The translations under genes were made by a program, and so were the position numbers. The notes below the pieces were generated by a model, which searched no databases, had not been told where the DNA came from, and was given only the letters and a program-made list of their open reading frames with translations. Shown here piece after piece: positions 1-64,000 of a DNA stretch of 64,000 nt. Origin of the DNA: Conyzicola lurida (GTDB lineage: Bacteria > Actinomycetota > Actinomycetes > Actinomycetales > Microbacteriaceae); NCBI RefSeq assembly GCF_014204935.1, contig NZ_JACHMJ010000001.1, forward strand, positions 806,001 to 870,000. The letters run 5' to 3'. Within the stretch, counting starts at the first letter, position 1. Each line of letters begins with the position of its first letter.

Positions 1-858
1 CGCACCATCGCCGTGGTCGTCTCGGTAGCCTTCGCCCTCGGCACCGCGTTGCTGTTCTACAGGCTGATGAACCTCGTGCTGCCGTCCGGCACCGCGCTGT
101 TCGCCGTCGTGCTCTACTGCTTCGCCCCGCTCTCTCCGATGCTGCAGGTCGCCTACGCCGAGTCGATGCACGCGTTCTTCCTCACCCTCGCGCTCTACCT
201 GCTGTTGAAACGCGACTATTGGCGGCTCCTCCCGGTGGTGGTCGTGATGTCGCTGACCCGGCCGAGCGGGCTCGCCTTCGCCCTCGCGATGGGACTGCAC
301 GTGGTGCACCGGTGGGTCACGCGCGAGCGTGATCCATTCGGTCGGCGCGAGGTCGCGGCATCCGTCACCGTCGTTCTGGTGAGCGTGATCAGTGGTTTCG
401 CCTGGTTGCTGATCGCCGCGGCGGTCACCGGATCGTGGACGGCGTACACCGACACGGAACTGGCCTGGCGCGCCGCGTACATCGGCTATCAGGAGCTGAT
501 CCCGCTCACGCCGTGGATCCTCGGTGCGAACTGGTGGCTGCCGGGCGGGCTCGGCATCGTGCTCTTGGTGCTGCTCGTCGTCGCGTTCACGGCGTTCATG
601 TTCTCGCCGTGGGTGAAGCGGCTCGGCCCCGACATCCGGTACTGGGTCGCCAGCTATGCGCTCTACCTGCTGGCCGTGTTCTTCCCGCAGTCGAGCACGT
701 TCCGGCTGCTGATGCCGGTGTTCCCGCTGTGGGGAGCAATCGCCCAACCCCGGTCGTGGATCTACCGGCTCGCCGTCGTGCTGCTCTGTATCGCCGGTCA
801 GATCGGCTGGATTCACATCGCGTGGTGGTCCGACGGGTATGACTGGACACCCCCGTAA
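1..858 (+). CDS. PIG-V-like GT-C mannosyltransferase, 5' end missing
   Basis: The reading frame is open from the first base, so the N-terminus lies outside the window. The visible 285 residues are almost entirely hydrophobic, with about seven membrane helices. The motif order (FAPLSPMLQVAYAES, then a short cytoplasmic loop, then SLTRPSG) matches the PIG-V / DUF2029-like GT-C glycosyltransferases, which use polyprenyl-phosphate-mannose at the membrane. Bacterial members are thought to mannosylate lipids or wall polymers. The catalytic acidic residues of the first loop are not visible because that part is missing. The family is a good match, but the acceptor cannot be named. Confidence 0.7.
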   Translation, partial: RTIAVVVSVAFALGTALLFYRLMNLVLPSGTALFAVVLYCFAPLSPMLQVAYAESMHAFFLTLALYLLLKRDYWRLLPVVVVMSLTRPSGLAFALAMGLHVVHRWVTRERDPFGRREVAASVTVVLVSVISGFAWLLIAAAVTGSWTAYTDTELAWRAAYIGYQELIPLTPWILGANWWLPGGLGIVLLVLLVVAFTAFMFSPWVKRLGPDIRYWVASYALYLLAVFFPQSSTFRLLMPVFPLWGAIAQPRSWIYRLAVVLLCIAGQIGWIHIAWWSDGYDWTPP

Positions 859-882
859 ACGTTACTCAAGGAGACCTCGGTT

Positions 883-909
883 TTGAGAGACCGATTAATG
901 GTCGATAAT
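883..909 (+). promoter_or_regulatory. Candidate promoter of the DUF3117 gene
   Basis: TTGAGA (883-888) and GATAAT (904-909) are separated by 15 bp, slightly short for a sigma-A-type promoter. They lie 30 bp ahead of the start of the small gene at 939. The surrounding 80 bp are clearly AT-richer than the neighbouring genes, as expected for a strong promoter. Confidence 0.5.
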
Positions 910-938
910 AGATACGTACCTACGAAAGGGGACTTCTC

Positions 939-1112
939 ATGGCAGCCATGAAACCGAGGACCGGAGACGGCCCAATGGAGGCTGTGAAAGAAGGACGCCT
1001 CATCATCGTTCGTGTTCCACTCGAGGGTGGCGGCCGACTCGTAGTGTCGGTCAACGACGCTGAGGCAAAAGAACTTCACGATGCTCTCGCGGGCGTAGTC
1101 GCAACCGCGTAG
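939..1112 (+). CDS. DUF3117 family small protein
   Basis: A 57-residue protein starting MAAMKPRTGDGPMEA and containing RVPLEGGGRLVVSVNDAEA, which is the signature of the actinobacterial DUF3117 family (usual length about 55 residues). Its function is unknown; it is nearly universal in Actinobacteria and usually sits alone. The start is supported by AAAGGGG at 924-930, eight bases upstream, and by conservation of the MAAMKPRTGDGP opening. A perfect hairpin terminator follows directly, so it is probably a short, abundant single-gene transcript. Longer frames on the opposite strand are chance frames of high-GC DNA. Confidence 0.9.
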   Translation: MAAMKPRTGDGPMEAVKEGRLIIVRVPLEGGGRLVVSVNDAEAKELHDALAGVVATA

Positions 1113-1122
1113 CACCTCCACC

Positions 1123-1160
1123 AAAACCCGCGTGCAGCTATCCGGCGGCACGCGGGTTTT
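1123..1160. terminator. Bidirectional intrinsic terminator
   Basis: A perfect 13-bp inverted repeat, AAAACCCGCGTGC (1123-1135) and GCACGCGGGTTTT (1148-1160), with a 12-nt loop. It ends in a T-run on either strand, so it can serve both the DUF3117 gene and the convergent O-methyltransferase gene. Confidence 0.85.
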
Positions 1161-1208
1161 GTGTGCCCGGAAACGGGCGGGCCGACGCCCGCCCGCTCGC
1201 CGGAGAGC

Positions 1209-1865
1209 TCAGTCCGCGATCTTGGTGAGCTGCAGCAGCCCGTCGCCCACGGGCGAGAGCGAGCTGATGACGGCGGCCGAGTCGGCCACCTCGCGCAGAA
1301 TCGTGCGGAAGTTCGTGACGGTGTCGTCGCGCTGCGCCGGGTCGGCCACACGGCCGCGCCAGAGGGCGTGGGCCACGACGACGGTGCCGCCGGTGCGGAC
1401 CATGCGCAGGCCGTGTTCGACGTACTCGATGACCGAGTGCGGATCGGCGTCGACGAGCACGAGGTCGTAGCTCGACTCGTTCATGCGCGGCAGCACGTCG
1501 AGGGCTCGGCCGGCGATGAGCCGGATGCGGTTGGCCGGGATGTCGGCTGCCGTGAAGTTGACCTTCGCGAGCTGCTGGTGGTCGATCTCGGAGTCGATCG
1601 ACGTGAGCACGGCGTTCGGGGCGCCCTGGAGCATCCAGAGCCCGCTGACGCCGAGACCGGTGCCGATCTCCATGATGTTCGTCGCCTTCGACGCTGCCGC
1701 GAGCACAGCCAACTGCGCACCGGTGGCGGGCGACACGGGTTCGACACCCACCTCGACGGAGTGTTGGCGCGCGAGCGCGATCTCCGGCCGCTCGACGACG
1801 AACTCTTCTGCGAACTTCCAGCTCGACTCTTTACCTGCCACCAAATACTCCTTGTTCCTCCCCAC
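1209..1865 (-). CDS. Class I SAM-dependent O-methyltransferase
   Basis: A 218-residue cytosolic methyltransferase. The SAM site reads IMEIGTGLGVSGLWML (motif I), followed by LTSIDSE (acidic end of strand 2) and DLVLVDADP (metal and SAM region of catechol-type O-methyltransferases). The length fits the family. It is the counterpart of mycobacterial Rv1220c by family and by position next to tatB, although sigE, rseA and htrA, which lie between the two in mycobacteria, are absent here. Its start lies 40 bp from the divergent tatB start, so the two share a very compact promoter region. The substrate is unknown. Confidence 0.85.
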   Translation of the reverse strand: MGRNKEYLVAGKESSWKFAEEFVVERPEIALARQHSVEVGVEPVSPATGAQLAVLAAASKATNIMEIGTGLGVSGLWMLQGAPNAVLTSIDSEIDHQQLAKVNFTAADIPANRIRLIAGRALDVLPRMNESSYDLVLVDADPHSVIEYVEHGLRMVRTGGTVVVAHALWRGRVADPAQRDDTVTNFRTILREVADSAAVISSLSPVGDGLLQLTKIAD

Positions 1866-1905
1866 TGTAAGTCAGCCCACGGCAACGAGGGACTATTCTG
1901 AACGG

Positions 1906-2277
1906 GTGTCCTTTGGGTTGACGTTCGAGAAGCTGCTGATCATCGGGATCGTGGCTGTCTTTCTGCTCGGCCCCGAACGCCTCCCCTACTACGCCTCCCA
2001 GCTCGCGCGTCTGACGAAATCGTTGCGTGCCATGGCGAACGGTGCCAAAGAGCGCATGCGCGAGGAGATGGGCCCCGACTTCGACGACGTCGACTGGAAG
2101 AAGCTCGACCCCCGTCAGTACGACCCCCGCAGGATTATCCGAGAAGCCCTGATCGAGGATGACGCGGCCGCCGCTCCGGCACCGGTGATCAAACCCCCGA
2201 TCGAGTCGGCGTACGCGCAGCGGCAGCGGTTCCTCCGTGAGGGCAAGCCCGCCCCCTTCGATACCGAGGCGACGTAG
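1906..2277 (+). CDS. tatB: Sec-independent protein translocase TatB
   Basis: A 123-residue protein opening with MSFGLTFEKLLIIGIVAVF, then LLGPERLPYYASQLAR: a single N-terminal membrane helix, the conserved Gly-Pro hinge, an amphipathic helix, and a charged C-terminal tail (RMREEMGPDFDDVDWKKLDP) typical of actinobacterial TatB. It pairs with TatC to recognise twin-arginine signal peptides; tatA and tatC are not in the window. The GTG start at 1906 is chosen because the protein begins at the family-typical position and TATTCT at 1894-1899 forms a leaderless promoter. Frames that extend further upstream run through the divergent promoter and the O-methyltransferase. Confidence 0.9.
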   Translation: MSFGLTFEKLLIIGIVAVFLLGPERLPYYASQLARLTKSLRAMANGAKERMREEMGPDFDDVDWKKLDPRQYDPRRIIREALIEDDAAAAPAPVIKPPIESAYAQRQRFLREGKPAPFDTEAT

Positions 2278-2290
2278 CACCGTCAGCTGA

Positions 2291-2334
2291 TTGAGCTTGT
2301 CGAAATCCTGGTTTCGGGGTTTCGACGGGCTCAA
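2291..2334. repeat. Intergenic palindromic repeat, probable bidirectional terminator
   Basis: Arms TTGAGCTTGTCGAAA (2291-2305) and TTTCGACGGGCTCAA (2320-2334) pair with two mismatches around a 14-nt loop. It lies between the convergent tatB and aldehyde dehydrogenase genes. The arms are variants of the TGAGCCTGTCGAAG repeat seen near 23.9 and 24.1 kb. Confidence 0.7.
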
Positions 2335-2340
2335 CCCGCT

Positions 2341-3891
2341 CTACTCGCGCCGCAGCGCCTTAAGCCCCACGAGCATCGCCACCATGACCCCGGTCATCAC
2401 CGCGAACTCGGCACCCGTGCGCGGCAGCGTGATGCGCCCGGTCGACTCCGCGACCGTGCGGGCCTCGACGAAGCGCAGCAGCCCTTCCGGCCCGTTGCGG
2501 CGGCCCAGCCCCGAGTGCTTCATCCCGCCCATGGGCGCGTCGATGCTGCCGAAGCTCGCCCGGTAGCCCTCGTTGATGTTGACGCTGCCCGCGTCGAGGC
2601 GGTCGGCGACGCGGCGGGCACGAGCGACCGAGCCGCTGAACACCGACGCGTTGAGTCCGAACTCGGAGGAGTTGGCGGCGACGACCGCCTCGTCCTCGCT
2701 CTGCACGACGTGGATCGCGACCACGGGTCCGAAGGTCTCGCCGCGGGCGCAGAGCATGTCGTCCGTGACGTCGACGAGCACGGTCGGCTCGTAGAAGAAG
2801 GGTCCGAGGTCGGGGCGGGCGCGGCCACCGGTCAGCACGCGAGCGCCCTTGGCGACCGCGTCGTCCACGTGTGCGGAGACCCGTTCGAGCTGCGCGGCCG
2901 AGGTGAGAGAGCCGACGTCGGTGCTGAAGTCGAGCGCCGAGCCCTGCTTCAGCTGCGCGACGCGTTCGACGAACGACCGGGTGAACGAGTCCGCGACGGC
3001 GCGCTGCACGTAGATGCGCTCGATCGACACGCAGAGCTGCCCCATCGAGGAGTAGCACGAGTAGACCGCGTTGGCGGCGGCGGTGGCCGGCTCCACGTCG
3101 TCGAGCACGAGCAACGGGTTCTTGCCGCCGAGCTCGAGCGAGGCGCCGATGAGACGCTCGGCAGCGCGGACCCCGACGGCTGTTCCGGTTTTCGTCGAGC
3201 CCGTGAAGCAGACGTAGTCGGCGACATCCACCACCGCATTGCCGATCTCGGCCCCGTCGCCGGCGACGACTGCCCAGAGCGCGGCGGGTACACCGGCGTC
3301 GATGAACGCGCGGCGGGACGCGAGGATGCTCAGCGCGCCCTGGTTGTCGGCCTTTTGCACGACCCCGTTGCCGGCGGCCAGCGCGGGTACGACGTCCATG
3401 AGGCTGAGCGAGAGCGGGTAGTTCCACGGGGTGATGACGCCGACGAGGCCCTTGGGCTTGTAACTGACGCGCGTGCGGACGACGAGGGGGATGCCGGAGC
3501 GGCGACGGGCGGTGGCGAGCACCCCCGCGGCGGAGACCGCGTAGTAGCGCGTCACGCTCGCGCCGCTGAAGACCTCCTCGAACGCCTGACCGCGGGTCTT
3601 GCCGGTCTCGGTCTGCAGGATGTCCATGAGCTCTTCGCGGCGCTCCAGGAGCAGATCGTGGGCCTTGAGAAGCACGCGGCGGCGGTGGGCGTGGCCGGCG
3701 GCGCGCCAGGCGCGCTGTGCCGCGCGTGCGGTCGCCGCGGCATCCACGACGTCCTGGGCCGTGCCCTGCGGAAGGTCGTGCAGCACCTCGCCGGTAAACG
3801 GTGCGATGACGGGGATCGTGGCGGACGCATCGCCCGCGAGGTCGCCGACGAGGTCGGAGACGGCGGCGCGATCGGCGGTGAAGGCTGGCAT
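2341..3891 (-). CDS. gabD2: Succinate-semialdehyde dehydrogenase-type aldehyde dehydrogenase
   Basis: A 516-residue NAD(P)-dependent aldehyde dehydrogenase. Visible landmarks are TPWNYPLSLSLMDVVPALAAGN (cofactor and oxyanion site, with the conserved Asn), CFTGSTKTG (Rossmann region), LELGGKNP (general-base Glu) and SSMGQLCVSIERIYV with the catalytic Cys at about residue 287. It resembles mycobacterial GabD2 in length and motifs, so succinate semialdehyde is the likeliest substrate, although the family is promiscuous. The last 20 residues (MTGVMVAMLVGLKAL) form a hydrophobic tail after the normal end of the fold, possibly a membrane anchor. A LysR gene lies upstream on the same strand, 44 bp away. 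Confidence 0.8.
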   Translation of the reverse strand: MPAFTADRAAVSDLVGDLAGDASATIPVIAPFTGEVLHDLPQGTAQDVVDAAATARAAQRAWRAAGHAHRRRVLLKAHDLLLERREELMDILQTETGKTRGQAFEEVFSGASVTRYYAVSAAGVLATARRRSGIPLVVRTRVSYKPKGLVGVITPWNYPLSLSLMDVVPALAAGNGVVQKADNQGALSILASRRAFIDAGVPAALWAVVAGDGAEIGNAVVDVADYVCFTGSTKTGTAVGVRAAERLIGASLELGGKNPLLVLDDVEPATAAANAVYSCYSSMGQLCVSIERIYVQRAVADSFTRSFVERVAQLKQGSALDFSTDVGSLTSAAQLERVSAHVDDAVAKGARVLTGGRARPDLGPFFYEPTVLVDVTDDMLCARGETFGPVVAIHVVQSEDEAVVAANSSEFGLNASVFSGSVARARRVADRLDAGSVNINEGYRASFGSIDAPMGGMKHSGLGRRNGPEGLLRFVEARTVAESTGRITLPRTGAEFAVMTGVMVAMLVGLKALRRE

Positions 3892-3935
3892 GGCTACAGC
3901 CTATGACCGTGGCGGGCGTCGAACCCGTTTTGCGC

Positions 3936-4865
3936 TCAGGTTTGTGGCGACTCGGTCTTGTGCTCGGCGACGAAGCGCTGGGCCTCCGCGCGCAGGGCCT
4001 CTGCGACGAGCCGCACCGACGGCCGCTCGGCCCGGTCGGGACGCATCAGCGCGGAGATCTGACGGATGGCGCGGACCCCGGTGAGCGGGCGGGTGACGAG
4101 CCCGTTCTCGTGGTCGCGCGTCGTATAGCGCGGCAGGATCGCGATGCCGTGCCCGGCCGCGACCACCGACTCGACGATGCCGTTGTCGACGAAGCGCTGC
4201 AGAACGCGGGCCGGGGTGCCGTTGACGGTCTCGACCTGCCGCAGGATGCGGTCGAACGGGAATCCGACCGGCACACCGATCCACGACTCGTCGACGAGGT
4301 CCTTGGGGGAGAGCGTCTTCTTCTCCGACAGCGGGTGCCCCTCGGGCAGGGCCACGTCGAGCGGCTCGGTCATCAGGGGCAGCACGGCCAGGCCGCGCTC
4401 GCGCCACGACGGCAGGATGGCGGGCGCGTCGGCCACGACGATATCGAAGTCGGGGGTGAGGTCGGCGAAGTCGGGCAGCAGCGGATCCTGGTCGGAACAC
4501 ATCAGGGTGAGGCCCGGAACGTCCTCGATCGCGGCGAGCAGACCGGGCAGCAGCATCTGTCCGCCGGTCGGGAAGATGGTCAGCGACACGTCGCCGCTCG
4601 GTGCCTGTTTGAAGTCCTCCCACAGGGCGTCGGCGCGCTGCAGGGCGACGGCGACGTCGGTCGCGGTCTGCGCGAGCATGCGTCCCGCGCCGGTGAGCAC
4701 GACGCCCCGGCCGCGGCGCTCGGTCAACGGGATGCCCGCCTCGCGCTCGAGCACCTTCAGCTGCTGGGAAACCGCAGATGAGGTGCGATTTGTGGCGGTC
4801 GCGACGGCGGTGATGCTGCCGCGCTCGGCCAGTTCACGGAGCAGTTCGAGTCGTCGCACATCCAT
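3936..4865 (-). CDS. LysR-family transcriptional regulator
   Basis: A 309-residue LysR-type regulator. Residues 1-60 are the winged helix-turn-helix (LLRELAERGSITAVATATNR, then SSAVSQQLKVLERE), and the rest is the type-2 periplasmic-binding-like effector domain. It is transcribed towards the aldehyde dehydrogenase gene and faces a 36-residue membrane peptide across 97 bp that hold two dyads. By the usual LysR logic it controls one or both neighbours and itself. The effector cannot be inferred. The ATG at 4865 fits the family-typical opening MDVRRLELLRELA. Confidence 0.9.
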   Translation of the reverse strand: MDVRRLELLRELAERGSITAVATATNRTSSAVSQQLKVLEREAGIPLTERRGRGVVLTGAGRMLAQTATDVAVALQRADALWEDFKQAPSGDVSLTIFPTGGQMLLPGLLAAIEDVPGLTLMCSDQDPLLPDFADLTPDFDIVVADAPAILPSWRERGLAVLPLMTEPLDVALPEGHPLSEKKTLSPKDLVDESWIGVPVGFPFDRILRQVETVNGTPARVLQRFVDNGIVESVVAAGHGIAILPRYTTRDHENGLVTRPLTGVRAIRQISALMRPDRAERPSVRLVAEALRAEAQRFVAEHKTESPQT

Positions 4866-4907
4866 GTAGCAACTCTACATATATGCACAAGCATTATGTG
4901 ATTGTGC
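4864..4907. promoter_or_regulatory. Two dyads in the LysR/small-gene divergent region
   Basis: ATGTAG-N5-CTACAT (4864-4880) overlaps the LysR start codon. GCACAA-N11-TTGTGC (4885-4907) follows 4 bp later; its spacing resembles a LysR box. The stretch is AT-rich compared with the genes. An autoregulatory operator is the natural reading, but it has not been shown. Confidence 0.5.
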
Positions 4908-4962
4908 TAAACGGTTGTCGGTTGTTGAATTGATTCAGACCTAGAGAAAGAAACACCAGCCC

Positions 4963-5073
4963 ATGCTCATCGAAATCGCCCTCATCGCAGCCCTGTCCGT
5001 CGCCGGAATCATCGGAGCCGTCATCGTCACGCTCCGCGACGGCTACCGTCGCGTTCCCACGCGTCGCGCCTGA
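4963..5073 (+). CDS. Small single-helix membrane protein (36 aa)
   Basis: The frame encodes 36 residues beginning MLIEIALIAALSVAGIIG: one membrane helix followed by a basic tail (LRDGYRRVPTRRA). It is preceded by a weak purine stretch (GAGAAAG) about 15-20 bp upstream, and a strong terminator hairpin follows 31 bp after the stop. It diverges from the LysR gene. I believe small proteins with a DGYRR-P-T tail occur in other Micrococcales, but I cannot verify this here. The helix-plus-arginine-tail architecture, the flanking promoter dyads and the terminator together support a real gene. The function is unknown. Confidence 0.6.
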   Translation: MLIEIALIAALSVAGIIGAVIVTLRDGYRRVPTRRA

Positions 5074-5104
5074 GCGCCGCCCGGCGGGCCGAGCCCGCAC
5101 CCCG

Positions 5105-5132
5105 AAGTGCAGTCGTATTCGCGACTGCACTT
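5105..5132. terminator. Intrinsic terminator hairpin
   Basis: AAGTGCAGTCG (5105-5115) and CGACTGCACTT (5122-5132) form a perfect 11-bp stem with a 6-nt loop, followed by TCGTCGTT. It closes the transcript of the small membrane protein and lies opposite the end of the convergent gene at 5182. Confidence 0.75.
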
Positions 5133-5181
5133 TCGTCGTTAACGGGGCGCGAGTCGTAAGAAGCGCGATGGATGCCGCGGC

Positions 5182-5697
5182 TCACGTCCGGCGGAACAGG
5201 CCCGGGTAGTCCAGCACGAAGCCGTCGTCGTCGACCTCGATCTCCCGCGTGAAGTCGGAGTCGAGCGACTCGTAGCGGTACAGGTGCTCGCCGAGGCGCG
5301 TGTACCGCTGCGGGTCGGACGCGGTCGTGAGTTCCGGCACCGCGACGTACGCCGTGACGATCTCCGCGCTCGTGCCGACGGGAAGGGCGAGCCGCGCGAT
5401 CGCCAGGGTATTGGTGAGCGGGGTCGCGCTGATGTCTACGTCGAGGGCGCCGTCCAGGTGGGGGAGTGCGCGCCCCTCGCCGTCGCTCCAGCGGCCGCGG
5501 CCGTCGGCGAGCAGCTCGATCGACCGCTCCCTCGTCGCCACGCGCACCGCCCGGGTTGCCCAGCCCTCGTCCGCCGTCAGGGAGTAGCGCACGGCGGGCG
5601 TGCCCTCGACGAGCGCTTCGACGTGCCACCCGTCGGGCGATGCCGACACGACGGCGGTCTCGGTCGTCGTCTCGCTCGTCCAGCGCAGTCTCGTCAT
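5182..5697 (-). CDS. Putative glycolipid-binding domain protein (PF06475/DUF1089)
   Basis: A 171-residue protein with the pattern of the glycolipid-binding family: an N-terminal RLRW strand, a central DGALDVDISATPLTNTLAI block, and a C-terminal QRYTRLGEHLYRYESL followed by VDDDGFVLDYPGLFRR. These are the conserved blocks of PF06475, whose structurally characterised Pseudomonas member has a lipocalin-like fold. The length is slightly short but complete. No signal peptide is present, so it is probably cytosolic. The ligand and role are unknown; the neighbours offer no clear partner. Confidence 0.8.
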   Translation of the reverse strand: MTRLRWTSETTTETAVVSASPDGWHVEALVEGTPAVRYSLTADEGWATRAVRVATRERSIELLADGRGRWSDGEGRALPHLDGALDVDISATPLTNTLAIARLALPVGTSAEIVTAYVAVPELTTASDPQRYTRLGEHLYRYESLDSDFTREIEVDDDGFVLDYPGLFRRT

Positions 5698-5732
5698 CCC
5701 ACCGGTCTACCGCGCGGGGCGCGATCTCTCAA

Positions 5733-6851
5733 TCAGTTGACCGTGAAGCCCAGCTTGCGGCCGGCGAGCCCGCGTGCGCGCACCCCGAGGCGCGCGGCGA
5801 GTGCGGCGATCGCCTGTGCCGCCGGGTCGTCGGGGGTGGAGAGCACGATCGGCCGGCCGGTGTCGCCGCCCTCGCGCAGGGCGATCGACAGCGGAATCGC
5901 GGCCAGCACGTCGACCGGCTCCTCGGGAGTGGAGAGGCGGGCCGCGGCATCCGCCCCGCCCCCGCTGCCGAACAGCTCGAGGACCGAGCCGTCGGGCTGC
6001 ACGAGCCCCGACATGTTCTCGATCACGCCGATGACCTTCTGCCCGGTCTGGCGCGCGACGAGGGCGCTGCGCTCGGCGACCTCCGCCGCGGCGGGCTGCG
6101 GCGTCGTGACGACGATGATCTCGGCCTGGGGCAGCAGCTGGCCGATGGAGATCGCGATGTCCCCGGTGCCGGGCGGCAGGTCGAGCAGCAGCACGTCGAG
6201 GTCGCCGAAGTACACGTCGGTGAGGAACTGCTGGATCGTGCGGTGCAGCATGGGCCCGCGCCACGACACCGCCGTGTGCTCGTCCACGAACATGCCGATC
6301 GAGATGACCTTCACATCGTGGGCGAGCGGCGGCAGGATCATCTCGTTCACCTGGGTCGGCTTGGCGCCGGCGATACCGAGGATGCCGGGGATCGAGAACC
6401 CGAACACGTCGGCGTCGACGATCCCGACCCGGAGCCCGCGCTGCGCGAGAGCCACCCCGAGGTTGGCGGTGAGCGTCGACTTGCCGACGCCGCCCTTGCC
6501 GCTGGTGACCGCGTAGATGCGCGTGAGCGAGTCGGGGCCGAACTGGAGCGTCTTGGGTCGTCCGCCCCGCAGTTTGTCGGTCAGGGCGTCGCGTTCGGCG
6601 CGGGACATGATCCCGACGTCGACGCTCACCTCGTGAATACCCGAGACGGATGCCGCGGCCTCACGCACATCGCGTTCGATGGTGTCCGCGGCCGGGCAGC
6701 CCACGATCGTCAGCTTCAGCGCAACCGTGGCGGCACCGCCATCCACTCTGACGCCGGAAATCATGTCGAGGTCGACGATCGGCTGCCGGATCTCGGGGTC
6801 GATGACCCGGCGGAGGGCGGTGAGGACTGCGGCTTCGAGTGCCTCAGTCAA
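5733..6851 (-). CDS. mrp: Mrp/NBP35-family Fe-S carrier P-loop ATPase
   Basis: A 372-residue protein with an N-terminal MIP18/DUF59 domain (about residues 5-80, including DLDMISGV) and a ParA/Mrp P-loop ATPase with the deviant Walker A SGKGGVGKST near residues 116-124. Mrp/ApbC proteins carry Fe-S clusters to apoproteins. The CxxC cluster ligands of enterobacterial Mrp are replaced by NMSGLVQPDGSVLELFG, as I recall for mycobacterial Mrp. The TTG start at 6851 overlaps the DUF1003 stop (TTGA) and has AAGGAGA about 9 bases upstream, indicating translational coupling. Reading further upstream would run through DUF1003 in the wrong frame. Confidence 0.85.
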   Translation of the reverse strand: MTEALEAAVLTALRRVIDPEIRQPIVDLDMISGVRVDGGAATVALKLTIVGCPAADTIERDVREAAASVSGIHEVSVDVGIMSRAERDALTDKLRGGRPKTLQFGPDSLTRIYAVTSGKGGVGKSTLTANLGVALAQRGLRVGIVDADVFGFSIPGILGIAGAKPTQVNEMILPPLAHDVKVISIGMFVDEHTAVSWRGPMLHRTIQQFLTDVYFGDLDVLLLDLPPGTGDIAISIGQLLPQAEIIVVTTPQPAAAEVAERSALVARQTGQKVIGVIENMSGLVQPDGSVLELFGSGGGADAAARLSTPEEPVDVLAAIPLSIALREGGDTGRPIVLSTPDDPAAQAIAALAARLGVRARGLAGRKLGFTVN

Positions 6852-7363
6852 TCCGCGGTCTCCTTGGTGCCGTCGCGCTCGTCGAGCTCGGCGAGCAACG
6901 CTCGCAGCTCGCTGCGGATGAACTCCTTCGACGCCATGTCCTTCATCGCGAGCCGCAGCGCCACGACCTCGCGGGCCAGGTACTCGGTGTCGTTGAGGTT
7001 GCGCTCGGAGCGCTGACGGTCCTGCTCGATCTGAACGCGGTCGCGGTCGTCCTGCCGGTTCTGCGCGAGCAGGATCAGCGGGGCCGCGTAGGAGGCCTGC
7101 AGCGACAGGATGAGCGTGAGGGCGGTGAAGCCGATCGCGGCCGAGTCGAAGCGGATGCCCACCGGAGCCAGCGTGTTGTAGAGCATCCAGATCACCACGA
7201 AGACCGAGAGGCCGAAGAGGAACCACGGGGTTCCCATGCCGCGGGCGATCGACTCGGTGAAGCGGCCGAAGCGGTCGCGGCTCTCGAACCGGAAGGCGGT
7301 GCGGAGACCCTTGGGGGAGTCGAGACGGGCGTCGGCCCGGTTGATCCGGTTAGTGCGTGCCAT
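6848..7363 (-). CDS. DUF1003 membrane protein
   Basis: A 171-residue protein with the DUF1003 pattern: a soluble start, two membrane helices (WFLFGLSVFVVIWMLYNTL, and FTALTLILSLQASYAAPLI), the LSLQASYAAPLILLAQNRQ block and a charged coiled-coil tail (DRDRVQIEQDRQRSE onwards). The function is unknown. It lies between an MgtE_N/CBS protein and Mrp. Its start overlaps the upstream gene by 14 bp and its stop overlaps mrp, so the three proteins are co-translated. The same trio occurs next to mrp in mycobacteria (Rv1229c-Rv1232c, from memory). Confidence 0.9.
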   Translation of the reverse strand: MARTNRINRADARLDSPKGLRTAFRFESRDRFGRFTESIARGMGTPWFLFGLSVFVVIWMLYNTLAPVGIRFDSAAIGFTALTLILSLQASYAAPLILLAQNRQDDRDRVQIEQDRQRSERNLNDTEYLAREVVALRLAMKDMASKEFIRSELRALLAELDERDGTKETAD

Positions 7364-8669
7364 TGGTCGTCCTCCTTCCCTTTACAGGAATGCTCGAAGT
7401 GGTTGCGGGTACGGGTTCGAGATCGGGTATCTCGTCGTCGGAATCGGTACTTCGCCAGTCGTCGGGCAACAGGTAGTCGAGGACATCGTCAATGGTCACC
7501 ACCCCGACCAGCCGGTGGTTCTCGTCGATGACGGGGACGGAGACGAGGTTGTAGCTCGCGAGGATGCGGGAGACCTCGGCGGCGCTGGCGCTCGCGAGCA
7601 CGGGTTCCAGGTTCGTGTCGAGCAGCGTGCCGAGGCGCTCGTTCGGCGGGTAGCGCAGCATGCGCTGGAAGTGCACCATGCCCAGGTAGCGGCCCGTGGG
7701 TGATTCGAACGGCGGCAGCGTGACGCAGATTGCGGCACCGAGCGCGGGGGCGAGTTCGTGGCGACGGATGAGCGCGAGGCCCTCGGCGACGGTCGCGTCG
7801 GCCGAGACGATGATCGGCTCGGTGGTCATCAGGCCACCCGCGGTGTCGGGGGCGTAGGCGAGCAGGAAGCGCACGTCCTCCGCTTCCTCCGGCTCCATGA
7901 GGTCGAGCAGGGCCTCGCCGCGCTCGTTGCTGAGGTGGGCGATGAGGTCGGCCGCGTCATCCGGCTGCATCTGGTCGAGCACGTCGGCCGCACGGTCGTC
8001 GTCGAGCTGGTTCATGATGTCGACCTGCTCGCTCTCCGGCATCTCTTCCAAGACGTCGGCGAGGCGGTCGTCGCTGAGCTCTTCGGCGACCTCGTACATA
8101 CGCTGCTCGGAGAGGTCGAGCATGGCGTTGGCGAGGTCGGCGGGCAGCAGGTCGGCGTAGCTCGCGACGAGCTGTGTGGCGGACTGGGCCTCGCCCGTGG
8201 TCTTCTCGCGGATCTCTTTCCAGCGGACGAAGACCGTGGCGCCCTTGGCGAACGGTGCGCCGGTGGTCTTGGGGAGGCGGCAGAAGAGCTGCGAGATCTC
8301 CCACTCGCCGAGACCGGTCTCCTCGATCGCGACGTCTTCGATCGTGGCGTCGCCGGAGCCGTCGGCCAGCGTGACCTTGCGGCCCAGCAGCTCGGACATG
8401 ACCCGGATCTCGCCGCCGCGCTGCTCGAAGCGGCGCAGGTTGATCAGGCCGGTCGTGATGATCTGGCCCGAGCCGATGCTGGTGACGCGGCCGATGGAGA
8501 GGAAGACCTGCTTCTTTCCGGGCACCTCGACGATGAAACCGATGACGCGCGGGGGGAGATTATTGCGGTAGACGACGAGAACGTCGCGCACTCGGCCGAC
8601 TTTGTCGCCGTTGGGGTCGAAAACGGAGCACCCGGACAGGCGGGCAGCAAAAACTCTCGTGGCGCTCAC
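7350..8669 (-). CDS. PRC-barrel / MgtE N-terminal / CBS protein without membrane domain
   Basis: A 439-residue cytosolic protein. Residues 1-80 resemble a PRC barrel (SGCSVFDPNGDKVGRVRDV), and residues about 185-300 form the MgtE_N superhelix (DRLADVLEEMPESEQVDIMN, then DDDRAADVLDQM). About 305-420 are paired CBS domains ending at LVGVVTIDDVLDYLLP. MgtE Mg2+ channels carry these sensor domains in front of five membrane helices, but here no membrane domain exists. It therefore resembles the sensor half of MgtE on its own, perhaps acting on the coupled DUF1003 protein. The GTG start at 8669 has TAGGGT placed six bases upstream, a leaderless arrangement. Confidence 0.85.
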   Translation of the reverse strand: MSATRVFAARLSGCSVFDPNGDKVGRVRDVLVVYRNNLPPRVIGFIVEVPGKKQVFLSIGRVTSIGSGQIITTGLINLRRFEQRGGEIRVMSELLGRKVTLADGSGDATIEDVAIEETGLGEWEISQLFCRLPKTTGAPFAKGATVFVRWKEIREKTTGEAQSATQLVASYADLLPADLANAMLDLSEQRMYEVAEELSDDRLADVLEEMPESEQVDIMNQLDDDRAADVLDQMQPDDAADLIAHLSNERGEALLDLMEPEEAEDVRFLLAYAPDTAGGLMTTEPIIVSADATVAEGLALIRRHELAPALGAAICVTLPPFESPTGRYLGMVHFQRMLRYPPNERLGTLLDTNLEPVLASASAAEVSRILASYNLVSVPVIDENHRLVGVVTIDDVLDYLLPDDWRSTDSDDEIPDLEPVPATTSSIPVKGRRTTNGTH

Positions 8670-8705
8670 ACTAAAACCCTACCGCCGCAATGGGACAATG
8701 GAATC

Positions 8706-9203
8706 GTGAGCAACGAGAGCGCATTCGGACGCAGACCCCAGGCCCAGCCGGCATTGCCCAAAGGCGATGTTCTCGGTACCTATGAGACCTACGTCGAGGC
8801 GCAGAGCATCGTCGACCGGCTCTCCAAAGCGGAGTTCGAGGTCAAGCAGCTCGTCATCGTCGGCAACGACCTGAAAACGGTCGAGCGGGTTACCGGCAAG
8901 CTCACCTACGGCCGAGCGGCGGCCACGGGTGCCGCGAGCGGAGCCTGGCTCGGACTGTTCTTCGGCATCCTGCTGTTCCTGTTCACCACCTCGCCGCAGA
9001 TCGGATTCGTGATCGCCGCGGCGCTCATCGGCGCCGGGTTCGGCATGCTGTTCGGCATCGTGAACTACGCGCTCAATCGCCGGCGCCGCGACTTCACCTC
9101 GACCCACCAGGTGCTGGCGTCGAACTACCAGATCATCATCGATCCGGAGCTCACGGCAAAGGCCAATCAGGTGCTGTCTCAACCAGAGCATCCCTCGGTA
9201 TAG
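8706..9203 (+). CDS. General-stress-protein-17M-like membrane protein
   Basis: A 165-residue protein. The N-terminal half (LGTYETYVEAQSIVDRLS, then VKQLVIVGNDL) has the ferredoxin-like GSP17M/general stress pattern; two membrane helices follow (ASGAWLGLFFGILLFLF and FVIAAALIGAGFGMLFGIV), then a basic tail. It corresponds in position and architecture to mycobacterial Rv1234 beside the MgtE_N gene. The GTG at 8706 is chosen because it is six bases from GACAAT (8694-8699), a leaderless promoter. A longer frame upstream is antisense to the MgtE_N gene. It is divergent from that gene with a 36-bp gap. Confidence 0.85.
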   Translation: MSNESAFGRRPQAQPALPKGDVLGTYETYVEAQSIVDRLSKAEFEVKQLVIVGNDLKTVERVTGKLTYGRAAATGAASGAWLGLFFGILLFLFTTSPQIGFVIAAALIGAGFGMLFGIVNYALNRRRRDFTSTHQVLASNYQIIIDPELTAKANQVLSQPEHPSV

Positions 9204-9214
9204 TTCAGGCAATC

Positions 9215-9778
9215 ATGGTTGACGCACGAATTCTCAATACAGAGGCCGCCCTCTCCTCGGCGATCATCTCCCTCGCATCCGCGACGCCCGTCTCACGGAT
9301 CACCGTGTCGGACGTCACGCGCGAGGCCGCCATCAACCGCGCGACGTTCTACAGCCACTTCGCGTCGCCGTCGGAGCTGCTCGCGAGCGTGCTCACCGCG
9401 GACCTCAAACGCATCCAGGTGCTCGACCACGAGGCGCGGGCGAGTGGCGAGGAGCCGGCGCCCATCGTCACCCGCCGAGCGATCGAGAACTCGGCCAACC
9501 ACATCGACCGCTATCTCTCGGTATACCGCCTGGCACTCAGCGACTCGACCGACGGCACCATCCACCACGTGCTCGGCACCGAGTTCATGCAGTCGTCGCT
9601 CGAGCACATCCTCAACTCGGTCCCGCCCGAGAAAGTGCCGGGCGACCCCCGTCTCGTCGCCGCCTTCGTGGGCTACGGCCTCGTCGGCGCGATCGAGTTC
9701 GCGGTCGCCTCGGACGAGTGGGACAAAGACCGCGTCGCCGACGTGCTGATGGCGATGCTGCCGTCGTGGTGGGACTGA
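9215..9778 (+). CDS. TetR-family transcriptional regulator
   Basis: A 187-residue regulator. Residues 1-60 are a TetR-type DNA-binding domain (ITVSDVTREAAINRATFYSHFASPSELL, where the recognition helix is ATFYSHF). The C-terminal all-helical domain has no recognisable ligand motif. TATAGT at 9199-9204 lies 10 bp ahead of the ATG. It follows the stress-type membrane protein by 11 bp on the same strand, so read-through is possible. No obvious target operon adjoins; the inverted repeat at 9836-9857 is a candidate site for this or the next regulator. Confidence 0.9.
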   Translation: MVDARILNTEAALSSAIISLASATPVSRITVSDVTREAAINRATFYSHFASPSELLASVLTADLKRIQVLDHEARASGEEPAPIVTRRAIENSANHIDRYLSVYRLALSDSTDGTIHHVLGTEFMQSSLEHILNSVPPEKVPGDPRLVAAFVGYGLVGAIEFAVASDEWDKDRVADVLMAMLPSWWD

Positions 9779-9835
9779 GCACTCTCAGTTCGGCCCGGCT
9801 CTAACGCCGTTCGGCACTCGGGTCTCCGTTTTCCG

Positions 9836-9857
9836 TATGCCACGCTCAGGTGGCATA
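9836..9857. promoter_or_regulatory. Inverted repeat upstream of the ArsR-like gene
   Basis: TATGCCAC (9836-9843) and GTGGCATA (9850-9857) form a perfect 8-bp dyad with a 6-nt centre, inside the 197-bp gap between two regulators. It could be an operator or a weak terminator for the TetR gene (no T-run follows). The rest of the gap shows nothing else I can support. Confidence 0.4.
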
Positions 9858-9975
9858 GCGAAATCGCAGATCTGTTCCGGCTGCGCCTCTCCTCCACCGT
9901 CTACCGGCGCGACGGCTCTTCCGCAGATCGCCGCTCGGGGCCTCGGTGATTTCCCTGACGGGTTACATATAGAAG

Positions 9976-10335
9976 ATGAACTCGTTCGAGGTGCTGTCCC
10001 ACCCGGTGAGATTTCGCATCGTCCAGATTCTCGCATCGGGCGAGCACATGTCGGGCGAGATCTCCGACGCCGTCACCGGTAACTACGGCGTCGGGCGCTC
10101 GGCCGTCTCGAAGCACCTCGCGGTGCTGCGCGACAGTGGCTGGGTCGACGTCCAGGTGGAGGGGCCGGTGCGCTGGTACAAGCTCAGAGACGAGTGGTGG
10201 CGGCTCGTCGACAGAGTCCTCGAGTGGCTCAGATACCTTTGGAAACGCCGCATCGGAACGCTGTCGAAGAACGACACCAACCCGGCATACGCCTCCACGG
10301 GAGACCCCTTCCGGCCGACGCCGCTGGACGGCTGA
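9976..10335 (+). CDS. ArsR-type winged-helix transcriptional regulator
   Basis: A 119-residue protein with an ArsR-like fold: FEVLSHPVRFRIVQILASGE, then the recognition region RSAVSKHLAVLRDSGWV and the wing VQVEGPVRWYKL. It continues into an amphipathic, tryptophan-rich helix (WWRLVDRVLEWLRYLWKRR). It has no cysteines, so metal sensing through the classical sites is unlikely; it resembles the SdpR/activator-type ArsR proteins that precede SRPBCC genes, but no such gene adjoins. It stands alone between two unrelated transcripts. The target is unknown. Confidence 0.8.
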   Translation: MNSFEVLSHPVRFRIVQILASGEHMSGEISDAVTGNYGVGRSAVSKHLAVLRDSGWVDVQVEGPVRWYKLRDEWWRLVDRVLEWLRYLWKRRIGTLSKNDTNPAYASTGDPFRPTPLDG

Positions 10336-10386
10336 CGCCACCGGACGAGTCAATACGAGCGACCGGCACGGAAGGGGCTGCGACGG

Positions 10387-11877
10387 CTAGCGCGCCAGCC
10401 AGGCCTCGACCTCGGCGACCGTGCGCGGGATGCCGGCCGACAGGTTCTCGGCGCCCGTCGCCGTGACGACGATGTCGTCCTCGATGCGCACGCCGATGCC
10501 GCGGTATTCCTCGGGAACGGTGAGGTCGTCGGGCTGGAAGTACAGGCCGGGCTCGATCGTGAAGACCATGCCGGGCTCGAGCACGCCGTCGAGGTAGAGG
10601 TCGCGGCGGGCGGCGGCACAGTCGTGCACGTCGATGCCGAGGTGGTGGCTCGTGCCGTGCACCATGTACCGGCGGTGGTACTGGTGGTCGGGCTCGAGGG
10701 ACTCCTCGGCGGAGACGGGCAGCAAGCCCCACTCGGCCGTCTTGGCGGCGATGACCCGCATGGCCTCGGCGTGGATCTCGCGGAACCGGATTCCCGGGCG
10801 CACGATCGCGAGAGCGGCATCCGCTGCTTCGAGGACTGCCTCGTAGACGCGGCGCTGCACGTCGGTGAACGTGCCGCCGATCGGCAGCGTGCGCGTGATG
10901 TCGGCCGTGTAGTAGCTCTCGAGCTCGATACCGGCGTCGAGCAGGATCAGGTCGCCGGGCACGACGGGTCCGTCGTTGCGGGTCCAGTGCAGGATGCAGG
11001 CGTGGGGGCCGGATGCCGCGATCGTGTCGTATCCCACCGTGTTGCCGTCGGCGCGGGCACGGCGGTTGAACGTGCCCTCGACGAGTCGCTCGCCCCGCTC
11101 GTGCGCGACGATCTGGGGCAGGTCGGCGATGACGTCGTCGAATCCGCGCTTGGTCACGTCGACGGCGAGGCGCATCTGCTCGACCTCGTAGTCGTCCTTG
11201 ACCAGGCGCAGCTCGCTGAGGTCGCGGGCGAGGTCGTCGTCCCCGCCGCTCTCGCCGTCGAGGACGTCGAGCGCGTCGGTCGCGGCGGAGAGCAGGCGGC
11301 GGCCGTCGACCTGGTCGGTGATGTCGCGGTCGGCCTCGCGCACGAGCAGCGTGTCGGCGTCGACGGTGTCGAGCACGGCGGAGAAGGCCTCGAGGTTCGC
11401 GGTGGCGAGGCCGAGGTCGGCGGCGACGTGGGCGAGCGAGGGACGCGGGCCGGTCCAGAACTCTCCGACGTCGGAGTTGGCGTAGAACTCGTCGGAATCA
11501 CGGCCGGCCGCCTCGCGGAAGTACAGGGTGGCGATGTGGCCGTCGGCGGTCGGTTCGAGCACGAGCACGCTGCCGGAGACGGCGTCGGCGCCCCATCCGG
11601 TGAGGTGCGCGAACGCGGAGTGCGCGCGGAACGGGTAGTCGGTGTCGTTCGAGCGCACCTTGGCCGCGCCGGCGGGAACGATGAGGCGCTTGCCCGGGTG
11701 CAGCTCGGAGATGCGGGCGCGACGGGCCACGGCGAACGCGGACTGGGCGCGGGGTTCGGGTGCGGCATCCGCCCGCTCTGCCCAGCCGGACGAGATGAAG
11801 TCGGTGAACGCCGACGACTTGGGAGTGGTGGAACGGTTGGAGGTGGCGCGCGGGGCGTCGGAAGTCGTGTCAGCCAT
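10387..11877 (-). CDS. pepP: Xaa-Pro aminopeptidase (M24B)
   Basis: A 496-residue metallopeptidase removing N-terminal residues before proline. There is an N-terminal creatinase-like domain (aminopeptidase P N), then the pita-bread domain with the metal ligands in LILLDAGIELESYYTADITR (two Asp), HGTSHHLGIDVHD (His) and the two late Glu in FTIEPGLYF and GVRIEDDIVV. The first 35 residues are low-complexity and probably disordered. CACAAT lies six bases before the ATG, a leaderless-type promoter. It is a single gene; its neighbour at 11929 is on the same strand, 51 bp upstream. Confidence 0.9.
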   Translation of the reverse strand: MADTTSDAPRATSNRSTTPKSSAFTDFISSGWAERADAAPEPRAQSAFAVARRARISELHPGKRLIVPAGAAKVRSNDTDYPFRAHSAFAHLTGWGADAVSGSVLVLEPTADGHIATLYFREAAGRDSDEFYANSDVGEFWTGPRPSLAHVAADLGLATANLEAFSAVLDTVDADTLLVREADRDITDQVDGRRLLSAATDALDVLDGESGGDDDLARDLSELRLVKDDYEVEQMRLAVDVTKRGFDDVIADLPQIVAHERGERLVEGTFNRRARADGNTVGYDTIAASGPHACILHWTRNDGPVVPGDLILLDAGIELESYYTADITRTLPIGGTFTDVQRRVYEAVLEAADAALAIVRPGIRFREIHAEAMRVIAAKTAEWGLLPVSAEESLEPDHQYHRRYMVHGTSHHLGIDVHDCAAARRDLYLDGVLEPGMVFTIEPGLYFQPDDLTVPEEYRGIGVRIEDDIVVTATGAENLSAGIPRTVAEVEAWLAR

Positions 11878-11928
11878 ACCTCTATTGTGCCCCCGGACGG
11901 CTGGGCGGGGCGGTGACGATGAGTCGCG

Positions 11929-12942
11929 TCAGTCGGCGGGCTGCAGCTGCGCGACGATCGGGCGGTGGTCGCTGCCCGCGGTGTCGCGGTCCTGCAGCAC
12001 GCGCATGCCGATGACGCGCCAGTTCTCGGTCGCCATGATGTGGTCGATCGGCGACCCGAGTAGCGCGGGGATCGTCGTCGGCCAGGTGCCGACGGCCGCG
12101 TTGCCGGTCGCGAGTGCCGTGTCGGCGCAGTCGCCGAGGGTCGTCTCCGCCGTCGTGCCGAGGCCGGTCATGTGGTCGAGGGTGGAGTTGAAGTCGCCCG
12201 CCATGATGACGTTGTCGCCGCTGCAGGCCGCGGCCAGCCAGTCGAGGTCGGCGCGCCAGTTGTCGAACTCGCCGGGAACGGGTGCCACGCTGTGCACGGA
12301 GATGATGGTGGGGCCGCTGCCGTCGTCGGGGCGCAGCACCACCGTGGGCAGGGTCGCGGTGTTGCCGATCTCGGTGTCTTGGGAGTACTCGCCGAGCTCG
12401 GCACTGGTCAACACCGACGTCGACCGGGCCTTGGAGACCTGGTCGAAGGCGACGGTATGCACCCACATCGGGCGCCCTTCGGCCTTCATCAGGATAGAAA
12501 CCTCGAGCGCCATCGCCTCGGTCGTCTCCGGCAGCGTCACGATATCCGCACCCTCGTCGAGCGCGATCGTGGCGATGGTGTCGGCGCTCGGTACGTCGCC
12601 GAGGGTGTTCCACGACAGCACGGTGACGCCCGACTCGGTCTGCGTCTCGGCGCTCGCGTTGCCGAAGCCGCGCACCGACAGCACCGCGGTGTTGATCAAC
12701 GCGAAGACCAGCAGCAGCACGGCGAGGCCGGCGAGGAGGCGCCGCGGGGTGTGGAAGAGGAGACCGATCAGGGTGAAGATCACCATCAGGCCGACCGCGA
12801 CCACCGCTGCGACGGCGCGGAACGACACGACGTGGGCGACGCCCACCGCCTGCTGCAGGCCGAACAGCTGCGGCCACGCGAGAACGAGCAGCACGGCCGC
12901 GACCACGACGAGGACGACGGCGGCGAGGAGACGGCGAAACAT
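11929..12942 (-). CDS. Membrane-anchored endonuclease/exonuclease/phosphatase-family protein
   Basis: A 337-residue protein with three N-terminal membrane helices (within residues 1-90) followed by an extracytoplasmic EEP domain: VLSWNTLG (first strand with Asn), TLPETTEAM (metal-binding Glu), IMAGDFNSTLDH (GDFN) and DTAGSDHRPIVAQL (SDHRP, final Asp-His). This topology is common in Actinobacteria; the substrates (nucleic acid, phospholipid or sugar phosphate) are not known. A purine-rich GAGGGG site precedes the ATG. It lies head to head with the PHP gene, with 59 bp between the starts. Confidence 0.85.
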   Translation of the reverse strand: MFRRLLAAVVLVVVAAVLLVLAWPQLFGLQQAVGVAHVVSFRAVAAVVAVGLMVIFTLIGLLFHTPRRLLAGLAVLLLVFALINTAVLSVRGFGNASAETQTESGVTVLSWNTLGDVPSADTIATIALDEGADIVTLPETTEAMALEVSILMKAEGRPMWVHTVAFDQVSKARSTSVLTSAELGEYSQDTEIGNTATLPTVVLRPDDGSGPTIISVHSVAPVPGEFDNWRADLDWLAAACSGDNVIMAGDFNSTLDHMTGLGTTAETTLGDCADTALATGNAAVGTWPTTIPALLGSPIDHIMATENWRVIGMRVLQDRDTAGSDHRPIVAQLQPAD

Positions 12943-13001
12943 GGCCCCTCACCATACCCGTTCGGGCTGAAGAGACTCCGCCGCGGCAATAGAGTTGCAG
13001 G

Positions 13002-13856
13002 ATGCCTACCGGACCGATCGATCTCCACACGCACAGCAGCGTGTCTGACGGCACAGAGACGCCGGCCGAGCTGATCGGCGCGGCGGTGTCCGCGGGTCTC
13101 GGGACGGTGGCGTTGACCGACCACGACTCGACCGCGGGCTGGGCGGAGGCTGCGGCCGCGGCATCCGGCACCGGCTTGATGCTCGTGCCCGGCATGGAAC
13201 TCAGCACCAACCAGGGGCAGGCGAGCGTGCACATGCTCGCGTACCTGTTCGATCCCGACGACGCGACGATCATGCGGGAGACCGCGCGCATCCGCGACGG
13301 CCGGCTGCACCGGGCCGAGCGCATCGTCGAACGCATCGCCCGCGACTACGCGATCACCTGGGACGACGTGCTCGCGCAGTCGTCCGACGGCGGCTCGCTC
13401 GGGCGCCCGCACATCGCCGACGCCCTCGTGGCCCGCGGCCACGTCGTCGACCGCAGCGCCGCGTTCGCGAGCATCCTGCACTGGCAGGGCGGCTACTACG
13501 AGAAGTACTACGCGCCGAGCCCGCTCGAGGGCGTGCGCATGATCGTCGCCGCCGGGGGAGTGCCGGTGCTGGCACACCCGGCCACCCACGATAAATACCG
13601 GCCCATGGATGACGGGACCATCGCGCAACTCGTCGACGCGGGTCTCGTCGGGCTCGAGGTCGACCACCGCGACAACACCGAGATCGGCAAGGATCGGCTG
13701 CGCGCGCTCGCCGCGCGCTTCGGGCTCGTGCTCACCGGGGCGAGCGACTACCACGGAACGGGCAAACCGAACCGGCTGGGCGAGAACACCACGAGCCCCG
13801 CGGCGCTCGAACGCATCCTCGCCGCCGGTACCGGTTCGGCGCCGTTCTACTCCTAG
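13002..13856 (+). CDS. PHP-domain metal-dependent phosphoesterase
   Basis: A 284-residue PHP-superfamily phosphoesterase of the YciV/RnaseAM or AMP-phosphatase type. Metal ligands are visible in IDLHTHSSVSDG (HxH), ALTDHDST (DH), MLVPGMELST (Glu), VLAHPATHD (His) and the final GASDYHGTG (DxH). By family it hydrolyses nucleotide 3',5'-bisphosphates or trims RNA 5' ends; I cannot choose between these. TAGAGT at 12990-12995, six bases ahead of the ATG and without a ribosome site, suggests a leaderless mRNA. It ends directly against the convergent DUF805 gene. Confidence 0.85.
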   Translation: MPTGPIDLHTHSSVSDGTETPAELIGAAVSAGLGTVALTDHDSTAGWAEAAAAASGTGLMLVPGMELSTNQGQASVHMLAYLFDPDDATIMRETARIRDGRLHRAERIVERIARDYAITWDDVLAQSSDGGSLGRPHIADALVARGHVVDRSAAFASILHWQGGYYEKYYAPSPLEGVRMIVAAGGVPVLAHPATHDKYRPMDDGTIAQLVDAGLVGLEVDHRDNTEIGKDRLRALAARFGLVLTGASDYHGTGKPNRLGENTTSPAALERILAAGTGSAPFYS

Positions 13857-14366
13857 CTAGCGCGGCCCGTCGAAGCGCGCGCCCTCGGGCTGCGGCGGCA
13901 GCACGGCGAGGATCAGCATGATCAGGCTGCCCAGCGACGGGATGAAGTTGAGCAAGTAGAAGAGTCCCGACAGGTTCGCGTCGTGCAGGCGGCGCACGCT
14001 GAGCGCGATGAACGGCACGATGCTCGCGAGGGTGATCAGCAGGATCGGGATCACGAAGACGAGAATTGCGCCGCCCGGCTGGTACTCGCCGTACTGGTCG
14101 ACCGTGCGCGTCGCTGAGCCGACGACTCCGGCGAGCACCGAGAGCACGATGATAACCAGGTAGAACGCGAGGGTGGTCCACCAGTACTCGGCGCGGCTGG
14201 CGCGGCCGGAGAACACGGCGTAATTCTGGAAGAAGCGCTTGACCGCCGTGACGGGGCCGGCGCCGTAGTAGGGCAGGGAGAGCGGATGCTCTCCCTCGGC
14301 GACGGGGGTGACCGGCGGCAGGGGCGGGGCGGTCGGAGGAGTGAAGCGCGCGTTGTTATCGGTCAT
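13857..14366 (-). CDS. DUF805 membrane protein
   Basis: A 169-residue protein with an N-terminal proline-rich segment, then the DUF805 signature: FFQNYAVFSGRASRAEYWW, four predicted membrane helices and ALSVRRLHDANLSGLFYLL. DUF805 proteins are widespread small inner-membrane proteins without a settled function. The stop abuts the convergent PHP stop with no spacer. CAGTAT is placed six bases from the ATG, again suggesting leaderless expression. Confidence 0.9.
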   Translation of the reverse strand: MTDNNARFTPPTAPPLPPVTPVAEGEHPLSLPYYGAGPVTAVKRFFQNYAVFSGRASRAEYWWTTLAFYLVIIVLSVLAGVVGSATRTVDQYGEYQPGGAILVFVIPILLITLASIVPFIALSVRRLHDANLSGLFYLLNFIPSLGSLIMLILAVLPPQPEGARFDGPR

Positions 14367-14421
14367 CGCCCCATACTGTCAGTTTTCGAGTCAATGTCGA
14401 GTTCGACAGCCGGAAGCGACA

Positions 14422-14458
14422 AACGCCCCGCTCCGCCGAGGGGCGGGAGCGGGGCGTT
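14422..14458 (-). terminator. Intrinsic terminator of the DEAD-box helicase gene
   Basis: AACGCCCCGCTCC (14422-14434) and GGAGCGGGGCGTT (14446-14458) form a perfect 13-bp GC-rich stem with an 11-nt loop. On the minus strand the stem is followed by TGTCG. It lies 13 bp beyond the helicase stop codon. Confidence 0.8.
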
Positions 14459-14470
14459 CGGGGCGTGACG

Positions 14471-15901
14471 CTACTCTGCGGCCGGTGTCGACGGGCGGCG
14501 GGTGCGCGTGCGGTTGCGGCTGCGCGGGGGACGGGCGGTGCCGTCCGCCGCGGGAGCCGCCGCCGGCGCGCTGCCGGAGGAGTTCGAGCGGGCGGGGCGC
14601 TGGCCGCCACCGCTACGGTCGCCGCCACCGTTGCGGTCACCACCGCTGCGCTGGCCGCCACGGCCGCCGTCGCGTGAGCCCGACGCTGCCTGCGGCTCGC
14701 GCACGCGGGGCGGGCCCGCGGTCTTGAGCCGGCCCTTCGAGCCCTCGGGGATGTCGAGGTCGGTGAAGAGGTGCGGCGAGGAGGAGTAGGTCTCCATCGG
14801 CTCGGGGATGCCCATCTCGAGCGCCTTGTTGATGAGCGACCACTTGTGCATGTCGTCCCAGTCGACGAACGTCACGGCGATACCGGTCTTGCCGGCACGG
14901 CCCGTACGGCCCGCGCGGTGCAGGTAGGTGTCGTGGTCGTCGGGGATGGTGTGGTTGATCACGTGCGTGACGTCGTTGACGTCGATACCGCGGGCCGCGA
15001 CATCCGTGGCAATCAGGATGTCCTTCTTGCCGGCCTTGAACGCTGCCATGGCGCGCTCGCGCTGGTCCTGGTTCAGGTCGCCGTGCACGGCGGCGGCGTT
15101 GAAGCCACGGTCGTTCAGCTCTTCGACCAGCTTGGCGGCGGCGCGCTTGGTGCGCGTGAAGACGACGGTCTTGCCGCGGCCCTCGGCCTGCAGGATGCGG
15201 GCGATGACCTCGTCTTTGTCGAGCGAGTGCGCGCGGTAGACGACGTGCTTGATGTTCTTCTGCGTGAGGCCCTCGTTGGGGTCGGTCGCGCGGATGTGGA
15301 TCGGCTTGTTCATAAAGCGACGGGCGAGGGCCACGATCGGGCCGGGCATCGTCGCGGAGAACAGCATCGTGTGGCGGGTCGCGGGCGTCTGCGCGAACAG
15401 CTTCTCGATGTCGGCGAGGAAGCCGAGGTCGAGCATCTTGTCGGCCTCGTCGAGGACCATGACCTTGATGTCCTTGAGGCTCAGCATGCGCTGGCTCGCG
15501 AGGTCGAGCAGGCGGCCGGGGGTACCGACGATCACCTGGGCTCCGGCCTTGATCTGCTCGACCTGGCCCTCGTAGGCCTTGCCGCCGTAGATGGCGGCGA
15601 CGGTGGTCGAGCGGTTGGATGCCGCGAGCGTGAGGTCTTCGGCAACCTGCACGCACAGCTCGCGGGTCGGGACCACGACGAGGGCCTGCACGCCGGGAGC
15701 CGGGTCGATGCCGAGTTCCTGGAGGAGGGGGAGACCGAAGCCGAGGGTCTTACCGGTACCCGTCTTGGCTTGGCCGATGATGTCCTGGCCGGCGAGACCC
15801 ATGGGGATGGTCTGCTCCTGGATGGGGAAGGGCTCGACGATGCCCTTGGTTGCGAGTGCGTCGACCATGTCCTGGTCGATCTTGAGATCAGCGAATGTCA
15901 A
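14471..15901 (-). CDS. DEAD-box ATP-dependent RNA helicase
   Basis: A 476-residue RhlE/DeaD-like helicase. Motifs in order: the Q motif PFPIQEQTIP, Walker A AKTGTGKTLG, VVPTRELC (Ia), TPGRLLDL (Ib), VLDEADKMLD (II), FSATMPG (III), ATDVAARGIDV (V) and HRAGRTGRAG (VI). The last 75 residues are a basic, glycine-rich, disordered tail (GGDRNGGGDRSGGG and arginine-rich end) that would bind RNA non-specifically. It is head to head with the ferritin-like gene, as in mycobacteria (Rv3211/Rv3210c from memory), suggesting a role in RNA or ribosome turnover, perhaps in the cold. Confidence 0.95.
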   Translation of the reverse strand: MTFADLKIDQDMVDALATKGIVEPFPIQEQTIPMGLAGQDIIGQAKTGTGKTLGFGLPLLQELGIDPAPGVQALVVVPTRELCVQVAEDLTLAASNRSTTVAAIYGGKAYEGQVEQIKAGAQVIVGTPGRLLDLASQRMLSLKDIKVMVLDEADKMLDLGFLADIEKLFAQTPATRHTMLFSATMPGPIVALARRFMNKPIHIRATDPNEGLTQKNIKHVVYRAHSLDKDEVIARILQAEGRGKTVVFTRTKRAAAKLVEELNDRGFNAAAVHGDLNQDQRERAMAAFKAGKKDILIATDVAARGIDVNDVTHVINHTIPDDHDTYLHRAGRTGRAGKTGIAVTFVDWDDMHKWSLINKALEMGIPEPMETYSSSPHLFTDLDIPEGSKGRLKTAGPPRVREPQAASGSRDGGRGGQRSGGDRNGGGDRSGGGQRPARSNSSGSAPAAAPAADGTARPPRSRNRTRTRRPSTPAAE

Positions 15902-16056
15902 TGTACGTGTGCCCTTACGGTCGAGGTACGCCCGCTTTGTCCTGGGGCGCAGGGCCCCCGCCAGATATGGGGGGCATTATGCATAGTTTAGCGGTGCAGC
16001 CTGCGAAAGCGGCTCAGCCGCGCAGTGCGGGCGCCGGCGCCCCGTAAGCTGGGGTC

Positions 16057-16773
16057 GTGGTCAATTGGTTTTCGCGCAAGGGCAAGCGCGTCGAAGTCCC
16101 GCGTCTTCGTCCCCGGTCTGAGTCCGAACCGACGACCAAGGTGGACCTCGTCGAGCTCACCCCCGACCTGCTGACCTTCCTCGGCAAGGCCGCGTACCTG
16201 CAGCTGACGATCTTCGAGAACCTCGGTTCCGCCATCGCCTCCGCGCCCACGACCGACGCGAAAGAGCTGCTCGCCCGCGTCGCCGCACTCTCGCTCGCGA
16301 AGCACCACGGGCTCACCGCCGAGATCCGCCGCCACGGCGAGGAGCCGGGGGCCGTGATGGAGCCGTTCACCGCCGACATCGACGCGTTCCAGGCCACGAC
16401 CCGGGGAGGCGACTGGAGCGAAGAGCTCGTCGCCTGCCACATCACCGCCGGATTCCTCGACGACTTCTTCGTGCGCCTCGCTGCCGGCCTGCCCGCCGAC
16501 TACGCGACGCGCGTCACCACGGTGCTGCGCGCAGACTCGGGATCCGACCTCCTCGCCGAGGAGATCCGCGGCGTCATCGACGACGACGAGAAGCTCGCGT
16601 CACGACTGGCCATGTGGGGCCGCCGCCTCGTCGGCGACACCATGCTGATCGCCCGCTCGACGCTCGCGTCGAGCGCGAACAGCCTGTCGGACGAAGAGCG
16701 TATCGAGCCGGTGTTCACCGAACTGATCGCCTCGCACACGCGGCGCATGGACGGCCTCGGCCTTACCGCGTAG
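16057..16773 (+). CDS. Ferritin-like fold protein (MiaE-like)
   Basis: A 238-residue mostly helical protein of the actinobacterial ferritin-like/MiaE-like family that lies between an rhlE-type helicase and DUF3107. Candidate metal ligands are the Glu and Glu/His pairs in TIFENLGSA, LAKHHGLTAEI and a later EEIRGVIDDDEKL, compatible with a diiron site, but I cannot assign all six ligands. Related MiaE enzymes hydroxylate a modified tRNA base. That role is only an inference here. The GTG at 16057 follows TAAGCT (16045-16050) by six bases, fitting leaderless expression. Confidence 0.7.
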   Translation: MVNWFSRKGKRVEVPRLRPRSESEPTTKVDLVELTPDLLTFLGKAAYLQLTIFENLGSAIASAPTTDAKELLARVAALSLAKHHGLTAEIRRHGEEPGAVMEPFTADIDAFQATTRGGDWSEELVACHITAGFLDDFFVRLAAGLPADYATRVTTVLRADSGSDLLAEEIRGVIDDDEKLASRLAMWGRRLVGDTMLIARSTLASSANSLSDEERIEPVFTELIASHTRRMDGLGLTA

Positions 16774-16782
16774 GCAGGCAAA

Positions 16783-16809
16783 AACCCCGCCGGCCGGGCC
16801 GACGGGGTT
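16783..16809. terminator. Intrinsic terminator
   Basis: AACCCCGCCGG (16783-16793) and CCGACGGGGTT (16799-16809) pair with one mismatch that is G-U on one strand, followed by CTT. It separates the ferritin-like gene from the convergent small membrane protein gene. Confidence 0.8.
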
Positions 16810-16823
16810 CTTGGAACGACAGG

Positions 16824-17120
16824 TCAGGCGCGCCCGCCCGACAGCTTGGTCAGCAGCGTGCGGTCGGAAGCGTAGCGGCGGGGCGGCACGATGAGCGCGA
16901 CAGCCAGTGCCGCGAGCGAGCCGAGGACGAGGCTGATCAGCCAGATCCAGCCGCCATCGAAGGTGAAGCCCAGCCAGAGCAGACCCACCCAGACGACGGA
17001 CGAGACCGCGGCGGCCACGGCCGCGGGGAGCACGATCCCGTAGGTCTCGCGGCCCTTCAGCACGTAGGGGAGGATGAAACCCACGCCGGCTGCGATCAGC
17101 ACGACGAAGAGCAGCTCCAT
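16824..17120 (-). CDS. Small hypothetical membrane protein
   Basis: A 98-residue protein with three predicted membrane helices (ELLFVVLIAAGVGFILPYVL, then VLPAAVAAAVSSVVWVGLLW, then IWLISLVLGSLAALAVALIV) and a short basic C-terminal tail. I do not recognise a named family. It follows DUF3107 by 2 bp on the same strand, so the two are co-transcribed, and both end at the terminator at 16783-16809. Its small size and topology argue against transport by itself; a helper role is possible but is pure inference. Confidence 0.75.
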   Translation of the reverse strand: MELLFVVLIAAGVGFILPYVLKGRETYGIVLPAAVAAAVSSVVWVGLLWLGFTFDGGWIWLISLVLGSLAALAVALIVPPRRYASDRTLLTKLSGGRA

Positions 17121-17122
17121 GG

Positions 17123-17347
17123 TTAGGCCACGAACCCGACGCGGCGGGTCGACTCGGAACCGACCTCGACGTAGCCCAGGTTGGCGACGGGGACGATGTA
17201 GAGCTTGCCCTTGCTGTCGACGAGCTTGATGAACTTGCTCTCCGACTCGAGCGCGGTCGCGATGATGGTCTCCACCTCGCTCGCCGTCTGCGACGACTCG
17301 AAGTTGATCTCACGGGGGCTGTTGGTAATACCGATGCGAATGTCCAC
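17123..17347 (-). CDS. DUF3107 family protein (TB9.4-like)
   Basis: A 74-residue protein whose sequence MDIRIGITNSPREINFESS, then DSKGKLYIVPVANLGYVEVG, matches the actinobacterial DUF3107 family (mycobacterial Rv3208A/TB9.4). It is full length and cytosolic, of unknown function, and conserved in this position between the ferritin-like gene and the adnAB genes. It forms a two-gene transcript with the small membrane protein downstream. Confidence 0.9.
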   Translation of the reverse strand: MDIRIGITNSPREINFESSQTASEVETIIATALESESKFIKLVDSKGKLYIVPVANLGYVEVGSESTRRVGFVA

Positions 17348-17478
17348 GAGCCAAGATTACGACACCCGCCGGTCGCGTGGCCGACACGTTCGCCCGCGGC
17401 AGAACCGGGCGGCACCGACGGCGCGAACCGCGGCGGTGCTCGACGGCCGTGTCGGTGCCTGCCGGTACCGTTGAGGCC

Positions 17479-20400
17479 GTGACCATCCGCGGATTCCAAG
17501 CAGCGACGACGCGCGGTGCCGTCCCCGTCGTCGCGGCTCTCGACGACTCCCAACGCGCTGTTCTCGGGCTCCCCGACGGCGAATCGGCCGCGGTCATCGG
17601 GGCCCCGGGCACGGGCAAGACGACCACCATGATCGAACTGGTGGCCGACCGGGTGCTGGGCCGTGGCTGGACGGCCGACGAACTCGTCGTGCTGACTCCC
17701 AACCGTGCCTCGGCGACCCGGTTGCGCGACACCCTGGCGGTGCGCCTCGGCGTCGCCACCAACGGGCCGATCGCCCGCACCACCAACTCCATCGCCTTCG
17801 AGCTCGTGCAGCACGCGGCGACCGTGTCCGGTGCCGACCGTCCCAAGCTGCTCACTGGCGGGGACCAGGACCAGCTCATCAAAGAACTGCTGCTCGGCCA
17901 CATCGAGGAGGGCACGGGGCCGGCGTGGCCGCCGATCCTCGCGCCCGAGGTGCGCCAACTGCAGGGATTCCGTACCGAACTGCGCGAGCTCATCATGCGC
18001 TCCACCGAGTTCGGCGTGACGCCCGACCGGTTGCGCGAACTGGGCGCGCGGCACGGCCACGAGGAGTGGACCGCGGCCGCCGACTTCGTCGACGAATACC
18101 TGCGCGTGCTCGGCTCCCTGCAGCACAACTCGCTCGACGCCGCCGAGCTGATGGCGTTCGCCACGGCGGCGCTCGACCCCGCGACGAACGACGGCGGCAT
18201 CGGCGACAAGCTCGGCCGGCTGCGGCTCGTCGTCGTCGACGACCTGCAGGAGACCACCGAGGCCACCATCGGTATGCTGCGCGCCTTCGTCGCCCGTGGC
18301 GTCGCCGTCGTTGCCTTCGGCGATCCGGATGTCGCGACCAACGCCTTCCGCAGTGGCGAACGCGACGCGCTGGGAACCCTGTCCACGCGACTCGGGCTCC
18401 CGGGGCTGCGCACCTTCATCCTCTCGACGGCCCACCGGCAGGGCACCGAGCTGCGTGCCCTCACCAGCGCGGTCACGGACCGCATCGGTACGGCCGCCGC
18501 GGGGCGTCAGCACGCCGCGGTCGCGGGAGGCCCGTCGTACGAGCAGCCCGTCGTCACGGTGCGCGCGGCTACGCCGGCACGCGAGGTCGCCGCGATCGCG
18601 CGGCTGTTCCGCCAGCACCACCTGCTGCGAGGCGTGCCGTTCGGCCGCATGGCGGTCGTGGTGCGCACCGGATCGCTGATCCGCCCGATCAGCCGGGCGC
18701 TCGCGCTCGCCGAGGTGCCCACGCGTACCCTCGCCGGCGGCACGGCGCTGCGCGACGACCAGGCCGCCCGTGCGCTGCTGACCGTTGTCGACGTCGGGCT
18801 GGGCCGCACCGAACTCTCCCCGGCCCTCGCCACCGAGATCATGCTCGGCCCGTTCGGCGGCTTCGACCGGCTCGCCCTGCGCCGCCTGCGGGTGGCGTTG
18901 CGCGCCGAGGAGCTCGACGGCGGCGGCAACCGCGGCAGCGACGAGCTGCTCGTCGAGGCGCTGAGTGCGCCGGGCCGTTTCGCCACGATCGACCACCGCA
19001 TCGGTCGCAACGCCGACCGCATCGCCCAGACCCTCGCTGCGACCGCCGAGCTCGCCGCCGACAACGGGTCGATCGAGCAACTGCTCTGGCTGGTCTGGGA
19101 GCGCTCGGGTCTCGCCAAGGTCTGGTTCGAGCAGGCGCTCGGCACCGGGCTCACCGCGGCCGACGCCAACCGCAACCTCGACGGCGTGATGGCCCTGTTC
19201 ACCGCCGCCCGCCGCTTCGCCGAGCGCCGCCCGAACGACGGGCCCCGGCTGTTCATCGACGACCTGCTCGGAGCCGAGGTCCCCGAAGACACCCTCGCCC
19301 CGCAGACCAACGACGAGTCGGTGCTCGTCACCACCCCCTCCGGAGCCGTCGGCCTGGAGTTCGACGTCGTCGCCGTCGCGGGGCTGCAAGACGGCGTGTG
19401 GCCCAACCTGCGCATCCGCGGCTCGCTGCTCTATCCGCAAGATCTGGTCGCGGCATCCACGGGTCAACTCGTCGCGCGCGACGACGACGGCGCCTCGGCG
19501 GCCGACGACCGCAAGCAGGTGCTCGGCGACGAACTGCGCATGTTCGCGCTCGCCGTGTCGCGCGCGACCACGCAGGTGATCCTCACCGCCGTCGCCAACG
19601 AGGACGAGGCGGCGTCGGTGCTGTTCGGGCTCGTGCCGCCGGGCATCGGCGAAGAACTCGACGCGACCGAGTGGCACCCGCTATCGCTGCGCGGAGTCAC
19701 GGGGCGGCTGCGGCGCGAACTCGTGCGCCCGCGGCCCGACATCCCGGCCGCGTTCGCGACGGCAGACCGGGCGGATGCCGCGGCCTCCCTCGCGCGCCTG
19801 GCCCGGGCCCGCGTGCCCGGTGCCGACCCCGCGGAGTGGCACGGACTGCTCGAACCGTCGACCACCGGCCCGCTGCACGACCTCGACGACCCCGAGGTGA
19901 CCGTCGGCGTCTCGCCGTCCAAACTCGAGGCGTTCGAGGCGAGCCCGCTCAACTGGTTCATCGACGTGATGAGCGGCTCGCAGTCGAGCACCGCGATGGG
20001 CATCGGCACCATCGTCCACTGGGCGATGGAGACGGCCACCGACCCGTCGGTCGAGGCGCTCTGGGCGGCGGTCGAGTCACGCTGGAGCGAACTGCTCTTC
20101 GAGTCGCCCTGGCTCGCCGAGAAGCAGCGGCGCGCGGTGCGGGTGTTGACCGCGGGGCTGTCGGAGTACCTCACCGACTTCCGCGGCGCGGGCAAAGAAC
20201 TGGTCGCGGCCGAACCGTCGTTCAGCGTCGTCGTCGGACGCGCAAAGCTCAACGGCAAGATCGACCGGGTCGAGAAGCACGACGACGGGTCGATCGTCAT
20301 CGTCGACCTCAAGACCGGCCGGGCCGAGACCAACCAGGCCAAGATCGACGCCAACGCGCAGCTCGGCGCCTACCAGCTGGCCTACGACCACGGCGTGCTC

Positions 20401-20658
20401 GAAGAACTGCCCGAGGGGCATAAGGCCGGGGGAGCGAAGCTGCTCTACGTCGCGTCGGGCAAGGGCGGCAAGCTCTACCGCGAGGCCGTGCAGGGTCCGC
20501 TCGTGGGTTCCGAGCTCGACGAACTGCGCGCCCGCATCGAGCTGGCCGCGATCGGCATGGCGGCGGCCGAGTTCGCCGGTGTGCTCAACCTCGACGCGTA
20601 CGGGCCGGGCAACGACCCCAAGTACCGCATCCACCTCGTGAAGGCGGTGACCGCGTGA
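17479..20658 (+). CDS. adnA: AdnA subunit of the AdnAB helicase-nuclease
   Basis: A 1059-residue UvrD-like helicase with a C-terminal nuclease, matching mycobacterial AdnA in length, order and context. Walker A is GAPGTGKTT near residue 41; motif II is VVVDDLQET (a DDLQ variant). The PD-(D/E)XK nuclease shows SPSKLEAFEASPLNWF, GTIVHWAME, NGKIDRVEK and IVDLKTGRA near residues 925-945. AdnAB resects double-strand breaks in Actinobacteria that lack RecBCD. The GTG at 17479 is chosen because TACCGT (17466-17471) precedes it by seven bases; an in-frame ATG 34 codons upstream falls in the promoter. It overlaps adnB by 4 bp. Confidence 0.9.
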   Translation: MTIRGFQAATTRGAVPVVAALDDSQRAVLGLPDGESAAVIGAPGTGKTTTMIELVADRVLGRGWTADELVVLTPNRASATRLRDTLAVRLGVATNGPIARTTNSIAFELVQHAATVSGADRPKLLTGGDQDQLIKELLLGHIEEGTGPAWPPILAPEVRQLQGFRTELRELIMRSTEFGVTPDRLRELGARHGHEEWTAAADFVDEYLRVLGSLQHNSLDAAELMAFATAALDPATNDGGIGDKLGRLRLVVVDDLQETTEATIGMLRAFVARGVAVVAFGDPDVATNAFRSGERDALGTLSTRLGLPGLRTFILSTAHRQGTELRALTSAVTDRIGTAAAGRQHAAVAGGPSYEQPVVTVRAATPAREVAAIARLFRQHHLLRGVPFGRMAVVVRTGSLIRPISRALALAEVPTRTLAGGTALRDDQAARALLTVVDVGLGRTELSPALATEIMLGPFGGFDRLALRRLRVALRAEELDGGGNRGSDELLVEALSAPGRFATIDHRIGRNADRIAQTLAATAELAADNGSIEQLLWLVWERSGLAKVWFEQALGTGLTAADANRNLDGVMALFTAARRFAERRPNDGPRLFIDDLLGAEVPEDTLAPQTNDESVLVTTPSGAVGLEFDVVAVAGLQDGVWPNLRIRGSLLYPQDLVAASTGQLVARDDDGASAADDRKQVLGDELRMFALAVSRATTQVILTAVANEDEAASVLFGLVPPGIGEELDATEWHPLSLRGVTGRLRRELVRPRPDIPAAFATADRADAAASLARLARARVPGADPAEWHGLLEPSTTGPLHDLDDPEVTVGVSPSKLEAFEASPLNWFIDVMSGSQSSTAMGIGTIVHWAMETATDPSVEALWAAVESRWSELLFESPWLAEKQRRAVRVLTAGLSEYLTDFRGAGKELVAAEPSFSVVVGRAKLNGKIDRVEKHDDGSIVIVDLKTGRAETNQAKIDANAQLGAYQLAYDHGVLEELPEGHKAGGAKLLYVASGKGGKLYREAVQGPLVGSELDELRARIELAAIGMAAAEFAGVLNLDAYGPGNDPKYRIHLVKAVTA

Positions 20659-23600
20659 GCATCGACCTTCAGGTGGGCGCGCGGGTGAGCGCGCTCGAGA
20701 TCGCGGCGGCGATCGACGGCGATCCGCCCACGCCGCAGCAGCAGGCCGTGATCGAGGCCGACCTGGCGCCGGCACTCGTCATCGCGGGCGCGGGCAGCGG
20801 CAAGACCGAGACCATGGCCAACCGCGTGCTCTATCTGCTCGCCAACGGCATGGTGCAGCCGAGCGAGGTGCTCGGCCTCACCTTCACCCGCAAGGCGGCA
20901 GGCGAACTCGCCACGCGCATCCGGGAACGCATCGAACAGCTCGCGGCGGCCGGACTCGTCGGCGACGACTACGACGTCTTCGACGCCCCCACCGTGGCGA
21001 CCTACAACTCGTTCGCCAATTCGATCTACCGCGACAACGCCGCCCTCATCGGGCGCGAGAGCGACGCGGCCGTCCTGAGCGAGGCATCCAGCTGGCAGCT
21101 CGCCCGCTCGATCGTGGTCGCGAGCCACGACGAACGGCTCGCCGACCTCGACAAGAGCGTCGACGTGGTGACCAAGGCGGTCATCAACCTGAACCACGAG
21201 CTCAGCGAGATCGAGCGCGACTCCGACGACGTGCGGCGCATGGTCGGCGAGCTCGGGTCGGTGCTGGAGCTGCCCTACGGCGGACGCTCGAACGCACGCT
21301 ACCCCGAGGTGCGCAAGGCGATCGAGGCGGTGCAGGGTCTTCCGGTGCTGCTCGACCTCGCCGACGCGTTCGCCGCCGCCAAGGCGAACCGCGGCCTCGT
21401 CGAGTACTCCGACCAGGTAGCGCTCGCCCTCACGGCGACCGAGCGCGTGCCGAAAATCGCCGAAGAGCTGCGCACCCGTTTCGCCGTCGTGCTGCTCGAC
21501 GAGTACCAGGACACCTCGGTCGTGCAGACCCGTCTGCTGCGACGGCTGTTCCGCGACCACGCGGTGATGGCGGTCGGCGACCCCCACCAGTCGATTTACG
21601 GATGGCGCGGCGCGAGTGCCGCGAACCTCGGCGGTTTCCCCGCCGACTTCAGCAGCGCGCCCGGCTCGGTCGCGAAGTTCGACCTGTCCACGAGCTGGCG
21701 CAACGGCCACGCGATCCTCGCGTCGGCGAACGCCCTCGTCGAGAAGCTCAACCTCGTCACCACCGTCGAGGTCGGGTCACTCACCGCGAGCCCGGCCGCG
21801 TCCGACGAAGACCTCTCCGTCGTCTTCGAGGAGACCGTGACCGACGAGGCGGCGGCCACCGCGGCCTGGCTCAAGGCGCAACTCGCCGTGCCGTCGAAGA
21901 AGGGCACGCAGCGCACGGCCGCGATGCTCATGCGCACACGGTCGACGATGTCGGTGTTCACGGCCGCGCTCGACGACGCCGGGGTGCCGTACCACGTGCT
22001 CGGAATCGGCGGCCTGCTGCAGGAACCCGAGATCGTCGACCTCGTGAGCGCGCTCTGGGTGGTCAATGACCCGACGGCCGGGTCGCAGCTGATCCGGCTG
22101 CTCACCGGGTCGCGCTGGCGCCTGGGCGTGCAAGACGTCAACGCCCTCAGCCGGCTCGCGTCGTGGTTGCGCGACCGCGACTACGCCCAGCAGCCGCTCG
22201 CCGACGACCTGCGCGAGGCGATGCGTGCCTCCGTCGCCGAGGCCGAGGGCGGTTCGATCGTGGAGGCGCTCGACTTCATTGCGCACACCCGCCGGGAGCA
22301 CGGCGCGCTGAAGAACTTCAGCGAGGCAGGCCTCGACCGGCTGCGCGACGCGGGGGCCACCTTCGCGCGGCTGCGCTCGCGCGCCAACCTCGAGCTCGTC
22401 GACTTCGTCACGCTCGTCGAGCAGGAGCTGATGCTCGACATCGAGGTCGCCGCGAACGACCGGCTGCCTCTCGGCAACGCGAACCTCGAGGCGTTCTTCG
22501 ACGCGCTCGGCGGCTACCTCTCCAGCGACGACCGCGCCTCGCTCGGCGGGTTCCTCTCCTGGTTGAGCGTCGCCGAGTGGCGCGACAGCCTCGGGCCTCG
22601 GCCCGAGGACCCCGAACCGGGCACGGTCCAGCTGCTGACGATCCACGGGTCGAAGGGGCTCGAGTGGGACATCGTCGCGGTGCCCCGCCTCGTGGAGGGC
22701 GAGCTGCCCGGCGCCGCGAAAGACGGCTACAACGGCTGGCTGTCACTCGGCGCTCTGCCGTACGAATTCCGCGGTGACGCGAGCGAGCTGCCGCTGCTGC
22801 GCTGGCGGGGCATCGAGACCCAGAAGGAATTCGACGACAACCGCAAACAGTTCAAGCTTGACCTCGAGACGCGGCACCGGCTGGAGGAACGCCGGCTCGC
22901 CTACGTCGCCGTCACCCGCGCGCGGCACTCGCTGCTGTTGAGCGGCTCGTTCTGGTCGAAGCAGTCGAAGCCGCGCAGCCCGAGCGAGTTCCTGCTCGAC
23001 CTCGAGGCGTCCGGCGTGATCGGCGAGCTGCCGACCGAGAGCGAGCACGAGGAGAACCCGCTCGGTACCGAACCCGAGCTGCTGCTCTGGCCGGTCGACC
23101 CGCTCGGCGTGCGCCGCGGCCGGGTGGAAGCGGGAGCCGCCGCCGTGCGGGCCGTGCTCGACCGCGAACCGGCCGACGACGACCTGCCCGGCAAATGGGC
23201 CGACGACCTCACCCTGCTGCTGCGCGAACGCGAGCAGCGACTCGGCGCGAACGAGCTCGTGCCGGTGCCAGCGCGCGTGTCCGCCTCGCGGTTCAAGGAC
23301 TTCGTCACCGACCCGGCGGCCGTCGCCTCGTCGCTGCGCCGCCCCATGCCCGAGCGCCCGTACAAGGCGACCCAGATCGGTACGCTCTTCCACGCCTGGG
23401 TCGAGGAACGCTACGGCGTCGGCGGCACGGGCGAGGAGCTCGACGCCTTCGCGCTGGAACTCGACGACGGCGGCCTCGACGGCGAGATCACCAGCGATGC
23501 CGAACTCGTGCGCCTGCAAGACACCTTCGCCCGCTCGGCGTGGGCCGGCCGCAAGCCGATCGACGTCGAACGCGAGATCCACCTGCCATTCGACGGCCGC

Positions 23601-23879
23601 GTCGTCATCTGCAAGATCGACGCCGTCTATTTCGACGGCGAACGGTACGAGGTGGTCGACTGGAAGACCGGCAAGGCTCCGAAGGATGCCGCCGACCTCG
23701 AGCGCAAGCAACTGCAACTCGCGCTCTACCGACTCGCCTACGCGCGCTGGAAAGGCATCGACCCGCAGCTCATCGACGCCGTGTTCTACTTCGTGGCCGA
23801 CGACACAGTGGTCACGCCCGAGCGCATCTTCGACGAGGCCGAGCTGATCGCCCTCTGGCGCGCCAGCTTCGGTCGCTGA
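20655..23879 (+). CDS. adnB: AdnB subunit of the AdnAB helicase-nuclease
   Basis: A 1074-residue partner of AdnA. The UvrD/PcrA motor has TPQQQAVIEADLAPAL (Q motif), AGAGSGKTETMANRV (Walker A), LTFTRKAAGEL (Ia), VLLDEYQDTS (II), VGDPHQSIYGWRGA (III) and the late helicase motif AYVAVTRARHSLL. The C-terminal RecB-like nuclease has GTLFHAWVEERYG, VICKIDAVYFDG and YEVVDWKTG near residue 1002. In mycobacteria AdnB is the leading motor. The GTG start overlaps the adnA stop (GTGA), so synthesis is coupled. The stop codon lies inside the first copy of a tandem intergenic repeat. Confidence 0.92.
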   Translation: MSIDLQVGARVSALEIAAAIDGDPPTPQQQAVIEADLAPALVIAGAGSGKTETMANRVLYLLANGMVQPSEVLGLTFTRKAAGELATRIRERIEQLAAAGLVGDDYDVFDAPTVATYNSFANSIYRDNAALIGRESDAAVLSEASSWQLARSIVVASHDERLADLDKSVDVVTKAVINLNHELSEIERDSDDVRRMVGELGSVLELPYGGRSNARYPEVRKAIEAVQGLPVLLDLADAFAAAKANRGLVEYSDQVALALTATERVPKIAEELRTRFAVVLLDEYQDTSVVQTRLLRRLFRDHAVMAVGDPHQSIYGWRGASAANLGGFPADFSSAPGSVAKFDLSTSWRNGHAILASANALVEKLNLVTTVEVGSLTASPAASDEDLSVVFEETVTDEAAATAAWLKAQLAVPSKKGTQRTAAMLMRTRSTMSVFTAALDDAGVPYHVLGIGGLLQEPEIVDLVSALWVVNDPTAGSQLIRLLTGSRWRLGVQDVNALSRLASWLRDRDYAQQPLADDLREAMRASVAEAEGGSIVEALDFIAHTRREHGALKNFSEAGLDRLRDAGATFARLRSRANLELVDFVTLVEQELMLDIEVAANDRLPLGNANLEAFFDALGGYLSSDDRASLGGFLSWLSVAEWRDSLGPRPEDPEPGTVQLLTIHGSKGLEWDIVAVPRLVEGELPGAAKDGYNGWLSLGALPYEFRGDASELPLLRWRGIETQKEFDDNRKQFKLDLETRHRLEERRLAYVAVTRARHSLLLSGSFWSKQSKPRSPSEFLLDLEASGVIGELPTESEHEENPLGTEPELLLWPVDPLGVRRGRVEAGAAAVRAVLDREPADDDLPGKWADDLTLLLREREQRLGANELVPVPARVSASRFKDFVTDPAAVASSLRRPMPERPYKATQIGTLFHAWVEERYGVGGTGEELDAFALELDDGGLDGEITSDAELVRLQDTFARSAWAGRKPIDVEREIHLPFDGRVVICKIDAVYFDGERYEVVDWKTGKAPKDAADLERKQLQLALYRLAYARWKGIDPQLIDAVFYFVADDTVVTPERIFDEAELIALWRASFGR

Positions 23880-23920
23880 GCCTGTCGAAGCGCCCGGTCG
23901 CTGAGCCTGTCGAAGCGCCC
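23871..23920. repeat. Two perfect tandem 25-bp copies of the TGAGCCTGTCGAAG repeat
   Basis: Positions 23871-23895 and 23896-23920 are identical. The core is TGAGCCTGTCGAAG. The TGA of the first copy is the stop codon of adnB. The inverted counterpart of the core, CTTCGACAGGCTCA, is found twice at 24102-24178, on the far side of the gene fragment at 23931. Confidence 0.9.
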
Positions 23921-23930
23921 AACCGGTCAG

Positions 23931-24194
23931 AATTACACGCGCAAGCATCCACCGGTGAAGATTCGCTTCGCCGAACACATCGACAGCATCGAGCAGGCAT
24001 TCTTGCGCGAGAAGCAGGTTCAGGGCTGGAGTCGCGCAAAAAAGCTGGCGTTGATCAACGGGCGGCTGGGGGATCTGCCCGGGCTCTCTGTGACTGAGGT
24101 AGCTGGCCCTTCGACAGGCTCAGAGACCGGCAGTGTGACTGAACCGGGTGCTGGCCCTTCGACAGGCTCAGGGACCGGGGGTGGCGAGGGCTAG
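23931..24194 (+). pseudogene. C-terminal fragment of a GIY-YIG endonuclease
   Basis: The frame from 23931 reads NYTRKHPPVKIRFAEHI and then EKQVQGWSRAKKLALINGRL. This matches the C-terminal third of short GIY-YIG (UPF0213-like) nucleases, whose tails carry TRRRRPV and EKQIKGWSRAKKIALI. The GIY-YIG catalytic N-terminus is absent: the sequence upstream is the adnB stop and two repeat copies. The 3' part has been extended in frame through two further repeat copies (VAGPSTGSETG and GAGPSTGSGTG) to a stop that overlaps the convergent phosphotransferase gene. A GTG at 23955 could still start a 79-residue peptide. I read this as a decayed remnant. Confidence 0.7.
24102..24178. repeat. Two copies of the inverted CTTCGACAGGCTCA repeat, 48-bp period
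   Basis: Copies at 24102-24130 and 24150-24178 differ at one base (CTCAGAGACC versus CTCAGGGACC). They are inverted relative to the copies at 23871-23920, so the interval between can fold into a long hairpin. The 48-bp spacing keeps the frame and gives a repeated peptide GPSTGS in the fragment described above. Confidence 0.85.
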
Positions 24195-25189
24195 ACCGCG
24201 CGCTCGGTGCGGTCGAGCAGCGCCTCGACCTCGTCGACCGCCATGACCTCCATGGTCTGCGGGTTGAGCGGGTTCATCACGTCGTTGAGCGTCGAGTCGA
24301 CCAGCGCGCTGAGCATCTCGACAGCGTCATCCACGATCTCGGTGCTTCTCGTGTCGGTGCCGTGCAGCAGCCACTTGGCGATCTCCAGCTCCGCGTAGAG
24401 CTTGGCGCGCTGGCGTACGTGGCGGTCGCCCGAGCCGCGGACCGACTGGTACGCGTCGAACGCGCTGTCGGCGACGGCTTCGGGGGCACCGAGCAGCCAG
24501 GCGAGGTCGCGGGCGGGGTCGCCGACGCGCAGTTCCTGCCAGCCGAGCAGTCCGGTGACGATTCCGTCGGACGAGAGGAAGGAGTCGGCGCTCAGCGCGT
24601 TGTTGATCACGGTGGGCTGGAACTGCCAGAGCTTGCTGTCTTCGGTGGCGCGTTCCCAGCGGCTGAGCAGCTGCGGCGGCACCAGGCCGGTGGCGCCGGC
24701 GCGGTCCATCACCGAGACGGAGGCACGCAGCGCCTCGCCGGAGGAGAGCATGGGCAGGCCCGCGTCGGTGACGAAGCTGGTCGGCAGGTTGTGCACGGCG
24801 GCGATGCCCGACCCGATGGACGCTGCGAGACCGTTCGGCCCGGCGTCGAGACGGCTCAGGCCGACCTTGGTGCCGTAGACGAACTCGTAGATGATGGCGC
24901 GGGTGCCCGAGACAGGCACCTGGCCGACGTACTGCGAGACCGCGAACGGCAGGCGAGTGCGCACGCCGTTGCTGATGGCGCGCAGGGCGACCAGATCGGC
25001 CGACTGCTCGACTTCGGCGCGCTCGTTGCGGGGGACGCGGATGATGAGGTGGCGACCGTCACGGGCGGTCAGCAGGGCGGAGTCGAACTCGTTGTGCAGC
25101 GCAGAGCCGAAGCTCGAGGTCTCCACGAGGTCGAGGCCGTCGACGGCAGAGGTCGCGAGCGCGGCTAGAGTGAGGTGGGATCTGGCCAT
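24191..25189 (-). CDS. Aminoglycoside/macrolide phosphotransferase-fold protein lacking catalytic residues
   Basis: A 332-residue protein with the APH/choline-kinase fold: a nucleotide-binding N-lobe (LLTARDGRHLIIRVPRN, with ALRAI) and a C-lobe ending with VGDPARDLAWLLG. The usual catalytic loop HGDxxxxN is replaced by NNALSADS, and the metal-binding Asp in the DFE-like position is Gly (GLLGWQEL). It is therefore probably a pseudokinase or a very divergent enzyme. The ATG at 25189 is chosen because TACCCT lies seven bases upstream; a start 69 bp further upstream crosses the promoter. It is divergent from the NudC-like gene. Confidence 0.75.
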   Translation of the reverse strand: MARSHLTLAALATSAVDGLDLVETSSFGSALHNEFDSALLTARDGRHLIIRVPRNERAEVEQSADLVALRAISNGVRTRLPFAVSQYVGQVPVSGTRAIIYEFVYGTKVGLSRLDAGPNGLAASIGSGIAAVHNLPTSFVTDAGLPMLSSGEALRASVSVMDRAGATGLVPPQLLSRWERATEDSKLWQFQPTVINNALSADSFLSSDGIVTGLLGWQELRVGDPARDLAWLLGAPEAVADSAFDAYQSVRGSGDRHVRQRAKLYAELEIAKWLLHGTDTRSTEIVDDAVEMLSALVDSTLNDVMNPLNPQTMEVMAVDEVEALLDRTERAV

Positions 25190-25256
25190 ACCCAACAGGG
25201 TAGATCGCCAGTGCCCCGGTTTCCCCGAACGCCACGCACTTCTGATGGGTCGCAGC

Positions 25257-26186
25257 ATGCCAGATTCTTTCCTCTCGCGACTTCCACTGTCTCGATTCGA
25301 GGTCGACCGCGACTACCTGACGAGAGAACGTCCGGATGTCGTCGCCGAACTCCTCGCGGACCCTGCGACGAGACTCCTCCCGATGTTCCAGGGCACCGCG
25401 CTGCTGTCGAGCCCGACGAGCCTCGCGCTCGTCCCCGTGTCGGCGGTGCCGCCGGCCGAACTGCTCGTCTACCTCGGCCGTTCCACGTCGACGACCAGTC
25501 CCGAGCCCGTCGGTACCCCGATCCTCGCCGCGGTGCTCGCCGACGCCGGGCACCTCGCCGAGTCGGACTGGGGCAATCTGCGCAAACTCGGCAGCGTGCT
25601 GAGCGACCGCGACACCGGGCTGTTCACCGAGGCCCTCGCGATCGTCAACTGGCACGAGTCCCACCTGTTCTCGCCGCGCACCGGCGTGCCGACCATTCCG
25701 GGCAAGGCCGGGTGGGTGCGCATCGACCCGACCACGGGCGCCGAGCTCTACCCGCGCACCGACTCGGCGATCATCGTCGGCATCACCGACGCCGACGACC
25801 GCCTGCTGCTCGGTTCGAACGCGCTCTGGGAGAGCAACCGGTTCTCGCTGCTCGCCGGTTTCGTCGAGCCGGGGGAGTCGCTCGAGGCCGCCGTCATCCG
25901 CGAGATCTTCGAGGAGTCGGGGCTCCACGTGGTCGACCCCGTCTATCTGGGCAGCCAGCCGTGGCCGTTCCCCGCCTCGCTCATGCTCGGCTTCACCGCG
26001 CGGCTCGACCCGTCGATCGAGGCCGACCTCACGCCCGACGGCAACGAGATCCTCGAGCTGCGCTGGTTCAGCCGCGACGAGCTCCGTGATCAGCTCGGCG
26101 ACATCCTTCTGCCCGGGCCCACCTCCATCGCCCGCTCGATCATCGAACGGTGGTTCGGCGGCCCGATCGACGACGGCGCCGTATGA
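25257..26186 (+). CDS. nudC: NudC-type NAD(H) pyrophosphatase, zinc ribbon lost
   Basis: A 309-residue Nudix hydrolase of the NudC class, cleaving NAD(H) and removing NAD caps from RNA in characterised members. The Nudix box is complete (GFVEPGESLEAAVIREIFEE, followed by SG) and the NudC-specific SQPWPFPAS follows. The four zinc-ligand cysteines normally found between the N-terminal domain and YPRTD are absent: the segment reads WHESHLFSPRTGVPTIPGKAGW. The ATG at 25257 is chosen; an in-frame ATG lies four codons upstream. The stop overlaps uvrD2 (ATGA), so the two are translationally coupled. Confidence 0.85.
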   Translation: MPDSFLSRLPLSRFEVDRDYLTRERPDVVAELLADPATRLLPMFQGTALLSSPTSLALVPVSAVPPAELLVYLGRSTSTTSPEPVGTPILAAVLADAGHLAESDWGNLRKLGSVLSDRDTGLFTEALAIVNWHESHLFSPRTGVPTIPGKAGWVRIDPTTGAELYPRTDSAIIVGITDADDRLLLGSNALWESNRFSLLAGFVEPGESLEAAVIREIFEESGLHVVDPVYLGSQPWPFPASLMLGFTARLDPSIEADLTPDGNEILELRWFSRDELRDQLGDILLPGPTSIARSIIERWFGGPIDDGAV

Positions 26187-27916
26187 GCCAGACCGAGATC
26201 CGCAGCGCGGAGAGCCTGCTCGCCGGCCTCGACGACCAGCAGCGCGTCGCCGCCGAAACCCTGCTCGGCCCGGTCTGCCTCCTCGCCGGTGCCGGGACGG
26301 GCAAGACCCGCGCCATCACCCACCGCATCGCCTACGGTGTGGCGACCGGCGTCTACCCTCCCGGGCGCGTCATGGCACTCACCTTCACGAGCCGCGCCGC
26401 GGGCGAGCTACGCTCCCGGCTGCGCCACCTCGGGGCGGCCGGAGTCTCGGCGCGCACCTTCCACGCGTCCGCGCTCGCGCAGCTGAACTTCTTCTGGCCG
26501 CAGGTGGTCGGCGGCACGATGCCCCGGCTCATCGACAGCAAGGCCCGTCTGCTCGCGCAGGCCGCCGAGACGATCCGCCTCAAGCTCGACACCCCGACCC
26601 TGCGCGACACCGCGGCCGAGATCGAGTGGCGCAAGGTGTCGAGACTCAGCATCGAGCAGTACGGTGCCGCCGCGGCATCCCGGAATCTGCCCCCGGCACT
26701 GACGATCGACAAGGCCGTCGCCCTGCAGCAGGCCTACGAGAACCTCAAGGACGAACGCCGCCAGCTCGACTTCGAAGACGTGCTGCTGGCCACCGCCGGC
26801 ATGATCGAGACCGAGGCGCGGGTGGCGCAGCAGGTGCGGGAGCAGTACCGCTTCTTCGTCATCGACGAATACCAGGACGTCTCGCCCCTGCAGCACGACC
26901 TGGTCAAACTGTGGATGGGGGAGCGCAACGACCTGTGCGTCGTCGGCGACGCCAGCCAGACGATCTACTCGTTCGCCGGGGCGACGCCCGAGTACCTGCT
27001 CGGATTCGCGAGCGCCTACGACGACGCGACCGTGGTGCGGCTGGAGCAGAACTACCGGTCCACCCCCGGCATCATCGAGGCCGCCAACCGCCTGATGAAG
27101 GGCCGCCCGGGCGCGCTCACCCTGCATTCGCCGCCCGAGACCGGCGACACCGTCGTGTCGCCCGCGGCCGCCCGCCCGCCGCTGGTCGACGGGTTCGACA
27201 GCGACACGAGCGAAGCGCGCGCTGTGGCAAAGGCAGTCGCCGACGAGATCGCCGGCGGCACCAAACCCGAGGACATCGCGATCCTGTTCCGCATCAACGT
27301 GCAGGCGGCCGCGATCGAGGCGGCGCTCAACACTCTCGGCGTGCCGTACCTGGTGCGCGGCGCGACCCGTTTCTTCGAACTGCGCGAGATCAAGGAGGCG
27401 CTGATGATGTTCAAGGGCGCCTCGGTCTCGATCGTCGGAGAACCGCTGTTCAAAACGGTGAGCGACGTGCTGCGCTCGCTCGGCTGGACGCAGGAGGCCC
27501 CCGAGGCCCGCGGCGCCGTGCGCGACCGCTGGGAATCGCTCAACGCCCTGATGGGACTGGCCGAGCAGACACCCGCCGGCACCACCCTCAAGGACTTCGT
27601 CGACGACCTGTTCGAGCGACAGGCCGCGCAGCACGAACCGACTCTCTCTGCCGTGACCATCGCCACCCTGCACTCGGCCAAGGGCCTCGAGTGGGAGTCG
27701 GTGCACCTCGTCGGCCTCAGCGAGGGTCTCGTGCCGATCACCTACGCCAAGACCGACGAGGCCGTCGACGAGGAGCGCCGCCTGCTCTACGTCGGCATCA
27801 CGCGGGCACGGCGGAAGCTGAGCCTGTCGTGGGCGGCGACCGGGTCGAACTCCGGCGGCTCGTTCCGTCCCGGCCAGCGTCAGGCGAGTCGCTTTCTCGC
27901 CGAACTGCAGCGCTGA
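26183..27916 (+). CDS. uvrD2: UvrD2-type superfamily 1 DNA helicase
   Basis: A 577-residue SF1A helicase: Q motif LDDQQRVAAE, Walker A AGAGTGKTRAITHRI, Ia LTFTSRAAGEL, II FFVIDEYQDVSP, III CVVGDASQTIYSFAGA, IV LEQNYRSTPGI, V TIATLHSAKGLEWE and VI LLYVGITRAR. Mycobacterial UvrD2 is about 700 residues, with an HRDC domain and a tetracysteine C-terminus; here the protein stops directly after the motor (RQASRFLAELQR), so both are missing. The start overlaps the nudC-like stop by 4 bp. It probably unwinds DNA in repair, next to adnAB. Confidence 0.88.
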   Translation: MSQTEIRSAESLLAGLDDQQRVAAETLLGPVCLLAGAGTGKTRAITHRIAYGVATGVYPPGRVMALTFTSRAAGELRSRLRHLGAAGVSARTFHASALAQLNFFWPQVVGGTMPRLIDSKARLLAQAAETIRLKLDTPTLRDTAAEIEWRKVSRLSIEQYGAAAASRNLPPALTIDKAVALQQAYENLKDERRQLDFEDVLLATAGMIETEARVAQQVREQYRFFVIDEYQDVSPLQHDLVKLWMGERNDLCVVGDASQTIYSFAGATPEYLLGFASAYDDATVVRLEQNYRSTPGIIEAANRLMKGRPGALTLHSPPETGDTVVSPAAARPPLVDGFDSDTSEARAVAKAVADEIAGGTKPEDIAILFRINVQAAAIEAALNTLGVPYLVRGATRFFELREIKEALMMFKGASVSIVGEPLFKTVSDVLRSLGWTQEAPEARGAVRDRWESLNALMGLAEQTPAGTTLKDFVDDLFERQAAQHEPTLSAVTIATLHSAKGLEWESVHLVGLSEGLVPITYAKTDEAVDEERRLLYVGITRARRKLSLSWAATGSNSGGSFRPGQRQASRFLAELQR

Positions 27917-27929
27917 CCTCGTCGTTCTG

Positions 27930-28706
27930 ACAGCCGCACCCCGGGTGGGGCAGCCAGGCCGTCGTCGAGACGGCACCCGAGTCGGCCGCGATGGTCGTCG
28001 ACACGTGGGCGGATGACGCCTTCCCGGCCGTCAGCCGGGCGAGAGCCAGGCGGCTCACGGTCGCGGCGACCTCGATCGATTCGAGCGGTGTCTACGTCGC
28101 GCCGTGGCGTCCCCATAGCTGCGCCGAGATCGCCGGCCACGCGGCATCCGCGTCGGTGCGGTAGCGCTGCAGGCAGTACAGACAGGGGCCCGACCCCGGT
28201 TCGACGACCGGCCCGATCTCGACGGTGGTGTCGGTGAACAGCACGGGCAGGTGCGGGATGTCGCGCCGCAACCACAGCCCGTGAAGCTCGGGCGCGAGCA
28301 CGAAGTGGCCGACCGCGATGGCGAGGTCGCACCGTGACTGGGTCGCGGCCTCCTCCGCCGTCACCACCGTCACGGTGAGGCCGGCCGCGCGCAGCACGTC
28401 GGCGATGCGCGCGACGGTGGGCCCGCCGCCCACCACTGTCACGGACCACGGGGGAGCGGCGGTCCGTGGCGCGAGCGCCGGCGCGAGCTGGTCGAGCAGG
28501 GTCTCGACGGCCGAATCGTCCGCGCCCGCGGCGTGCGCGATCATCGTGAGACCGGGCTCGGTGACGCCCACGGTGAGTGCCGCGATCATGCGCTCGTCGG
28601 CCGAGGTCACGTCGCCGAGCACGACGACCGGCGCGGCAACACCGAACTGCAGGCTCGTGGGTGACCGCCAGACGAGCGGGTATCGCGGGTCGATTGTGAG
28701 AACCAT
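27930..28706 (-). pseudogene. ThiF-like (cyclodehydratase-type) gene with in-frame amber codon
   Basis: From 28706 a 204-residue frame (MVLTIDPRYPLVWRSPTSLQ onwards) runs to TAG at 28092-28094. The same frame continues after the TAG without a shift for about 55 codons (LESIEVAATVSRLALARL) and reaches the family-typical zinc-binding end HPGCGC at 27930-27947, complementing PCLYCLQRYRTDADAAWP before the stop. The gene is therefore a full-length ThiF/TOMM-cyclodehydratase-like gene (Rv3196-like by context) broken by one nonsense codon. After HPGCGC the frame runs into the antisense end of uvrD2, so the original stop is lost or lies within the overlap. A sequencing error cannot be excluded. Confidence 0.7.
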
Positions 28707-28775
28707 GCCGAGAGGATGGCACGGGGCGTCGACACCGCGCGCAATCTATCCACAGCCCACTGGAAAGCGGGTGCG

Positions 28776-30140
28776 CTACTGCTCGGTCGGCCGCTCGCTC
28801 GTGTCGTCGTTGAGCAGGTCTTCGATCGCCTGGTCGATGTCGTCGGGCGCCGGGGTCCCCGCGGTGAGGCGGGCGACGAGCGCCGTCGGGTCGGTGATGT
28901 CCTCGGCGGTGGGCACCAGGTCGGGGTGCGACCACAGGGCGTCCCGCGCCTCGGCGCCCACGGCGTCGGACACGGCCTGCCACATCGCGGCCGCCTCGCG
29001 CAGCCGGCGCGGTCGCAATTCGAGACCGACGAGCGTGGAGAACGCGGACTCGGCGGGGCCGCCCGACGCGCGGCGGCGACGCACGGTCTCCGCGATCGCG
29101 ACGCTGGAGGGGAGGCGCGAGGTGGCCTGGGCGGTAACGACGTCGACCCAGCCCTCGATCAGGGCGAGCATGGTCTCGAGGCGGCCGAGTGCGGCCAGCT
29201 GCTCCTCGGACTTCGGCGGGATCAGCGCACCGCTCGTCATCGCAGCGCGCAGCTCTTCGGGGTTCGACGGGTCGAAATCGGAGGCGAGCTCCTCGAGCCG
29301 GTCGGTATCGATGCGGATGCCGTGGGCGAACTCGGTGATCGAGGTCATGAGTTGCAGCCGCAGCCACTTCGCGTGGCGGAACAGACGGGCGTGGGCGAGC
29401 TCGCGCACCGCGAGGTAGAGCTGCACCTGGTCGACCGGCACGTCGAGACCGGTCGCGAAAGCCGCGACGTTCTGCGGGATCATCGCCGCGAACTGGTCGG
29501 ATTCGCCGTGCTCGGACGCGCTGATCGCCCCGAGCAGCGGGATGCCGATGTCGCCGCCGGAGACGACCTCGCTCGAGAGCTGCCCGACGACCTGGCCGAG
29601 CTGCATCGCGAACAGGGTGCCGCCGACGTTGCGCATGAGCTGGCTCGCGCCGGCGATCATGTCGGTCATCTCTTCCGGTGCCTGGTCGCGCAGCACGCTG
29701 GTGAGCGAGTCGGCGATGCTCGTCGCGACGGGTTCGGAGAGCTGGATCCAGACCGGCATGGTCTCGGTGACCCACTCGGTGCGGCTCATCAGCCGCGGCT
29801 GCGAGGTCAGTTCGGAGATGTCGGTGGCCTCGGCGAGCCAGAGCGACGCGACGTGGAACGCCTGCTCGATCTGCGAGCGTTCGGCGGGAAGCGACACCAC
29901 CGTCGACCGCGAGGCGAGCGATTTCGCCTGGTCGAGTGCGAGGCCCCAGTTGATGCCGTCGCCGCTCGACTGCATCGCACTCTGCAACTGCGCGATGAGC
30001 TGGGCGACCAGCTCGGGGTCGTTGGGCAGACCGGCCGCGCTGGCCAGTTTGCTCGGGTCTAGGTCGGTGTTCCCCGCGAGAAACGCGCGCAGCATCTCAC
30101 GGAACTCCTCATCGGGCTCTTCCCGCGAATCTTCAGCCAT
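28776..30140 (-). CDS. DUF2342 / zincin-like metallopeptidase family protein
   Basis: A 454-residue cytosolic protein matching the actinobacterial DUF2342 (Zincin_2) family: RFLA-like N-terminus (EEFREMLRAFLAG), a central YLAVRELAHARLFRHAKWLR block that holds the conserved Glu and two His, and a C-terminal SALWSHPDLVPTAEDI block. No classical HExxH is present, so peptidase activity is a family-level assumption. The ATG at 30140 is chosen because TAGCGT lies seven bases upstream and the family starts here; a longer frame is antisense to the next gene. It is divergent from the PDZ/Lon-like protease, as in Rv3195/Rv3194c. Confidence 0.85.
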   Translation of the reverse strand: MAEDSREEPDEEFREMLRAFLAGNTDLDPSKLASAAGLPNDPELVAQLIAQLQSAMQSSGDGINWGLALDQAKSLASRSTVVSLPAERSQIEQAFHVASLWLAEATDISELTSQPRLMSRTEWVTETMPVWIQLSEPVATSIADSLTSVLRDQAPEEMTDMIAGASQLMRNVGGTLFAMQLGQVVGQLSSEVVSGGDIGIPLLGAISASEHGESDQFAAMIPQNVAAFATGLDVPVDQVQLYLAVRELAHARLFRHAKWLRLQLMTSITEFAHGIRIDTDRLEELASDFDPSNPEELRAAMTSGALIPPKSEEQLAALGRLETMLALIEGWVDVVTAQATSRLPSSVAIAETVRRRRASGGPAESAFSTLVGLELRPRRLREAAAMWQAVSDAVGAEARDALWSHPDLVPTAEDITDPTALVARLTAGTPAPDDIDQAIEDLLNDDTSERPTEQ

Positions 30141-30280
30141 GCAAACTACGCTAGCCGCTGCACGGTTGGCGGGGCTGGGTTTTCGCCTAGGCTGAACCGA
30201 CTGGCTGTGCGCCCGTGGCGAACACTCTCCCCGGCTCGCCGCGCCAGCGGCGTTTCCCGCTTCGAACAACAAGGATTACC

Positions 30281-31393
30281 GTGGCGCTCTTCGCCAATTC
30301 AGACCTGCCCGCTGCCAGAAGGCGCTCCCGCGCGTCCACCGTCGGCTGGTCTCTTCTCGGAGTCTCCCTCGCCGTGACGGTCGTCGTGGCGCTCGTGCCC
30401 GCGCCGTACGTGATCGAGCAGCCCGGACCGGTCTTCGACGTGTTGGGCGACGTCGAGGTCGGCGGCGACACCGTTCCGCTCATCGACATCGCCGACGCCG
30501 AGACGTATCCCACCAGCGGATCGCTCAACATGCTTACCGTCTCGATCAGCGGCAGCCGCGAGACCCCGCTCAACTGGTTCCAGGTCGCCACCGCGTGGTT
30601 CGACACGAGCAAGGCCGTCGTTCCGATCGACAACGTCTACCCCGTGGGCGTGACTGTGGAACAGTCGAACGAGCAGAGCCAGATCGCGATGCAGAACTCG
30701 CAGCAGGAGGCCGTCGCCGCGGCGCTTACCGACCTCGACTACGACTTCACCACCAACCTCTCCGTCGCCGGCGTCAACGAGGGCAGCCCCGCCGACGGTT
30801 CGCTCGAGGCGGGCGACACGATCGTCAGCGTCAACGGAGAGACCTTCACCGACGTCACCGGCCTGCAGTCCACCATCGCCGCGAACGGCGTCGACAGCCC
30901 GGCGACGGTCGTGGTGACCCGGGACGGCGACGAGAAGACCTTCGAGATCACCCCGGTCATGAGCGAGGCGTCGACGCCCACCGCCATCCTCGGAATCACG
31001 GTCCAGGGCGACTTCGACTTCCCGATCGACGTCACGATCCAGCTCGAGAAGGTCGGGGGTCCGAGCGCGGGCCAGATGTTCGCACTGGGCATCATCGACA
31101 AGTTGACGCCCGGCGAGCTCACGGGCGGTCAGGATGTCGCGGGCACGGGCACCATCACCGGCGAGGGCGTCATCGGGGCGATCGGCGGTATCCGGCAGAA
31201 GATGTACGGCGCCGTGCGGGCGGGCGCGGACTACTTCCTCGCTCCGGCGTCCAACTGCGACGAAGTCGTCGGGCACGTCCCCGACGGGCTGACGGTCTTC
31301 GCCGTCGGCGAACTCTCCGATTCCATGGCGGTGCTCGACGCGCTGTCCACCGGCGCCTCCACCGATGACCTGCCCACCTGTACCGCGGAATAG
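30281..31393 (+). CDS. PDZ-domain Lon-like (S16) membrane protease
   Basis: A 370-residue protein with an N-terminal membrane helix (STVGWSLLGVSLAVTVVVAL), a PDZ domain (about residues 165-240, including GSPADGSLEAGDTIVSVNGE) and a Lon-type proteolytic domain. The Ser-Lys dyad is visible: GGPSAGQMF with Ser at about residue 262, and IGGIRQKMYGA with Lys at about 307. It corresponds to mycobacterial Rv3194c and Bacillus YlbL. The protease faces outward. The GTG at 30281 is preferred over one 22 codons upstream because AAGGA lies five bases before it. UPF0182 follows 89 bp downstream. Confidence 0.9.
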   Translation: MALFANSDLPAARRRSRASTVGWSLLGVSLAVTVVVALVPAPYVIEQPGPVFDVLGDVEVGGDTVPLIDIADAETYPTSGSLNMLTVSISGSRETPLNWFQVATAWFDTSKAVVPIDNVYPVGVTVEQSNEQSQIAMQNSQQEAVAAALTDLDYDFTTNLSVAGVNEGSPADGSLEAGDTIVSVNGETFTDVTGLQSTIAANGVDSPATVVVTRDGDEKTFEITPVMSEASTPTAILGITVQGDFDFPIDVTIQLEKVGGPSAGQMFALGIIDKLTPGELTGGQDVAGTGTITGEGVIGAIGGIRQKMYGAVRAGADYFLAPASNCDEVVGHVPDGLTVFAVGELSDSMAVLDALSTGASTDDLPTCTAE

Positions 31394-31482
31394 CCTGTCA
31401 ACCAATGTGACAGCTGTGGGCGGACTCGCAGTCCGCCCCGTTAAGATGACCGTGACCGACCACTAAGGCCAGGAGCAGTCGC

Positions 31483-34392
31483 TTGACTTCCACAGCAAAC
31501 CCACCCGCCAGTAAGACGAGGGTCACCCTCGCGATCACCGCCGCGATCGTCGCCGTTCTGGTGGTGATCTTCTTCATCGTGGCAGGGCTCTACACCGACG
31601 TACTCTGGTTCGACCAGCTCGGGTTCTTGAGCGTCCTGACCACCCAGTGGATCGCGACCGCCGTGATGTTCCTCGTCGGATTCGTCGCGATGGCAGTCCC
31701 CGTCTGGGTCAGCATCGAGATCGCTTTCCGATCGCGCCCCGTGTACGCCAAGCTCAACTCGCAGCTCGACCGCTACCAGCAGGTCATCGAGCCGCTGCGC
31801 CGCCTCGCGATGTTCGGCATTCCCGCGGTCCTCGGCCTCTTCGCCGGCGTCTCCGCGGCCACCCGCTGGCCCGTCGTCCTGCAGTACTTCAACCGCACCC
31901 CCTTCGGCGAGACCGACCCGCAGTTCGGCCTCGACGTGTCGTTCTACATCTTCGAGCTTCCGTTCTTCCGCGGCGTCGTCGCGTACGCGTCGGCAATCGT
32001 GCTGATCGCCGGTATCGCGGCGCTCGCCACGACTTACCTGTACGGCGCCATCCGCGTCTCCGGGCGCGAGGTGCGCATCTCCAAGTCGGCGCGCATCCAG
32101 ATCGCGGTCACCCTCGCGATCTACGTCGCCCTGCAGGCCGTGAGCATCTGGCTCGACCAGTACACGACCCTGACCTCGCCGAGCGCCGGATACCTGCAGA
32201 CCGGTGCCGGCTACACCGAGGCCAACGCGACGATCCCCGGCCGCGCCATCCTCGCCGGCATCGCCGCCGTCGTCGCCATCCTCTTCATCGTGACCGCCGT
32301 CATCAAGCGCTGGCGCCTGCCGATCATCGGCACCGCGCTGCTGCTGATCAGCGGCATCGTGCTCGGCGGCATCTACCCGTGGATCGTGCAGCGCTTCCAG
32401 GTCGAGCCGAGCTCGCGCAGCCTCGAGGCCGACTACATCGACCGCAGCATCGAAGCCACCCGTGACGCCTACGGCGTCGACGAGGTGACCGAGCAGTCCT
32501 ACAACGCGACCACCGACGCCGAGGCGGGCGCACTGCGCGCCGACGCCGAGACGACCGCGAACATCCGCATCATCGACCCCGCCCTGGTGTCGAACTCGTT
32601 CGCCCAGCTCGAGCGCGTGCGCCAGTACTACCAGTTCTCCCCGAACCTCGACGTCGACCGCTACGAGATCGACGGCACCGTACAGGACACGGTGATCGCG
32701 GTCCGCGAACTGGATCAGGAGGGCCTCGGCGACTCGCAGACGCCGTACTCCAACGCGTTCGTCTACACCCACGGCTACGGCGTGGTCGCCGCCTACGGCA
32801 ACCAGCGCACGACCGACGGCCAGCCCGTGTTCCTCCAGTCCGGCATCCCGTCGACCGGCGCGCTGAACATCGACGAGCCCCGCGTGTACTTCGGCGAGTC
32901 GTCGCCGACCTACTCCGTCGTGGGCGCACCCGAGGGATCCACCGCGATCGAACTCGACTACCCGTCGGGCGACGAGGAGAACAGCGCGTCGAGCGCCACC
33001 ACCACCTTCGACGGTGACGGCGGCCCCAAGCTCGACAACGTGTTCAACAAGCTCGTCTACGCGATCAAGTTCCAGTCGGAGCAGATCTTCCTCTCGAACG
33101 CCGTCACGTCGGAGTCGCAGATCCTCTACGACCGCGACCCGATCGAGCGTGTCTCCAAGGTCGCGCCGTACCTGACCCCCGACACCGACACGTACCCCGC
33201 AGTGGTGGACGGCCGGATCGTCTGGATCGTCGACGCGTACACGACCAGCGAGAACTACCCGTACTCGCAGGTCGAGACGCTGAGCGACACGATCGTCGAC
33301 ACCAACACGCAGGCGCTGCCCTACGCGGTGGACAACCTCAACTACATCCGCAACTCGGTCAAGGCCACGGTCGACGCGTACAGCGGTGAAGTGAAGCTCT
33401 ACGCGTGGGACACGGAAGACCCGATCCTGCAGACCTGGCAGAAGATCTTCCCGTCGACGCTGCTCTCGGCCGACGACATGGACGCCGAGCTGCTCGACCA
33501 CGTGCGCTACCCGTCCGACCTGTTCAAGGTGCAGCGCGCCATCCTCGGTTCGTACCATGTGACCGACGCCAACACCTTCTTCTCGGGCAACGACCAGTGG
33601 GTCACCCCGAACGACCCGACGTCGCCGGCCGCGAGCCCCACACTGCAGCCGCCGTACTACCTCACGATGAAGGTTCCCGGCACCGACGCTCCCGCGTTCA
33701 CGCTGTACTCCACGTTCATCCCGCGTGCGTCGTCCACGTCCACCTCGAGCGTGCTGAGCGGGTACCTCGCCGTGAACTCCGACGTCGGGGAGGACTACGG
33801 CAAACTCACGCTGCTCACACTGCCGAGCGGGGATACCGTGCCCGGCCCCGGGCAGGTGCAGAACAGCTTCAACTCCGACACCGAGGTGGCGAGCCAGCTC
33901 GCGCTGCTGTCGCGCGGTGATACCGAAGCGATCCAGGGCAACCTGCTGACCGTCCCGGTCGGCGGGGGACTGCTCTACGTGCAGCCGGTCTACGTGCAGT
34001 CGACGAGTGGCACGAGCTACCCGCTGCTGCGCAAGGTGCTCGTCGGCTTCGGCGACCAGATCGCCTTCGAGGACACCCTCGACGAGGCGCTCGACGCGCT
34101 GTTCGGCGGCGACTCCGGAGCGGCTGCCGGTGACGGCGGAACCGTCGTCGACCCCGACCCGAGCACCGAGGTGCCCGACACCGACGTGCCGGACACGGAC
34201 GTGCCCGACACCGAGGAGCCCGCCACCGGCACCGTCGACGAGACCGCGCTGGCCGAGGCTCTGGCCGACGCCAAGGACGCGCTCGACGACCGCGAAGCGG
34301 CCTACGCCTCGAACGACCTCGTCGCCGCAGCCGAGGCGGACAACCGCCTCACCGCCGCGCTGACCGCAGCACTCGCCGCCAGCGGCGAGTAG
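31483..34392 (+). CDS. UPF0182 family large membrane protein
   Basis: A 969-residue COG1615/UPF0182 protein. About seven membrane helices fill residues 15-310 (including AITAAIVAVLVVIFFIVAGL and WLDQ, LDVSFYIFELPFFRGVV), then a large extracytoplasmic domain with conserved NTYVYTHGYG-like (NAFVYTHGYGVVAAYGNQ) and VDGRIVWIVDAYTTSENYPY blocks. The C-terminus is acidic and repetitive (PDTDVPDTDVPDTEEP). The function is unknown. The TTG at 31483 has AGGAG ten bases upstream. It is the counterpart of Rv3193c and closes the mycobacterial-like block. Confidence 0.92.
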   Translation: MTSTANPPASKTRVTLAITAAIVAVLVVIFFIVAGLYTDVLWFDQLGFLSVLTTQWIATAVMFLVGFVAMAVPVWVSIEIAFRSRPVYAKLNSQLDRYQQVIEPLRRLAMFGIPAVLGLFAGVSAATRWPVVLQYFNRTPFGETDPQFGLDVSFYIFELPFFRGVVAYASAIVLIAGIAALATTYLYGAIRVSGREVRISKSARIQIAVTLAIYVALQAVSIWLDQYTTLTSPSAGYLQTGAGYTEANATIPGRAILAGIAAVVAILFIVTAVIKRWRLPIIGTALLLISGIVLGGIYPWIVQRFQVEPSSRSLEADYIDRSIEATRDAYGVDEVTEQSYNATTDAEAGALRADAETTANIRIIDPALVSNSFAQLERVRQYYQFSPNLDVDRYEIDGTVQDTVIAVRELDQEGLGDSQTPYSNAFVYTHGYGVVAAYGNQRTTDGQPVFLQSGIPSTGALNIDEPRVYFGESSPTYSVVGAPEGSTAIELDYPSGDEENSASSATTTFDGDGGPKLDNVFNKLVYAIKFQSEQIFLSNAVTSESQILYDRDPIERVSKVAPYLTPDTDTYPAVVDGRIVWIVDAYTTSENYPYSQVETLSDTIVDTNTQALPYAVDNLNYIRNSVKATVDAYSGEVKLYAWDTEDPILQTWQKIFPSTLLSADDMDAELLDHVRYPSDLFKVQRAILGSYHVTDANTFFSGNDQWVTPNDPTSPAASPTLQPPYYLTMKVPGTDAPAFTLYSTFIPRASSTSTSSVLSGYLAVNSDVGEDYGKLTLLTLPSGDTVPGPGQVQNSFNSDTEVASQLALLSRGDTEAIQGNLLTVPVGGGLLYVQPVYVQSTSGTSYPLLRKVLVGFGDQIAFEDTLDEALDALFGGDSGAAAGDGGTVVDPDPSTEVPDTDVPDTDVPDTEEPATGTVDETALAEALADAKDALDDREAAYASNDLVAAAEADNRLTAALTAALAASGE

Positions 34393-34396
34393 CACC

Positions 34397-35247
34397 GTGG
34401 TCGACCTCGGTTCAGGCGACTGGCTCGACGCCAACCGCGCGCAGTGGGACGAACGCGTCCCACTGCACGTGGCGAGCGAGTTCTACGACCAGTCGGCCCT
34501 GCGCGCGGGTCACGGCGCGCTCTACCCGATCGAGGAGCGCGAGCTCGCGGACTACTTCCCGGAGGGACTCGAGGGCAAGCGGATACTGCACCTGCAGTGC
34601 CACTTCGGTGCCGACAGCCTCGTACTCGCCCAGCGCGGCGCGACGGTGGTCGGCATCGACTTCTCGAAGCCGGCCGTCGTGCAGGCCCGGGCGCTCGCGA
34701 CCGAGGTCGGTCTCGCCGACCGCGCCCGGTTCGTGAATGCGAACATCTACGACGCGCGGCACACCCTGCCGGAGCCGGAATCCTTCGACATCGTCTACAC
34801 GACCTGGGGCACCATCGGCTGGCTGCCCGACGTCGCCGAGTGGGCGCGCATCGTCGAGTGGTATCTCAAGCCCGGCGGACGGCTGTATTTCGCCGACGGC
34901 CATCCCGCCGCCTGGACGCTCGACGGCGGCGAGAACGAACTGCCGACCCTGCAGTACGCCTACGAGACCGACGGTGTCGCCGACGTGATCGAGGACGACC
35001 AGGACTACGCCGTCGAGGATGCCGGTCTGACCAACACCCGCACGTACGAGTGGCCCCACCCGCTGAGCGAGACCGTCACGGCTCTGCTCGCGACGGGCTC
35101 CGCCTGGACTTCCTCCACGAGCACTACGAGATTCCGTGGAAGATGTTCGGCTCGCTCGAGCCCACGGACGATCGGCTGTTCCGGTGGCCGGATACCAAAT
35201 GGATGCCGCTCGCGCTCAGTCTGGGACTGAGCAAACCGTCCGCCTGA
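34397..35247 (+). pseudogene. SAM-dependent methyltransferase with a frameshift near the 3' end
   Basis: The first frame encodes a class I methyltransferase: LDANRAQWDERVPLHV, motif I KRILHLQCHFGADSLVLA, GIDFSKPAVVQAR and YTTWGTIGWLPD, continuing to ETVTALLATG. There it changes to arginine/serine-rich nonsense and stops at 35230. From about 35093 the adjacent frame gives the proper family ending, GLRLDFLHEHYEIPWKMF and LFRWPDTKWMPLALSLGL, and stops at 35247. One missing G in the GCGACGGG stretch (35088-35095; GCGGAC expected) explains it. It is either a recent frameshift or a sequencing error. It starts 4 bp after UPF0182. Confidence 0.75.
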
Positions 35248-35297
35248 CGCACGGTGGTGAGGGCCTCCCGAATACCGTGCTACTGTTGATCTTGCAG

Positions 35298-35371
35298 CGC
35301 GGGGTGGAGCAGTTCGGTAGCTCGCTGGGCTCATAACCCAGAGGTCGCAGGTTCAAATCCTGTCCCCGCAA
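35298..35371 (+). tRNA. Initiator tRNA-Met (CAT)
   Basis: A 74-nt cloverleaf. The acceptor strands CGCGGGG and CCCCGCA leave a C-A mismatch at the first position, the hallmark of initiator tRNA. The anticodon stem CTGGG/CCCAG has the three G-C pairs of initiators, with loop CTCATAA (anticodon CAT at 35332-35334). The T-arm is GCAGG-TTCAAAT-CCTGT. The discriminator base is A; CCA is not encoded. A perfect terminator follows. Confidence 0.97.
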
Positions 35372-35377
35372 CAGAGA

Positions 35378-35409
35378 AGAAGTCCCGGTCACTTGTGACC
35401 GGGACTTCT
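35378..35409 (+). terminator. Terminator of the initiator tRNA gene
   Basis: AGAAGTCCCGGTCAC (35378-35392) and GTGACCGGGACTTCT (35395-35409) are perfect 15-bp inverted arms, followed by TGCTTT. In practice the loop will open to about 6 nt. It lies 7 nt from the tRNA end. The remaining 140 bp up to the GH30 gene hold no feature I can support apart from its upstream region. Confidence 0.92.
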
Positions 35410-35552
35410 TGCTTTAACCGGCGGCCCTCGGTCATAGGCAGGATCGGCACGGGCTTGCCGCGCGGGACGCCCGTCGGCGACGATGGGACGACCACCGCGG
35501 CGTCGCCGGCTGCCCGACTCGCCGCGCCCCACCTAGGGAAGCTCAGGCCCCC

Positions 35553-37082
35553 GTGAGAACTCTCCTCGCCAACCGCCCCCGGCTGGCGCGATCACCGAAC
35601 CGGCTCGTCTGCGTCACGGCAGCCGCCCTGGCGGTGCTGTGTGTCGCGGGCTGCACGCCGTCGGACGATTCAGACCGAAATCCGCCGCGATCCCGGGTGC
35701 AGGCATGGGTGACGACGGCGGACAGGGATCATCTGCTGGCTGAGCTCCCCGTCGTCACGGATGGCGACGCAGAGGACGTCGTGACCATAGACACAGACAG
35801 CGCTCGGCAGACCGTCGAGGGATTCGGCGCCGCCCTCACCCATTCGTCCGCCCGGCTGTTGACCGAGATGCCGGCTGCCGCACGGTCCGATCTGCTGCAC
35901 GAGCTGTTCGCGCCCGACGGTCCGACCCGCTTGTCGGTGATCCGGGTGCCGCTGGGCGGCTCGGACTTCGTCGCGGAGCCGGCGTACACCTACGACGACC
36001 TCCCGGCGGGGGAGGAAGACTGGGATCTCGAGCGCTTCAGCACGTCGGCCGACGATGACGAGCTTCGCCCCGTTCTGCGGGAGATTCTCGACATCTCGCC
36101 GGAGTTGCGGATCGTCGCCTCGCCGTGGAGCCCGCCCGCGTGGTTGAAAGATTCGGGGCGTCTGGACGGCGGCCGGCTCCGCGACGACGACCGGGCCTAC
36201 TCGGCCTATGCGGAGTATCTCGTCCGTGCGGTCGAGGAGTCCGCCGCGGCCGGCGTGCCGATCGACTACCTCACGGTGCAGAACGAGCCCCAGGCCCGGT
36301 ACCCCGACGGCTATCCGGGCACCGACATGCCCGTCGCCGACCAGGTGCGGCTGATCGAGGAGCTCGGCCCGCTGCTCGAGGAGCGTGCGCCCGACGCCCG
36401 CATCCTCGCCTACGACCACAACTGGTCGCTGCACCCCGCGGACGCCGCGGACGGAGCGGCGACCGACTACCCGGCGGAGGTGCTCCGCAGCGGCGCGGCG
36501 CAGTGGGTCGCCGGTGTCGCCTACCACTGCTACGCCGGCGAACCCACGCGGCAGTCGGCGCTCTACGACGAGTTCCCCGCGGCATCCGTCCACGTGACCG
36601 AGTGCTCGGGCTCGCACGCCGAGGGAGACAGCCCGGAGAAGATCTTCTCCGACACGTTCGGTTTCCAGTCCCGGACGCTGCTGATCGGATCCCTCGGCAA
36701 CTGGGCCAGCACCGTTCTCACGTGGAATGTGGTGCTGGATGCCGCGGGCGGGCCTCATATCGGCGGGTGCGAGACCTGCACCGGGGTCGTCACCGCCGGA
36801 ACAGACGGCGGGTTCTCGCGGAACGCCGAGTACTACGTGCTCGCCCACGCCGCGAGATTCGTCCCGCCGGGGTCGACGGCGGTGAACACCGCGGGAGACG
36901 CCGGGTCCCCGCTCAGCCATACGGCGTTCCGGACGCCGGACGGCTCGATCGTCACGCTCGTATTCAACGATGCGACAGAGGCCCGGGAGACGCGGGTGGT
37001 CGCGGGCGAGACCGAGGCGACCGTCAGGCTTCCGGGGAGGTCGCTGGTCACGGTCGTGATGGCGCCGGCCGCGGCATCCTGA
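35553..37082 (+). CDS. Lipoprotein glycoside hydrolase family 30 (glucosylceramidase-like)
   Basis: A 509-residue GH30 enzyme. A lipoprotein signal ends with LCVAGC (Cys34), so it is anchored outside the membrane. Family landmarks: QTVEGFGAALTHSSA, LSVIRVPLGGSDF, IVASPWSPPAWLKDSG, the acid/base Glu245 in LTVQNEPQARYP, and the nucleophile Glu350 in HVTECSG. The C-terminal beta domain follows. GH30 enzymes cleave glucosylceramide or beta-1,6-glucan, or xylan in other subfamilies; YHCYAG and WNVVLDAAGGPH point to the GH30_1/3 type. It converges on a secreted GH3 enzyme, and together they could degrade beta-glucans. Confidence 0.9.
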   Translation: MRTLLANRPRLARSPNRLVCVTAAALAVLCVAGCTPSDDSDRNPPRSRVQAWVTTADRDHLLAELPVVTDGDAEDVVTIDTDSARQTVEGFGAALTHSSARLLTEMPAAARSDLLHELFAPDGPTRLSVIRVPLGGSDFVAEPAYTYDDLPAGEEDWDLERFSTSADDDELRPVLREILDISPELRIVASPWSPPAWLKDSGRLDGGRLRDDDRAYSAYAEYLVRAVEESAAAGVPIDYLTVQNEPQARYPDGYPGTDMPVADQVRLIEELGPLLEERAPDARILAYDHNWSLHPADAADGAATDYPAEVLRSGAAQWVAGVAYHCYAGEPTRQSALYDEFPAASVHVTECSGSHAEGDSPEKIFSDTFGFQSRTLLIGSLGNWASTVLTWNVVLDAAGGPHIGGCETCTGVVTAGTDGGFSRNAEYYVLAHAARFVPPGSTAVNTAGDAGSPLSHTAFRTPDGSIVTLVFNDATEARETRVVAGETEATVRLPGRSLVTVVMAPAAAS

Positions 37083-37092
37083 ACTACCAGAA

Positions 37093-37125
37093 AGGCGGCG
37101 GCGGGATTCGCTCCCGCCGCCGCCT
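37093..37125. terminator. Bidirectional intrinsic terminator between GH30 and GH3
   Basis: AGGCGGCGGCGGGA (37093-37106) and TCCCGCCGCCGCCT (37112-37125) form a perfect 14-bp stem with a TTCGC loop, located between the two convergent glycosidase genes. Confidence 0.88.
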
Positions 37126-37136
37126 CTCCTCTCTGG

Positions 37137-40100
37137 CTACCGGGTGACCCGGATCGACGCCGAGCCCTTCGCCGGCTCCACCAGGTCGCTGCCCGAGTAC
37201 GTCACCCTGATGCGGTGTGTGCCTCGGTCTTGCTCACCGATCGGGATGTCGACCGTGCCATTGGCGAGGGTCCCGATGAACCGCTGGCTGTCGACCCGGA
37301 GGGTCACTGTGCCTTCGGCGACGACCCCCTCCTGACGGGGCGCCACCGTGACGGTCACCGTGAACTCGGTGTCGGTGTCACCGCGCGCCGGGTCGGGGGT
37401 GACCGTCACCTCGGCATCGGTCCTCACCGTCACGGGCTCGCTGGCCGCGACGCCCGCGGGCCCGATCTCGGGCGTCGCGGTGACCTGGACGCTGAGCTGC
37501 GCGCCCCGGTCGGCCTCCTGCACGCGGTAGCGGTCGTCGTCGGCGCCGGGGATCGGCTCGCCGTCGCGCAGCCACTGGTAGGAGAAGTCGAGCGACTCCT
37601 GATCCCACACGCCGGTGTCGGCCCGCAGCCGCTTGCCGACCGTGGGGTCGCCCGTGATGGCCGGCAGCGTTGTCGCGACCGGCGCCACGGGCGTCGGGGC
37701 TGCCTGCAGTTCGCCGGTCAGCCGGATGTCGGACGAGGAAGTCCCCACGTAGAGCGGTACCGCACCCGCGGGTGTGACCCACGTGTCGGCGTCGACGTCC
37801 CAGTAGGAGAACGAATCGGGATCGAGTGAGACCTGGACCCGCTTCCGTTCTCCGGGCTGGAGATCGACCTGTGCCCAGCCGGCGAGCGACTTCGGAGCGG
37901 TCTCGACCGCGTCGGTCGGCAGCGGTCCCGCGTACACCTGGACTGTCTCGGTGCCGGCGACGTCGCCCGTATTCTCGACCCGCACATCGACGCTGTACCC
38001 CTCGCCCGCGGCGGCCTCCACGCCGTCACTGCGAACCCGCAGCCGCGAGTAGTCGTACGTCGTGTACGACAGGCCGTGGCCGAACGAGTACTGCGGTTCG
38101 ATGCCGAACTGCTCGTAGCCGCGGTACCCGACGAAGATGCCCTCGGAGAAGGACTGGTCGAGGCCGGTGCCGGGATACTGGGCCGGCGAACTCACGGGGG
38201 TGCTCGCTTCGTCCACCGGAATGGTGATCGGCAGGCGGCCCGACGGGTTCACGTCGCCGAACAGGATTCGGGCGATCGCGTTGCCCTGTTCCTGTCCGCC
38301 GTACCACGACTGCAGCACGGCGGGGACACTGCCGTCCCACTCGCTGGTCTGCACGGCCGCGCCGGAGGTGAGCACCACGATCGTGCGCGGGTTCGCGGCC
38401 GCTACCTGCTGGATCAGCCTGTCCTGCCCGTTCGGCAGGTCGAGGCTCGGCCGGTCGGAGCCCTCCGAGGAGTAGTCGCGGGCGACCACCACGGCGATGT
38501 CCGACTCGGCGGCGAGATCGGCCGCCGCTTGGGCCTGTGGTGCGACCACGCCCTCCGGTGCGGTCCACGCCAGCTTCACCGCGGGTCCGGTGTCGGTCTC
38601 GGCCGGCACGTCGTTGACGTACTCGACGCGCAGGGTGTGCGATTCGCCCGCGACCAGCGGGATATCGACCGTGCGGATCTCGGCCGTGCCCGACGGGGTG
38701 GTGGTGAACACCGCCTCATCGTCGAGATAGACGGTGGTCGTTCCCTTCGACACCAGCGCCAGCTGGTAGGTGCCGTCGACGGGCGCCGTCAGGGAACCCG
38801 ACCAACGGATCGAGAGGTCGGTGGTGTTGAGAGCGCCCGTCTGGAGCGGGAAGTGCGGGGACGACGAGTTGAAGCCCTCGTAGAGCAGGAACCCGCCGTT
38901 GACGCCGACGTACGGTTCGACCCGGTCCTCGGTCGGCTCTCCCGAGAAGTCCTGGTTTGCGAAGTACTCGGCGTAGAGACCCTGGCCCTCGCCGATCGAC
39001 GGTGTCAGGTAGTCGGACGGAATCGGCTGGGGCCCGGGCAGGAGCGCGGTACCGGTCACGGGATCCGCGCCGGCGATGTGCGTCACCGCGACGTCGTCAC
39101 CGGCCCGCTCGGAGATGCCCTGCAGCGGGCTCACCGTGTAGGTCGGCAGCACTTGCGAGCTGCCGCCGCCCTGCACCGCGACATCCGCATCCGCTCCGAT
39201 CACGGCGATCGACGCGGCGTCTCCGGCCAACGGCAGGAGATCGTCGTTCTTGAGCAGCACCATTCCCCGTTCGGCGAACTCACGTGCCTGCGCTCCGTGC
39301 TCGGCCTCCGGCAGGGGCTGGACCACGGGACGCTGGTCGAACAGGCCCAGTGCGAACATCGGGCGCAGAATGCGCGTCACGGCATCGTCGACACGCGCGA
39401 TCGGAACCTCGCCGGCATTGACGGCGTCGATCAGCGGCTGGCCGAAGAAACTGGTTCCCGGCTGCTCATCGGGGCTGAAATTGCCCGGCATCTCCTGGTC
39501 GAGACCGGCCATGATCGCGGCGGTGGTGCTGTGCGTCGCACCGTAGTCGCTCATCACCCAGCCTTGGAAGTCGAACTGCTCCTTCAGGATCGTCGTCAGG
39601 ATGTCGGGACTCTCGCAGGCGTAGAGGCCGTTCACCTTGTTGAAGGCGCACATCGCCGAACCCGGATGCCCGCTCTCCACTCCGATGTCGAACGGGCGCG
39701 AGTAGATCTCCTGAAGCGTGCGCTCGTCGACGACCGCGTTGCCGCCGACGAGGCGGTTCTGCTCCTGGGTGTAGACGTTGTAGTGCTTGACGTCGCCGAT
39801 CACCGGCTGGGACTGGATGCCCTGAAGGTTGTTGGCACCCATCGTGCCGGAGAGCAGCGGGTCCTCGCCGAACGCCTCGAAGGCACGGCCCGCGAGGGCG
39901 ACGCGGGCGATGTCGACGGCGGGGGAGAGCAGCACGTTGTGGCCGCTGCTGAACGCCTCTTCCGCCGCGAGCTGGCCGTACTGCTCGCTCAGTTCTTCAT
40001 CCCATGTCGCCGCCATGAGCAGCGGCGAGGGCAACTCGGTCGAACGCTTGCCGTTCACCTCGGGATTGGCGATGCGGGTACCGGCGGGGCCGTCGGCCAT

Positions 40101-40424
40101 GGTGAGCGCCGGGATCCCGAGCCGCTCGATCGGCGCGTTGTAGAAGCCGTAGTAGTTGTTGAGCTCGCCGTGCAGCATGTCGACCTTCTCCTCGAGGGTC
40201 ATCTGGGCGAGTAGCGCTGCAGCGCGGTCAGTGGCTTCTTGATTGTCTTCCCAACCGGTCGACGGCACCGCGGCTTGTAGCGAAACCTCGTCGCCAGCGA
40301 CCGGGTCGTCGGGGTCGGTCGCTGCCGAGACAATGCCCGGCGAAGCGAGAAGAAGGGCGGCGGCGGTGACCGCCGCGAGCGAAATGCCGACCCGTCGGTA
40401 TCCGGGACGTGAACGCAACATCAT
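37137..40424 (-). CDS. Secreted GH3 beta-glucosidase with PA14 insert
   Basis: A 1095-residue secreted enzyme. A signal peptide (LAAVTAAALLLASPGIVSA) ends near residue 34. The GH3 N-terminal barrel carries the nucleophile Asp (about residue 293) in GWVMSDYGATHS. The GH3 C domain is interrupted at about 480-620 by a PA14 sugar-binding module (GLYAEYFANQDFSGEP). A fibronectin-III-like domain (about 810-900) follows, then Ig-like modules (FSYQWLRDGEPIPGADDDRY and VTVAPRQEGVVAEGTVTL) that may bind wall or polysaccharide. The ATG at 40424 is chosen because GAGGAG lies 7 bases upstream and the signal peptide begins there; a longer frame adds 31 non-signal residues. Confidence 0.92.
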   Translation of the reverse strand: MMLRSRPGYRRVGISLAAVTAAALLLASPGIVSAATDPDDPVAGDEVSLQAAVPSTGWEDNQEATDRAAALLAQMTLEEKVDMLHGELNNYYGFYNAPIERLGIPALTMADGPAGTRIANPEVNGKRSTELPSPLLMAATWDEELSEQYGQLAAEEAFSSGHNVLLSPAVDIARVALAGRAFEAFGEDPLLSGTMGANNLQGIQSQPVIGDVKHYNVYTQEQNRLVGGNAVVDERTLQEIYSRPFDIGVESGHPGSAMCAFNKVNGLYACESPDILTTILKEQFDFQGWVMSDYGATHSTTAAIMAGLDQEMPGNFSPDEQPGTSFFGQPLIDAVNAGEVPIARVDDAVTRILRPMFALGLFDQRPVVQPLPEAEHGAQAREFAERGMVLLKNDDLLPLAGDAASIAVIGADADVAVQGGGSSQVLPTYTVSPLQGISERAGDDVAVTHIAGADPVTGTALLPGPQPIPSDYLTPSIGEGQGLYAEYFANQDFSGEPTEDRVEPYVGVNGGFLLYEGFNSSSPHFPLQTGALNTTDLSIRWSGSLTAPVDGTYQLALVSKGTTTVYLDDEAVFTTTPSGTAEIRTVDIPLVAGESHTLRVEYVNDVPAETDTGPAVKLAWTAPEGVVAPQAQAAADLAAESDIAVVVARDYSSEGSDRPSLDLPNGQDRLIQQVAAANPRTIVVLTSGAAVQTSEWDGSVPAVLQSWYGGQEQGNAIARILFGDVNPSGRLPITIPVDEASTPVSSPAQYPGTGLDQSFSEGIFVGYRGYEQFGIEPQYSFGHGLSYTTYDYSRLRVRSDGVEAAAGEGYSVDVRVENTGDVAGTETVQVYAGPLPTDAVETAPKSLAGWAQVDLQPGERKRVQVSLDPDSFSYWDVDADTWVTPAGAVPLYVGTSSSDIRLTGELQAAPTPVAPVATTLPAITGDPTVGKRLRADTGVWDQESLDFSYQWLRDGEPIPGADDDRYRVQEADRGAQLSVQVTATPEIGPAGVAASEPVTVRTDAEVTVTPDPARGDTDTEFTVTVTVAPRQEGVVAEGTVTLRVDSQRFIGTLANGTVDIPIGEQDRGTHRIRVTYSGSDLVEPAKGSASIRVTR

Positions 40425-40523
40425 TGTTGGACTCCTCAAAATAGGTTGAGGTCCGCACGTGTTATCGGGAATGCATCGCGATCGGTCTGCGGGGCAACGA
40501 CGTCGTAATGCCTGCACAACGGG

Positions 40524-40590
40524 CTTCTAATGAAACAAGTTCGTCACTGGACGCGAGCGGTGTCAACAAGTGTGAGACGCTCCTAATGAA
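40524..40590. promoter_or_regulatory. Direct repeats in the GH3 upstream region
   Basis: CTTCTAATGAA (40524-40534) and CTCCTAATGAA (40580-40590) are near-identical direct repeats 56 bp apart, in the 193-bp gap between the GH3 start and the CDF gene end. TTGACA is readable on the minus strand at 40561-40566. They may be operator sites for sugar-responsive control of GH3; no regulator gene adjoins. Confidence 0.3.
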
Positions 40591-40617
40591 CGGGCAGCTC
40601 GTGCAGCGGTCGCGACG

Positions 40618-41295
40618 TCAGCAGCAGTCGCAGGCCTCGACCTCGCGCTCGCCGGTGAGAGCGGAGACCGGTACCGTGCAGGCCTCGCCCCGCCACGCTT
40701 CGAGACCCTCGCGCACGGCGAAGACGGCGATCACCAGTGCGGCGACCGAGTCCGCCCACGCCCAGCCCAGCAGCGAGTTGAGCAACAGTCCGACGAGCAG
40801 TGCCGCCGACAGGTAGCTGCAGATCAGGGTCTGCTTCGAGTCCGCGATTGCGGAGGCCGAGCCGAGTTCCCTGCCGGTGCGGCGTTCGAACCAGCTCAAG
40901 ACGGGCATGACCGCGAGGCTCACCGCCGCGAGCGCGATACCGACCGGGCTGTGTTCCGCTCCGCGCGGACCGAAGAGCGAGAGGGCGGCGTCGACGACGA
41001 CGTAGGCGGCGAGGCCGAAGAACGAGAACGCGATGACCCGCAGCGCTGCCCGCTCGCGCTTCTCGGGGTCGGGCGCCGAGAACTGCCAGGCGACTGCCGC
41101 CGCGGAGAGAACCTCGACGAGCGAATCGAGGCCGAACCCGATCAGCGCGGCCGACGAGGCGACACTGCCCGCGGCGAGAGCGACGATCGCCTCGACCACG
41201 TTGTAGGCGATCGTGATCCCGACGATGATGCGGATGCGGCGCTGGAGGGTTGTCTTGCGCTCGGCACCGAGCGGGCGCAGAGCCGTGGCGGTCAC
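40618..41295 (-). CDS. Cation diffusion facilitator-type metal efflux transporter
   Basis: A 225-residue membrane protein of the CDF family without the usual cytosolic C-terminal domain. Six helices are predicted; metal-site candidates are GFGLDSLVEVLS in helix 2 and ALLNS/WADSVAALV in helix 5. The chain ends with a cysteine-rich tail, EACDCC, suggesting soft metal handling. It is expressed from one mRNA with the CmtR-type Cd/Pb sensor: its GTG overlaps the cmtR stop by 4 bp (GTGA). In M. tuberculosis CmtR is paired with the P-type ATPase CmtA, so a CDF is a different effector. Cadmium, lead or zinc export is likely. Confidence 0.85.
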   Translation of the reverse strand: MTATALRPLGAERKTTLQRRIRIIVGITIAYNVVEAIVALAAGSVASSAALIGFGLDSLVEVLSAAAVAWQFSAPDPEKRERAALRVIAFSFFGLAAYVVVDAALSLFGPRGAEHSPVGIALAAVSLAVMPVLSWFERRTGRELGSASAIADSKQTLICSYLSAALLVGLLLNSLLGWAWADSVAALVIAVFAVREGLEAWRGEACTVPVSALTGEREVEACDCC

Positions 41296-41645
41296 GCGGC
41301 GTCCCCGCAGCAGAACGGCACGTCGCAGTTCTCCTCCGTGCAGGCTTCCCCGTCGTCGACGGCGAGCACGACGTCGACCAGCGAAGCGAGAGCGCGGGTG
41401 AGGTGCGGGTCGGCGATCTCGTACCGCGTTTGCCGGCCCTCGGGCACCGCGGCGACGATGCCGCAGCCGCGCAGGCAGCTCAGATGGTTGGACACGTTGG
41501 TGCGGGTGAGGCCGAGATCGCGTGCCAACTGCGCGGGATACCCGGGGGCGTCGAAAAGACTCATCAGGATGCGCGACCGGTTGGGATCGGCCATGGCGCG
41601 GCCCAGGCGGTTCATGACATCGAGACGGCTCGCAATGGTCAGCAT
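41292..41645 (-). CDS. cmtR: CmtR-type cadmium/lead-sensing ArsR-family repressor
   Basis: A 117-residue repressor closely matching mycobacterial CmtR. The recognition region is LTRTNVSNHLSCLRGCGIV, with Cys57 and Cys61; the third metal ligand, Cys102, falls in EACTEENC. These are the same three positions known to bind Cd(II)/Pb(II) in M. tuberculosis CmtR. Three extra cysteines (107, 112, 113) lie at the end. The ATG at 41645 is preferred over one 10 codons upstream because ACTATA (TATAGT on the minus strand) lies six bases before it. It heads a two-gene operon with the CDF transporter. Confidence 0.92.
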   Translation of the reverse strand: MLTIASRLDVMNRLGRAMADPNRSRILMSLFDAPGYPAQLARDLGLTRTNVSNHLSCLRGCGIVAAVPEGRQTRYEIADPHLTRALASLVDVVLAVDDGEACTEENCDVPFCCGDAA

Positions 41646-41667
41646 GCGCTGACTATACAGCGTACAC
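41646..41667 (-). promoter_or_regulatory. cmtR promoter with overlapping dyad
   Basis: On the minus strand TGTACGCTGTATAGT precedes the ATG by six bases. TATAGT is the -10 element, and TGTAC/GTATA form an imperfect dyad across it, where a repressor could block transcription. The position and sequence fit autoregulation by CmtR. Confidence 0.55.
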
Positions 41668-41723
41668 TGACCCATCCACCAGCGACCCCGCTCCGACGAG
41701 CGGGGCCACGTGCGGTGACGGGG

Positions 41724-42296
41724 CTACTTGACGATGCCGAAGCCGCCGGTCCAGCTGATCTTCTCGCCGGCGGCGAGAGTCAGCTGGAGGAAGCCGATGG
41801 CCTCGAGCTCGTGCGCGCGCGACAGCGAACCGGCGTCGATGGCCTGGACTCCGCCGGCCTCGATGAGGCCCACGACGGTCTCCTTCGCCGCGGCGTCGTC
41901 GCCCGCGATGAGCACCGTCGTCGCGAGGTCGCCGACCTTCTTCGAGGCGAGGGTCGCGGCGAAGGTGGTGTTGAACCCCTTCAGGACCGTGCTCGAGGGC
42001 AGTGCGGCGGCGAGCTCGGCGGTGGCGGAGCTGCCGGTCGGAACGACGAGGCCGTCGAAGGTCGCGAAGTCGAGAGGGTTCGTTGTCTCGACGACGATCT
42101 TGCCCGCGAGCTGGTCGGCGTACTTCGCCGCGATGTCGGCGAGGGCGGTGTACGGCACGGCCAGGACGACGACGTCGCCGGTGATGGTGCCGGTCGCGCC
42201 GGTGCCGATGTGGTCGACGGAGGCGCCGCCCGAGGCGAGGACGCCCGCGATGGCGCTACCCATGTTGCCGGTTCCGAAGATGGTGACGGTGGTCAT
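41724..42296 (-). CDS. NADPH-F420 reductase-like NAD-binding oxidoreductase
   Basis: A 190-residue protein with an N-terminal Rossmann fold (MTTVTIFGTGNMGSAIAGVL) and the pattern of the F420-dependent NADP reductase/P5C-reductase-like family: VVVLAVPYTALADI, IVVETTNPLDF and VLKGFNTTFA. It is shorter than the canonical F420 reductase but covers the domain. The actual cofactor partner is uncertain. The ATG at 42296 has AAGGAGCATC immediately upstream (AAGGAG, six-base spacing); a longer frame crosses the promoter. It is a single-gene transcript. Confidence 0.75.
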   Translation of the reverse strand: MTTVTIFGTGNMGSAIAGVLASGGASVDHIGTGATGTITGDVVVLAVPYTALADIAAKYADQLAGKIVVETTNPLDFATFDGLVVPTGSSATAELAAALPSSTVLKGFNTTFAATLASKKVGDLATTVLIAGDDAAAKETVVGLIEAGGVQAIDAGSLSRAHELEAIGFLQLTLAAGEKISWTGGFGIVK

Positions 42297-42419
42297 GTGA
42301 TGCTCCTTGTCTGGGGCCCGGAGGGCCGGAATTCGTTCTACGAGCAACCTACGCCCATTTAGTTGTTGCGACAACCATTTCTCTGACAGCGAAACGACGT
42401 GGCAGGGCGGGCGTGCCCG

Positions 42420-43484
42420 TCACGTGCGGTCCGGGGGTGCCGCAGGCTTCGGCCGCGCCATCCGGGGGACCACCACCTCGTTGACGATGAGAACGACGGA
42501 TGCCACGACCGGAATGGCCACGAGGGCTCCGAGTAATCCCAGCAGGCTGCCGCCCACCATCGCGCCGATGAGCACGAGCGAGGCGGGGATCGCCATCGCG
42601 CGGCTCATGATGCGCGGGCAGAGCACGTACGCCTCCAGCTGCATGTACGCGATGAGCGCGACGGCGGCGACGAGCGCGGCGGTGGGGGAGGTGAACAGGC
42701 TGATCGCCACGACGATGACCGTGCTGACTACGCTGCCGACGAGCGGGATCATCGTGATGATCAGGGCGAGCGCCGCGAGGATGCCGGCGAAGGGCACGCC
42801 GAGGATCAGCAGCAGCACGAGCGTGAACAACGCGTTGAGCACGCCCATCAGCGCCATGCCGCCGAGGTAGCGTCCGATCGACCGGGCGATGCGCTCGGCG
42901 AGCCCGACGAACGTGGGGCGGGAGTCGATCGGCACGAGCGAGTACACGGCGCGCGTGATCGCGGGAAGCGAGCCGAGGAAGAACAGCGTCAGCACGACGA
43001 TGAAGATGCCGAGCACGGTGCCGTTGAGCAGGCCGATGCCGGCCTGCAGCACGCCGCCGCCCACCGAGAGCCAGGTGTCGGGGTGCCCGACGAAGTCGAT
43101 CACCGCCGCCTCGATCGCGGTGAGCACGCCCTCGGTCGACTCGTCGAGCGCGATGAACCACGGCTGGCTGCTCAGTTCGCGCAGGTACGCGGGTGCGCCG
43201 TTCACGAGGTCGACCGCCTGCGCGGAGACGACGGGCACGATCGCCCAGCCGAGCAACGCGAGCACGGCCGCGAAGACGACCACCACGATCGTCACTCCGC
43301 CGGCGCGGGGGACGCCCCGCGCTTCGAGCCGGGCGACGAGGGGGTCGAGTCCGAGGCTGATGAACCCCGCGGCGGCGATGCAGGCGAGGATGCCGCCGAG
43401 ACTCGCGGCCGCCAGCGCGAGGGCGATCGCGAGGAGGGCTCCGACCGTCGCGGAGAACCCGATTGTGAATGCCCGACCAGACAT
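42420..43484 (-). CDS. AI-2E family transporter
   Basis: A 354-residue polytopic membrane protein of the AI-2E/PerM family. Blocks include the N-terminal paired helices (FTIGFSATVGALLAIALAL), a central amphipathic stretch (YLRELSSQPWFIALDEST), LTLFFLGSLPAITRAVYSLV, and the hallmark GVPFAGILAALALIITMIPL with a following YMQLEAYVLCPRIMSRAM. Substrate is not inferable: members export varied small molecules or ions. ATG 43484 is preferred because AGAGG sits nine bases upstream; an ATG three codons earlier has no spacing. Confidence 0.85.
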   Translation of the reverse strand: MSGRAFTIGFSATVGALLAIALALAAASLGGILACIAAAGFISLGLDPLVARLEARGVPRAGGVTIVVVVFAAVLALLGWAIVPVVSAQAVDLVNGAPAYLRELSSQPWFIALDESTEGVLTAIEAAVIDFVGHPDTWLSVGGGVLQAGIGLLNGTVLGIFIVVLTLFFLGSLPAITRAVYSLVPIDSRPTFVGLAERIARSIGRYLGGMALMGVLNALFTLVLLLILGVPFAGILAALALIITMIPLVGSVVSTVIVVAISLFTSPTAALVAAVALIAYMQLEAYVLCPRIMSRAMAIPASLVLIGAMVGGSLLGLLGALVAIPVVASVVLIVNEVVVPRMARPKPAAPPDRT

Positions 43485-43634
43485 CGTCGCCATCCTCTGC
43501 AGTGAGGGCAGTGAAACGATCCCAGAGTAGACCCGGGCGGCCGCCCGCCGACAGGACGGAATCGTCCGGTCGGCCGCTCGACAGGACCAATCGGGCGGCG
43601 TGCGCCGCGGCATCCTGTTGGCCGACGAAGCGAG

Positions 43635-45554
43635 TTACTTGTCGATGACCCGCACGAGCTCTTCGATGAACTCGGTGAACCCGGTCGACCGGCGGATCAG
43701 CTCGAGCACGTCGGCGCGGTCGGCGAACACCTCGACGAACTGGTCGAACACGTTCTGGAACGACGCGCGCCCGCTCGACGAGAACGCGATGAGGGCGATC
43801 ACGTTCACCCGGTTCTCGCCCCACGGCATCGCCGTCTCGTTCACCGCGATGGCGATCGAGGTGCGGGTGGCGCTCATGGCCATGGCGTGCGGCACGGCGA
43901 TCGACTCGGTGAACGCCGTCGACGACAGGGCCTCGCGCTCGATGGCGCCCGTGATGTAGCTCTCGTCGATGATCCCGCGCTCGAGCATCAGGTCGCCGAG
44001 CTTGCGGATCATCGCAGCCTCGCTGTCGGCCTGCTCGTTGCGCAGGAACAGCGCCTCGTCGAAGTAGAGCAGCAGGTCGTCCTTGATGCGGATGCGGCGA
44101 CGGTGGCGGCGCAGCTTCGAGATCGCGCGACGGATGTTCTCCACGTCGCCCTCGGTGAGGAACGGCTGGATGACCACGACGTTGTCGGCCGCGCCCTTCA
44201 CCGCGATGGTGGTGAGCACCAGGTCGGTGACGAACTCGCTCCAGTTGACGTCGGTGCGGGTGACGACCACCTCGATCGAGACCTCGTCGCCGAGCGCCTT
44301 CTCGATGTGCTGGCGCAGGATGTCGTGCATGTCGTAGTAGCCGGGCGATACGATCGCGACCGTGAGGCGTTCTTCGCTGCGCGACTGCCGTTCGAGGTGT
44401 GAGCCGATGTGCATCGCGATGTACGAGATCTCGTCGTCGTTGATGGTGATCGACTTCTCGCGCTGGATCTGGCTCGCCATAAACACGGCGACGTCGTAGA
44501 TCATCGGGTACGACGTCTTGATCGAGCGCACGAGCGGGTTGCGCGAGTAGGAGTTGTCCTGCGCCCGAGCGATGAGATTGCCGACGTGCAGCGCGAACCG
44601 CACCATAAACGCCTCGTCGTCGAGGTCGAGCAGGTACTCCTCGCCCACCTGCGCGACCACGCGGCGCACGGTGTCGAGGTGCTCCGGCACGACGTAGTTG
44701 TCGACGACCGACTGCACCGGCTCGTTCTGCCCCGGCGTGATGACGCGCGTCGTCAGCAGCTTCGCCAGGTACTCGATGTCTGTGCGGTCGAGCTGCACCC
44801 CGAAGTGATCGAGAGTGAGCTCGGAGAGCGCGGCGGTCACGGGTGCGTCCGGCTGGCTCGCGGCATCCGTTGCCGTCGACGGCGGCGAATTGGGGCGTCG
44901 GATGACGCGGTCCACGGCGATCGCGACGTGCAGCAGCACGCTGTTGACGCCGTATTCGTTGACGAAGTAGCCCTGGGAGTCGAGCATCGCGATCAGCCGG
45001 GTCTTGAAGACGCCGAGGTCTTCGGAGACGAACTCCTTCTGCACGGTCTCGAGCTCGAGGAAACCCTGCGCGCTCTCGCGGCGGAAGATCTTGCTGAGCA
45101 CACGGCGGTACTCGGCCTCTGAGCCGGTCAGCGTCACGATGCTGCCCTGGCGGCTGAGGGTGAGCCCGGCGTCTTCGCCGAGCGCCTTCACCTTGCGCAG
45201 GTCGGTTTCGATCGTCGATTCGCTCACATAGAGGCTGTCGGCGAGGTCGTGGATGTCGAGGCCGCCGGGTGCGTCGGTGAGACGCCGCACCAAGTGGTGT
45301 ACCCGGTCGCGCGGGGTCTCGCCCTCGTGGCCGCGACCGCCGGACGCGAACGTGGCGTAGGCCTCCCGGTTGAGCCGGTAGCCGTTGGTCGACGACGAGA
45401 TGATGCTGAGCGGGTGGGCCGCGGCTTTGGCGGCGGTGACGTAGCTGCGCACACTGCGGGTCGTGACACCGAGGTGTTCTGCCAGCTCTGCCGCTGTCAC
45501 CCGGGTGTCGCTCTGCGAGAGGTAGTCCAGCAGGCGCTCGTACTTATCGCTCAT
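43635..45554 (-). CDS. mtlR: PRD-domain PTS-responsive activator (MtlR-like)
   Basis: A 639-residue BglG/MtlR-type activator. Order: HTH (about 1-60, TAAELAEHLGVTTRSVRSYV), Mga-like helix-turn-helix (85-165), PRD1 (185-300, LLHVAIAVDRVIRR), PRD2 (305-410, RFALHVGNLIARAQDNS and YIAMHIGSHLER), a IIB-like domain (415-505) and a C-terminal IIA-like domain (510-639, with FTESIAVPHAMAMSA). Conserved PRD histidines are present. The IIB-like domain begins VAIVSPGYYDMHD and lacks the usual phosphorylated Cys. It diverges from the mannitol PTS operon and is almost certainly its regulator. Confidence 0.88.
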   Translation of the reverse strand: MSDKYERLLDYLSQSDTRVTAAELAEHLGVTTRSVRSYVTAAKAAAHPLSIISSSTNGYRLNREAYATFASGGRGHEGETPRDRVHHLVRRLTDAPGGLDIHDLADSLYVSESTIETDLRKVKALGEDAGLTLSRQGSIVTLTGSEAEYRRVLSKIFRRESAQGFLELETVQKEFVSEDLGVFKTRLIAMLDSQGYFVNEYGVNSVLLHVAIAVDRVIRRPNSPPSTATDAASQPDAPVTAALSELTLDHFGVQLDRTDIEYLAKLLTTRVITPGQNEPVQSVVDNYVVPEHLDTVRRVVAQVGEEYLLDLDDEAFMVRFALHVGNLIARAQDNSYSRNPLVRSIKTSYPMIYDVAVFMASQIQREKSITINDDEISYIAMHIGSHLERQSRSEERLTVAIVSPGYYDMHDILRQHIEKALGDEVSIEVVVTRTDVNWSEFVTDLVLTTIAVKGAADNVVVIQPFLTEGDVENIRRAISKLRRHRRRIRIKDDLLLYFDEALFLRNEQADSEAAMIRKLGDLMLERGIIDESYITGAIEREALSSTAFTESIAVPHAMAMSATRTSIAIAVNETAMPWGENRVNVIALIAFSSSGRASFQNVFDQFVEVFADRADVLELIRRSTGFTEFIEELVRVIDK

Positions 45555-45605
45555 TTACAGCAACTTAACCATGTTCTTCGGGGGCGTCGCGCACGGGAAG
45601 CCCAT

Positions 45606-45625
45606 CTTTCCGCGAGTGCGGAAAG
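45606..45625. promoter_or_regulatory. Dyad operator candidate of the mannitol operon
   Basis: CTTTCCGC (45606-45613) and GCGGAAAG (45618-45625) form a perfect 8-bp dyad with a 4-nt centre, inside the 163-bp region between the PRD regulator and the PTS operon. A regulator of this class binds dyads of this type. The region is AT-rich from 45640 on and probably holds the operon promoter. Confidence 0.5.
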
Positions 45626-45717
45626 GAAACTACTGGATCGCTGCGTTGATTAGTTCAAAGATAGAGGCCTAAGCACGTCGATTCGCTGTATCACCAGGGA
45701 ACGCAAGGAGGCGATCC

Positions 45718-46071
45718 ATGACTACCGTTCTGATCGTCTGCGGTGCCGGCGCTTCGAGTACCTTCCTCGCCAGCCGCATGCGCGCGATCGCCCGCACCCG
45801 CGGCGTCGACGTCACCGTCCAGGCCGCGAGCGACGACGAGATCGACGAGCGTCTCCCCTTCGTCGACGTGATCCTCGTCGGGTCGCACCTCTCCGGCAGC
45901 TTCGATGTCATCCGTACCCGCGCCGCCGAACACGGTGTGCCCGCTGGCCTCCTCGACGCGTCCGTCTTCGGTCCCACCGGCGCCGACGACGCCTTCGACC
46001 TTCTCTCGACGCTGGCCCCACACGGGCTGGCGGATTCCCGCACCCTAACAAAGGAAACTCCCCATGCCTGA
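45718..46071 (+). CDS. PTS IIB-like protein (lactose/cellobiose type)
   Basis: A 117-residue cytosolic protein with the phosphocysteine loop of Lac/Cel-type IIB: VLIVCGAGASSTFLASRM, with Cys8. No cognate IIC or IIA of that class is in the window, although it is first in the mannitol operon. It has a strong AAGGAGG (45705-45711) six bases upstream, the best ribosome site in the operon. Its stop overlaps the HPr gene by 8 bp. It may pass phosphate to the PRD regulator, whose own IIB-like domain has no Cys; this is inference. Confidence 0.75.
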   Translation: MTTVLIVCGAGASSTFLASRMRAIARTRGVDVTVQAASDDEIDERLPFVDVILVGSHLSGSFDVIRTRAAEHGVPAGLLDASVFGPTGADDAFDLLSTLAPHGLADSRTLTKETPHA

Positions 46072-46327
46072 TCGCAGTGTCGTTATCGCCTCGGCCAACG
46101 GCCTCCACGCCCGACCGGCGTCGCTCTTCGTACAGGCCGTCGCGGCTTCCGGACTCGCCGTCGAGCTCACCCGGGGCGACAAGACGCTCAACGCGTCGAG
46201 CATCCTCGGACTCATCTCCCTCGGACTGCAGCACGGCGACGAGGTCACCCTGCACGCCGAGGGCGACAACGCGGACGCCGTCCTCGACGACCTTGCCGGC
46301 TTCCTCGGAACGGACCACGACGCATGA
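46064..46327 (+). CDS. ptsH: HPr phosphocarrier protein
   Basis: An 87-residue HPr. The phosphorylatable His15 lies in GLHARPASLF. The region around position 46 reads LNASSILGLISLGLQ, with serines near the regulatory position of Gram-positive HPr. It transfers phosphate from enzyme I to the IIA domains. It overlaps the IIB-like gene by 8 bp and ptsI by 4 bp (ATGA), so it is strictly co-translated. It is embedded in the mannitol operon. Confidence 0.95.
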   Translation: MPDRSVVIASANGLHARPASLFVQAVAASGLAVELTRGDKTLNASSILGLISLGLQHGDEVTLHAEGDNADAVLDDLAGFLGTDHDA

Positions 46328-48024
46328 GCGACTCCGTCTCCCTCTCCGGCGTAGGAATCGGCCGCGGCCTCGCCCTCGGCCCGATCCTGCGCATGCCCGA
46401 CCCGCTTCCCGAGCCCGCGGACGTCGCGAGCACCGTCGGCGCTGACGCCGAGAAGGTCCGCTCTGCCGGTGCCCTCGCGGCGACGGCCGCCGACATCCGT
46501 CTGCGCGGACAGCGCGCCGGCGGCGCGGCCAAGGACGTGCTCGACGCCCAGGCGTTTATGGCCGAAGACCCCACGCTCAAGGACGACGTCGACGCCCGCA
46601 TCACCTCCGGCAAGACCGCGGAGCGCGCCGTCTACGAGGCGTTCGCCGCCTTCCGTGACCTGCTCACCAGCATGGGCGGCTACATGGGGGAGCGCGCGAC
46701 CGACCTCAACGACGTCTCACAACGCGTCGTCGCCCACCTCCAGGGCGTCTCGGCCCCCGGCGTGCCGGATCCCGACTACAAGTTCGTCCTCGTCGCCCGC
46801 GACCTCGCTCCGGCCGACACCGCCCTGCTCGACCTCGACAAGGTGCTCGCGCTCATCACCAGCGACGGCGGACCGACCTCGCACACGGCGATCCTCGCCC
46901 GCGAGAAGTCGATCGTCGCGGTCGTGGGCGCAACCGGCGCCCTCGAGCTCACCGACGACCAGACCGTCATCGTCGACGCCACCACGGGCGCCGTGACCGT
47001 CGACCCGACCGACGAGCAGAAGGCAGCGGCCGAGGCGACCATCGCCTCCCGTGCCGCAGCCGCCGATGTGCCCGTCGGACCGGGCGCGCTCGCCGACGGC
47101 ACCGCGGTGCCGCTGCTCGCGAACCTCGGCTCCGTCGACGGCGCCGAGCCCGCGATCGAGAAGGGCGCGGAGGGCGTCGGCCTGTTCCGCACCGAGTTCC
47201 TCTTCCTCGACGCCGACCGTGCCCCGACCGTCGCCGAGCAGCAGGAGAAGTACACCCAGCTGCTCACCGCGTTCGCCGGCAAGAAGGTCGTCGTGCGTGC
47301 GCTCGACGCCGGAGCCGACAAGCCGCTCAGCTTCCTCAACGACGCGCCGGAGGAGAACCCGGCCCTCGGGCTGCGCGGCATCCGCGCGCTCCGTGCCAAC
47401 GAGCCGATCCTGCGCGACCAGCTCACCGCCCTCGCGAACGCCGACGCGGCCACCGACGCCGACCTCTGGGTCATGGCGCCGATGGTGTCGACCGTCGAGG
47501 AGTCGCGCTACTTCACCAAGCTGGCGAAGGAACTCGGCATCAAGACCGCCGGCGTGATGATCGAGGTCCCCGCGGCGGCACTGCTCGCCGACCGAATCCT
47601 GCCCGAGACCGACTTCGCGAGCATCGGAACCAACGACCTCACGCAGTACACCCTCGCGGCCGACCGCCTCCTGGGCTCGGTCGCCTCGTTCCAGGACCCG
47701 TGGCACCCCGCCGTTCTCCGCCTGGTCGGAGAAGTCGGCCGTGCAGGCGCGTCGCTCGGCAAGCCCGTCGGAATCTGCGGCGAGGCCGCGGCCGACCCGC
47801 TGCTCGCCGTCGTGCTCGTCGGCCTCGGAGCCACGTCCCTCTCGATGTCGCCCGCGGCTCTCGCCGACGTGCGCGCCGAACTGGCCCGGTTCAGCCTGGA
47901 TCAGGCCAAGGAATTCGCCGAACTCGCACTCTCGGCAAATAGCGCAGTAGAGGCCCGCGTCGCCGTGGTCAACGCTGCGAACGCATTCACCACTTCCATC
48001 TCAACCATCACAGAATCGGAGTAA
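46324..48024 (+). CDS. ptsI: PTS enzyme I
   Basis: A 566-residue phosphoenolpyruvate-protein phosphotransferase. The phosphohistidine domain has GGPTSHTAILAR, with His187, close to His189 of E. coli. The PEP-binding barrel has LFRTEFLFLD, VVRALDAGADKPL, NPALGLRGIRAL, a MIEVPAAALLAD block, FASIGTNDLTQYTLAADR and KPVGICGEAAADP with the active Cys. The length is typical. It follows ptsH with a 4-bp overlap and precedes mtlA by 5 bp. Confidence 0.96.
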   Translation: MSDSVSLSGVGIGRGLALGPILRMPDPLPEPADVASTVGADAEKVRSAGALAATAADIRLRGQRAGGAAKDVLDAQAFMAEDPTLKDDVDARITSGKTAERAVYEAFAAFRDLLTSMGGYMGERATDLNDVSQRVVAHLQGVSAPGVPDPDYKFVLVARDLAPADTALLDLDKVLALITSDGGPTSHTAILAREKSIVAVVGATGALELTDDQTVIVDATTGAVTVDPTDEQKAAAEATIASRAAAADVPVGPGALADGTAVPLLANLGSVDGAEPAIEKGAEGVGLFRTEFLFLDADRAPTVAEQQEKYTQLLTAFAGKKVVVRALDAGADKPLSFLNDAPEENPALGLRGIRALRANEPILRDQLTALANADAATDADLWVMAPMVSTVEESRYFTKLAKELGIKTAGVMIEVPAAALLADRILPETDFASIGTNDLTQYTLAADRLLGSVASFQDPWHPAVLRLVGEVGRAGASLGKPVGICGEAAADPLLAVVLVGLGATSLSMSPAALADVRAELARFSLDQAKEFAELALSANSAVEARVAVVNAANAFTTSISTITESE

Positions 48025-48029
48025 GACCC

Positions 48030-49580
48030 ATGACAACGACGTCCTCACCCACGCGCGGATCAGCGAAAGTAGGTGTTCAGAAGTTCGGCACGTTCGTCAG
48101 TGGAATGGTGCTGCCGAACATCGCCGCCTTCATCGCCTGGGGCCTCATCACCGCCCTCTTCATCGAGACCGGATGGCTTCCGCTGCTCGGAATCGACGCC
48201 ACCTGGGTACAGCAGCTCGGTGGCTGGAGCAGCGACCCCGACGTGGTGAACACGGGCCTCGTCGGCCCGATGATCACCTACCTGCTTCCCCTCCTGATCG
48301 CGAACACCGGTGGCCGCATGGTCTACGGTCTCCGCGGCGGTGTGGTCGGAACCATCGCCACCATGGGTGTCATCGTCGGAGCGGGCATCCCGATGTTCCT
48401 CGGCGCGATGATCGTCGGCCCCGGTGCCGCGTGGGTCATGAAGAAGGTCGACCAGCTCTGGGCCGGCAAGATCAAGGCCGGCTTCGAAATGCTCGTCGAC
48501 AACTTCTCCGGCGGAATCGTCGGAGCGGCCCTCGCGGTGCTGTCGTTCTTCGTCATCGCCCCGGCGGTCACGGCGATCAGCAGCTTCCTCGAGTGGGTCG
48601 TCAAGATCCTGGTCGACACGTCGCTGCTGCCCCTCGCCAGCGTCTTCGTCGAGCCCGGCAAGATCCTGTTCCTGAACAACGCCATCAACCACGGTGTCTT
48701 CACCCCGCTCGGCACCATCGAGTCGGAGCGCACCGGACAGTCGATCCTCTTCCTCATCGAAGCGAACCCCGGCCCCGGCCTCGGCCTGCTGCTCGCCTTC
48801 GCCGTCTTCGGTGTCGGCCTGCTGCGCGCCAGCGCTCCCGGCGCGATCCTCATCCAGTTCGTCGGCGGTATCCACGAGATCTACTTCCCCTACGTTCTGG
48901 CGAAGCCGCTCCTCATCGTCGCCGTCATCGCCGGTGGCGCGAGCGGTGTGCTCACGAACGTGATCTTCCAGTCGGGACTGCGCGCACCCGCGTCGCCCGG
49001 CTCGATCATCGCGATCCTCGCCCAGACGCCTCCCGGAAGCTTCGTCGGCGTCATCCTGTCGGTCATCATCTCGGCCGGTGTCTCGTTCCTCGTGGCGTCC
49101 ATCATCATCCGCGCGAGCCGTAAGACCGACCTCGAGGCCATCAACGCCGGCAACGACACCGCTCTCGCGGACGCCGTCGCCAAGAACGCCGCCAACAAGG
49201 GCCGCGACAGCCAGGTCGGTTCGCTCCTCGGCGACGCGGCAGCTGCTCCCGCCGCCGCGACCGCGACTGCCGCGACCAGCAACGCGCCGATCACCTCGAT
49301 CGTCTTCGCCTGCGACGCCGGCATGGGCTCGAGCGCCATGGGTGCCACGGTCATGCGCAACAAGATCAAGAAGGCCGGAATCGAAGGGGTCACCGTCGTC
49401 AACCAGGCGATCGCGAACCTAGACGGCACCGCCGACCTGGTCATCACGCAGCGCGAACTGACTCCCCGTGCCACGGAGAAGTCGCCGAACGCGCAGCACG
49501 TCTCTGTCGACAACTTCATGAACAGCCCGAAGTACGACGAGGTCGTAGCGCTGCTCGAGTCCCAGAAGGCCTCGAAGTAA
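48030..49580 (+). CDS. mtlA: PTS mannitol transporter IICB
   Basis: A 516-residue permease. The IIC domain covers residues 1-350 (KFGTFVSGMVLPNIAAFIAW, then TYLLPLLIANTGGRMVYG, and the hallmark GGIHEIYFPYVLAKP). A linker of Ala/Thr-rich sequence (about 395-420) leads to the IIB domain, with the phosphocysteine Cys428 in IVFACDAGMGSSAMGA. It imports and phosphorylates mannitol to mannitol-1-phosphate. IIA is separate (next gene). It lies 5 bp after ptsI, and its ribosome site overlaps the ptsI stop. Confidence 0.96.
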   Translation: MTTTSSPTRGSAKVGVQKFGTFVSGMVLPNIAAFIAWGLITALFIETGWLPLLGIDATWVQQLGGWSSDPDVVNTGLVGPMITYLLPLLIANTGGRMVYGLRGGVVGTIATMGVIVGAGIPMFLGAMIVGPGAAWVMKKVDQLWAGKIKAGFEMLVDNFSGGIVGAALAVLSFFVIAPAVTAISSFLEWVVKILVDTSLLPLASVFVEPGKILFLNNAINHGVFTPLGTIESERTGQSILFLIEANPGPGLGLLLAFAVFGVGLLRASAPGAILIQFVGGIHEIYFPYVLAKPLLIVAVIAGGASGVLTNVIFQSGLRAPASPGSIIAILAQTPPGSFVGVILSVIISAGVSFLVASIIIRASRKTDLEAINAGNDTALADAVAKNAANKGRDSQVGSLLGDAAAAPAAATATAATSNAPITSIVFACDAGMGSSAMGATVMRNKIKKAGIEGVTVVNQAIANLDGTADLVITQRELTPRATEKSPNAQHVSVDNFMNSPKYDEVVALLESQKASK

Positions 49581-49636
49581 CACCCACCACCAGCTCCACC
49601 AGCACCACCGAATAGCCAGGAAGAAAGAGGAATCGC

Positions 49637-50071
49637 ATGAGCAACGTGCTTGAACTTGCACAGATCAATCTGCACGGGTCGGCCACGACCCCCGCGGAAG
49701 CGATCGACGAAGTAGGAAAGCTGCTCGTCGCCTCGGGCGCCGTGACCGACGATTACATCGCCTTCATGCACGACCGTGAAGCGACCGTATCGACGTACAT
49801 GGGCAACTTCCTGGCTATTCCGCACGGCACGAACGAGGGCAAGGACACGATCTCGAAGTCCGCGCTCTCGTTCGTGCGGTACGACAACCCCATCGACTGG
49901 GGCGGCAACGAGGTGCGATTCGTCGTCGGCATCGCCGGCAAGGACGGCGGCCACATGGAGGTCCTGTCCTCCATCGCCATCGTGTTCAGCGAGGACGACG
50001 ACGTGGCCAAGCTGCTCGCCGCCCAGACCCCCGAAGAAATCATGGAGATCCTCGGGGACGTGAACGCGTGA
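49637..50071 (+). CDS. mtlF: PTS mannitol IIA component
   Basis: A 144-residue IIA of the mannitol/fructose class. The phosphohistidine His63 lies in [15 protein letters not shown], matching His65 of the E. coli IIA domain. It accepts phosphate from HPr and passes it to the IIB domain of MtlA. AGGAAGAAAGAGG precedes the start. The stop overlaps mtlD by 4 bp (GTGA). Confidence 0.94.
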
Positions 50072-51192
50072 AGGCCGTACATTTCGGCGCCGGAAACATC
50101 GGCCGCGGCTTCGTCGGGCTGATCCTGCACAAGGCCGGCTACGAGGTCGTCTTCGCCGACGTCAACGCCGAGCTCATCGACGCCCTCGCGTCGACGCCGA
50201 GCTACGTCGTGACCGAGGTCGGCGACGGCGGCACCGAGTGGACCGTCGACAACTACCGCGCCCTCAACAGCGCCACCCACGAGGACGACGTCGTCGCCGA
50301 GATCGCGTCGGCCGACATCGTCACCACTGCCGTCGGACCGAACGTCCTACGCTTCGTCGCCCCGCTCATCGCGAAGGCGATCGAACAGCGCTCCGCCGAC
50401 CTCGCGCCGCTCGTCGTAATGGCGTGCGAGAACGCGATCAACGCCACCGACCTGCTGCGCATCGAGGTCGAGAAGACCCTCCCGGGCGCGGGCGCCGTCT
50501 TCGCCAACACGGCGGTCGACCGCATCGTCCCCGGCCAGGACCCCGACGCCGGACTCAACGTCACCGTCGAGTCCTTCTTCGAGTGGGCCATCGAGAGCAC
50601 CCCGTTCGGTGACTCGACCCCCGTGATCCCCGACGCCCACTTCGTCGAGGACCTCGCCCCCTACATCGAGCGCAAGCTCTTCACCGTCAACACGGGACAC
50701 GCCACCGCCGCGTACCACGGCTTCGCGGCCGGAGTCGCGTCGATGTCGGACGCCTTCTCCACGCCGGCGATCGCCGACGAGGTGCGGGCAGTGCTCGCCG
50801 AGACCAAGGCCCTCCTCGTGGCGAAGCACGGCTTCGACCCCGAGGTGCAGCAGGCGTACATCGACAAGAACATGGTGCGTTTCGCGAACCCGCAGCTGAG
50901 CGACACCGTCGACCGTGTCGGTCGCCAGCCGCTGCGCAAACTGAGCCGCAACGAGCGCTTCGTCGGCCCGGCGGCGGAGCTCGCGGAACGCGGCATCCCG
51001 TCTGATGCCCTCGTGCGCACCATGGGCGTCGCCCTGAAGTTCGACGTGCCGGAGGACCCGCAGAGCGTCGAGCTGCAGCAGCTGCTCGCGACCGCGACCC
51101 CCGAGGAGTTCGTGGCGCAGGTCACCGGCCTCGACGAGTCGCACCCGCTCTACGCCGCCGTCGTCTCCGTCGTCCGTGCCCACACGAGCTGA
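50068..51192 (+). CDS. mtlD: Mannitol-1-phosphate 5-dehydrogenase
   Basis: A 374-residue NAD-dependent polyol dehydrogenase converting mannitol-1-phosphate to fructose-6-phosphate. The N-terminus is the Rossmann fold [16 protein letters not shown]. The C-terminal domain carries the catalytic signature [16 protein letters not shown] (family Lys, Asn and His). GTG start, coupled to mtlF through a 4-bp overlap. It completes the mannitol operon. Confidence 0.96.
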
Positions 51193-51232
51193 GCCCACAC
51201 GGCCCGCCCCACGCACGCCCTAGGCTGAGGGG

Positions 51233-52033
51233 ATGAGCCTTCCCGAGTCCGCGATCGCCGTCGCCCAATTCGCGCCGGTCGCGGATTCGGCGGCGAACCT
51301 CGCCAGCATCCGCCTCCTCGCCGAACGCGCGGCGGGCAGGGGAGCGACGCTCGTCGTGTTCCCCGAATACTCGTCGTATTTCACGCCCACGCTCGATCAG
51401 GGCTTTGTGGATGCCGCGGAAGAGGTTGACGGCCCGTTCGTCACCGGGCTCGCCGCCCTCGCCGCCGAGCTGGGTGTACACCTCGTGGCGGGTCTCGTCG
51501 AGAAGACCGGGGAGGCGTCGCGGTTCTCGAACACCCTGGTCGTCCTGGACCCGGCCGGTCAGCTCATCGCGGTGTACCGCAAGATCCACCTCTACGACGC
51601 GTTCGGCGGCAAGGAGTCGGACTGGGTCGTCCCGGGGCCCCTCGACGCACCGCAGACCTTCGGATGGGGCGGCTTCACCGTCGGGTTGCAGACCTGCTAC
51701 GACATCCGCTTCCCCGAAGTCACCCGCCGTCTCGTCGACGCGGGCGCCGACCTCGTGCTCGTTCCGGCCGAGTGGGTCCGCGGCCCGCTCAAAGAGCACC
51801 ACTGGCGCACCCTGCTGACCGCCCGCGCCATCGAGAATACGGTGTACCTCGCGGCCGCCGACCAGGCGCCGCCGATCGGATCCGGCAACAGCATGGTGCT
51901 CGACCCGATGGGCATCGAACTCGCCACAGTCGGGGAATCCACAGATATAGCGGTCGCATGGGTCTCGCCGCAACGAATCGCCGAAACCCGCGTAATAAAC
52001 CCCGCATTAGTTCTCCGACGCCTCGGTAAATGA
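51233..52033 (+). CDS. Carbon-nitrogen hydrolase (nitrilase superfamily)
   Basis: A 266-residue amidase-type enzyme with the complete Glu-Lys-Cys triad: Glu45 in VVFPEYSSYF, Lys117 in VYRKIHLYDAF and Cys155 in GLQTCYDIRFPE. The DAFGGKESD and WVRGPLKEHHWRTL segments resemble the omega-amidase/Nit-like branch, where deaminated glutathione or omega-amides are substrates; the exact one is unknown. TAGGCT lies at 51221-51226, six bases ahead of the ATG, so the mRNA is probably leaderless and separate from the mtl operon. The receiver-deacetylase fusion follows 59 bp downstream. Confidence 0.9.
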   Translation: MSLPESAIAVAQFAPVADSAANLASIRLLAERAAGRGATLVVFPEYSSYFTPTLDQGFVDAAEEVDGPFVTGLAALAAELGVHLVAGLVEKTGEASRFSNTLVVLDPAGQLIAVYRKIHLYDAFGGKESDWVVPGPLDAPQTFGWGGFTVGLQTCYDIRFPEVTRRLVDAGADLVLVPAEWVRGPLKEHHWRTLLTARAIENTVYLAAADQAPPIGSGNSMVLDPMGIELATVGESTDIAVAWVSPQRIAETRVINPALVLRRLGK

Positions 52034-52092
52034 ACCCGGGGGCCGTCGCCGTCGAATAGAGTTAGCGAAGTACTTTCGGGGGAGGACCTGCC

Positions 52093-53136
52093 ATGGCCGA
52101 GGCCTATCGAGTTGTGATCGTCGAAGACGACGCTGACGTCGCGTTCTACACCAAGACGGTGTTGGAGAAGCGAGCGGGATGCGTGGCGGTTACCGTCGCC
52201 GACCCGTTCCTCGCGCGCGCCGTCATCGCGGAGTTCGGTCCCGACGTCGTCGTGACCGACATCGAGATGCCCGGCATGACCGGCCTCGAGCTCATCCAGC
52301 AGATCCGGGCGGACAAGCCCGAACTGCCCATCATCGTGATGACCGCGCACATCTCGGTCGACTACGCCGTCGGCGCGCTGCAGGCCCAGGCCGACGAGTT
52401 CCTGCTCAAGCCGATCGGCGCGTCCGACCTGGTTTCCGCGGTCACGCGCCTCGCGTCGGAGGGCCGCCTCACCGAGGCCACCGACCGTCCGCGCCGCCAC
52501 ATCCTCGCCATCGGCGCCTACCCCGACGACGTCGAGATCGGCGTCGGCGGAATCCTCGCGGCCCACCGTGCGGATGGCGACACCGTCACCATCCTGACCC
52601 TCGCCCGCACGCGCGACGACGACACGATCACCGATTCGCAGCATGAGTCGCTGGCTGCGGCAGAACTGCTCGGCGCGCGTCTGTTCCTCGAAGACCTGCA
52701 GGGCGGCGACATCCTCAACGGCGCAGCCGTCGAACTCATCGAGCGTGTCGTCCGCGAGGTCGGCCCGACCACCGTGTACACGCACAGCCCGAACGACAGC
52801 GACCCCGTGCACCGCGCAGTGTTCGAGGCGGCGACGGTCGCCGCGCACACCGTGCCCGGCTTCGCGTCATTCCAGAGCCCCTCGGCCACGATCGACTTCC
52901 GCCCGTCGAAGTTCGTCTCGATCGACGGACACACCGACACCAAGCTCGCACTACTGGCGAACTACGCGTCGCAGGCCGACCACCGCGACTACCTCGAAGC
53001 CGAATCGGTGCTCGCCAACGCGCGCTACTGGGCCCGCTACGGTGACGGCGCGACCGTCGAGCCGCTCGAGGTCGTCCGCGAACAGTCCGACGAATCCACC
53101 TCGGGCCTCACGGCATCCGACGCAGCGCGACCGTAG
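52093..53136 (+). CDS. Response regulator fused to a PIG-L/LmbE deacetylase
   Basis: A 347-residue fusion. Residues 1-125 are a receiver domain: acidic pair IVEDDADV, phospho-acceptor Asp56 in VVVTDIEMPGMTG, Thr in MTAHIS and Lys in LLKPIG. Residues about 135-310 are a PIG-L-type deacetylase: AIGAYPDDVEIGVGGILA, with the DDxE metal/catalytic motif, and YTHSPNDSDPVHRAV. The first metal-binding His of the usual AHPDD motif is Tyr143 here (TAC, one base from CAC). PIG-L enzymes remove acetyl from N-acetylglucosamine-containing conjugates. GGGAGG precedes the ATG. The next two genes encode a second receiver and a kinase. Confidence 0.88.
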   Translation: MAEAYRVVIVEDDADVAFYTKTVLEKRAGCVAVTVADPFLARAVIAEFGPDVVVTDIEMPGMTGLELIQQIRADKPELPIIVMTAHISVDYAVGALQAQADEFLLKPIGASDLVSAVTRLASEGRLTEATDRPRRHILAIGAYPDDVEIGVGGILAAHRADGDTVTILTLARTRDDDTITDSQHESLAAAELLGARLFLEDLQGGDILNGAAVELIERVVREVGPTTVYTHSPNDSDPVHRAVFEAATVAAHTVPGFASFQSPSATIDFRPSKFVSIDGHTDTKLALLANYASQADHRDYLEAESVLANARYWARYGDGATVEPLEVVREQSDESTSGLTASDAARP

Positions 53137-53163
53137 GCCATCATTACCATTCACGACATCGCA

Positions 53164-53541
53164 ATGACCGACAGCATCCACGACTCGCGCGTGCGGGTGC
53201 TGATCGTGGACGACAGCGAAGACCAGCGTCACCTGCTCCGCCGTTATTTCGAGCGCGCGGGCTGCACCGTGGTCGTCGCCGCCACGGCGGAGGACGCGAT
53301 TGTCGCCTACGGCGAGGACATCCCCGACCTCGCGGTCATCGACCTGATCCTTCCCGGCATGGACGGATGGGAACTGACCCTGCGACTGCGCACGGACAAC
53401 CCCGACTGCGCCATCGCCATCACTTCCGTGCTCGACGAAGAGGATTATCCGACGGCGCAGGCGGCCCTGCCGAAGCCCGTCACGGGCGCGCAGATTCGTC
53501 AGGTGCTACGCGACTGGGTTCCCAAGTGGACCGAGTCGTAA
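53164..53541 (+). CDS. Single-domain response regulator
   Basis: A 125-residue stand-alone receiver domain: IVDDSEDQRHLL (acidic pair), Asp60 in AVIDLILPGMDGWEL, Ser in AITSVLDE and Lys in LPKPVTGAQI. No output domain, so it either relays phosphate (as in a phosphorelay) or binds a partner. It lies between the receiver-deacetylase gene and the kinase, which overlaps its 3' end by 16 bp. It may act as a phosphate sink or an intermediate to the deacetylase receiver. Confidence 0.9.
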   Translation: MTDSIHDSRVRVLIVDDSEDQRHLLRRYFERAGCTVVVAATAEDAIVAYGEDIPDLAVIDLILPGMDGWELTLRLRTDNPDCAIAITSVLDEEDYPTAQAALPKPVTGAQIRQVLRDWVPKWTES

Positions 53542-55286
53542 GGGCCTATCGTTTCGTCCGCGATTCCATCCGCGTCGACCAACCTTCCCCGTTCCTCAAG
53601 CAGGCACCGATGGCGGTGGCCTTCTTCGCCGCCGTCGTGCTCGTGCTGGTTTCGCCGAACATCGACTTCACCGTCTGGCCGGCTGCGCTCCTCGGCATGT
53701 GGGGCATCATCATCGCCACGGCGATTTCAGCCCTCTTCAGCTACCAGCCGTCGCTCAGCCGGCTCGCGATCCTCGTGCCGGTGCTCGACCTGCTGGCCCT
53801 CAGCCTCTTCCGTGCCGGTACGGGCGGCGGCGCGTCCCCGTTCAGCTCGCTCATCATCATCCCCGTGGTCTGGATCGCGGCCGAACACGGGCGCCGCTAC
53901 ATCTTCATCGCCGCGCTCGGCACCGCCGTCGCCCTCAGCGACCTGTTCGGGTTCGGCGCCACGGCGACCCAGAACGACCTCCTGCGGTCGGTCTTCGCCC
54001 CGGTCATTTTCGCCATGGCCGCGGCGATCATCAACGAGCTCTCCCGCCAGGGTCGCGTGCAGGTCGAATCGATCCGCCGACTCGCCGAAGAACGCGAGCT
54101 CATGCTGCGTGGGGCCGAGGACTACACAAAGCGCCTGCGCGAGAACGAGGCGCAATTGCGGGCTGCCGACAAGCTGACCCGCAGTGTGCTCGACGCCGTC
54201 ACCGAGCAGTCGGTCATCGGTACCGATGTCACCGGCCGTATCGACGTCTGGAACCCGGGCGCCGAGCGTATGCTCGGCCTCATCGCCGCCGAGACCCAGA
54301 ACAAGCGCTTCATCTACGAGTTCCATCTCGACGAGGAGCTTGACGAGCGCTCGCGCGAGTTGAACTACCCGCCCGGAGAGACCGTGCTCACCCCCGGCTT
54401 CTCGGCGCTGGTCGAATCGGCGCGACTCGGCACTCCCGAGGTGCGCCAGTGGACCTATCGCCGCACCGACGGCCTGCAGCTCGCTGTCGAGGTCGCCGTC
54501 ACCCGCCGCGTCAACGACGCGGGCGAGACGGCCGGCTACCTGTTCGTCGCCACCGACGTGACCCAGGCGCTCGAGGTCTCCCGCCTCAAGGACGAGTTCG
54601 TCGGACTCATCTCGCACGAACTCCGCACGCCGCTCAGCTCGATCCTCGGCTACCTCGAACTCATGCGCGACGACGCCGACGATCCGCTCTCCGACGAGCA
54701 GATGATGTACCTCGGCATCGCGGAGCGCAACGCGCACCGACTGCTCCGCCTCGTGGGCGACCTGCTCTTCACGGCCCAGGTCGGTGCGAACTCGTTCTCC
54801 ATCGATGTGGCGAGGCTGGATGTCGCACCAATCGTGCGCGCATCGATCGAGTCGGCGACGCCGGTGGCGACGGCCCAGAACGTGAGTATCTCTGCGACCG
54901 TTCTCGACGGCGTCGCGGTCGTGATGGGCGACGTCACGCGCATCGGCCAGGCGGTCGACAACCTGCTGTCGAACGCCATCAAGTTCACGCCGCGCGGCGG
55001 CAGCGTGGCGATCACGCTGACGTGCGACGGTGACAACGTCATCATCCGCCTCACCGACACCGGAATGGGCATCCCCGCAGGCGAGCTCGACCAGCTTTTC
55101 TCGCGCTTCTTCCGGGCCTCGACAGCGACGCGGGCAGCAGTCCCGGGAGTCGGTCTCGGACTGACCATCACCAAGGCGATCGTCGACGCGCACGGGGGAG
55201 ACCTCGACGTCGAGAGCGAGGTCGGCGTCGGGACCACGTTCATCGTGCGCCTGCCGAAGGCCGCCGACGAGGTAGCCGCCGCCTGA
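53526..55286 (+). CDS. Membrane sensor histidine kinase with PAS domain
   Basis: A 586-residue kinase. Residues about 28-175 hold five or six membrane helices, followed by a short coiled coil (EERELMLRGAEDYTKRLREN), a PAS domain (230-345, VIGTDVTGRIDVWNPGAERM), HisKA with His364 in GLISHELRTPLSSILGYL, and HATPase with NLLSNAIKF, DTGMGIP and GVGLGLTITK. It lacks a large periplasmic domain, so it senses within the membrane or through PAS. The GTG at 53526 gives a 16-bp overlap with the response regulator; an ATG at 53610 would remove most of the pre-helix segment. It is the natural phosphodonor of both receivers. Confidence 0.9.
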   Translation: MDRVVRAYRFVRDSIRVDQPSPFLKQAPMAVAFFAAVVLVLVSPNIDFTVWPAALLGMWGIIIATAISALFSYQPSLSRLAILVPVLDLLALSLFRAGTGGGASPFSSLIIIPVVWIAAEHGRRYIFIAALGTAVALSDLFGFGATATQNDLLRSVFAPVIFAMAAAIINELSRQGRVQVESIRRLAEERELMLRGAEDYTKRLRENEAQLRAADKLTRSVLDAVTEQSVIGTDVTGRIDVWNPGAERMLGLIAAETQNKRFIYEFHLDEELDERSRELNYPPGETVLTPGFSALVESARLGTPEVRQWTYRRTDGLQLAVEVAVTRRVNDAGETAGYLFVATDVTQALEVSRLKDEFVGLISHELRTPLSSILGYLELMRDDADDPLSDEQMMYLGIAERNAHRLLRLVGDLLFTAQVGANSFSIDVARLDVAPIVRASIESATPVATAQNVSISATVLDGVAVVMGDVTRIGQAVDNLLSNAIKFTPRGGSVAITLTCDGDNVIIRLTDTGMGIPAGELDQLFSRFFRASTATRAAVPGVGLGLTITKAIVDAHGGDLDVESEVGVGTTFIVRLPKAADEVAAA

Positions 55287-55324
55287 CCCGGCACCCCACG
55301 GTCATCGGTCGTCCGTCGATCACC

Positions 55325-55412
55325 GTGCGTCCGTTTGTGCGACGCTCAGCGTCGTCGAGCGCGCGGAGGTTTGTAGCGCGTCGGCTGAGGTTTGTGGCGC
55401 GCGCGGACGCAC
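55325..55412. repeat. Structured intergenic region between kinase and aminotransferase
   Basis: The 194-bp gap between two convergent genes contains outer arms GTGCGTCCG (55325-55333) and CGGACGCAC (55404-55412), which enclose a near-perfect direct repeat, GAGGTTTGTAGCGCG (55366-55380) and GAGGTTTGTGGCGCG (55387-55401). A hairpin, CGACGCTCAGCGTCG, lies inside near 55340. It is followed by GACGCGC tandem units around 55450-55465. It may be a terminator or a regulatory structure. No coding potential is convincing. Confidence 0.5.
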
Positions 55413-55480
55413 GAACAGGCGCGCCCGCGACAACGCTCCGCGCTCCGCGCGACGCGCGACGCGCGACCCGTGATATGGCG

Positions 55481-56677
55481 TCAGTGGGCGAGCGCTGCCA
55501 GCCGGCCGACTGCATCCTCGAGCACCGATTCGCGCTTGCAGTACGCGAATCGCACGAGGGAGGCGTACTCGGGACGGTTGTCGTGCCGCACGAACGCGCT
55601 GATCGGTACCGCGACGACCCCGGCCAGCTCCGGCATCCGGCGGCAGAAGTCTTCGGCGTCGGCGAAGCCGAGGGGTGCGGCATCCGCCACCACGAAGTAG
55701 CCGCCCTGCGGCTGGGTGACGGTGAAACCGGCAGCGACGAGGCCGGCCGAGAGCACGTCGCGCTTGTGCTTGAGGCTCGCGGCGACTCCGGTGAAGAACG
55801 AGTCGGGCAGGCCGAGCCCCACGGCGATCGCGGGCTGGAAGGGTGCCCCGTTGACGAAGGTCAGGAACTGCTTGACCGCGAGGATCGAGACGACGAGCTC
55901 CGGGGGAGCGACGATCCAGCCGATCTTCCACCCGGTGGTGTTGAACGTCTTGCCGGCGCTCGAGATGGTGACGGTGCGTTCGCGGGCACCCGGCAGGGTC
56001 GCGACGGGCACGTGCGGCGCGTCGAACACGAGGTGCTCGTACACCTCGTCCGTGACGATGACAGCGTCGTGCTTCGTCGCGAGTTCGACGATGAGCTGCA
56101 GGGTCTCCCGCGGCAGCACGGTGCCGGTCGGGTTGTGCGGGTTGTTGATCAGGATGAGACGGGTACGGTCGGTGATCGCCGCACGTAGGTCGTCGTGGTC
56201 GGGCTGGAACGCGGGAGCCCGGAGCGCGACGGTGACGTGCTTCGCGCCGCCGAGGCCGACGATCGCGCCGTAGGAGTCGTAGAACGGTTCGAGAGTGACG
56301 ACCTCGTCGCCCGGTTCGGTGAGGGCGAGGATCGTCGAGGCCAGCGCCTCGGTCGCGCCCGCGGTGACGAGCACCTCGCGGTCGGCGTCCACGTCGAGCC
56401 CGTAGAAGCGCTTCTGGTGGTCGGCGATCGCGTGGCGTAGCACGGGCATCCCGGTGCCGGGCGGGTACTGGTTGATGCCGTCGCTGATGGCCTGGCGGGC
56501 GGCCTCGAGCACCTCGACCGGGCCGTCCTCGTCTGGGAAACCCTGCCCGAGGTTGATCGCACCCGTGCGAATGGCGAGTGCGGACATTTCCGCGAAAATC
56601 GTGGGGCGCAGTTGCCCGTCGGCGCCGAGGAGCATGGCTCCGCGTGCGGCCTGCTGCCAAGAACCGGAGACTGTCAT
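55481..56677 (-). CDS. Class I/II pyridoxal-phosphate aminotransferase
   Basis: A 398-residue fold-type I aminotransferase. Landmarks: INLGQGFPDEDGP, INQYPPGTGMPVLRHAIAD, VTAGATEALAS, INNPHNPTGTVL (Asn), VIVTDEVYEHLVF (Asp/Tyr) and the PLP lysine in ISSAGKTFNTTGWKIGW. It resembles mycobacterial DapC-like and kynurenine/glutamine transaminase-like enzymes; given the nitrilase-family amidase 3.5 kb away (an omega-amidase type), a glutamine transaminase role is conceivable, but this is inference. It is a single gene on the minus strand. Confidence 0.88.
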   Translation of the reverse strand: MTVSGSWQQAARGAMLLGADGQLRPTIFAEMSALAIRTGAINLGQGFPDEDGPVEVLEAARQAISDGINQYPPGTGMPVLRHAIADHQKRFYGLDVDADREVLVTAGATEALASTILALTEPGDEVVTLEPFYDSYGAIVGLGGAKHVTVALRAPAFQPDHDDLRAAITDRTRLILINNPHNPTGTVLPRETLQLIVELATKHDAVIVTDEVYEHLVFDAPHVPVATLPGARERTVTISSAGKTFNTTGWKIGWIVAPPELVVSILAVKQFLTFVNGAPFQPAIAVGLGLPDSFFTGVAASLKHKRDVLSAGLVAAGFTVTQPQGGYFVVADAAPLGFADAEDFCRRMPELAGVVAVPISAFVRHDNRPEYASLVRFAYCKRESVLEDAVGRLAALAH

Positions 56678-56776
56678 CGTGCCTAAAAGCCTATCGACTC
56701 GGGCGATGGCCGAACGCCGCGTGCGGGCTGTGGATAAGTTCCGAGGCTCCCTCGCCGACTGATCTACCGTGATGGG

Positions 56777-57337
56777 ATGCGACCCCTCGTACGCGCAGCC
56801 GGACTAGCACTCGTCATCGGAGCTGCGCTGTCGTCGAGCGCGTGCGTGACTCAGACGGAGCCACAGCCTGAGCCGTCGCCCACCGAGTCTCCGCTGTTCG
56901 CCTCGGACGAGGAGGCGCTGGCGGCGGCGGAGGAAGCGTATCGCGCCTATCTGGACGTGGAGAACGTCATCTTTGCAGAGGGCGGTGTGCAACCAGAACG
57001 CATTGAGGAGGTGGCGGTTCGCGAGGCGCTTCAAGCGGCACGTGAAGGGTTCGAGTCTATGAAAGAAAAGGGTTATCGCGCGATCGGTGAAGCAGCCTTC
57101 GATTCAGTTGAGCTGCAGCAGTACGCGTCCAGCCAGGCCAGCGAACAAGATTTGGTTTTCGTGTACATGTGTTTGGACTTTACAAATCAAGACGTTCTCA
57201 ACCTCGAGAACAAGTCAGTCGTTAACCCCGATCGGCAAGATCGACAACCGGCTGAAGTTGGCTTTGACCGATCGGCGGATGGATCCGGCCTGATCTTGTC
57301 TTCAAGAAATCCGTGGACGGGAGAAGAGGTGTGTTGA
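56777..57337 (+). CDS. Hypothetical lipoprotein
   Basis: A 186-residue exported lipoprotein: a signal sequence with lipobox SSSAC (Cys23), a proline/glutamate spacer (TEPQPEPSPTESP) and a domain containing EEAYRAYLDVENVIFAEGG that resembles the small lipoproteins common in Microbacteriaceae. I recognise no named domain. TACCGT (56765-56770) lies six bases before the ATG. From about 56950 the sequence becomes AT-richer (about 50% GC in sampled 60-bp lines) with codons rare in the neighbours. The stop overlaps the next gene by 7 bp. Confidence 0.75.
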   Translation: MRPLVRAAGLALVIGAALSSSACVTQTEPQPEPSPTESPLFASDEEALAAAEEAYRAYLDVENVIFAEGGVQPERIEEVAVREALQAAREGFESMKEKGYRAIGEAAFDSVELQQYASSQASEQDLVFVYMCLDFTNQDVLNLENKSVVNPDRQDRQPAEVGFDRSADGSGLILSSRNPWTGEEVC

Positions 57338-58194
57338 ATACATCCATCCGAAAAGGGGCAATTCCGTTTTTCGTGTCCACGCTCGCTTCGCTTGCACTCG
57401 CACCGGTCGACCCGGCTTTATGTGATGCGCTTGAATTCACCCTTGGGGATTGTTCCCCTGCTATCAATGCGAACACGAATGGCGACGCTGTCGACATCAC
57501 CGCCACCGACAACAACAACGGCGGCTCCGGAACCCGTGGCGATTCCGGCGGCGGCCGCACCTACGTGCCCGCCGGCCCGCGCGTCCTCACCTGGGAGCAG
57601 ATCCAAGACCCGGCGGTCAACGCCACGATCGAAGAGACACAGATGTATCTCGTTTCCCACGGCTACGGATCCGTGCGTGACGACTTCATCACCGTGTCGG
57701 CCCCGCTGCCCGAGCTCACTCTCAGCGATATCGCGAGCTTCGCGCCGGGCGTCGGCTCGCAGCACATGGAACCGAGCGGCTGGATCGTCACCGGGCTGCC
57801 CACCAACTTCTACTCCGACTCGACGAACAGCACGGTGACCGGCACCCTGCTCGGCTACGCGGTGGCGGTGCGCTTCACGGCTGCGGCCTGGCGCTGGGAC
57901 TACGGCGACGGATCGAGCACCACCTCCTCGACACCGGGCGCGAGCTGGGCGGCTCTTGGGCTGCAGGAGTTCGACGCGACCGCGACCAGCCACGTCTTCG
58001 CGACGCCGGGCGCGTTCACCATCACGCTCTCCGTCGGGTTCTCCGCCGAGTACCAGTTCGCCGGGCAGCCGTGGAAGGCGATCGCGGGAACGCTGTGGGC
58101 CGATGCGCCGCCGCTGACAGCAGTGTCGGGCGACGCGGACACGGTGCTCGTGGCGCGCGATTGCCTCGCGAATCCGGGCGGTCCAGGCTGCTGA
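57331..58194 (+). CDS. Secreted PKD-like hypothetical protein
   Basis: A 287-residue exported protein, starting with a hydrophobic stretch (GAIPFFVSTLASLALAP), then a low-complexity Asn/Gly linker (NTNGDAVDITATDNNNGG). A C-terminal domain reads WRWDYGDGSSTTSST, then ATSHVFATPGAFTITLSV: the WDFGDG and H-x-x-x-x-PG pattern of a PKD domain. GTG 57331 is chosen because GAGAAGAGG lies just upstream; a GTG at 57313 extends it by six codons. It overlaps the lipoprotein gene and is likely co-transcribed. Composition jumps from AT-rich to normal near 57490. Confidence 0.72.
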   Translation: MLNTSIRKGAIPFFVSTLASLALAPVDPALCDALEFTLGDCSPAINANTNGDAVDITATDNNNGGSGTRGDSGGGRTYVPAGPRVLTWEQIQDPAVNATIEETQMYLVSHGYGSVRDDFITVSAPLPELTLSDIASFAPGVGSQHMEPSGWIVTGLPTNFYSDSTNSTVTGTLLGYAVAVRFTAAAWRWDYGDGSSTTSSTPGASWAALGLQEFDATATSHVFATPGAFTITLSVGFSAEYQFAGQPWKAIAGTLWADAPPLTAVSGDADTVLVARDCLANPGGPGC

Positions 58195-58312
58195 CCAAGG
58201 CTGCCGCGGGGGTGAAAAACGGTTATTCTCACAGCAGAGGTTTGCTCCCAGCGCTCGCATAGACAACGTTCAGCTTCGCGCGCAATGCTTACTTCGCTGG
58301 AAGGAGCACCTC

Positions 58313-59731
58313 ATGACCGACACCCCCGAGATTCCCGCAACACCCGTCAACGCAACACCCCCCGTACCCCCGCAGCCGCCCGTACCCCGCGCGCTTGCCG
58401 AGGCTCCTGCTGCACCCAGCGCTACGACGCTCGCGTACACCCAGCCTCTGAACGACGCACCTCCCGCGCCGCCGACGTCGCCGCCCGCCGCGCCCAAGAA
58501 CTCCGGCGAATCGTTCCGCCGCACCCGCCCCGTCGTGCTCGTGGCGGCCATCGCCGTCGCAGCCCTCGTCGGCGGCGTCTCCGGCGCGGGCGTCACGCTC
58601 CTCGCCTCGAACAACAACTCCGGCTCGACGGTCACGGCGATCACCACGCCCGCCAACGTCACGGTCAACAACCCCGAGAACGCGACCACGGTCACCGGTG
58701 TGGCAGCGAAGGCTTCCGCGTCCGTCGTGACGATCTCCGCGACATCCAGCGACTCTGGCGGCACCGGTTCCGGCGTCGTCTTGAGCAAGGACGGCTACGT
58801 CCTGACCAACACGCACGTCGTGACCCTCGACGGTGCGACCGGCGACGCGACCATCTCCGTGCAGACCAACGACGGACGCCTCTTCACCGCGACCGTCGTC
58901 GGCACCGACCCGATCTCCGACCTCGCGGTCATCAAGCTCGACGGCGCGACCGACCTCCAGCCGGCTACGTTCGCCGACTCGAGCGAGCTCAACGTCGGCG
59001 ACGGCGCGATCGCTATAGGCGCCCCGCTCGGCCTCTCCGGCACTGTCACCGACGGCATCGTGAGCGCGATCAACCGCAGCATCACGATTGCGTCCTCCGC
59101 GGCCCCGACCGAGACCCAGTCGGAAGACGACTCGACCACCCCCGGCGAATCCAGCCCGTTCGACTTCTACATTCCGGACGAGGAGAACCCGACCGCGCCG
59201 ACCACGAGCTCGTCGACGATCTCCCTCGCCGTTATCCAGACGGATGCCGCGATCAACCCGGGTAACTCAGGTGGTGCGCTGCTCAACACCGACGGCGAGA
59301 TCATCGGCATCAACGTCGCGATCGCCAGCGCGGGCGGCACCAGCGCCGCGTCGCAGTCGGGCAGCATCGGCGTCGGCTTCGCCATCCCGTCGAACCTGGC
59401 CGAGCGCGTCTCCAAGGAGATCATCGCCAACGGTTCCGCCACCCACGGCCTCCTCGGCGCCTCGATCGTCGACGTGACCGAGGACGACACCCAGACCGAC
59501 AGCGCGACCGTCGGAGCGAGCATCCGTGAAATCTCGGCCGGTGGAGCCGCCGAAGCAGCCGGTCTGAAGGTCGGCGACATCGTCACCGGCATCGACGGCC
59601 TGCCCATCACCGGCAAGACGGACCTCACCGCCCAGGTGCGTGCCCTCGCCGGCGGCGCCAAGACGACCATCACCTACGTCCGCGACGGCAAGTCCGCGAA
59701 CACCGATGTCACTCTGGGCACCCTGAGCTAG
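58313..59731 (+). CDS. HtrA/DegP-type membrane-anchored serine protease with PDZ domain
   Basis: A 472-residue protease. A long proline/alanine-rich cytosolic N-terminus (1-65) precedes one membrane helix (VVLVAAIAVAALVGGVSGAG). The trypsin-like domain has His168 in LTNTHVV, Asp203 in ISDLAVIKLD and Ser319 in NPGNSGGALLN. An acidic insertion (ETQSEDDSTTPGESS) lies between. A C-terminal PDZ domain (GGAAEAAGLKVGDIVTGIDG) completes it. It degrades misfolded extracytoplasmic proteins. It stands alone with its own terminator. Confidence 0.93.
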   Translation: MTDTPEIPATPVNATPPVPPQPPVPRALAEAPAAPSATTLAYTQPLNDAPPAPPTSPPAAPKNSGESFRRTRPVVLVAAIAVAALVGGVSGAGVTLLASNNNSGSTVTAITTPANVTVNNPENATTVTGVAAKASASVVTISATSSDSGGTGSGVVLSKDGYVLTNTHVVTLDGATGDATISVQTNDGRLFTATVVGTDPISDLAVIKLDGATDLQPATFADSSELNVGDGAIAIGAPLGLSGTVTDGIVSAINRSITIASSAAPTETQSEDDSTTPGESSPFDFYIPDEENPTAPTTSSSTISLAVIQTDAAINPGNSGGALLNTDGEIIGINVAIASAGGTSAASQSGSIGVGFAIPSNLAERVSKEIIANGSATHGLLGASIVDVTEDDTQTDSATVGASIREISAGGAAEAAGLKVGDIVTGIDGLPITGKTDLTAQVRALAGGAKTTITYVRDGKSANTDVTLGTLS

Positions 59732-59747
59732 GCACGGCAGATCGCCA

Positions 59748-59785
59748 CGAAAGGCACGGAGCGCATCGTCGCCCCGTGCCTTTCG
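59748..59785 (+). terminator. Intrinsic terminator after the HtrA-like gene
   Basis: CGAAAGGCACGG (59748-59759) and CCGTGCCTTTCG (59774-59785) form a perfect 12-bp stem with a 14-nt loop, 17 bp after the stop codon. Confidence 0.85.
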
Positions 59786-59869
59786 GCGTTCCGCGACGTC
59801 GGCGTCTCAGGTGGCTCTGCCCCGGCTGATAGGCTCAACCGACCCACCCCAGCACGAGTATTGGATCAC

Positions 59870-60919
59870 ATGGCCGACACGGCAGACGCGATTTCCGGAG
59901 TGTCCTACGTGATGCCGGTTCTCAACGAGGCTCTCTACATCGAGAACGCCATTGAGACGGTTTTCAGTCAGGACTTCGGCGGCGAGAAGGAGCTCATCCT
60001 CGCTCTCGGCCCGTCGACGGATGGCACCGACGCGATCGTCGAGCGACTGGTCGCGGCCGACCCGCGCATCCGCACCGTGCACAACCCCGAGACCGACATC
60101 CCGGTGGGCCTCAACCTCGCCATCCGCGCCAGCTCGTACCCGATCATCGTGCGGGTCGACGCCCACTCCGAGCTCGAACCGGGATACACCCGCCGCGCGA
60201 TCGAGACGCTCGCCCGCACCCAGGCCGCCAACGTCGGCGGCGTGATGCACGCGCGCGGCAAGACCCCGTTCCAGAGCGCCGCCGCCCGCGGCTACAACAG
60301 CCGCTTCGGCCTCGGCGGTGCCCGCTACCACTCCAGCGGCAGCGAGGGTCCGGCCGAGTCCGCCTACCTCGGCGTCTTCCGCCGCGAGGTGCTCGACGAG
60401 GTCGACTACTTCGACGAGACGCTGCGCCGCGGCGAGGACTGGGAACTCAACCTGCGCATCCGCGGGGCGGGACACACGGTCTGGTTCGATCCCGCGCTCA
60501 AGGTGACCTACTGGCCGCGCGAGAGCTGGTCCAAGCTCGCGCGCCAGTTCTGTGCGACCGGCATCTGGCGCGGCGAGCTCGTGCGCCGCTACAAGGGCCG
60601 CAACCCGTGGCGCTTCTTCGTGCCGCCGGTGCTCGTGCTGACCGTGCTCGCCACCCTCGTGGTGCTCGTTCTGCAGCTGACCGGTGTGCTCGACGGCTGG
60701 CTCAGCCTGGCGGCATCCCTTATCTACCTCGGCCCGCTCGCCTACATTCTGCTCGTCGCCTGGCTCGCCTTCGTCGCCGACCGGGGAGCCAGCCTGCTCG
60801 ACCGCTGGTTCTTCCTCGTCGTGCTGCCGACGATGCACCTCAGCTGGGGCGTCGGCTTCATCCTCGGCCTCGTGCGCGGCGCGCGCGACTCCGTCGACAC
60901 CTCGCGCACCGAGATCTAG
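59870..60919 (+). CDS. Family 2 glycosyltransferase with C-terminal membrane helices
   Basis: A 349-residue GT2. The N-terminal GT-A domain has VSYVMPVLNEALYIENAIE (nucleotide site), VRVDAHSELEPGY (DxD-like DAH), SAYLGVFRREVLDEVDYFDE and RRGEDWELNLRI (general base ED). Three membrane helices (about 245-340) follow, ending with GLVRGARDSVD. This is the pattern of exopolysaccharide or succinoglycan-type transferases. ATG 59870 is preferred to a TTG three codons upstream. Its stop codon lies in the first unit of a 17-bp tandem repeat. It is next to two TagF-like genes, indicating a wall or capsule polymer role. Confidence 0.88.
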   Translation: MADTADAISGVSYVMPVLNEALYIENAIETVFSQDFGGEKELILALGPSTDGTDAIVERLVAADPRIRTVHNPETDIPVGLNLAIRASSYPIIVRVDAHSELEPGYTRRAIETLARTQAANVGGVMHARGKTPFQSAAARGYNSRFGLGGARYHSSGSEGPAESAYLGVFRREVLDEVDYFDETLRRGEDWELNLRIRGAGHTVWFDPALKVTYWPRESWSKLARQFCATGIWRGELVRRYKGRNPWRFFVPPVLVLTVLATLVVLVLQLTGVLDGWLSLAASLIYLGPLAYILLVAWLAFVADRGASLLDRWFFLVVLPTMHLSWGVGFILGLVRGARDSVDTSRTEI

Positions 60920-60973
60920 CTAGCACCGAGATCTAGCTAGCACCGCGATCGGGCTAGTACCGGGATCTCGCTA
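60906..60973. repeat. Four tandem 17-bp units between GT2 and TagF-like genes
   Basis: Units at 60906-60922, 60923-60939, 60940-60956 and 60957-60973. Units 1 and 2 are identical (GCACCGAGATCTAGCTA); units 3 and 4 are variants. Unit 1 holds the GT2 stop (TAG at 60917-60919). Unit 4 ends with CTA at 60971-60973, which is the TAG stop of the convergent gene. The units carry short palindromes (AGATCT and CTAGCTAG). Confidence 0.9.
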
Positions 60974-62491
60974 GCCGACCGCCCCGCGCTTCAGCAGCCG
61001 GGCCACGACGCGCGCGGCCGAGCCGCCGTCGTCGCGCGGGTTGAACCGTTCGCGCCACGCGGCGTACTTCTCCGCATAGAGGCCGGATGACGCGTCCCGG
61101 TCCCGCACGAGACCGACGAGTTCCGCGGCGTCCTGCACCACCGGTCCCGGAGCGGCCGCGTCGAGGTCGAAGTAGAACCCGCGCAGCTGCTCGCGGTAGT
61201 GGTCGAGGTCGGGGGCGAAGAAGAACATCGGCTTGCCGGTGACGCTGAAGTCGAACATGACCGACGAGTAGTCGGTGATGAGCGCGTCGGCGACGAGGAA
61301 CAGCTCGGTGACGTCGGGGTAGCCGGTGACGTCGAGGATGTTGCTCGCGCGCACGTCGCGCCCGGGGAGCAGCGTGCGGGAGTGGCCGCGGATCAGGGTG
61401 ACGTAGCCCGGTCCGAGTGCGTCGGTGAACGCCGCGACATCCAAGTGGTCGATGTGTTCGGGCCGGTCGTCCCGCCAGGTCGGCGCGTACAGCAGCACGG
61501 TGACGTTACGGGGGAGCCCGAGGCGCTCGCGCACGGCGTCGGGGTCGGGGGAGACCAGGGCATCGTCGCGCGGATAGCCCTCCTGCCAGATCGGGCCGAG
61601 GAACGCGTAGGCGGAGCGGAAGACCGCCGTGCTGTGCGCGTTCTGCGACAGCATGATGCTCCAGCGGCCGCGTTCGCGGATGGTGGCGAGCGCGGTGCGC
61701 AGGCCGACGCCCGGGCGGCCGAGCGCGATCTTCTTGAGCGGGGTGCCGTGCCAGGTCTGCAGCACGGTCTGGAACCGGCGCCTGGCGAACCGGTTGCGCA
61801 GCCAGTCGTTGACGACGAGCAGACGCGCCGACCCCCGGATGCGCCACCACTCGGCGCTGCCCTCGATCAGCGCGACGGACCCCTCGGGGACCTCGACCGA
61901 GGCGTCGACGACGCTCCAGTAGCGGGCGATGTCGGGGCGCGTCGCCGCGAACTCGCGGTCGAGCGCGAGCGGGTTGCAGGTCGCGCTCTGGCCGTAGAAG
62001 CTCTCGAAGAAGACGGCGTCGAGCGGGGCGCGCTTGGCCGAGCGGTAGTCGTTCTCGAGGGCGGCCTGGTTCTCCCGGCCGCGTTCCGCGTCGGTGAGCG
62101 GCGGCACGAGCTCGAGGCGGAGGACGCCGTCCACGACGGCCGCGGTGGCGCGGAGCCAGCCGGGCACGAGGATGTCGTCAGAGGTCTGCTCCGCGGCGTG
62201 GAGGGGCGCGGCCGACCCGTCGTCGGCGAGCTGCACCGCGGTGTAGCTGCCCGAGGGCGCGGGCAGCAGGGCTCCGCGCCAGCGCGACACGAGCAGCGGG
62301 AACTCGGCCCGCCAACCGTCCCCGTCGACGATGACGGTACCCGGCAGGTCCTGGCGCGGACCGCGCAGCACGAGTGCGCCCGGGCGGCCGGTGCCGGACA
62401 GCGTGAGCGTCGGGCGTTCGCCGGGCACGAAGCGGGCGGACTCGACCGCCACGTCACGCGCAACCGGGCCGGCGGGAGGTGTCGCGCTCAT
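60971..62491 (-). CDS. CDP-glycerol glycerophosphotransferase (TagF-like), longer
   Basis: A 506-residue enzyme of the TagB/TagF family. About 150 N-terminal residues form a beta-rich accessory domain, then the GT-B-like catalytic part: LQTWHGTPLKKIALGRPG (His), VTVLLYAPTWRDD, LIRGHSRTLLPG (His), LITDYSSVMFDFSVTGKP and MFFFAPDLDHYREQLRGF. It polymerises polyol-phosphate chains of teichoic-acid type. The ATG at 62491 overlaps the stop of the upstream TagF-like gene by 4 bp (ATGA), so the two are coupled. Reading upstream in frame would run antisense through that gene. Confidence 0.9.
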   Translation of the reverse strand: MSATPPAGPVARDVAVESARFVPGERPTLTLSGTGRPGALVLRGPRQDLPGTVIVDGDGWRAEFPLLVSRWRGALLPAPSGSYTAVQLADDGSAAPLHAAEQTSDDILVPGWLRATAAVVDGVLRLELVPPLTDAERGRENQAALENDYRSAKRAPLDAVFFESFYGQSATCNPLALDREFAATRPDIARYWSVVDASVEVPEGSVALIEGSAEWWRIRGSARLLVVNDWLRNRFARRRFQTVLQTWHGTPLKKIALGRPGVGLRTALATIRERGRWSIMLSQNAHSTAVFRSAYAFLGPIWQEGYPRDDALVSPDPDAVRERLGLPRNVTVLLYAPTWRDDRPEHIDHLDVAAFTDALGPGYVTLIRGHSRTLLPGRDVRASNILDVTGYPDVTELFLVADALITDYSSVMFDFSVTGKPMFFFAPDLDHYREQLRGFYFDLDAAAPGPVVQDAAELVGLVRDRDASSGLYAEKYAAWRERFNPRDDGGSAARVVARLLKRGAVG

Positions 62492-63750
62492 TCGTGCTCT
62501 TTCAGCCGGGTGATGATCTGGGAATACACTCTGACAGTATTCTCGCCGTCCCGGAACGCGTGGTGCGCCGTGGCGAGCGCGTCGGAGTGGCGCTCGAGCC
62601 GAGCCCGGGCATCCGGCTCGTCGACGGTCGCGACCAGATCGAGCACCGCGCCCCAGTCGCGCACCTCGGCGCCGCCGCTGAACGTGTCGTAGGGCACGTA
62701 GAGCCCGCGGCTCGCCTCGTACGTCTCGACGTCGGGGCTGAGGAACAGGATCGGACGGCCGGTGAGCGCGAAGTCGAACGCGATGGACGAGTAGTCGGTG
62801 ATCAGCACGTCGACGGCGGGAAGCACGGGGGTGACGTCGGTGCGCTGCTGCGCGCCGAGCAGGCGGATGCGCGGGCTGAGCGCGAAACCGTCCGCATAGT
62901 CGCCGACCCCGTGCGGGTGCGGCCGCACGACGAGCAGGGAGTCGGTGCGCTCGAGCACGCCGACGATGCGCCGCCACTCGTCGGCCGTCGGGATGCCGGG
63001 ATCGATTTCGCCGTCGCGCCAGGTCGGGGCATAGAGCAGCACCCGCTGCCCGGTCGGCTCGAGCCCGAGGGAACCGAACAGCAGGGCGCGCGCTGTCGCG
63101 GTGCGTTCGGACTCGGTCCCGGCCACCATCACGTCGTCGCGCGGGTCGCCGGTGACGACCACGCGGTCGGCGGGCAGGGCGAAGGCGCTGCGCAGACGTG
63201 AGGCCGAGACGGCGGATGCCGCGGGCATCAGGTCGATCGCCCGGGCGCCGCCGCGGTACATGAACCGCATCAAGCGGCGCACGAGCGCGGAGTCCGGGAG
63301 CAACCGCGTACGCACCGTCGCGGGGGAGTCGAGGTTGATCAGCTTCAACGGGATGCCGTGCCAGAGCTGCACGACGAACGCGCCACGGATTCCGTACCGG
63401 TTCGCGTCGCCGAACCCGTGCGTCACCACCACCACGCGGGCGCGCAGGGTCGCCAGAAGTCCCTGCCGCGACGACTTCAGCACAGCGGGGATGCCGAGCG
63501 CCTCGGCGGCGTCGAGATCGCGCTCGTCGCGCGCGAGCCAGAGCAGGCTGAGCGACGGATCGGACGCGCGAACGACACGGTAGAGCGCGAGAGCCCCCTC
63601 GCCGATTCCCGGGCCGGAGCCGAACACCCAGAGGTCGCGACGGCGGGGAATGACACCGCTCGCCAGCGCGCCGAGAGCGTAGCCGGGGAGGGCGAGGATC
63701 TTCTTCGCGTTCCCCGCGGCGAAGGTGAATCCCGGCGCGGTCTGAGGCAC
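62488..63750 (-). CDS. CDP-glycerol glycerophosphotransferase (TagF-like), shorter
   Basis: A 420-residue second member of the TagF family: VVQLWHGIPLKLINLDSP (His), RVLLYAPTWRDGEID, VVRPHPHGVGDY, VLITDYSSIAFDFALTGRP and ILFLSPDVETYEASRGLY. It lacks the N-terminal beta domain of its partner. The pair may act in series, with one priming and one elongating enzyme. GTG start at 63750; TACTCT lies five bases upstream on the minus strand, so the mRNA is leaderless. It diverges from the partial gene at 63848. Confidence 0.9.
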   Translation of the reverse strand: MPQTAPGFTFAAGNAKKILALPGYALGALASGVIPRRRDLWVFGSGPGIGEGALALYRVVRASDPSLSLLWLARDERDLDAAEALGIPAVLKSSRQGLLATLRARVVVVTHGFGDANRYGIRGAFVVQLWHGIPLKLINLDSPATVRTRLLPDSALVRRLMRFMYRGGARAIDLMPAASAVSASRLRSAFALPADRVVVTGDPRDDVMVAGTESERTATARALLFGSLGLEPTGQRVLLYAPTWRDGEIDPGIPTADEWRRIVGVLERTDSLLVVRPHPHGVGDYADGFALSPRIRLLGAQQRTDVTPVLPAVDVLITDYSSIAFDFALTGRPILFLSPDVETYEASRGLYVPYDTFSGGAEVRDWGAVLDLVATVDEPDARARLERHSDALATAHHAFRDGENTVRVYSQIITRLKEHE

Positions 63751-63847
63751 GCCCTAGAGTAACAGCCGCCGGCTGGGCCGGTATCAGGTGGGTAACGGTG
63801 CGCCCCGCGTGCGGCACCCGTGCAGGGGGTACTGATTTAATCGGGGC

Positions 63848-64000
63848 GTGCCACTCCTCAAAGACGTCAGAGCCGCTCGACGAGTGCTCCTCAACATCAT
63901 CCGTTCCCGCAGTTCCCGGGCCGAGCTCGCCCGACGCCTGCCGACGGTGCCGAAGCCCGAGAACGGCTCGGTGCAGGTCGTCGTCTACTTCGCCGACTCC
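63848..64000 (+). CDS. Partial gene, possibly wall-polymer transferase, 3' end missing
   Basis: Starts with GTG at 63848 and remains open to the window edge: 51 residues, beginning with MPLLKDVRAARRVLLN and continuing to GSVQVVVYFADS. TTTAAT at 63836-63841 lies six bases ahead, a leaderless arrangement. The context (two TagF-like genes) suggests a glycosyl- or glycerophosphotransferase; VVVYFADS resembles the first strand of such a protein. The fragment is too short to name. Confidence 0.6.
   Translation, partial: MPLLKDVRAARRVLLNIIRSRSSRAELARRLPTVPKPENGSVQVVVYFADS

Follow-up and report, generated by a model that had tools for sequence, protein, structure and literature searches.

The 11-mer GGATGCCGCGG is present in 597 copies in a 3.64-Mb Microbacteriaceae genome, 13 of them in the 64-kb window (the whole stretch of DNA analysed here), and the silent third base that completes the word is chosen in 75-98% of cases, even where the resulting codon is a 5-9% codon. 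By analogy with known systems we suggest, with a probability of roughly 0.4, that this may be a family-specific identity word spread by a site-by-site drive, with biased DNA uptake as the drive. The pattern fits the uptake dialects known as DUS and USS best, Chi less well, and KOPS not at all.

Abundance and placement of the word

The first-pass annotation had reported an over-represented 11-mer from the window and had proposed a genome-wide count; the word proved real and more extensive than was claimed, with 298 and 299 copies on the two strands of the genome against 3 and 6 (total 9) for the reversed-word control. In the window, an order-3 Markov model predicts 0.3 copies of the 11-mer and 7.7 of the 8-mer core GGATGCCG, and 13 and 43 are observed. 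The 13 positions reported earlier for the 11-mer, 6 forward and 7 reverse, all hold exactly (Table 1), and independent gene calls agree that the copies at 5170 and 43605 are intergenic; the 42 cores counted there (22 forward, 20 reverse) become 43 (22 forward, 21 reverse), the extra reverse copy at 356 lying outside the range that the annotation had given. The longer form of the word is (C)GGATGNCGCGG. It is non-palindromic, a 16-bp palindrome arising only from overlapping inverted pairs, and its one-mismatch neighbours are much scarcer than the perfect word, with changes tolerated at positions 6 and 10. No published report of the word was found among the papers listed on the word itself, Chi, uptake and transformation in this group, a search that covered 20 of 824 papers containing the 8-mer and little of the subscription literature.

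Two large sampled regions differ in the strand that bears most genes (plus strand: 257 of 390 genes in one, 125 of 367 in the other), and with 33/32 and 32/28 copies of the 11-mer by strand neither shows a strand skew. Density of the 11-mer is 2.2 times higher in intergenic than in coding DNA, and GGATGNCGCGG occurs at 1.42 per kb in convergent gaps, 0.61 in tandem gaps and 0.15 in divergent gaps. Neighbouring sites less than 100 bp apart are inverted in 15 of 18, 11 of 12 and 5 of 5 cases in three genomes (counted partly by hand); in G060 inverted pairs are present and the intergenic excess is absent (ratio 0.79). Site spacing is near-random, with a CV of 1.05 for GGATGNCGCG and 1.25 for the 11-mer.

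Table 1. Exact copies of the 11-mer, followed by the 10-base sites, in the window
Word	Positions	Strand	Remark
GGATGCCGCGG	3735..3745	-	exact match
GGATGCCGCGG	5170..5180	+	exact match; intergenic, directly past stop codon of minus-strand gene 5182-5697
GGATGCCGCGG	5942..5952	-	exact match
GGATGCCGCGG	6648..6658	+	exact match
GGATGCCGCGG	13156..13166	-	exact match
GGATGCCGCGG	19773..19783	+	exact match; within adnA-like gene
GGATGCCGCGG	26670..26680	-	exact match
GGATGCCGCGG	36577..36587	-	exact match
GGATGCCGCGG	36737..36747	+	exact match
GGATGCCGCGG	37069..37079	-	exact match
GGATGCCGCGG	43605..43615	-	exact match; intergenic
GGATGCCGCGG	51409..51419	+	exact match
GGATGCCGCGG	63214..63224	+	exact match
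GGATGCCGCG	354..363	-	
GGATGACGCG	2157..2166	+	intergenic
GGATGGCGCG	4064..4073	+	
GGATGACGCG	7953..7962	-	
GGATGCCGCG	11011..11020	+	
GGATGTCGCG	14996..15005	-	
GGATGCCGCG	15617..15626	+	
GGATGTCGCG	18327..18336	+	
GGATGCCGCG	19449..19458	-	
GGATGGCGCG	21600..21609	+	
GGATGCCGCG	28140..28149	-	
GGATGTCGCG	28256..28265	+	
GGATGTCGCG	31132..31141	+	
GGATGGCGCG	32242..32251	-	
GGATGGCGCG	33535..33544	-	
GGATGTCGCG	39177..39186	-	
GGATGGCGCG	42454..42463	-	
GGATGCCGCG	44859..44868	-	
GGATGACGCG	44900..44909	+	41 bp from inverted partner
GGATGCCGCG	47374..47383	-	
GGATGCCGCG	50989..50998	-	
GGATGTCGCG	58738..58747	-	
GGATGCCGCG	59242..59251	+	
GGATGACGCG	61085..61094	+	
GGATGTCGCG	61433..61442	-	

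Silent-site saturation and codon bias

A codon-preserving shuffle, named in the first-pass annotation as a way in which the word might reduce to codon bias, predicts over 864 kb only 8.3 coding copies of the 11-mer and 51 of GGATGNCGCG, where 112 (z 46) and 401 (z 60) are observed. The use of locally uncommon codons, also remarked on there, extends beyond the window: over 800 kb, window excluded, GAT makes up 9% of Asp codons overall and 180 of 201 in word context. Stretches that a single silent change would turn into GGATGNCGCG are mostly converted, in both orientations and in every coding frame with enough cases: GAT is used at 194 of the 220 silent opportunities (9% expected), NCA at 103 of 125 (5% expected) and xxG at 186 of 194 (50% expected). 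Where the completing codon is rare (<25%), 302 of 347 chances are taken in the same genome, and in other family genomes 148 of 168 (G142), 77 of 95 (G060), 13 of 17 (G286), 18 of 21 (G260) and 47 of 72 (G037); among the controls, E. coli Chi takes only 8 of 34 and four shuffled control words lie at or near expectation.

That composition, codon usage or CpG deamination accounts for the word has a negligible probability. Displacement of the near-match GGACGNCGCG, which would need GAC, by GAT (26 versus 194) is what deamination would give, but the shuffle and Markov excesses contradict composition and codon bias, transversion alternatives are displaced too, which argues against CpG deamination alone, and GGAYGNCGCG is found in the main frame 220 times against 82 expected. 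Pure codon bias and pure CpG deamination were dropped on the shuffle excess and the displaced transversions, and simple methylation or deamination bias is rejected because transversion alternatives are also displaced and C and T taken together are in excess as well. The Microbacterium phage Min1, of similar GC, has 5 cores against 4.9 expected; it was the sole phage control, from 543 phage records matched (98 named Microbacterium), and serves as a composition control only. No phages of family hosts were among the matches listed for a RuvC query.

Family distribution, dialects and conservation

At least 100 copies of the 11-mer occur in 97 of 299 family genomes (hand tally) and in none of 139 members of the order outside the family. 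Genomes of the family have between 0 and 1,376 copies in total, and those of genus g85 alone between 18 and 492. Several genera have altered versions of the word, mostly centred on GGA-T/G-G, and GGAGGCGC is one of these dialects. For several genera the dialect samples were 46-110 kb long, some of them drawn from more than one species, with small-genome members outside the sampling; pooled samples share homologous genes, an effect limited by counting distinct contexts only. No dialect was detectable in 80 kb each of G097, G045 and G014, and the study genome's own 11-mer is not enriched in family members with small genomes. The G034 word CGGATCCG is palindromic and may be a different phenomenon, and the G105 word, which lies mainly between genes (11 of 16), may belong to a longer repeat.

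A congener keeps GGATGNCGCG at 50 of 125 coding sites, versus 28% of 2,426 control-word sites, and the exact 11-mer at just 13 of 39 coding sites, which barely exceeds control words. Genes unaligned to the congener, which may be diverged or displaced core, differ little from shared genes in site density (0.538 versus 0.551 per kb) and saturation (0.89 versus 0.91).

Proposed uptake role and alternative explanations

If biased uptake is the drive, natural transformation would preferentially take up kin DNA with the perfect word, and recombination of that DNA would turn near-matches into matches, as for DUS and USS. Like the DUS of Neisseriaceae (PMC3630211) and the USS of Pasteurellaceae, the word is non-palindromic, family-limited and about 10-12 bases long, with genus dialects around a common core, hundreds or more copies equally on both strands, and a preference for intergenic sites and inverted pairs; PMC3630211 describes for DUS dialects within the family that share a conserved CTG core, intergenic and inverted-pair sites as permissive, and a bias towards the core genome. 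Unlike DUS and USS, it is hosted by a Gram-positive, high-GC actinobacterial family, shows no core-genome preference in one comparison, and abounds in some genomes without a PilB-strength match. DUS is known to be read by a minor pilin of the type IV pilus. A PilB-strength T2SSE match is missing in 9 of 23 motif-rich genomes, including the richest, G142 (32 first-look candidates scored per large genome), and a PilB-type pilus was dropped as necessary reader on this ground, a role that a pilus of another type may still have. The ComEC uptake channel is found in 70 of 71 genomes tested, word-free genomes included, and no receptor or reader of the word was found among ComEC, AdnB, RecC, the pilus T2SSE and three methylase families checked across family genomes. 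We tentatively propose that the Microbacteriaceae may have their own uptake-sequence system, which would be the first known in Actinobacteria, with a putative word-reading receptor other than the PilB-type pilus of Neisseria, whose drifting specificity would give rise to genus dialects and sexual isolation. Natural transformation is reported, in PMC11577799, for two family members and in small-genome lineages of the family, where the 11-mer is not enriched.

The main rival to the uptake reading is a drive like that of HIP1, in which sequence- or methylation-guided repair makes and keeps the word with no uptake step, and genus versions would track changes in the guiding methylase or nuclease; we consider this somewhat unlikely. 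Saturation fails to single out uptake, because HIP1 is equally saturated on 50 kb of the Synechocystis plasmid pSYSM (65 of 70 silent chances; 23 of 25 rare ones), and the equal saturation of genes unaligned to the congener also favours repair, as does an orphan adenine-type methylase that almost every family genome has (PF01555; 27 of 28 genomes, 16 sequences aligned). Cyanobacteria, according to PMC4390886, swap HIP1 for alternate HIPs with matching methyltransferases, which also counts for such a drive, and the word resembles these HIPs in being highly iterated, replaced lineage by lineage and scarce in some lineages, and HIP1 in its per-site saturation, a criterion set in the present analysis. 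Unlike HIP1, however, the word is no palindrome, and none of the methylase families tested (PF01555, C5 and D12, 28 genomes each) tracks it. C5 methylases were found in only 14 of 28 genomes, the study genome not among them, and D12-type methylases in 5 of 28, so that both were dropped as necessary readers, and the presumed target-recognition stretch of the PF01555 methylase is strongly conserved across dialects, including genomes in which no motif is detectable. Four genomes from two other families encode this orphan methylase at 74-75% identity, and their 11-mer counts are 38, 38, 36 and 8 against 26, 19, 8 and 15 for the reversed word, at most a modest excess.

Of the four readings that the first-pass annotation had left side by side, uptake stands, next to a HIP1-like drive, a protein-binding site may still apply, Chi has become less likely, and simple methylation or deamination bias has fallen. 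Binding sites of a putative chromosome-organising or nucleoid-exclusion protein, kept in very large number by ordinary selection, would suit the near-random spacing, the use of both strands and the scarcity in divergent gaps; however, ordinary selection for site number need not fill most eligible near-matches, 11-mer totals vary widely both in the family and in g85, and no binding protein was identified, and we regard this explanation as unlikely. A Chi-like recombination hotspot for AdnAB is more doubtful still. The AdnAB helicase-nuclease pair is encoded in the window at 17449-23879, 53 of 54 genomes have an AdnB match at E <= 1e-60, partial in some of them, and RecC is absent from all 41 family genomes tested, so that AdnAB is the likely resection enzyme and a RecBCD-Chi system was dropped. 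With this enzyme present, the word is, like E. coli Chi (GCTGGTGG), G-rich, non-palindromic and over-represented, its G-rich strand ends in GCGG, reminiscent of known Chi words, and E. coli Chi itself has some silent-site preference (166 of 253 chances, 0.66 versus 0.42 expected). In contrast to E. coli Chi, the word is longer, intergenic-rich where E. coli Chi is intergenic-poor (0.046 versus 0.281 per kb over 250 kb), and taken even at rare codons, and AdnB is as frequent in word-free genomes. A Chi role is less likely because of the lack of strand skew, the intergenic enrichment and saturation beyond that of E. coli Chi. An FtsK-orienting, KOPS-like polar signal has only genome-wide over-representation in its favour: KOPS/FRS and the word are both over-represented short words, but the word has no polarity, its strands being near-equal in two regions of opposite gene-strand majority. 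The earlier case against KOPS was right and is now backed by these samples from two further chromosome regions; KOPS is rejected, with a probability close to nil.

Iterated identity words are known from two proteobacterial families, as uptake words, and from cyanobacteria, as HIP1, the cause of which is unsettled. The word described here would be a third case, independent of these. With dialects in different genera, a per-site preference that can be measured and many species with sequenced genomes, such a case would allow tests of whether identity words arise through biased uptake, through repair or through selection, and would indicate in advance between which strains DNA is exchanged.

Saturation of coding sites by the word

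The over-represented 11-mer GGATGCCGCGG is present in the window at all 13 positions claimed for it by the first-pass annotation, and its 8-mer core is as abundant as was reported there, although the exact number is 43 rather than 42. In the whole genome of C. lurida (single contig, 3,643,329 bases, of which the window is bases 806001-870000) the 11-mer occurs 298 times forward and 299 times in reverse, against 3 and 6 for a reversed-word control. About a quarter of this genome was read as sequence. The word was dissected in 864 kb, made up of the window and two 400-kb parts, and its excess there traces to a longer form, (C)GGATGNCGCGG(C)(C). Any base is tolerated at position 6 of GGATGNCGCG (A 7.3, C 8.9, G 5.9 and T 5.0 times the fourth-order Markov expectation); other single changes mostly fall to about 1 times expectation, with positions 8 and 10 partly tolerant. 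Positions 1-400000 and 1600001-2000000 of the genome also hold a separate repeat family round TCGGAAATTCAGGAAGTC (core 11-mer, 33 copies in 864 kb), some copies of which adjoin the word, and there is a second family round GAGCCTGTCGAA (34 copies); both are missing from the top word lists of two relatives, G142 and G060.

Codon bias as the source of the word, which the first-pass annotation proposed to check by a codon-preserving shuffle, is rejected: when synonymous codons are shuffled across the 811 called genes, 8.3 coding 11-mers and 51 coding copies of GGATGNCGCG are expected, where 112 and 401 are observed. GAT is indeed locally uncommon, at 9% of Asp codons overall, and yet it makes up 180 of the 201 Asp codons between a preceding G and a following GNC GCG, and only 11 of 146 where a base other than G precedes. 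Where one silent base would complete the word (a chance), usage of that base runs from 75% to 98% over all silent positions and frames that offer 15 or more chances; the lowest usage, 75%, is at position 10, where A is tolerated. The completing base is found at 88% of chances for which codon usage would give 9%, and at 82% of those for which it would give 5%. C-to-T mutation bias is rejected as sole maker of the word, because the alternatives displaced at silent positions include transversions and because GGAYGNCGCG summed in the main frame is itself raised (220 against 82 expected). At rare-codon chances (completing codon below 25%), with each genome scored by its own version of the word, 302/347 were taken in C. 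lurida, 148/168 in G142, 77/95 in G060, 13/17 in G286, 18/21 in G260 and 47/72 in the congener G037, and four shuffled control words were at or near expectation.

Placement, orientation and spacing

Genes here are the calls of a simple hexamer gene caller, and gene ends will therefore be somewhat in error. On these calls, 11-mer density in C. lurida is 2.2 times higher in intergenic than in coding sequence, and GGATGNCGCGG occurs per kb at 1.42 in convergent gaps (17 sites), 0.61 in tandem gaps (27) and 0.15 in divergent gaps (3). The corresponding density ratio for each relative's own version is 4.1 in G142, 3.2 in G037, 1.7 in G260, 1.6 in G286 and 18.8 in G105 (16 sites), with no excess in G060 (0.79). 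Fifteen sites, from window position 5170 and the genome samples, lie within 10 bases 3' of stop codons, and 14 of them read STOP-CCGCGNCATCC in one orientation.

The earlier doubt about a KOPS signal, raised from balanced strands, is borne out: the 11-mer is near equal on the two strands in every region sampled (33/32, 32/28 and 6/7), with gene-strand majorities opposed in the two large regions (257/390 against 125/367 genes on the plus strand), and a KOPS reading is not supported. Relative to gene direction the 11-mer (54 same, 58 opposite) and GGATGNCGCG (211 and 191) are neutral; the bare 8-mer core is not (164 and 277), and its strand counts in one region are 129/97. Spacing is approximately random (CV 1.05 for GGATGNCGCG, 1.25 for the 11-mer). 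By hand count, neighbouring copies closer together than 100 bp are mostly inverted (15/18 in C. lurida, 11/12 in G142 and 5/5 in G060), some of them overlapping to form an exact 16-bp palindrome; leaving out overlapping pairs, 18/22 are inverted.

Range, dialects and conservation

By hand tally, 97 of 299 Microbacteriaceae genomes carry at least 100 exact 11-mers (maximum 1,376, in G142), while the family table puts small genomes (about 1-2 Mb), like several large genera, near control. Outside the family but within the order, none of 139 genomes reaches 100, the top being 56 with a control of 17. Some 11-mer-poor genera hold a related word, and we read these dialects from small tables as GGATGC(C/G/T)C(G/T) in G286, GGATGCCC in Microcella, AGGAGGCGC in G260 and Frigoribacterium, C(T/G)GGAGGCGCG in G105, CGGATGCGC in Herbiconiux and GGATGCGCG in the VKM Ac-2854/2855 pair. 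From such tables we also read (A/G)CGGATGCC in Cryobacterium, with a similar form in Mycetocola, and about CGGATG(C/T)CNC in Agromyces and G142. Genera given here by name were read at 80 loci around adnB; ten relatives contributed samples of 80-400 kb, and G164, G004 and G050 samples of only 1-6 kb. In G037, where the reference word numbers 30 copies, even the core seems looser, and no dialect was found in the 80 kb searched of each of G097, G045 and G014. In 80 kb of G034 (L071-L074) a palindrome, CGGATCCG, is present in 45 copies; its coding count is about 6 times that predicted by codon shuffling and its intergenic/coding ratio is 0.64, and it is perhaps a HIP1-like word of another genus.

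Over 254 kb aligned to the congener, coding GGATGNCGCG is kept at 50/125 sites, against 28% of 2,426 sites for 143 shuffled control words, and the exact 11-mer at 13/39 coding sites. Genes unaligned to the congener (109) match shared genes (219) both in density, 0.538 against 0.551 copies per kb, and in saturation, 0.89 against 0.91 of chances taken, which mildly disfavours a drive confined to the core genome, with the reservation that unaligned genes may be merely diverged or displaced.

Candidate readers and the possible drive behind the word

None of the candidates tested (ComEC, AdnB, RecC, T2SSE, D12, C5 and PF01555) tracks the presence or dialect of the word. ComEC was found in 70/71 genomes (four outside the family), both with and without the word, AdnB matches in 53/54, and RecC in 0/41 family genomes and 2/3 outside. 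D12 methylases occur in 5/28 genomes, C5 methylases in 14/28 (C. lurida being without one) and PF01555 in 27/28; 16 PF01555 sequences align as a single conserved orphan adenine-type methylase, regardless of dialect. Outside the family this methylase is found in 4/38 genomes tested, from two families of the order, at 74-75% identity, and the 11-mer and control counts of those four are 38/26, 38/19, 36/8 and 8/15. T2SSE matches at E <= 1e-130, which we read as probable PilB from their strength and from pilin-like neighbours in C. lurida, occur in 25/48 genomes and in only 14/23 motif-rich ones. G142 gave none, but as only 32 first-look candidates were scored in large genomes, a match there could have been missed. 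The apparent pilus operon of C. lurida has a GC of about 0.60 over most of its length, and the word is almost absent from it.

Coordinates of candidate genes in C. lurida (short positions refer to the window)
Feature	Position	Strand	Remarks
adnA-like helicase-nuclease gene	17449-20658	+	UvrD + PDDEXK_1 domains; adjacent to adnB-like
adnB-like helicase-nuclease gene	20655-23879	+	UvrD + PDDEXK_1 domains
Orphan adenine-type DNA methylase	G000:C1:3486583-3487449 (L236:2583-3449)	minus	best PDB matches RsrI, CcrM and similar
Apparent type IV pilus operon	G000:C1:121448-134466 (L007)		PilB/PilT/PilC-like; pilins with GFTLIEL-type starts; PilD/PilM/PilN-like, read from protein starts

Saturation at rare codons sets the word apart from Chi but not from HIP1. 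E. coli Chi takes 8/34 such chances in 250 kb of MG1655, far below the word, although over all silent chances it is still preferred (166/253, 0.66 against 0.42 expected). A Chi-like hotspot is unlikely. HIP1 takes 23/25 in 50 kb of plasmid pSYSM, a saturation like that of the word. The main rival is therefore that a repair drive of the kind considered for HIP1 (PMC4390886) makes the word: the strongest points against uptake are this equal saturation of HIP1, the finding that non-shared genes are no less saturated than shared ones, and the lack of a pilus match in some of the richest genomes. The word is specific to the family, exists there in dialects, and is under strong per-site drive or per-site selection. 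Biased DNA uptake would be the likeliest such drive, as the word resembles the DUS described in PMC3630211 in its dialects round a conserved core, its permissive intergenic sites and its inverted pairs, and as natural transformation is reported for members of the family (PMC11577799).
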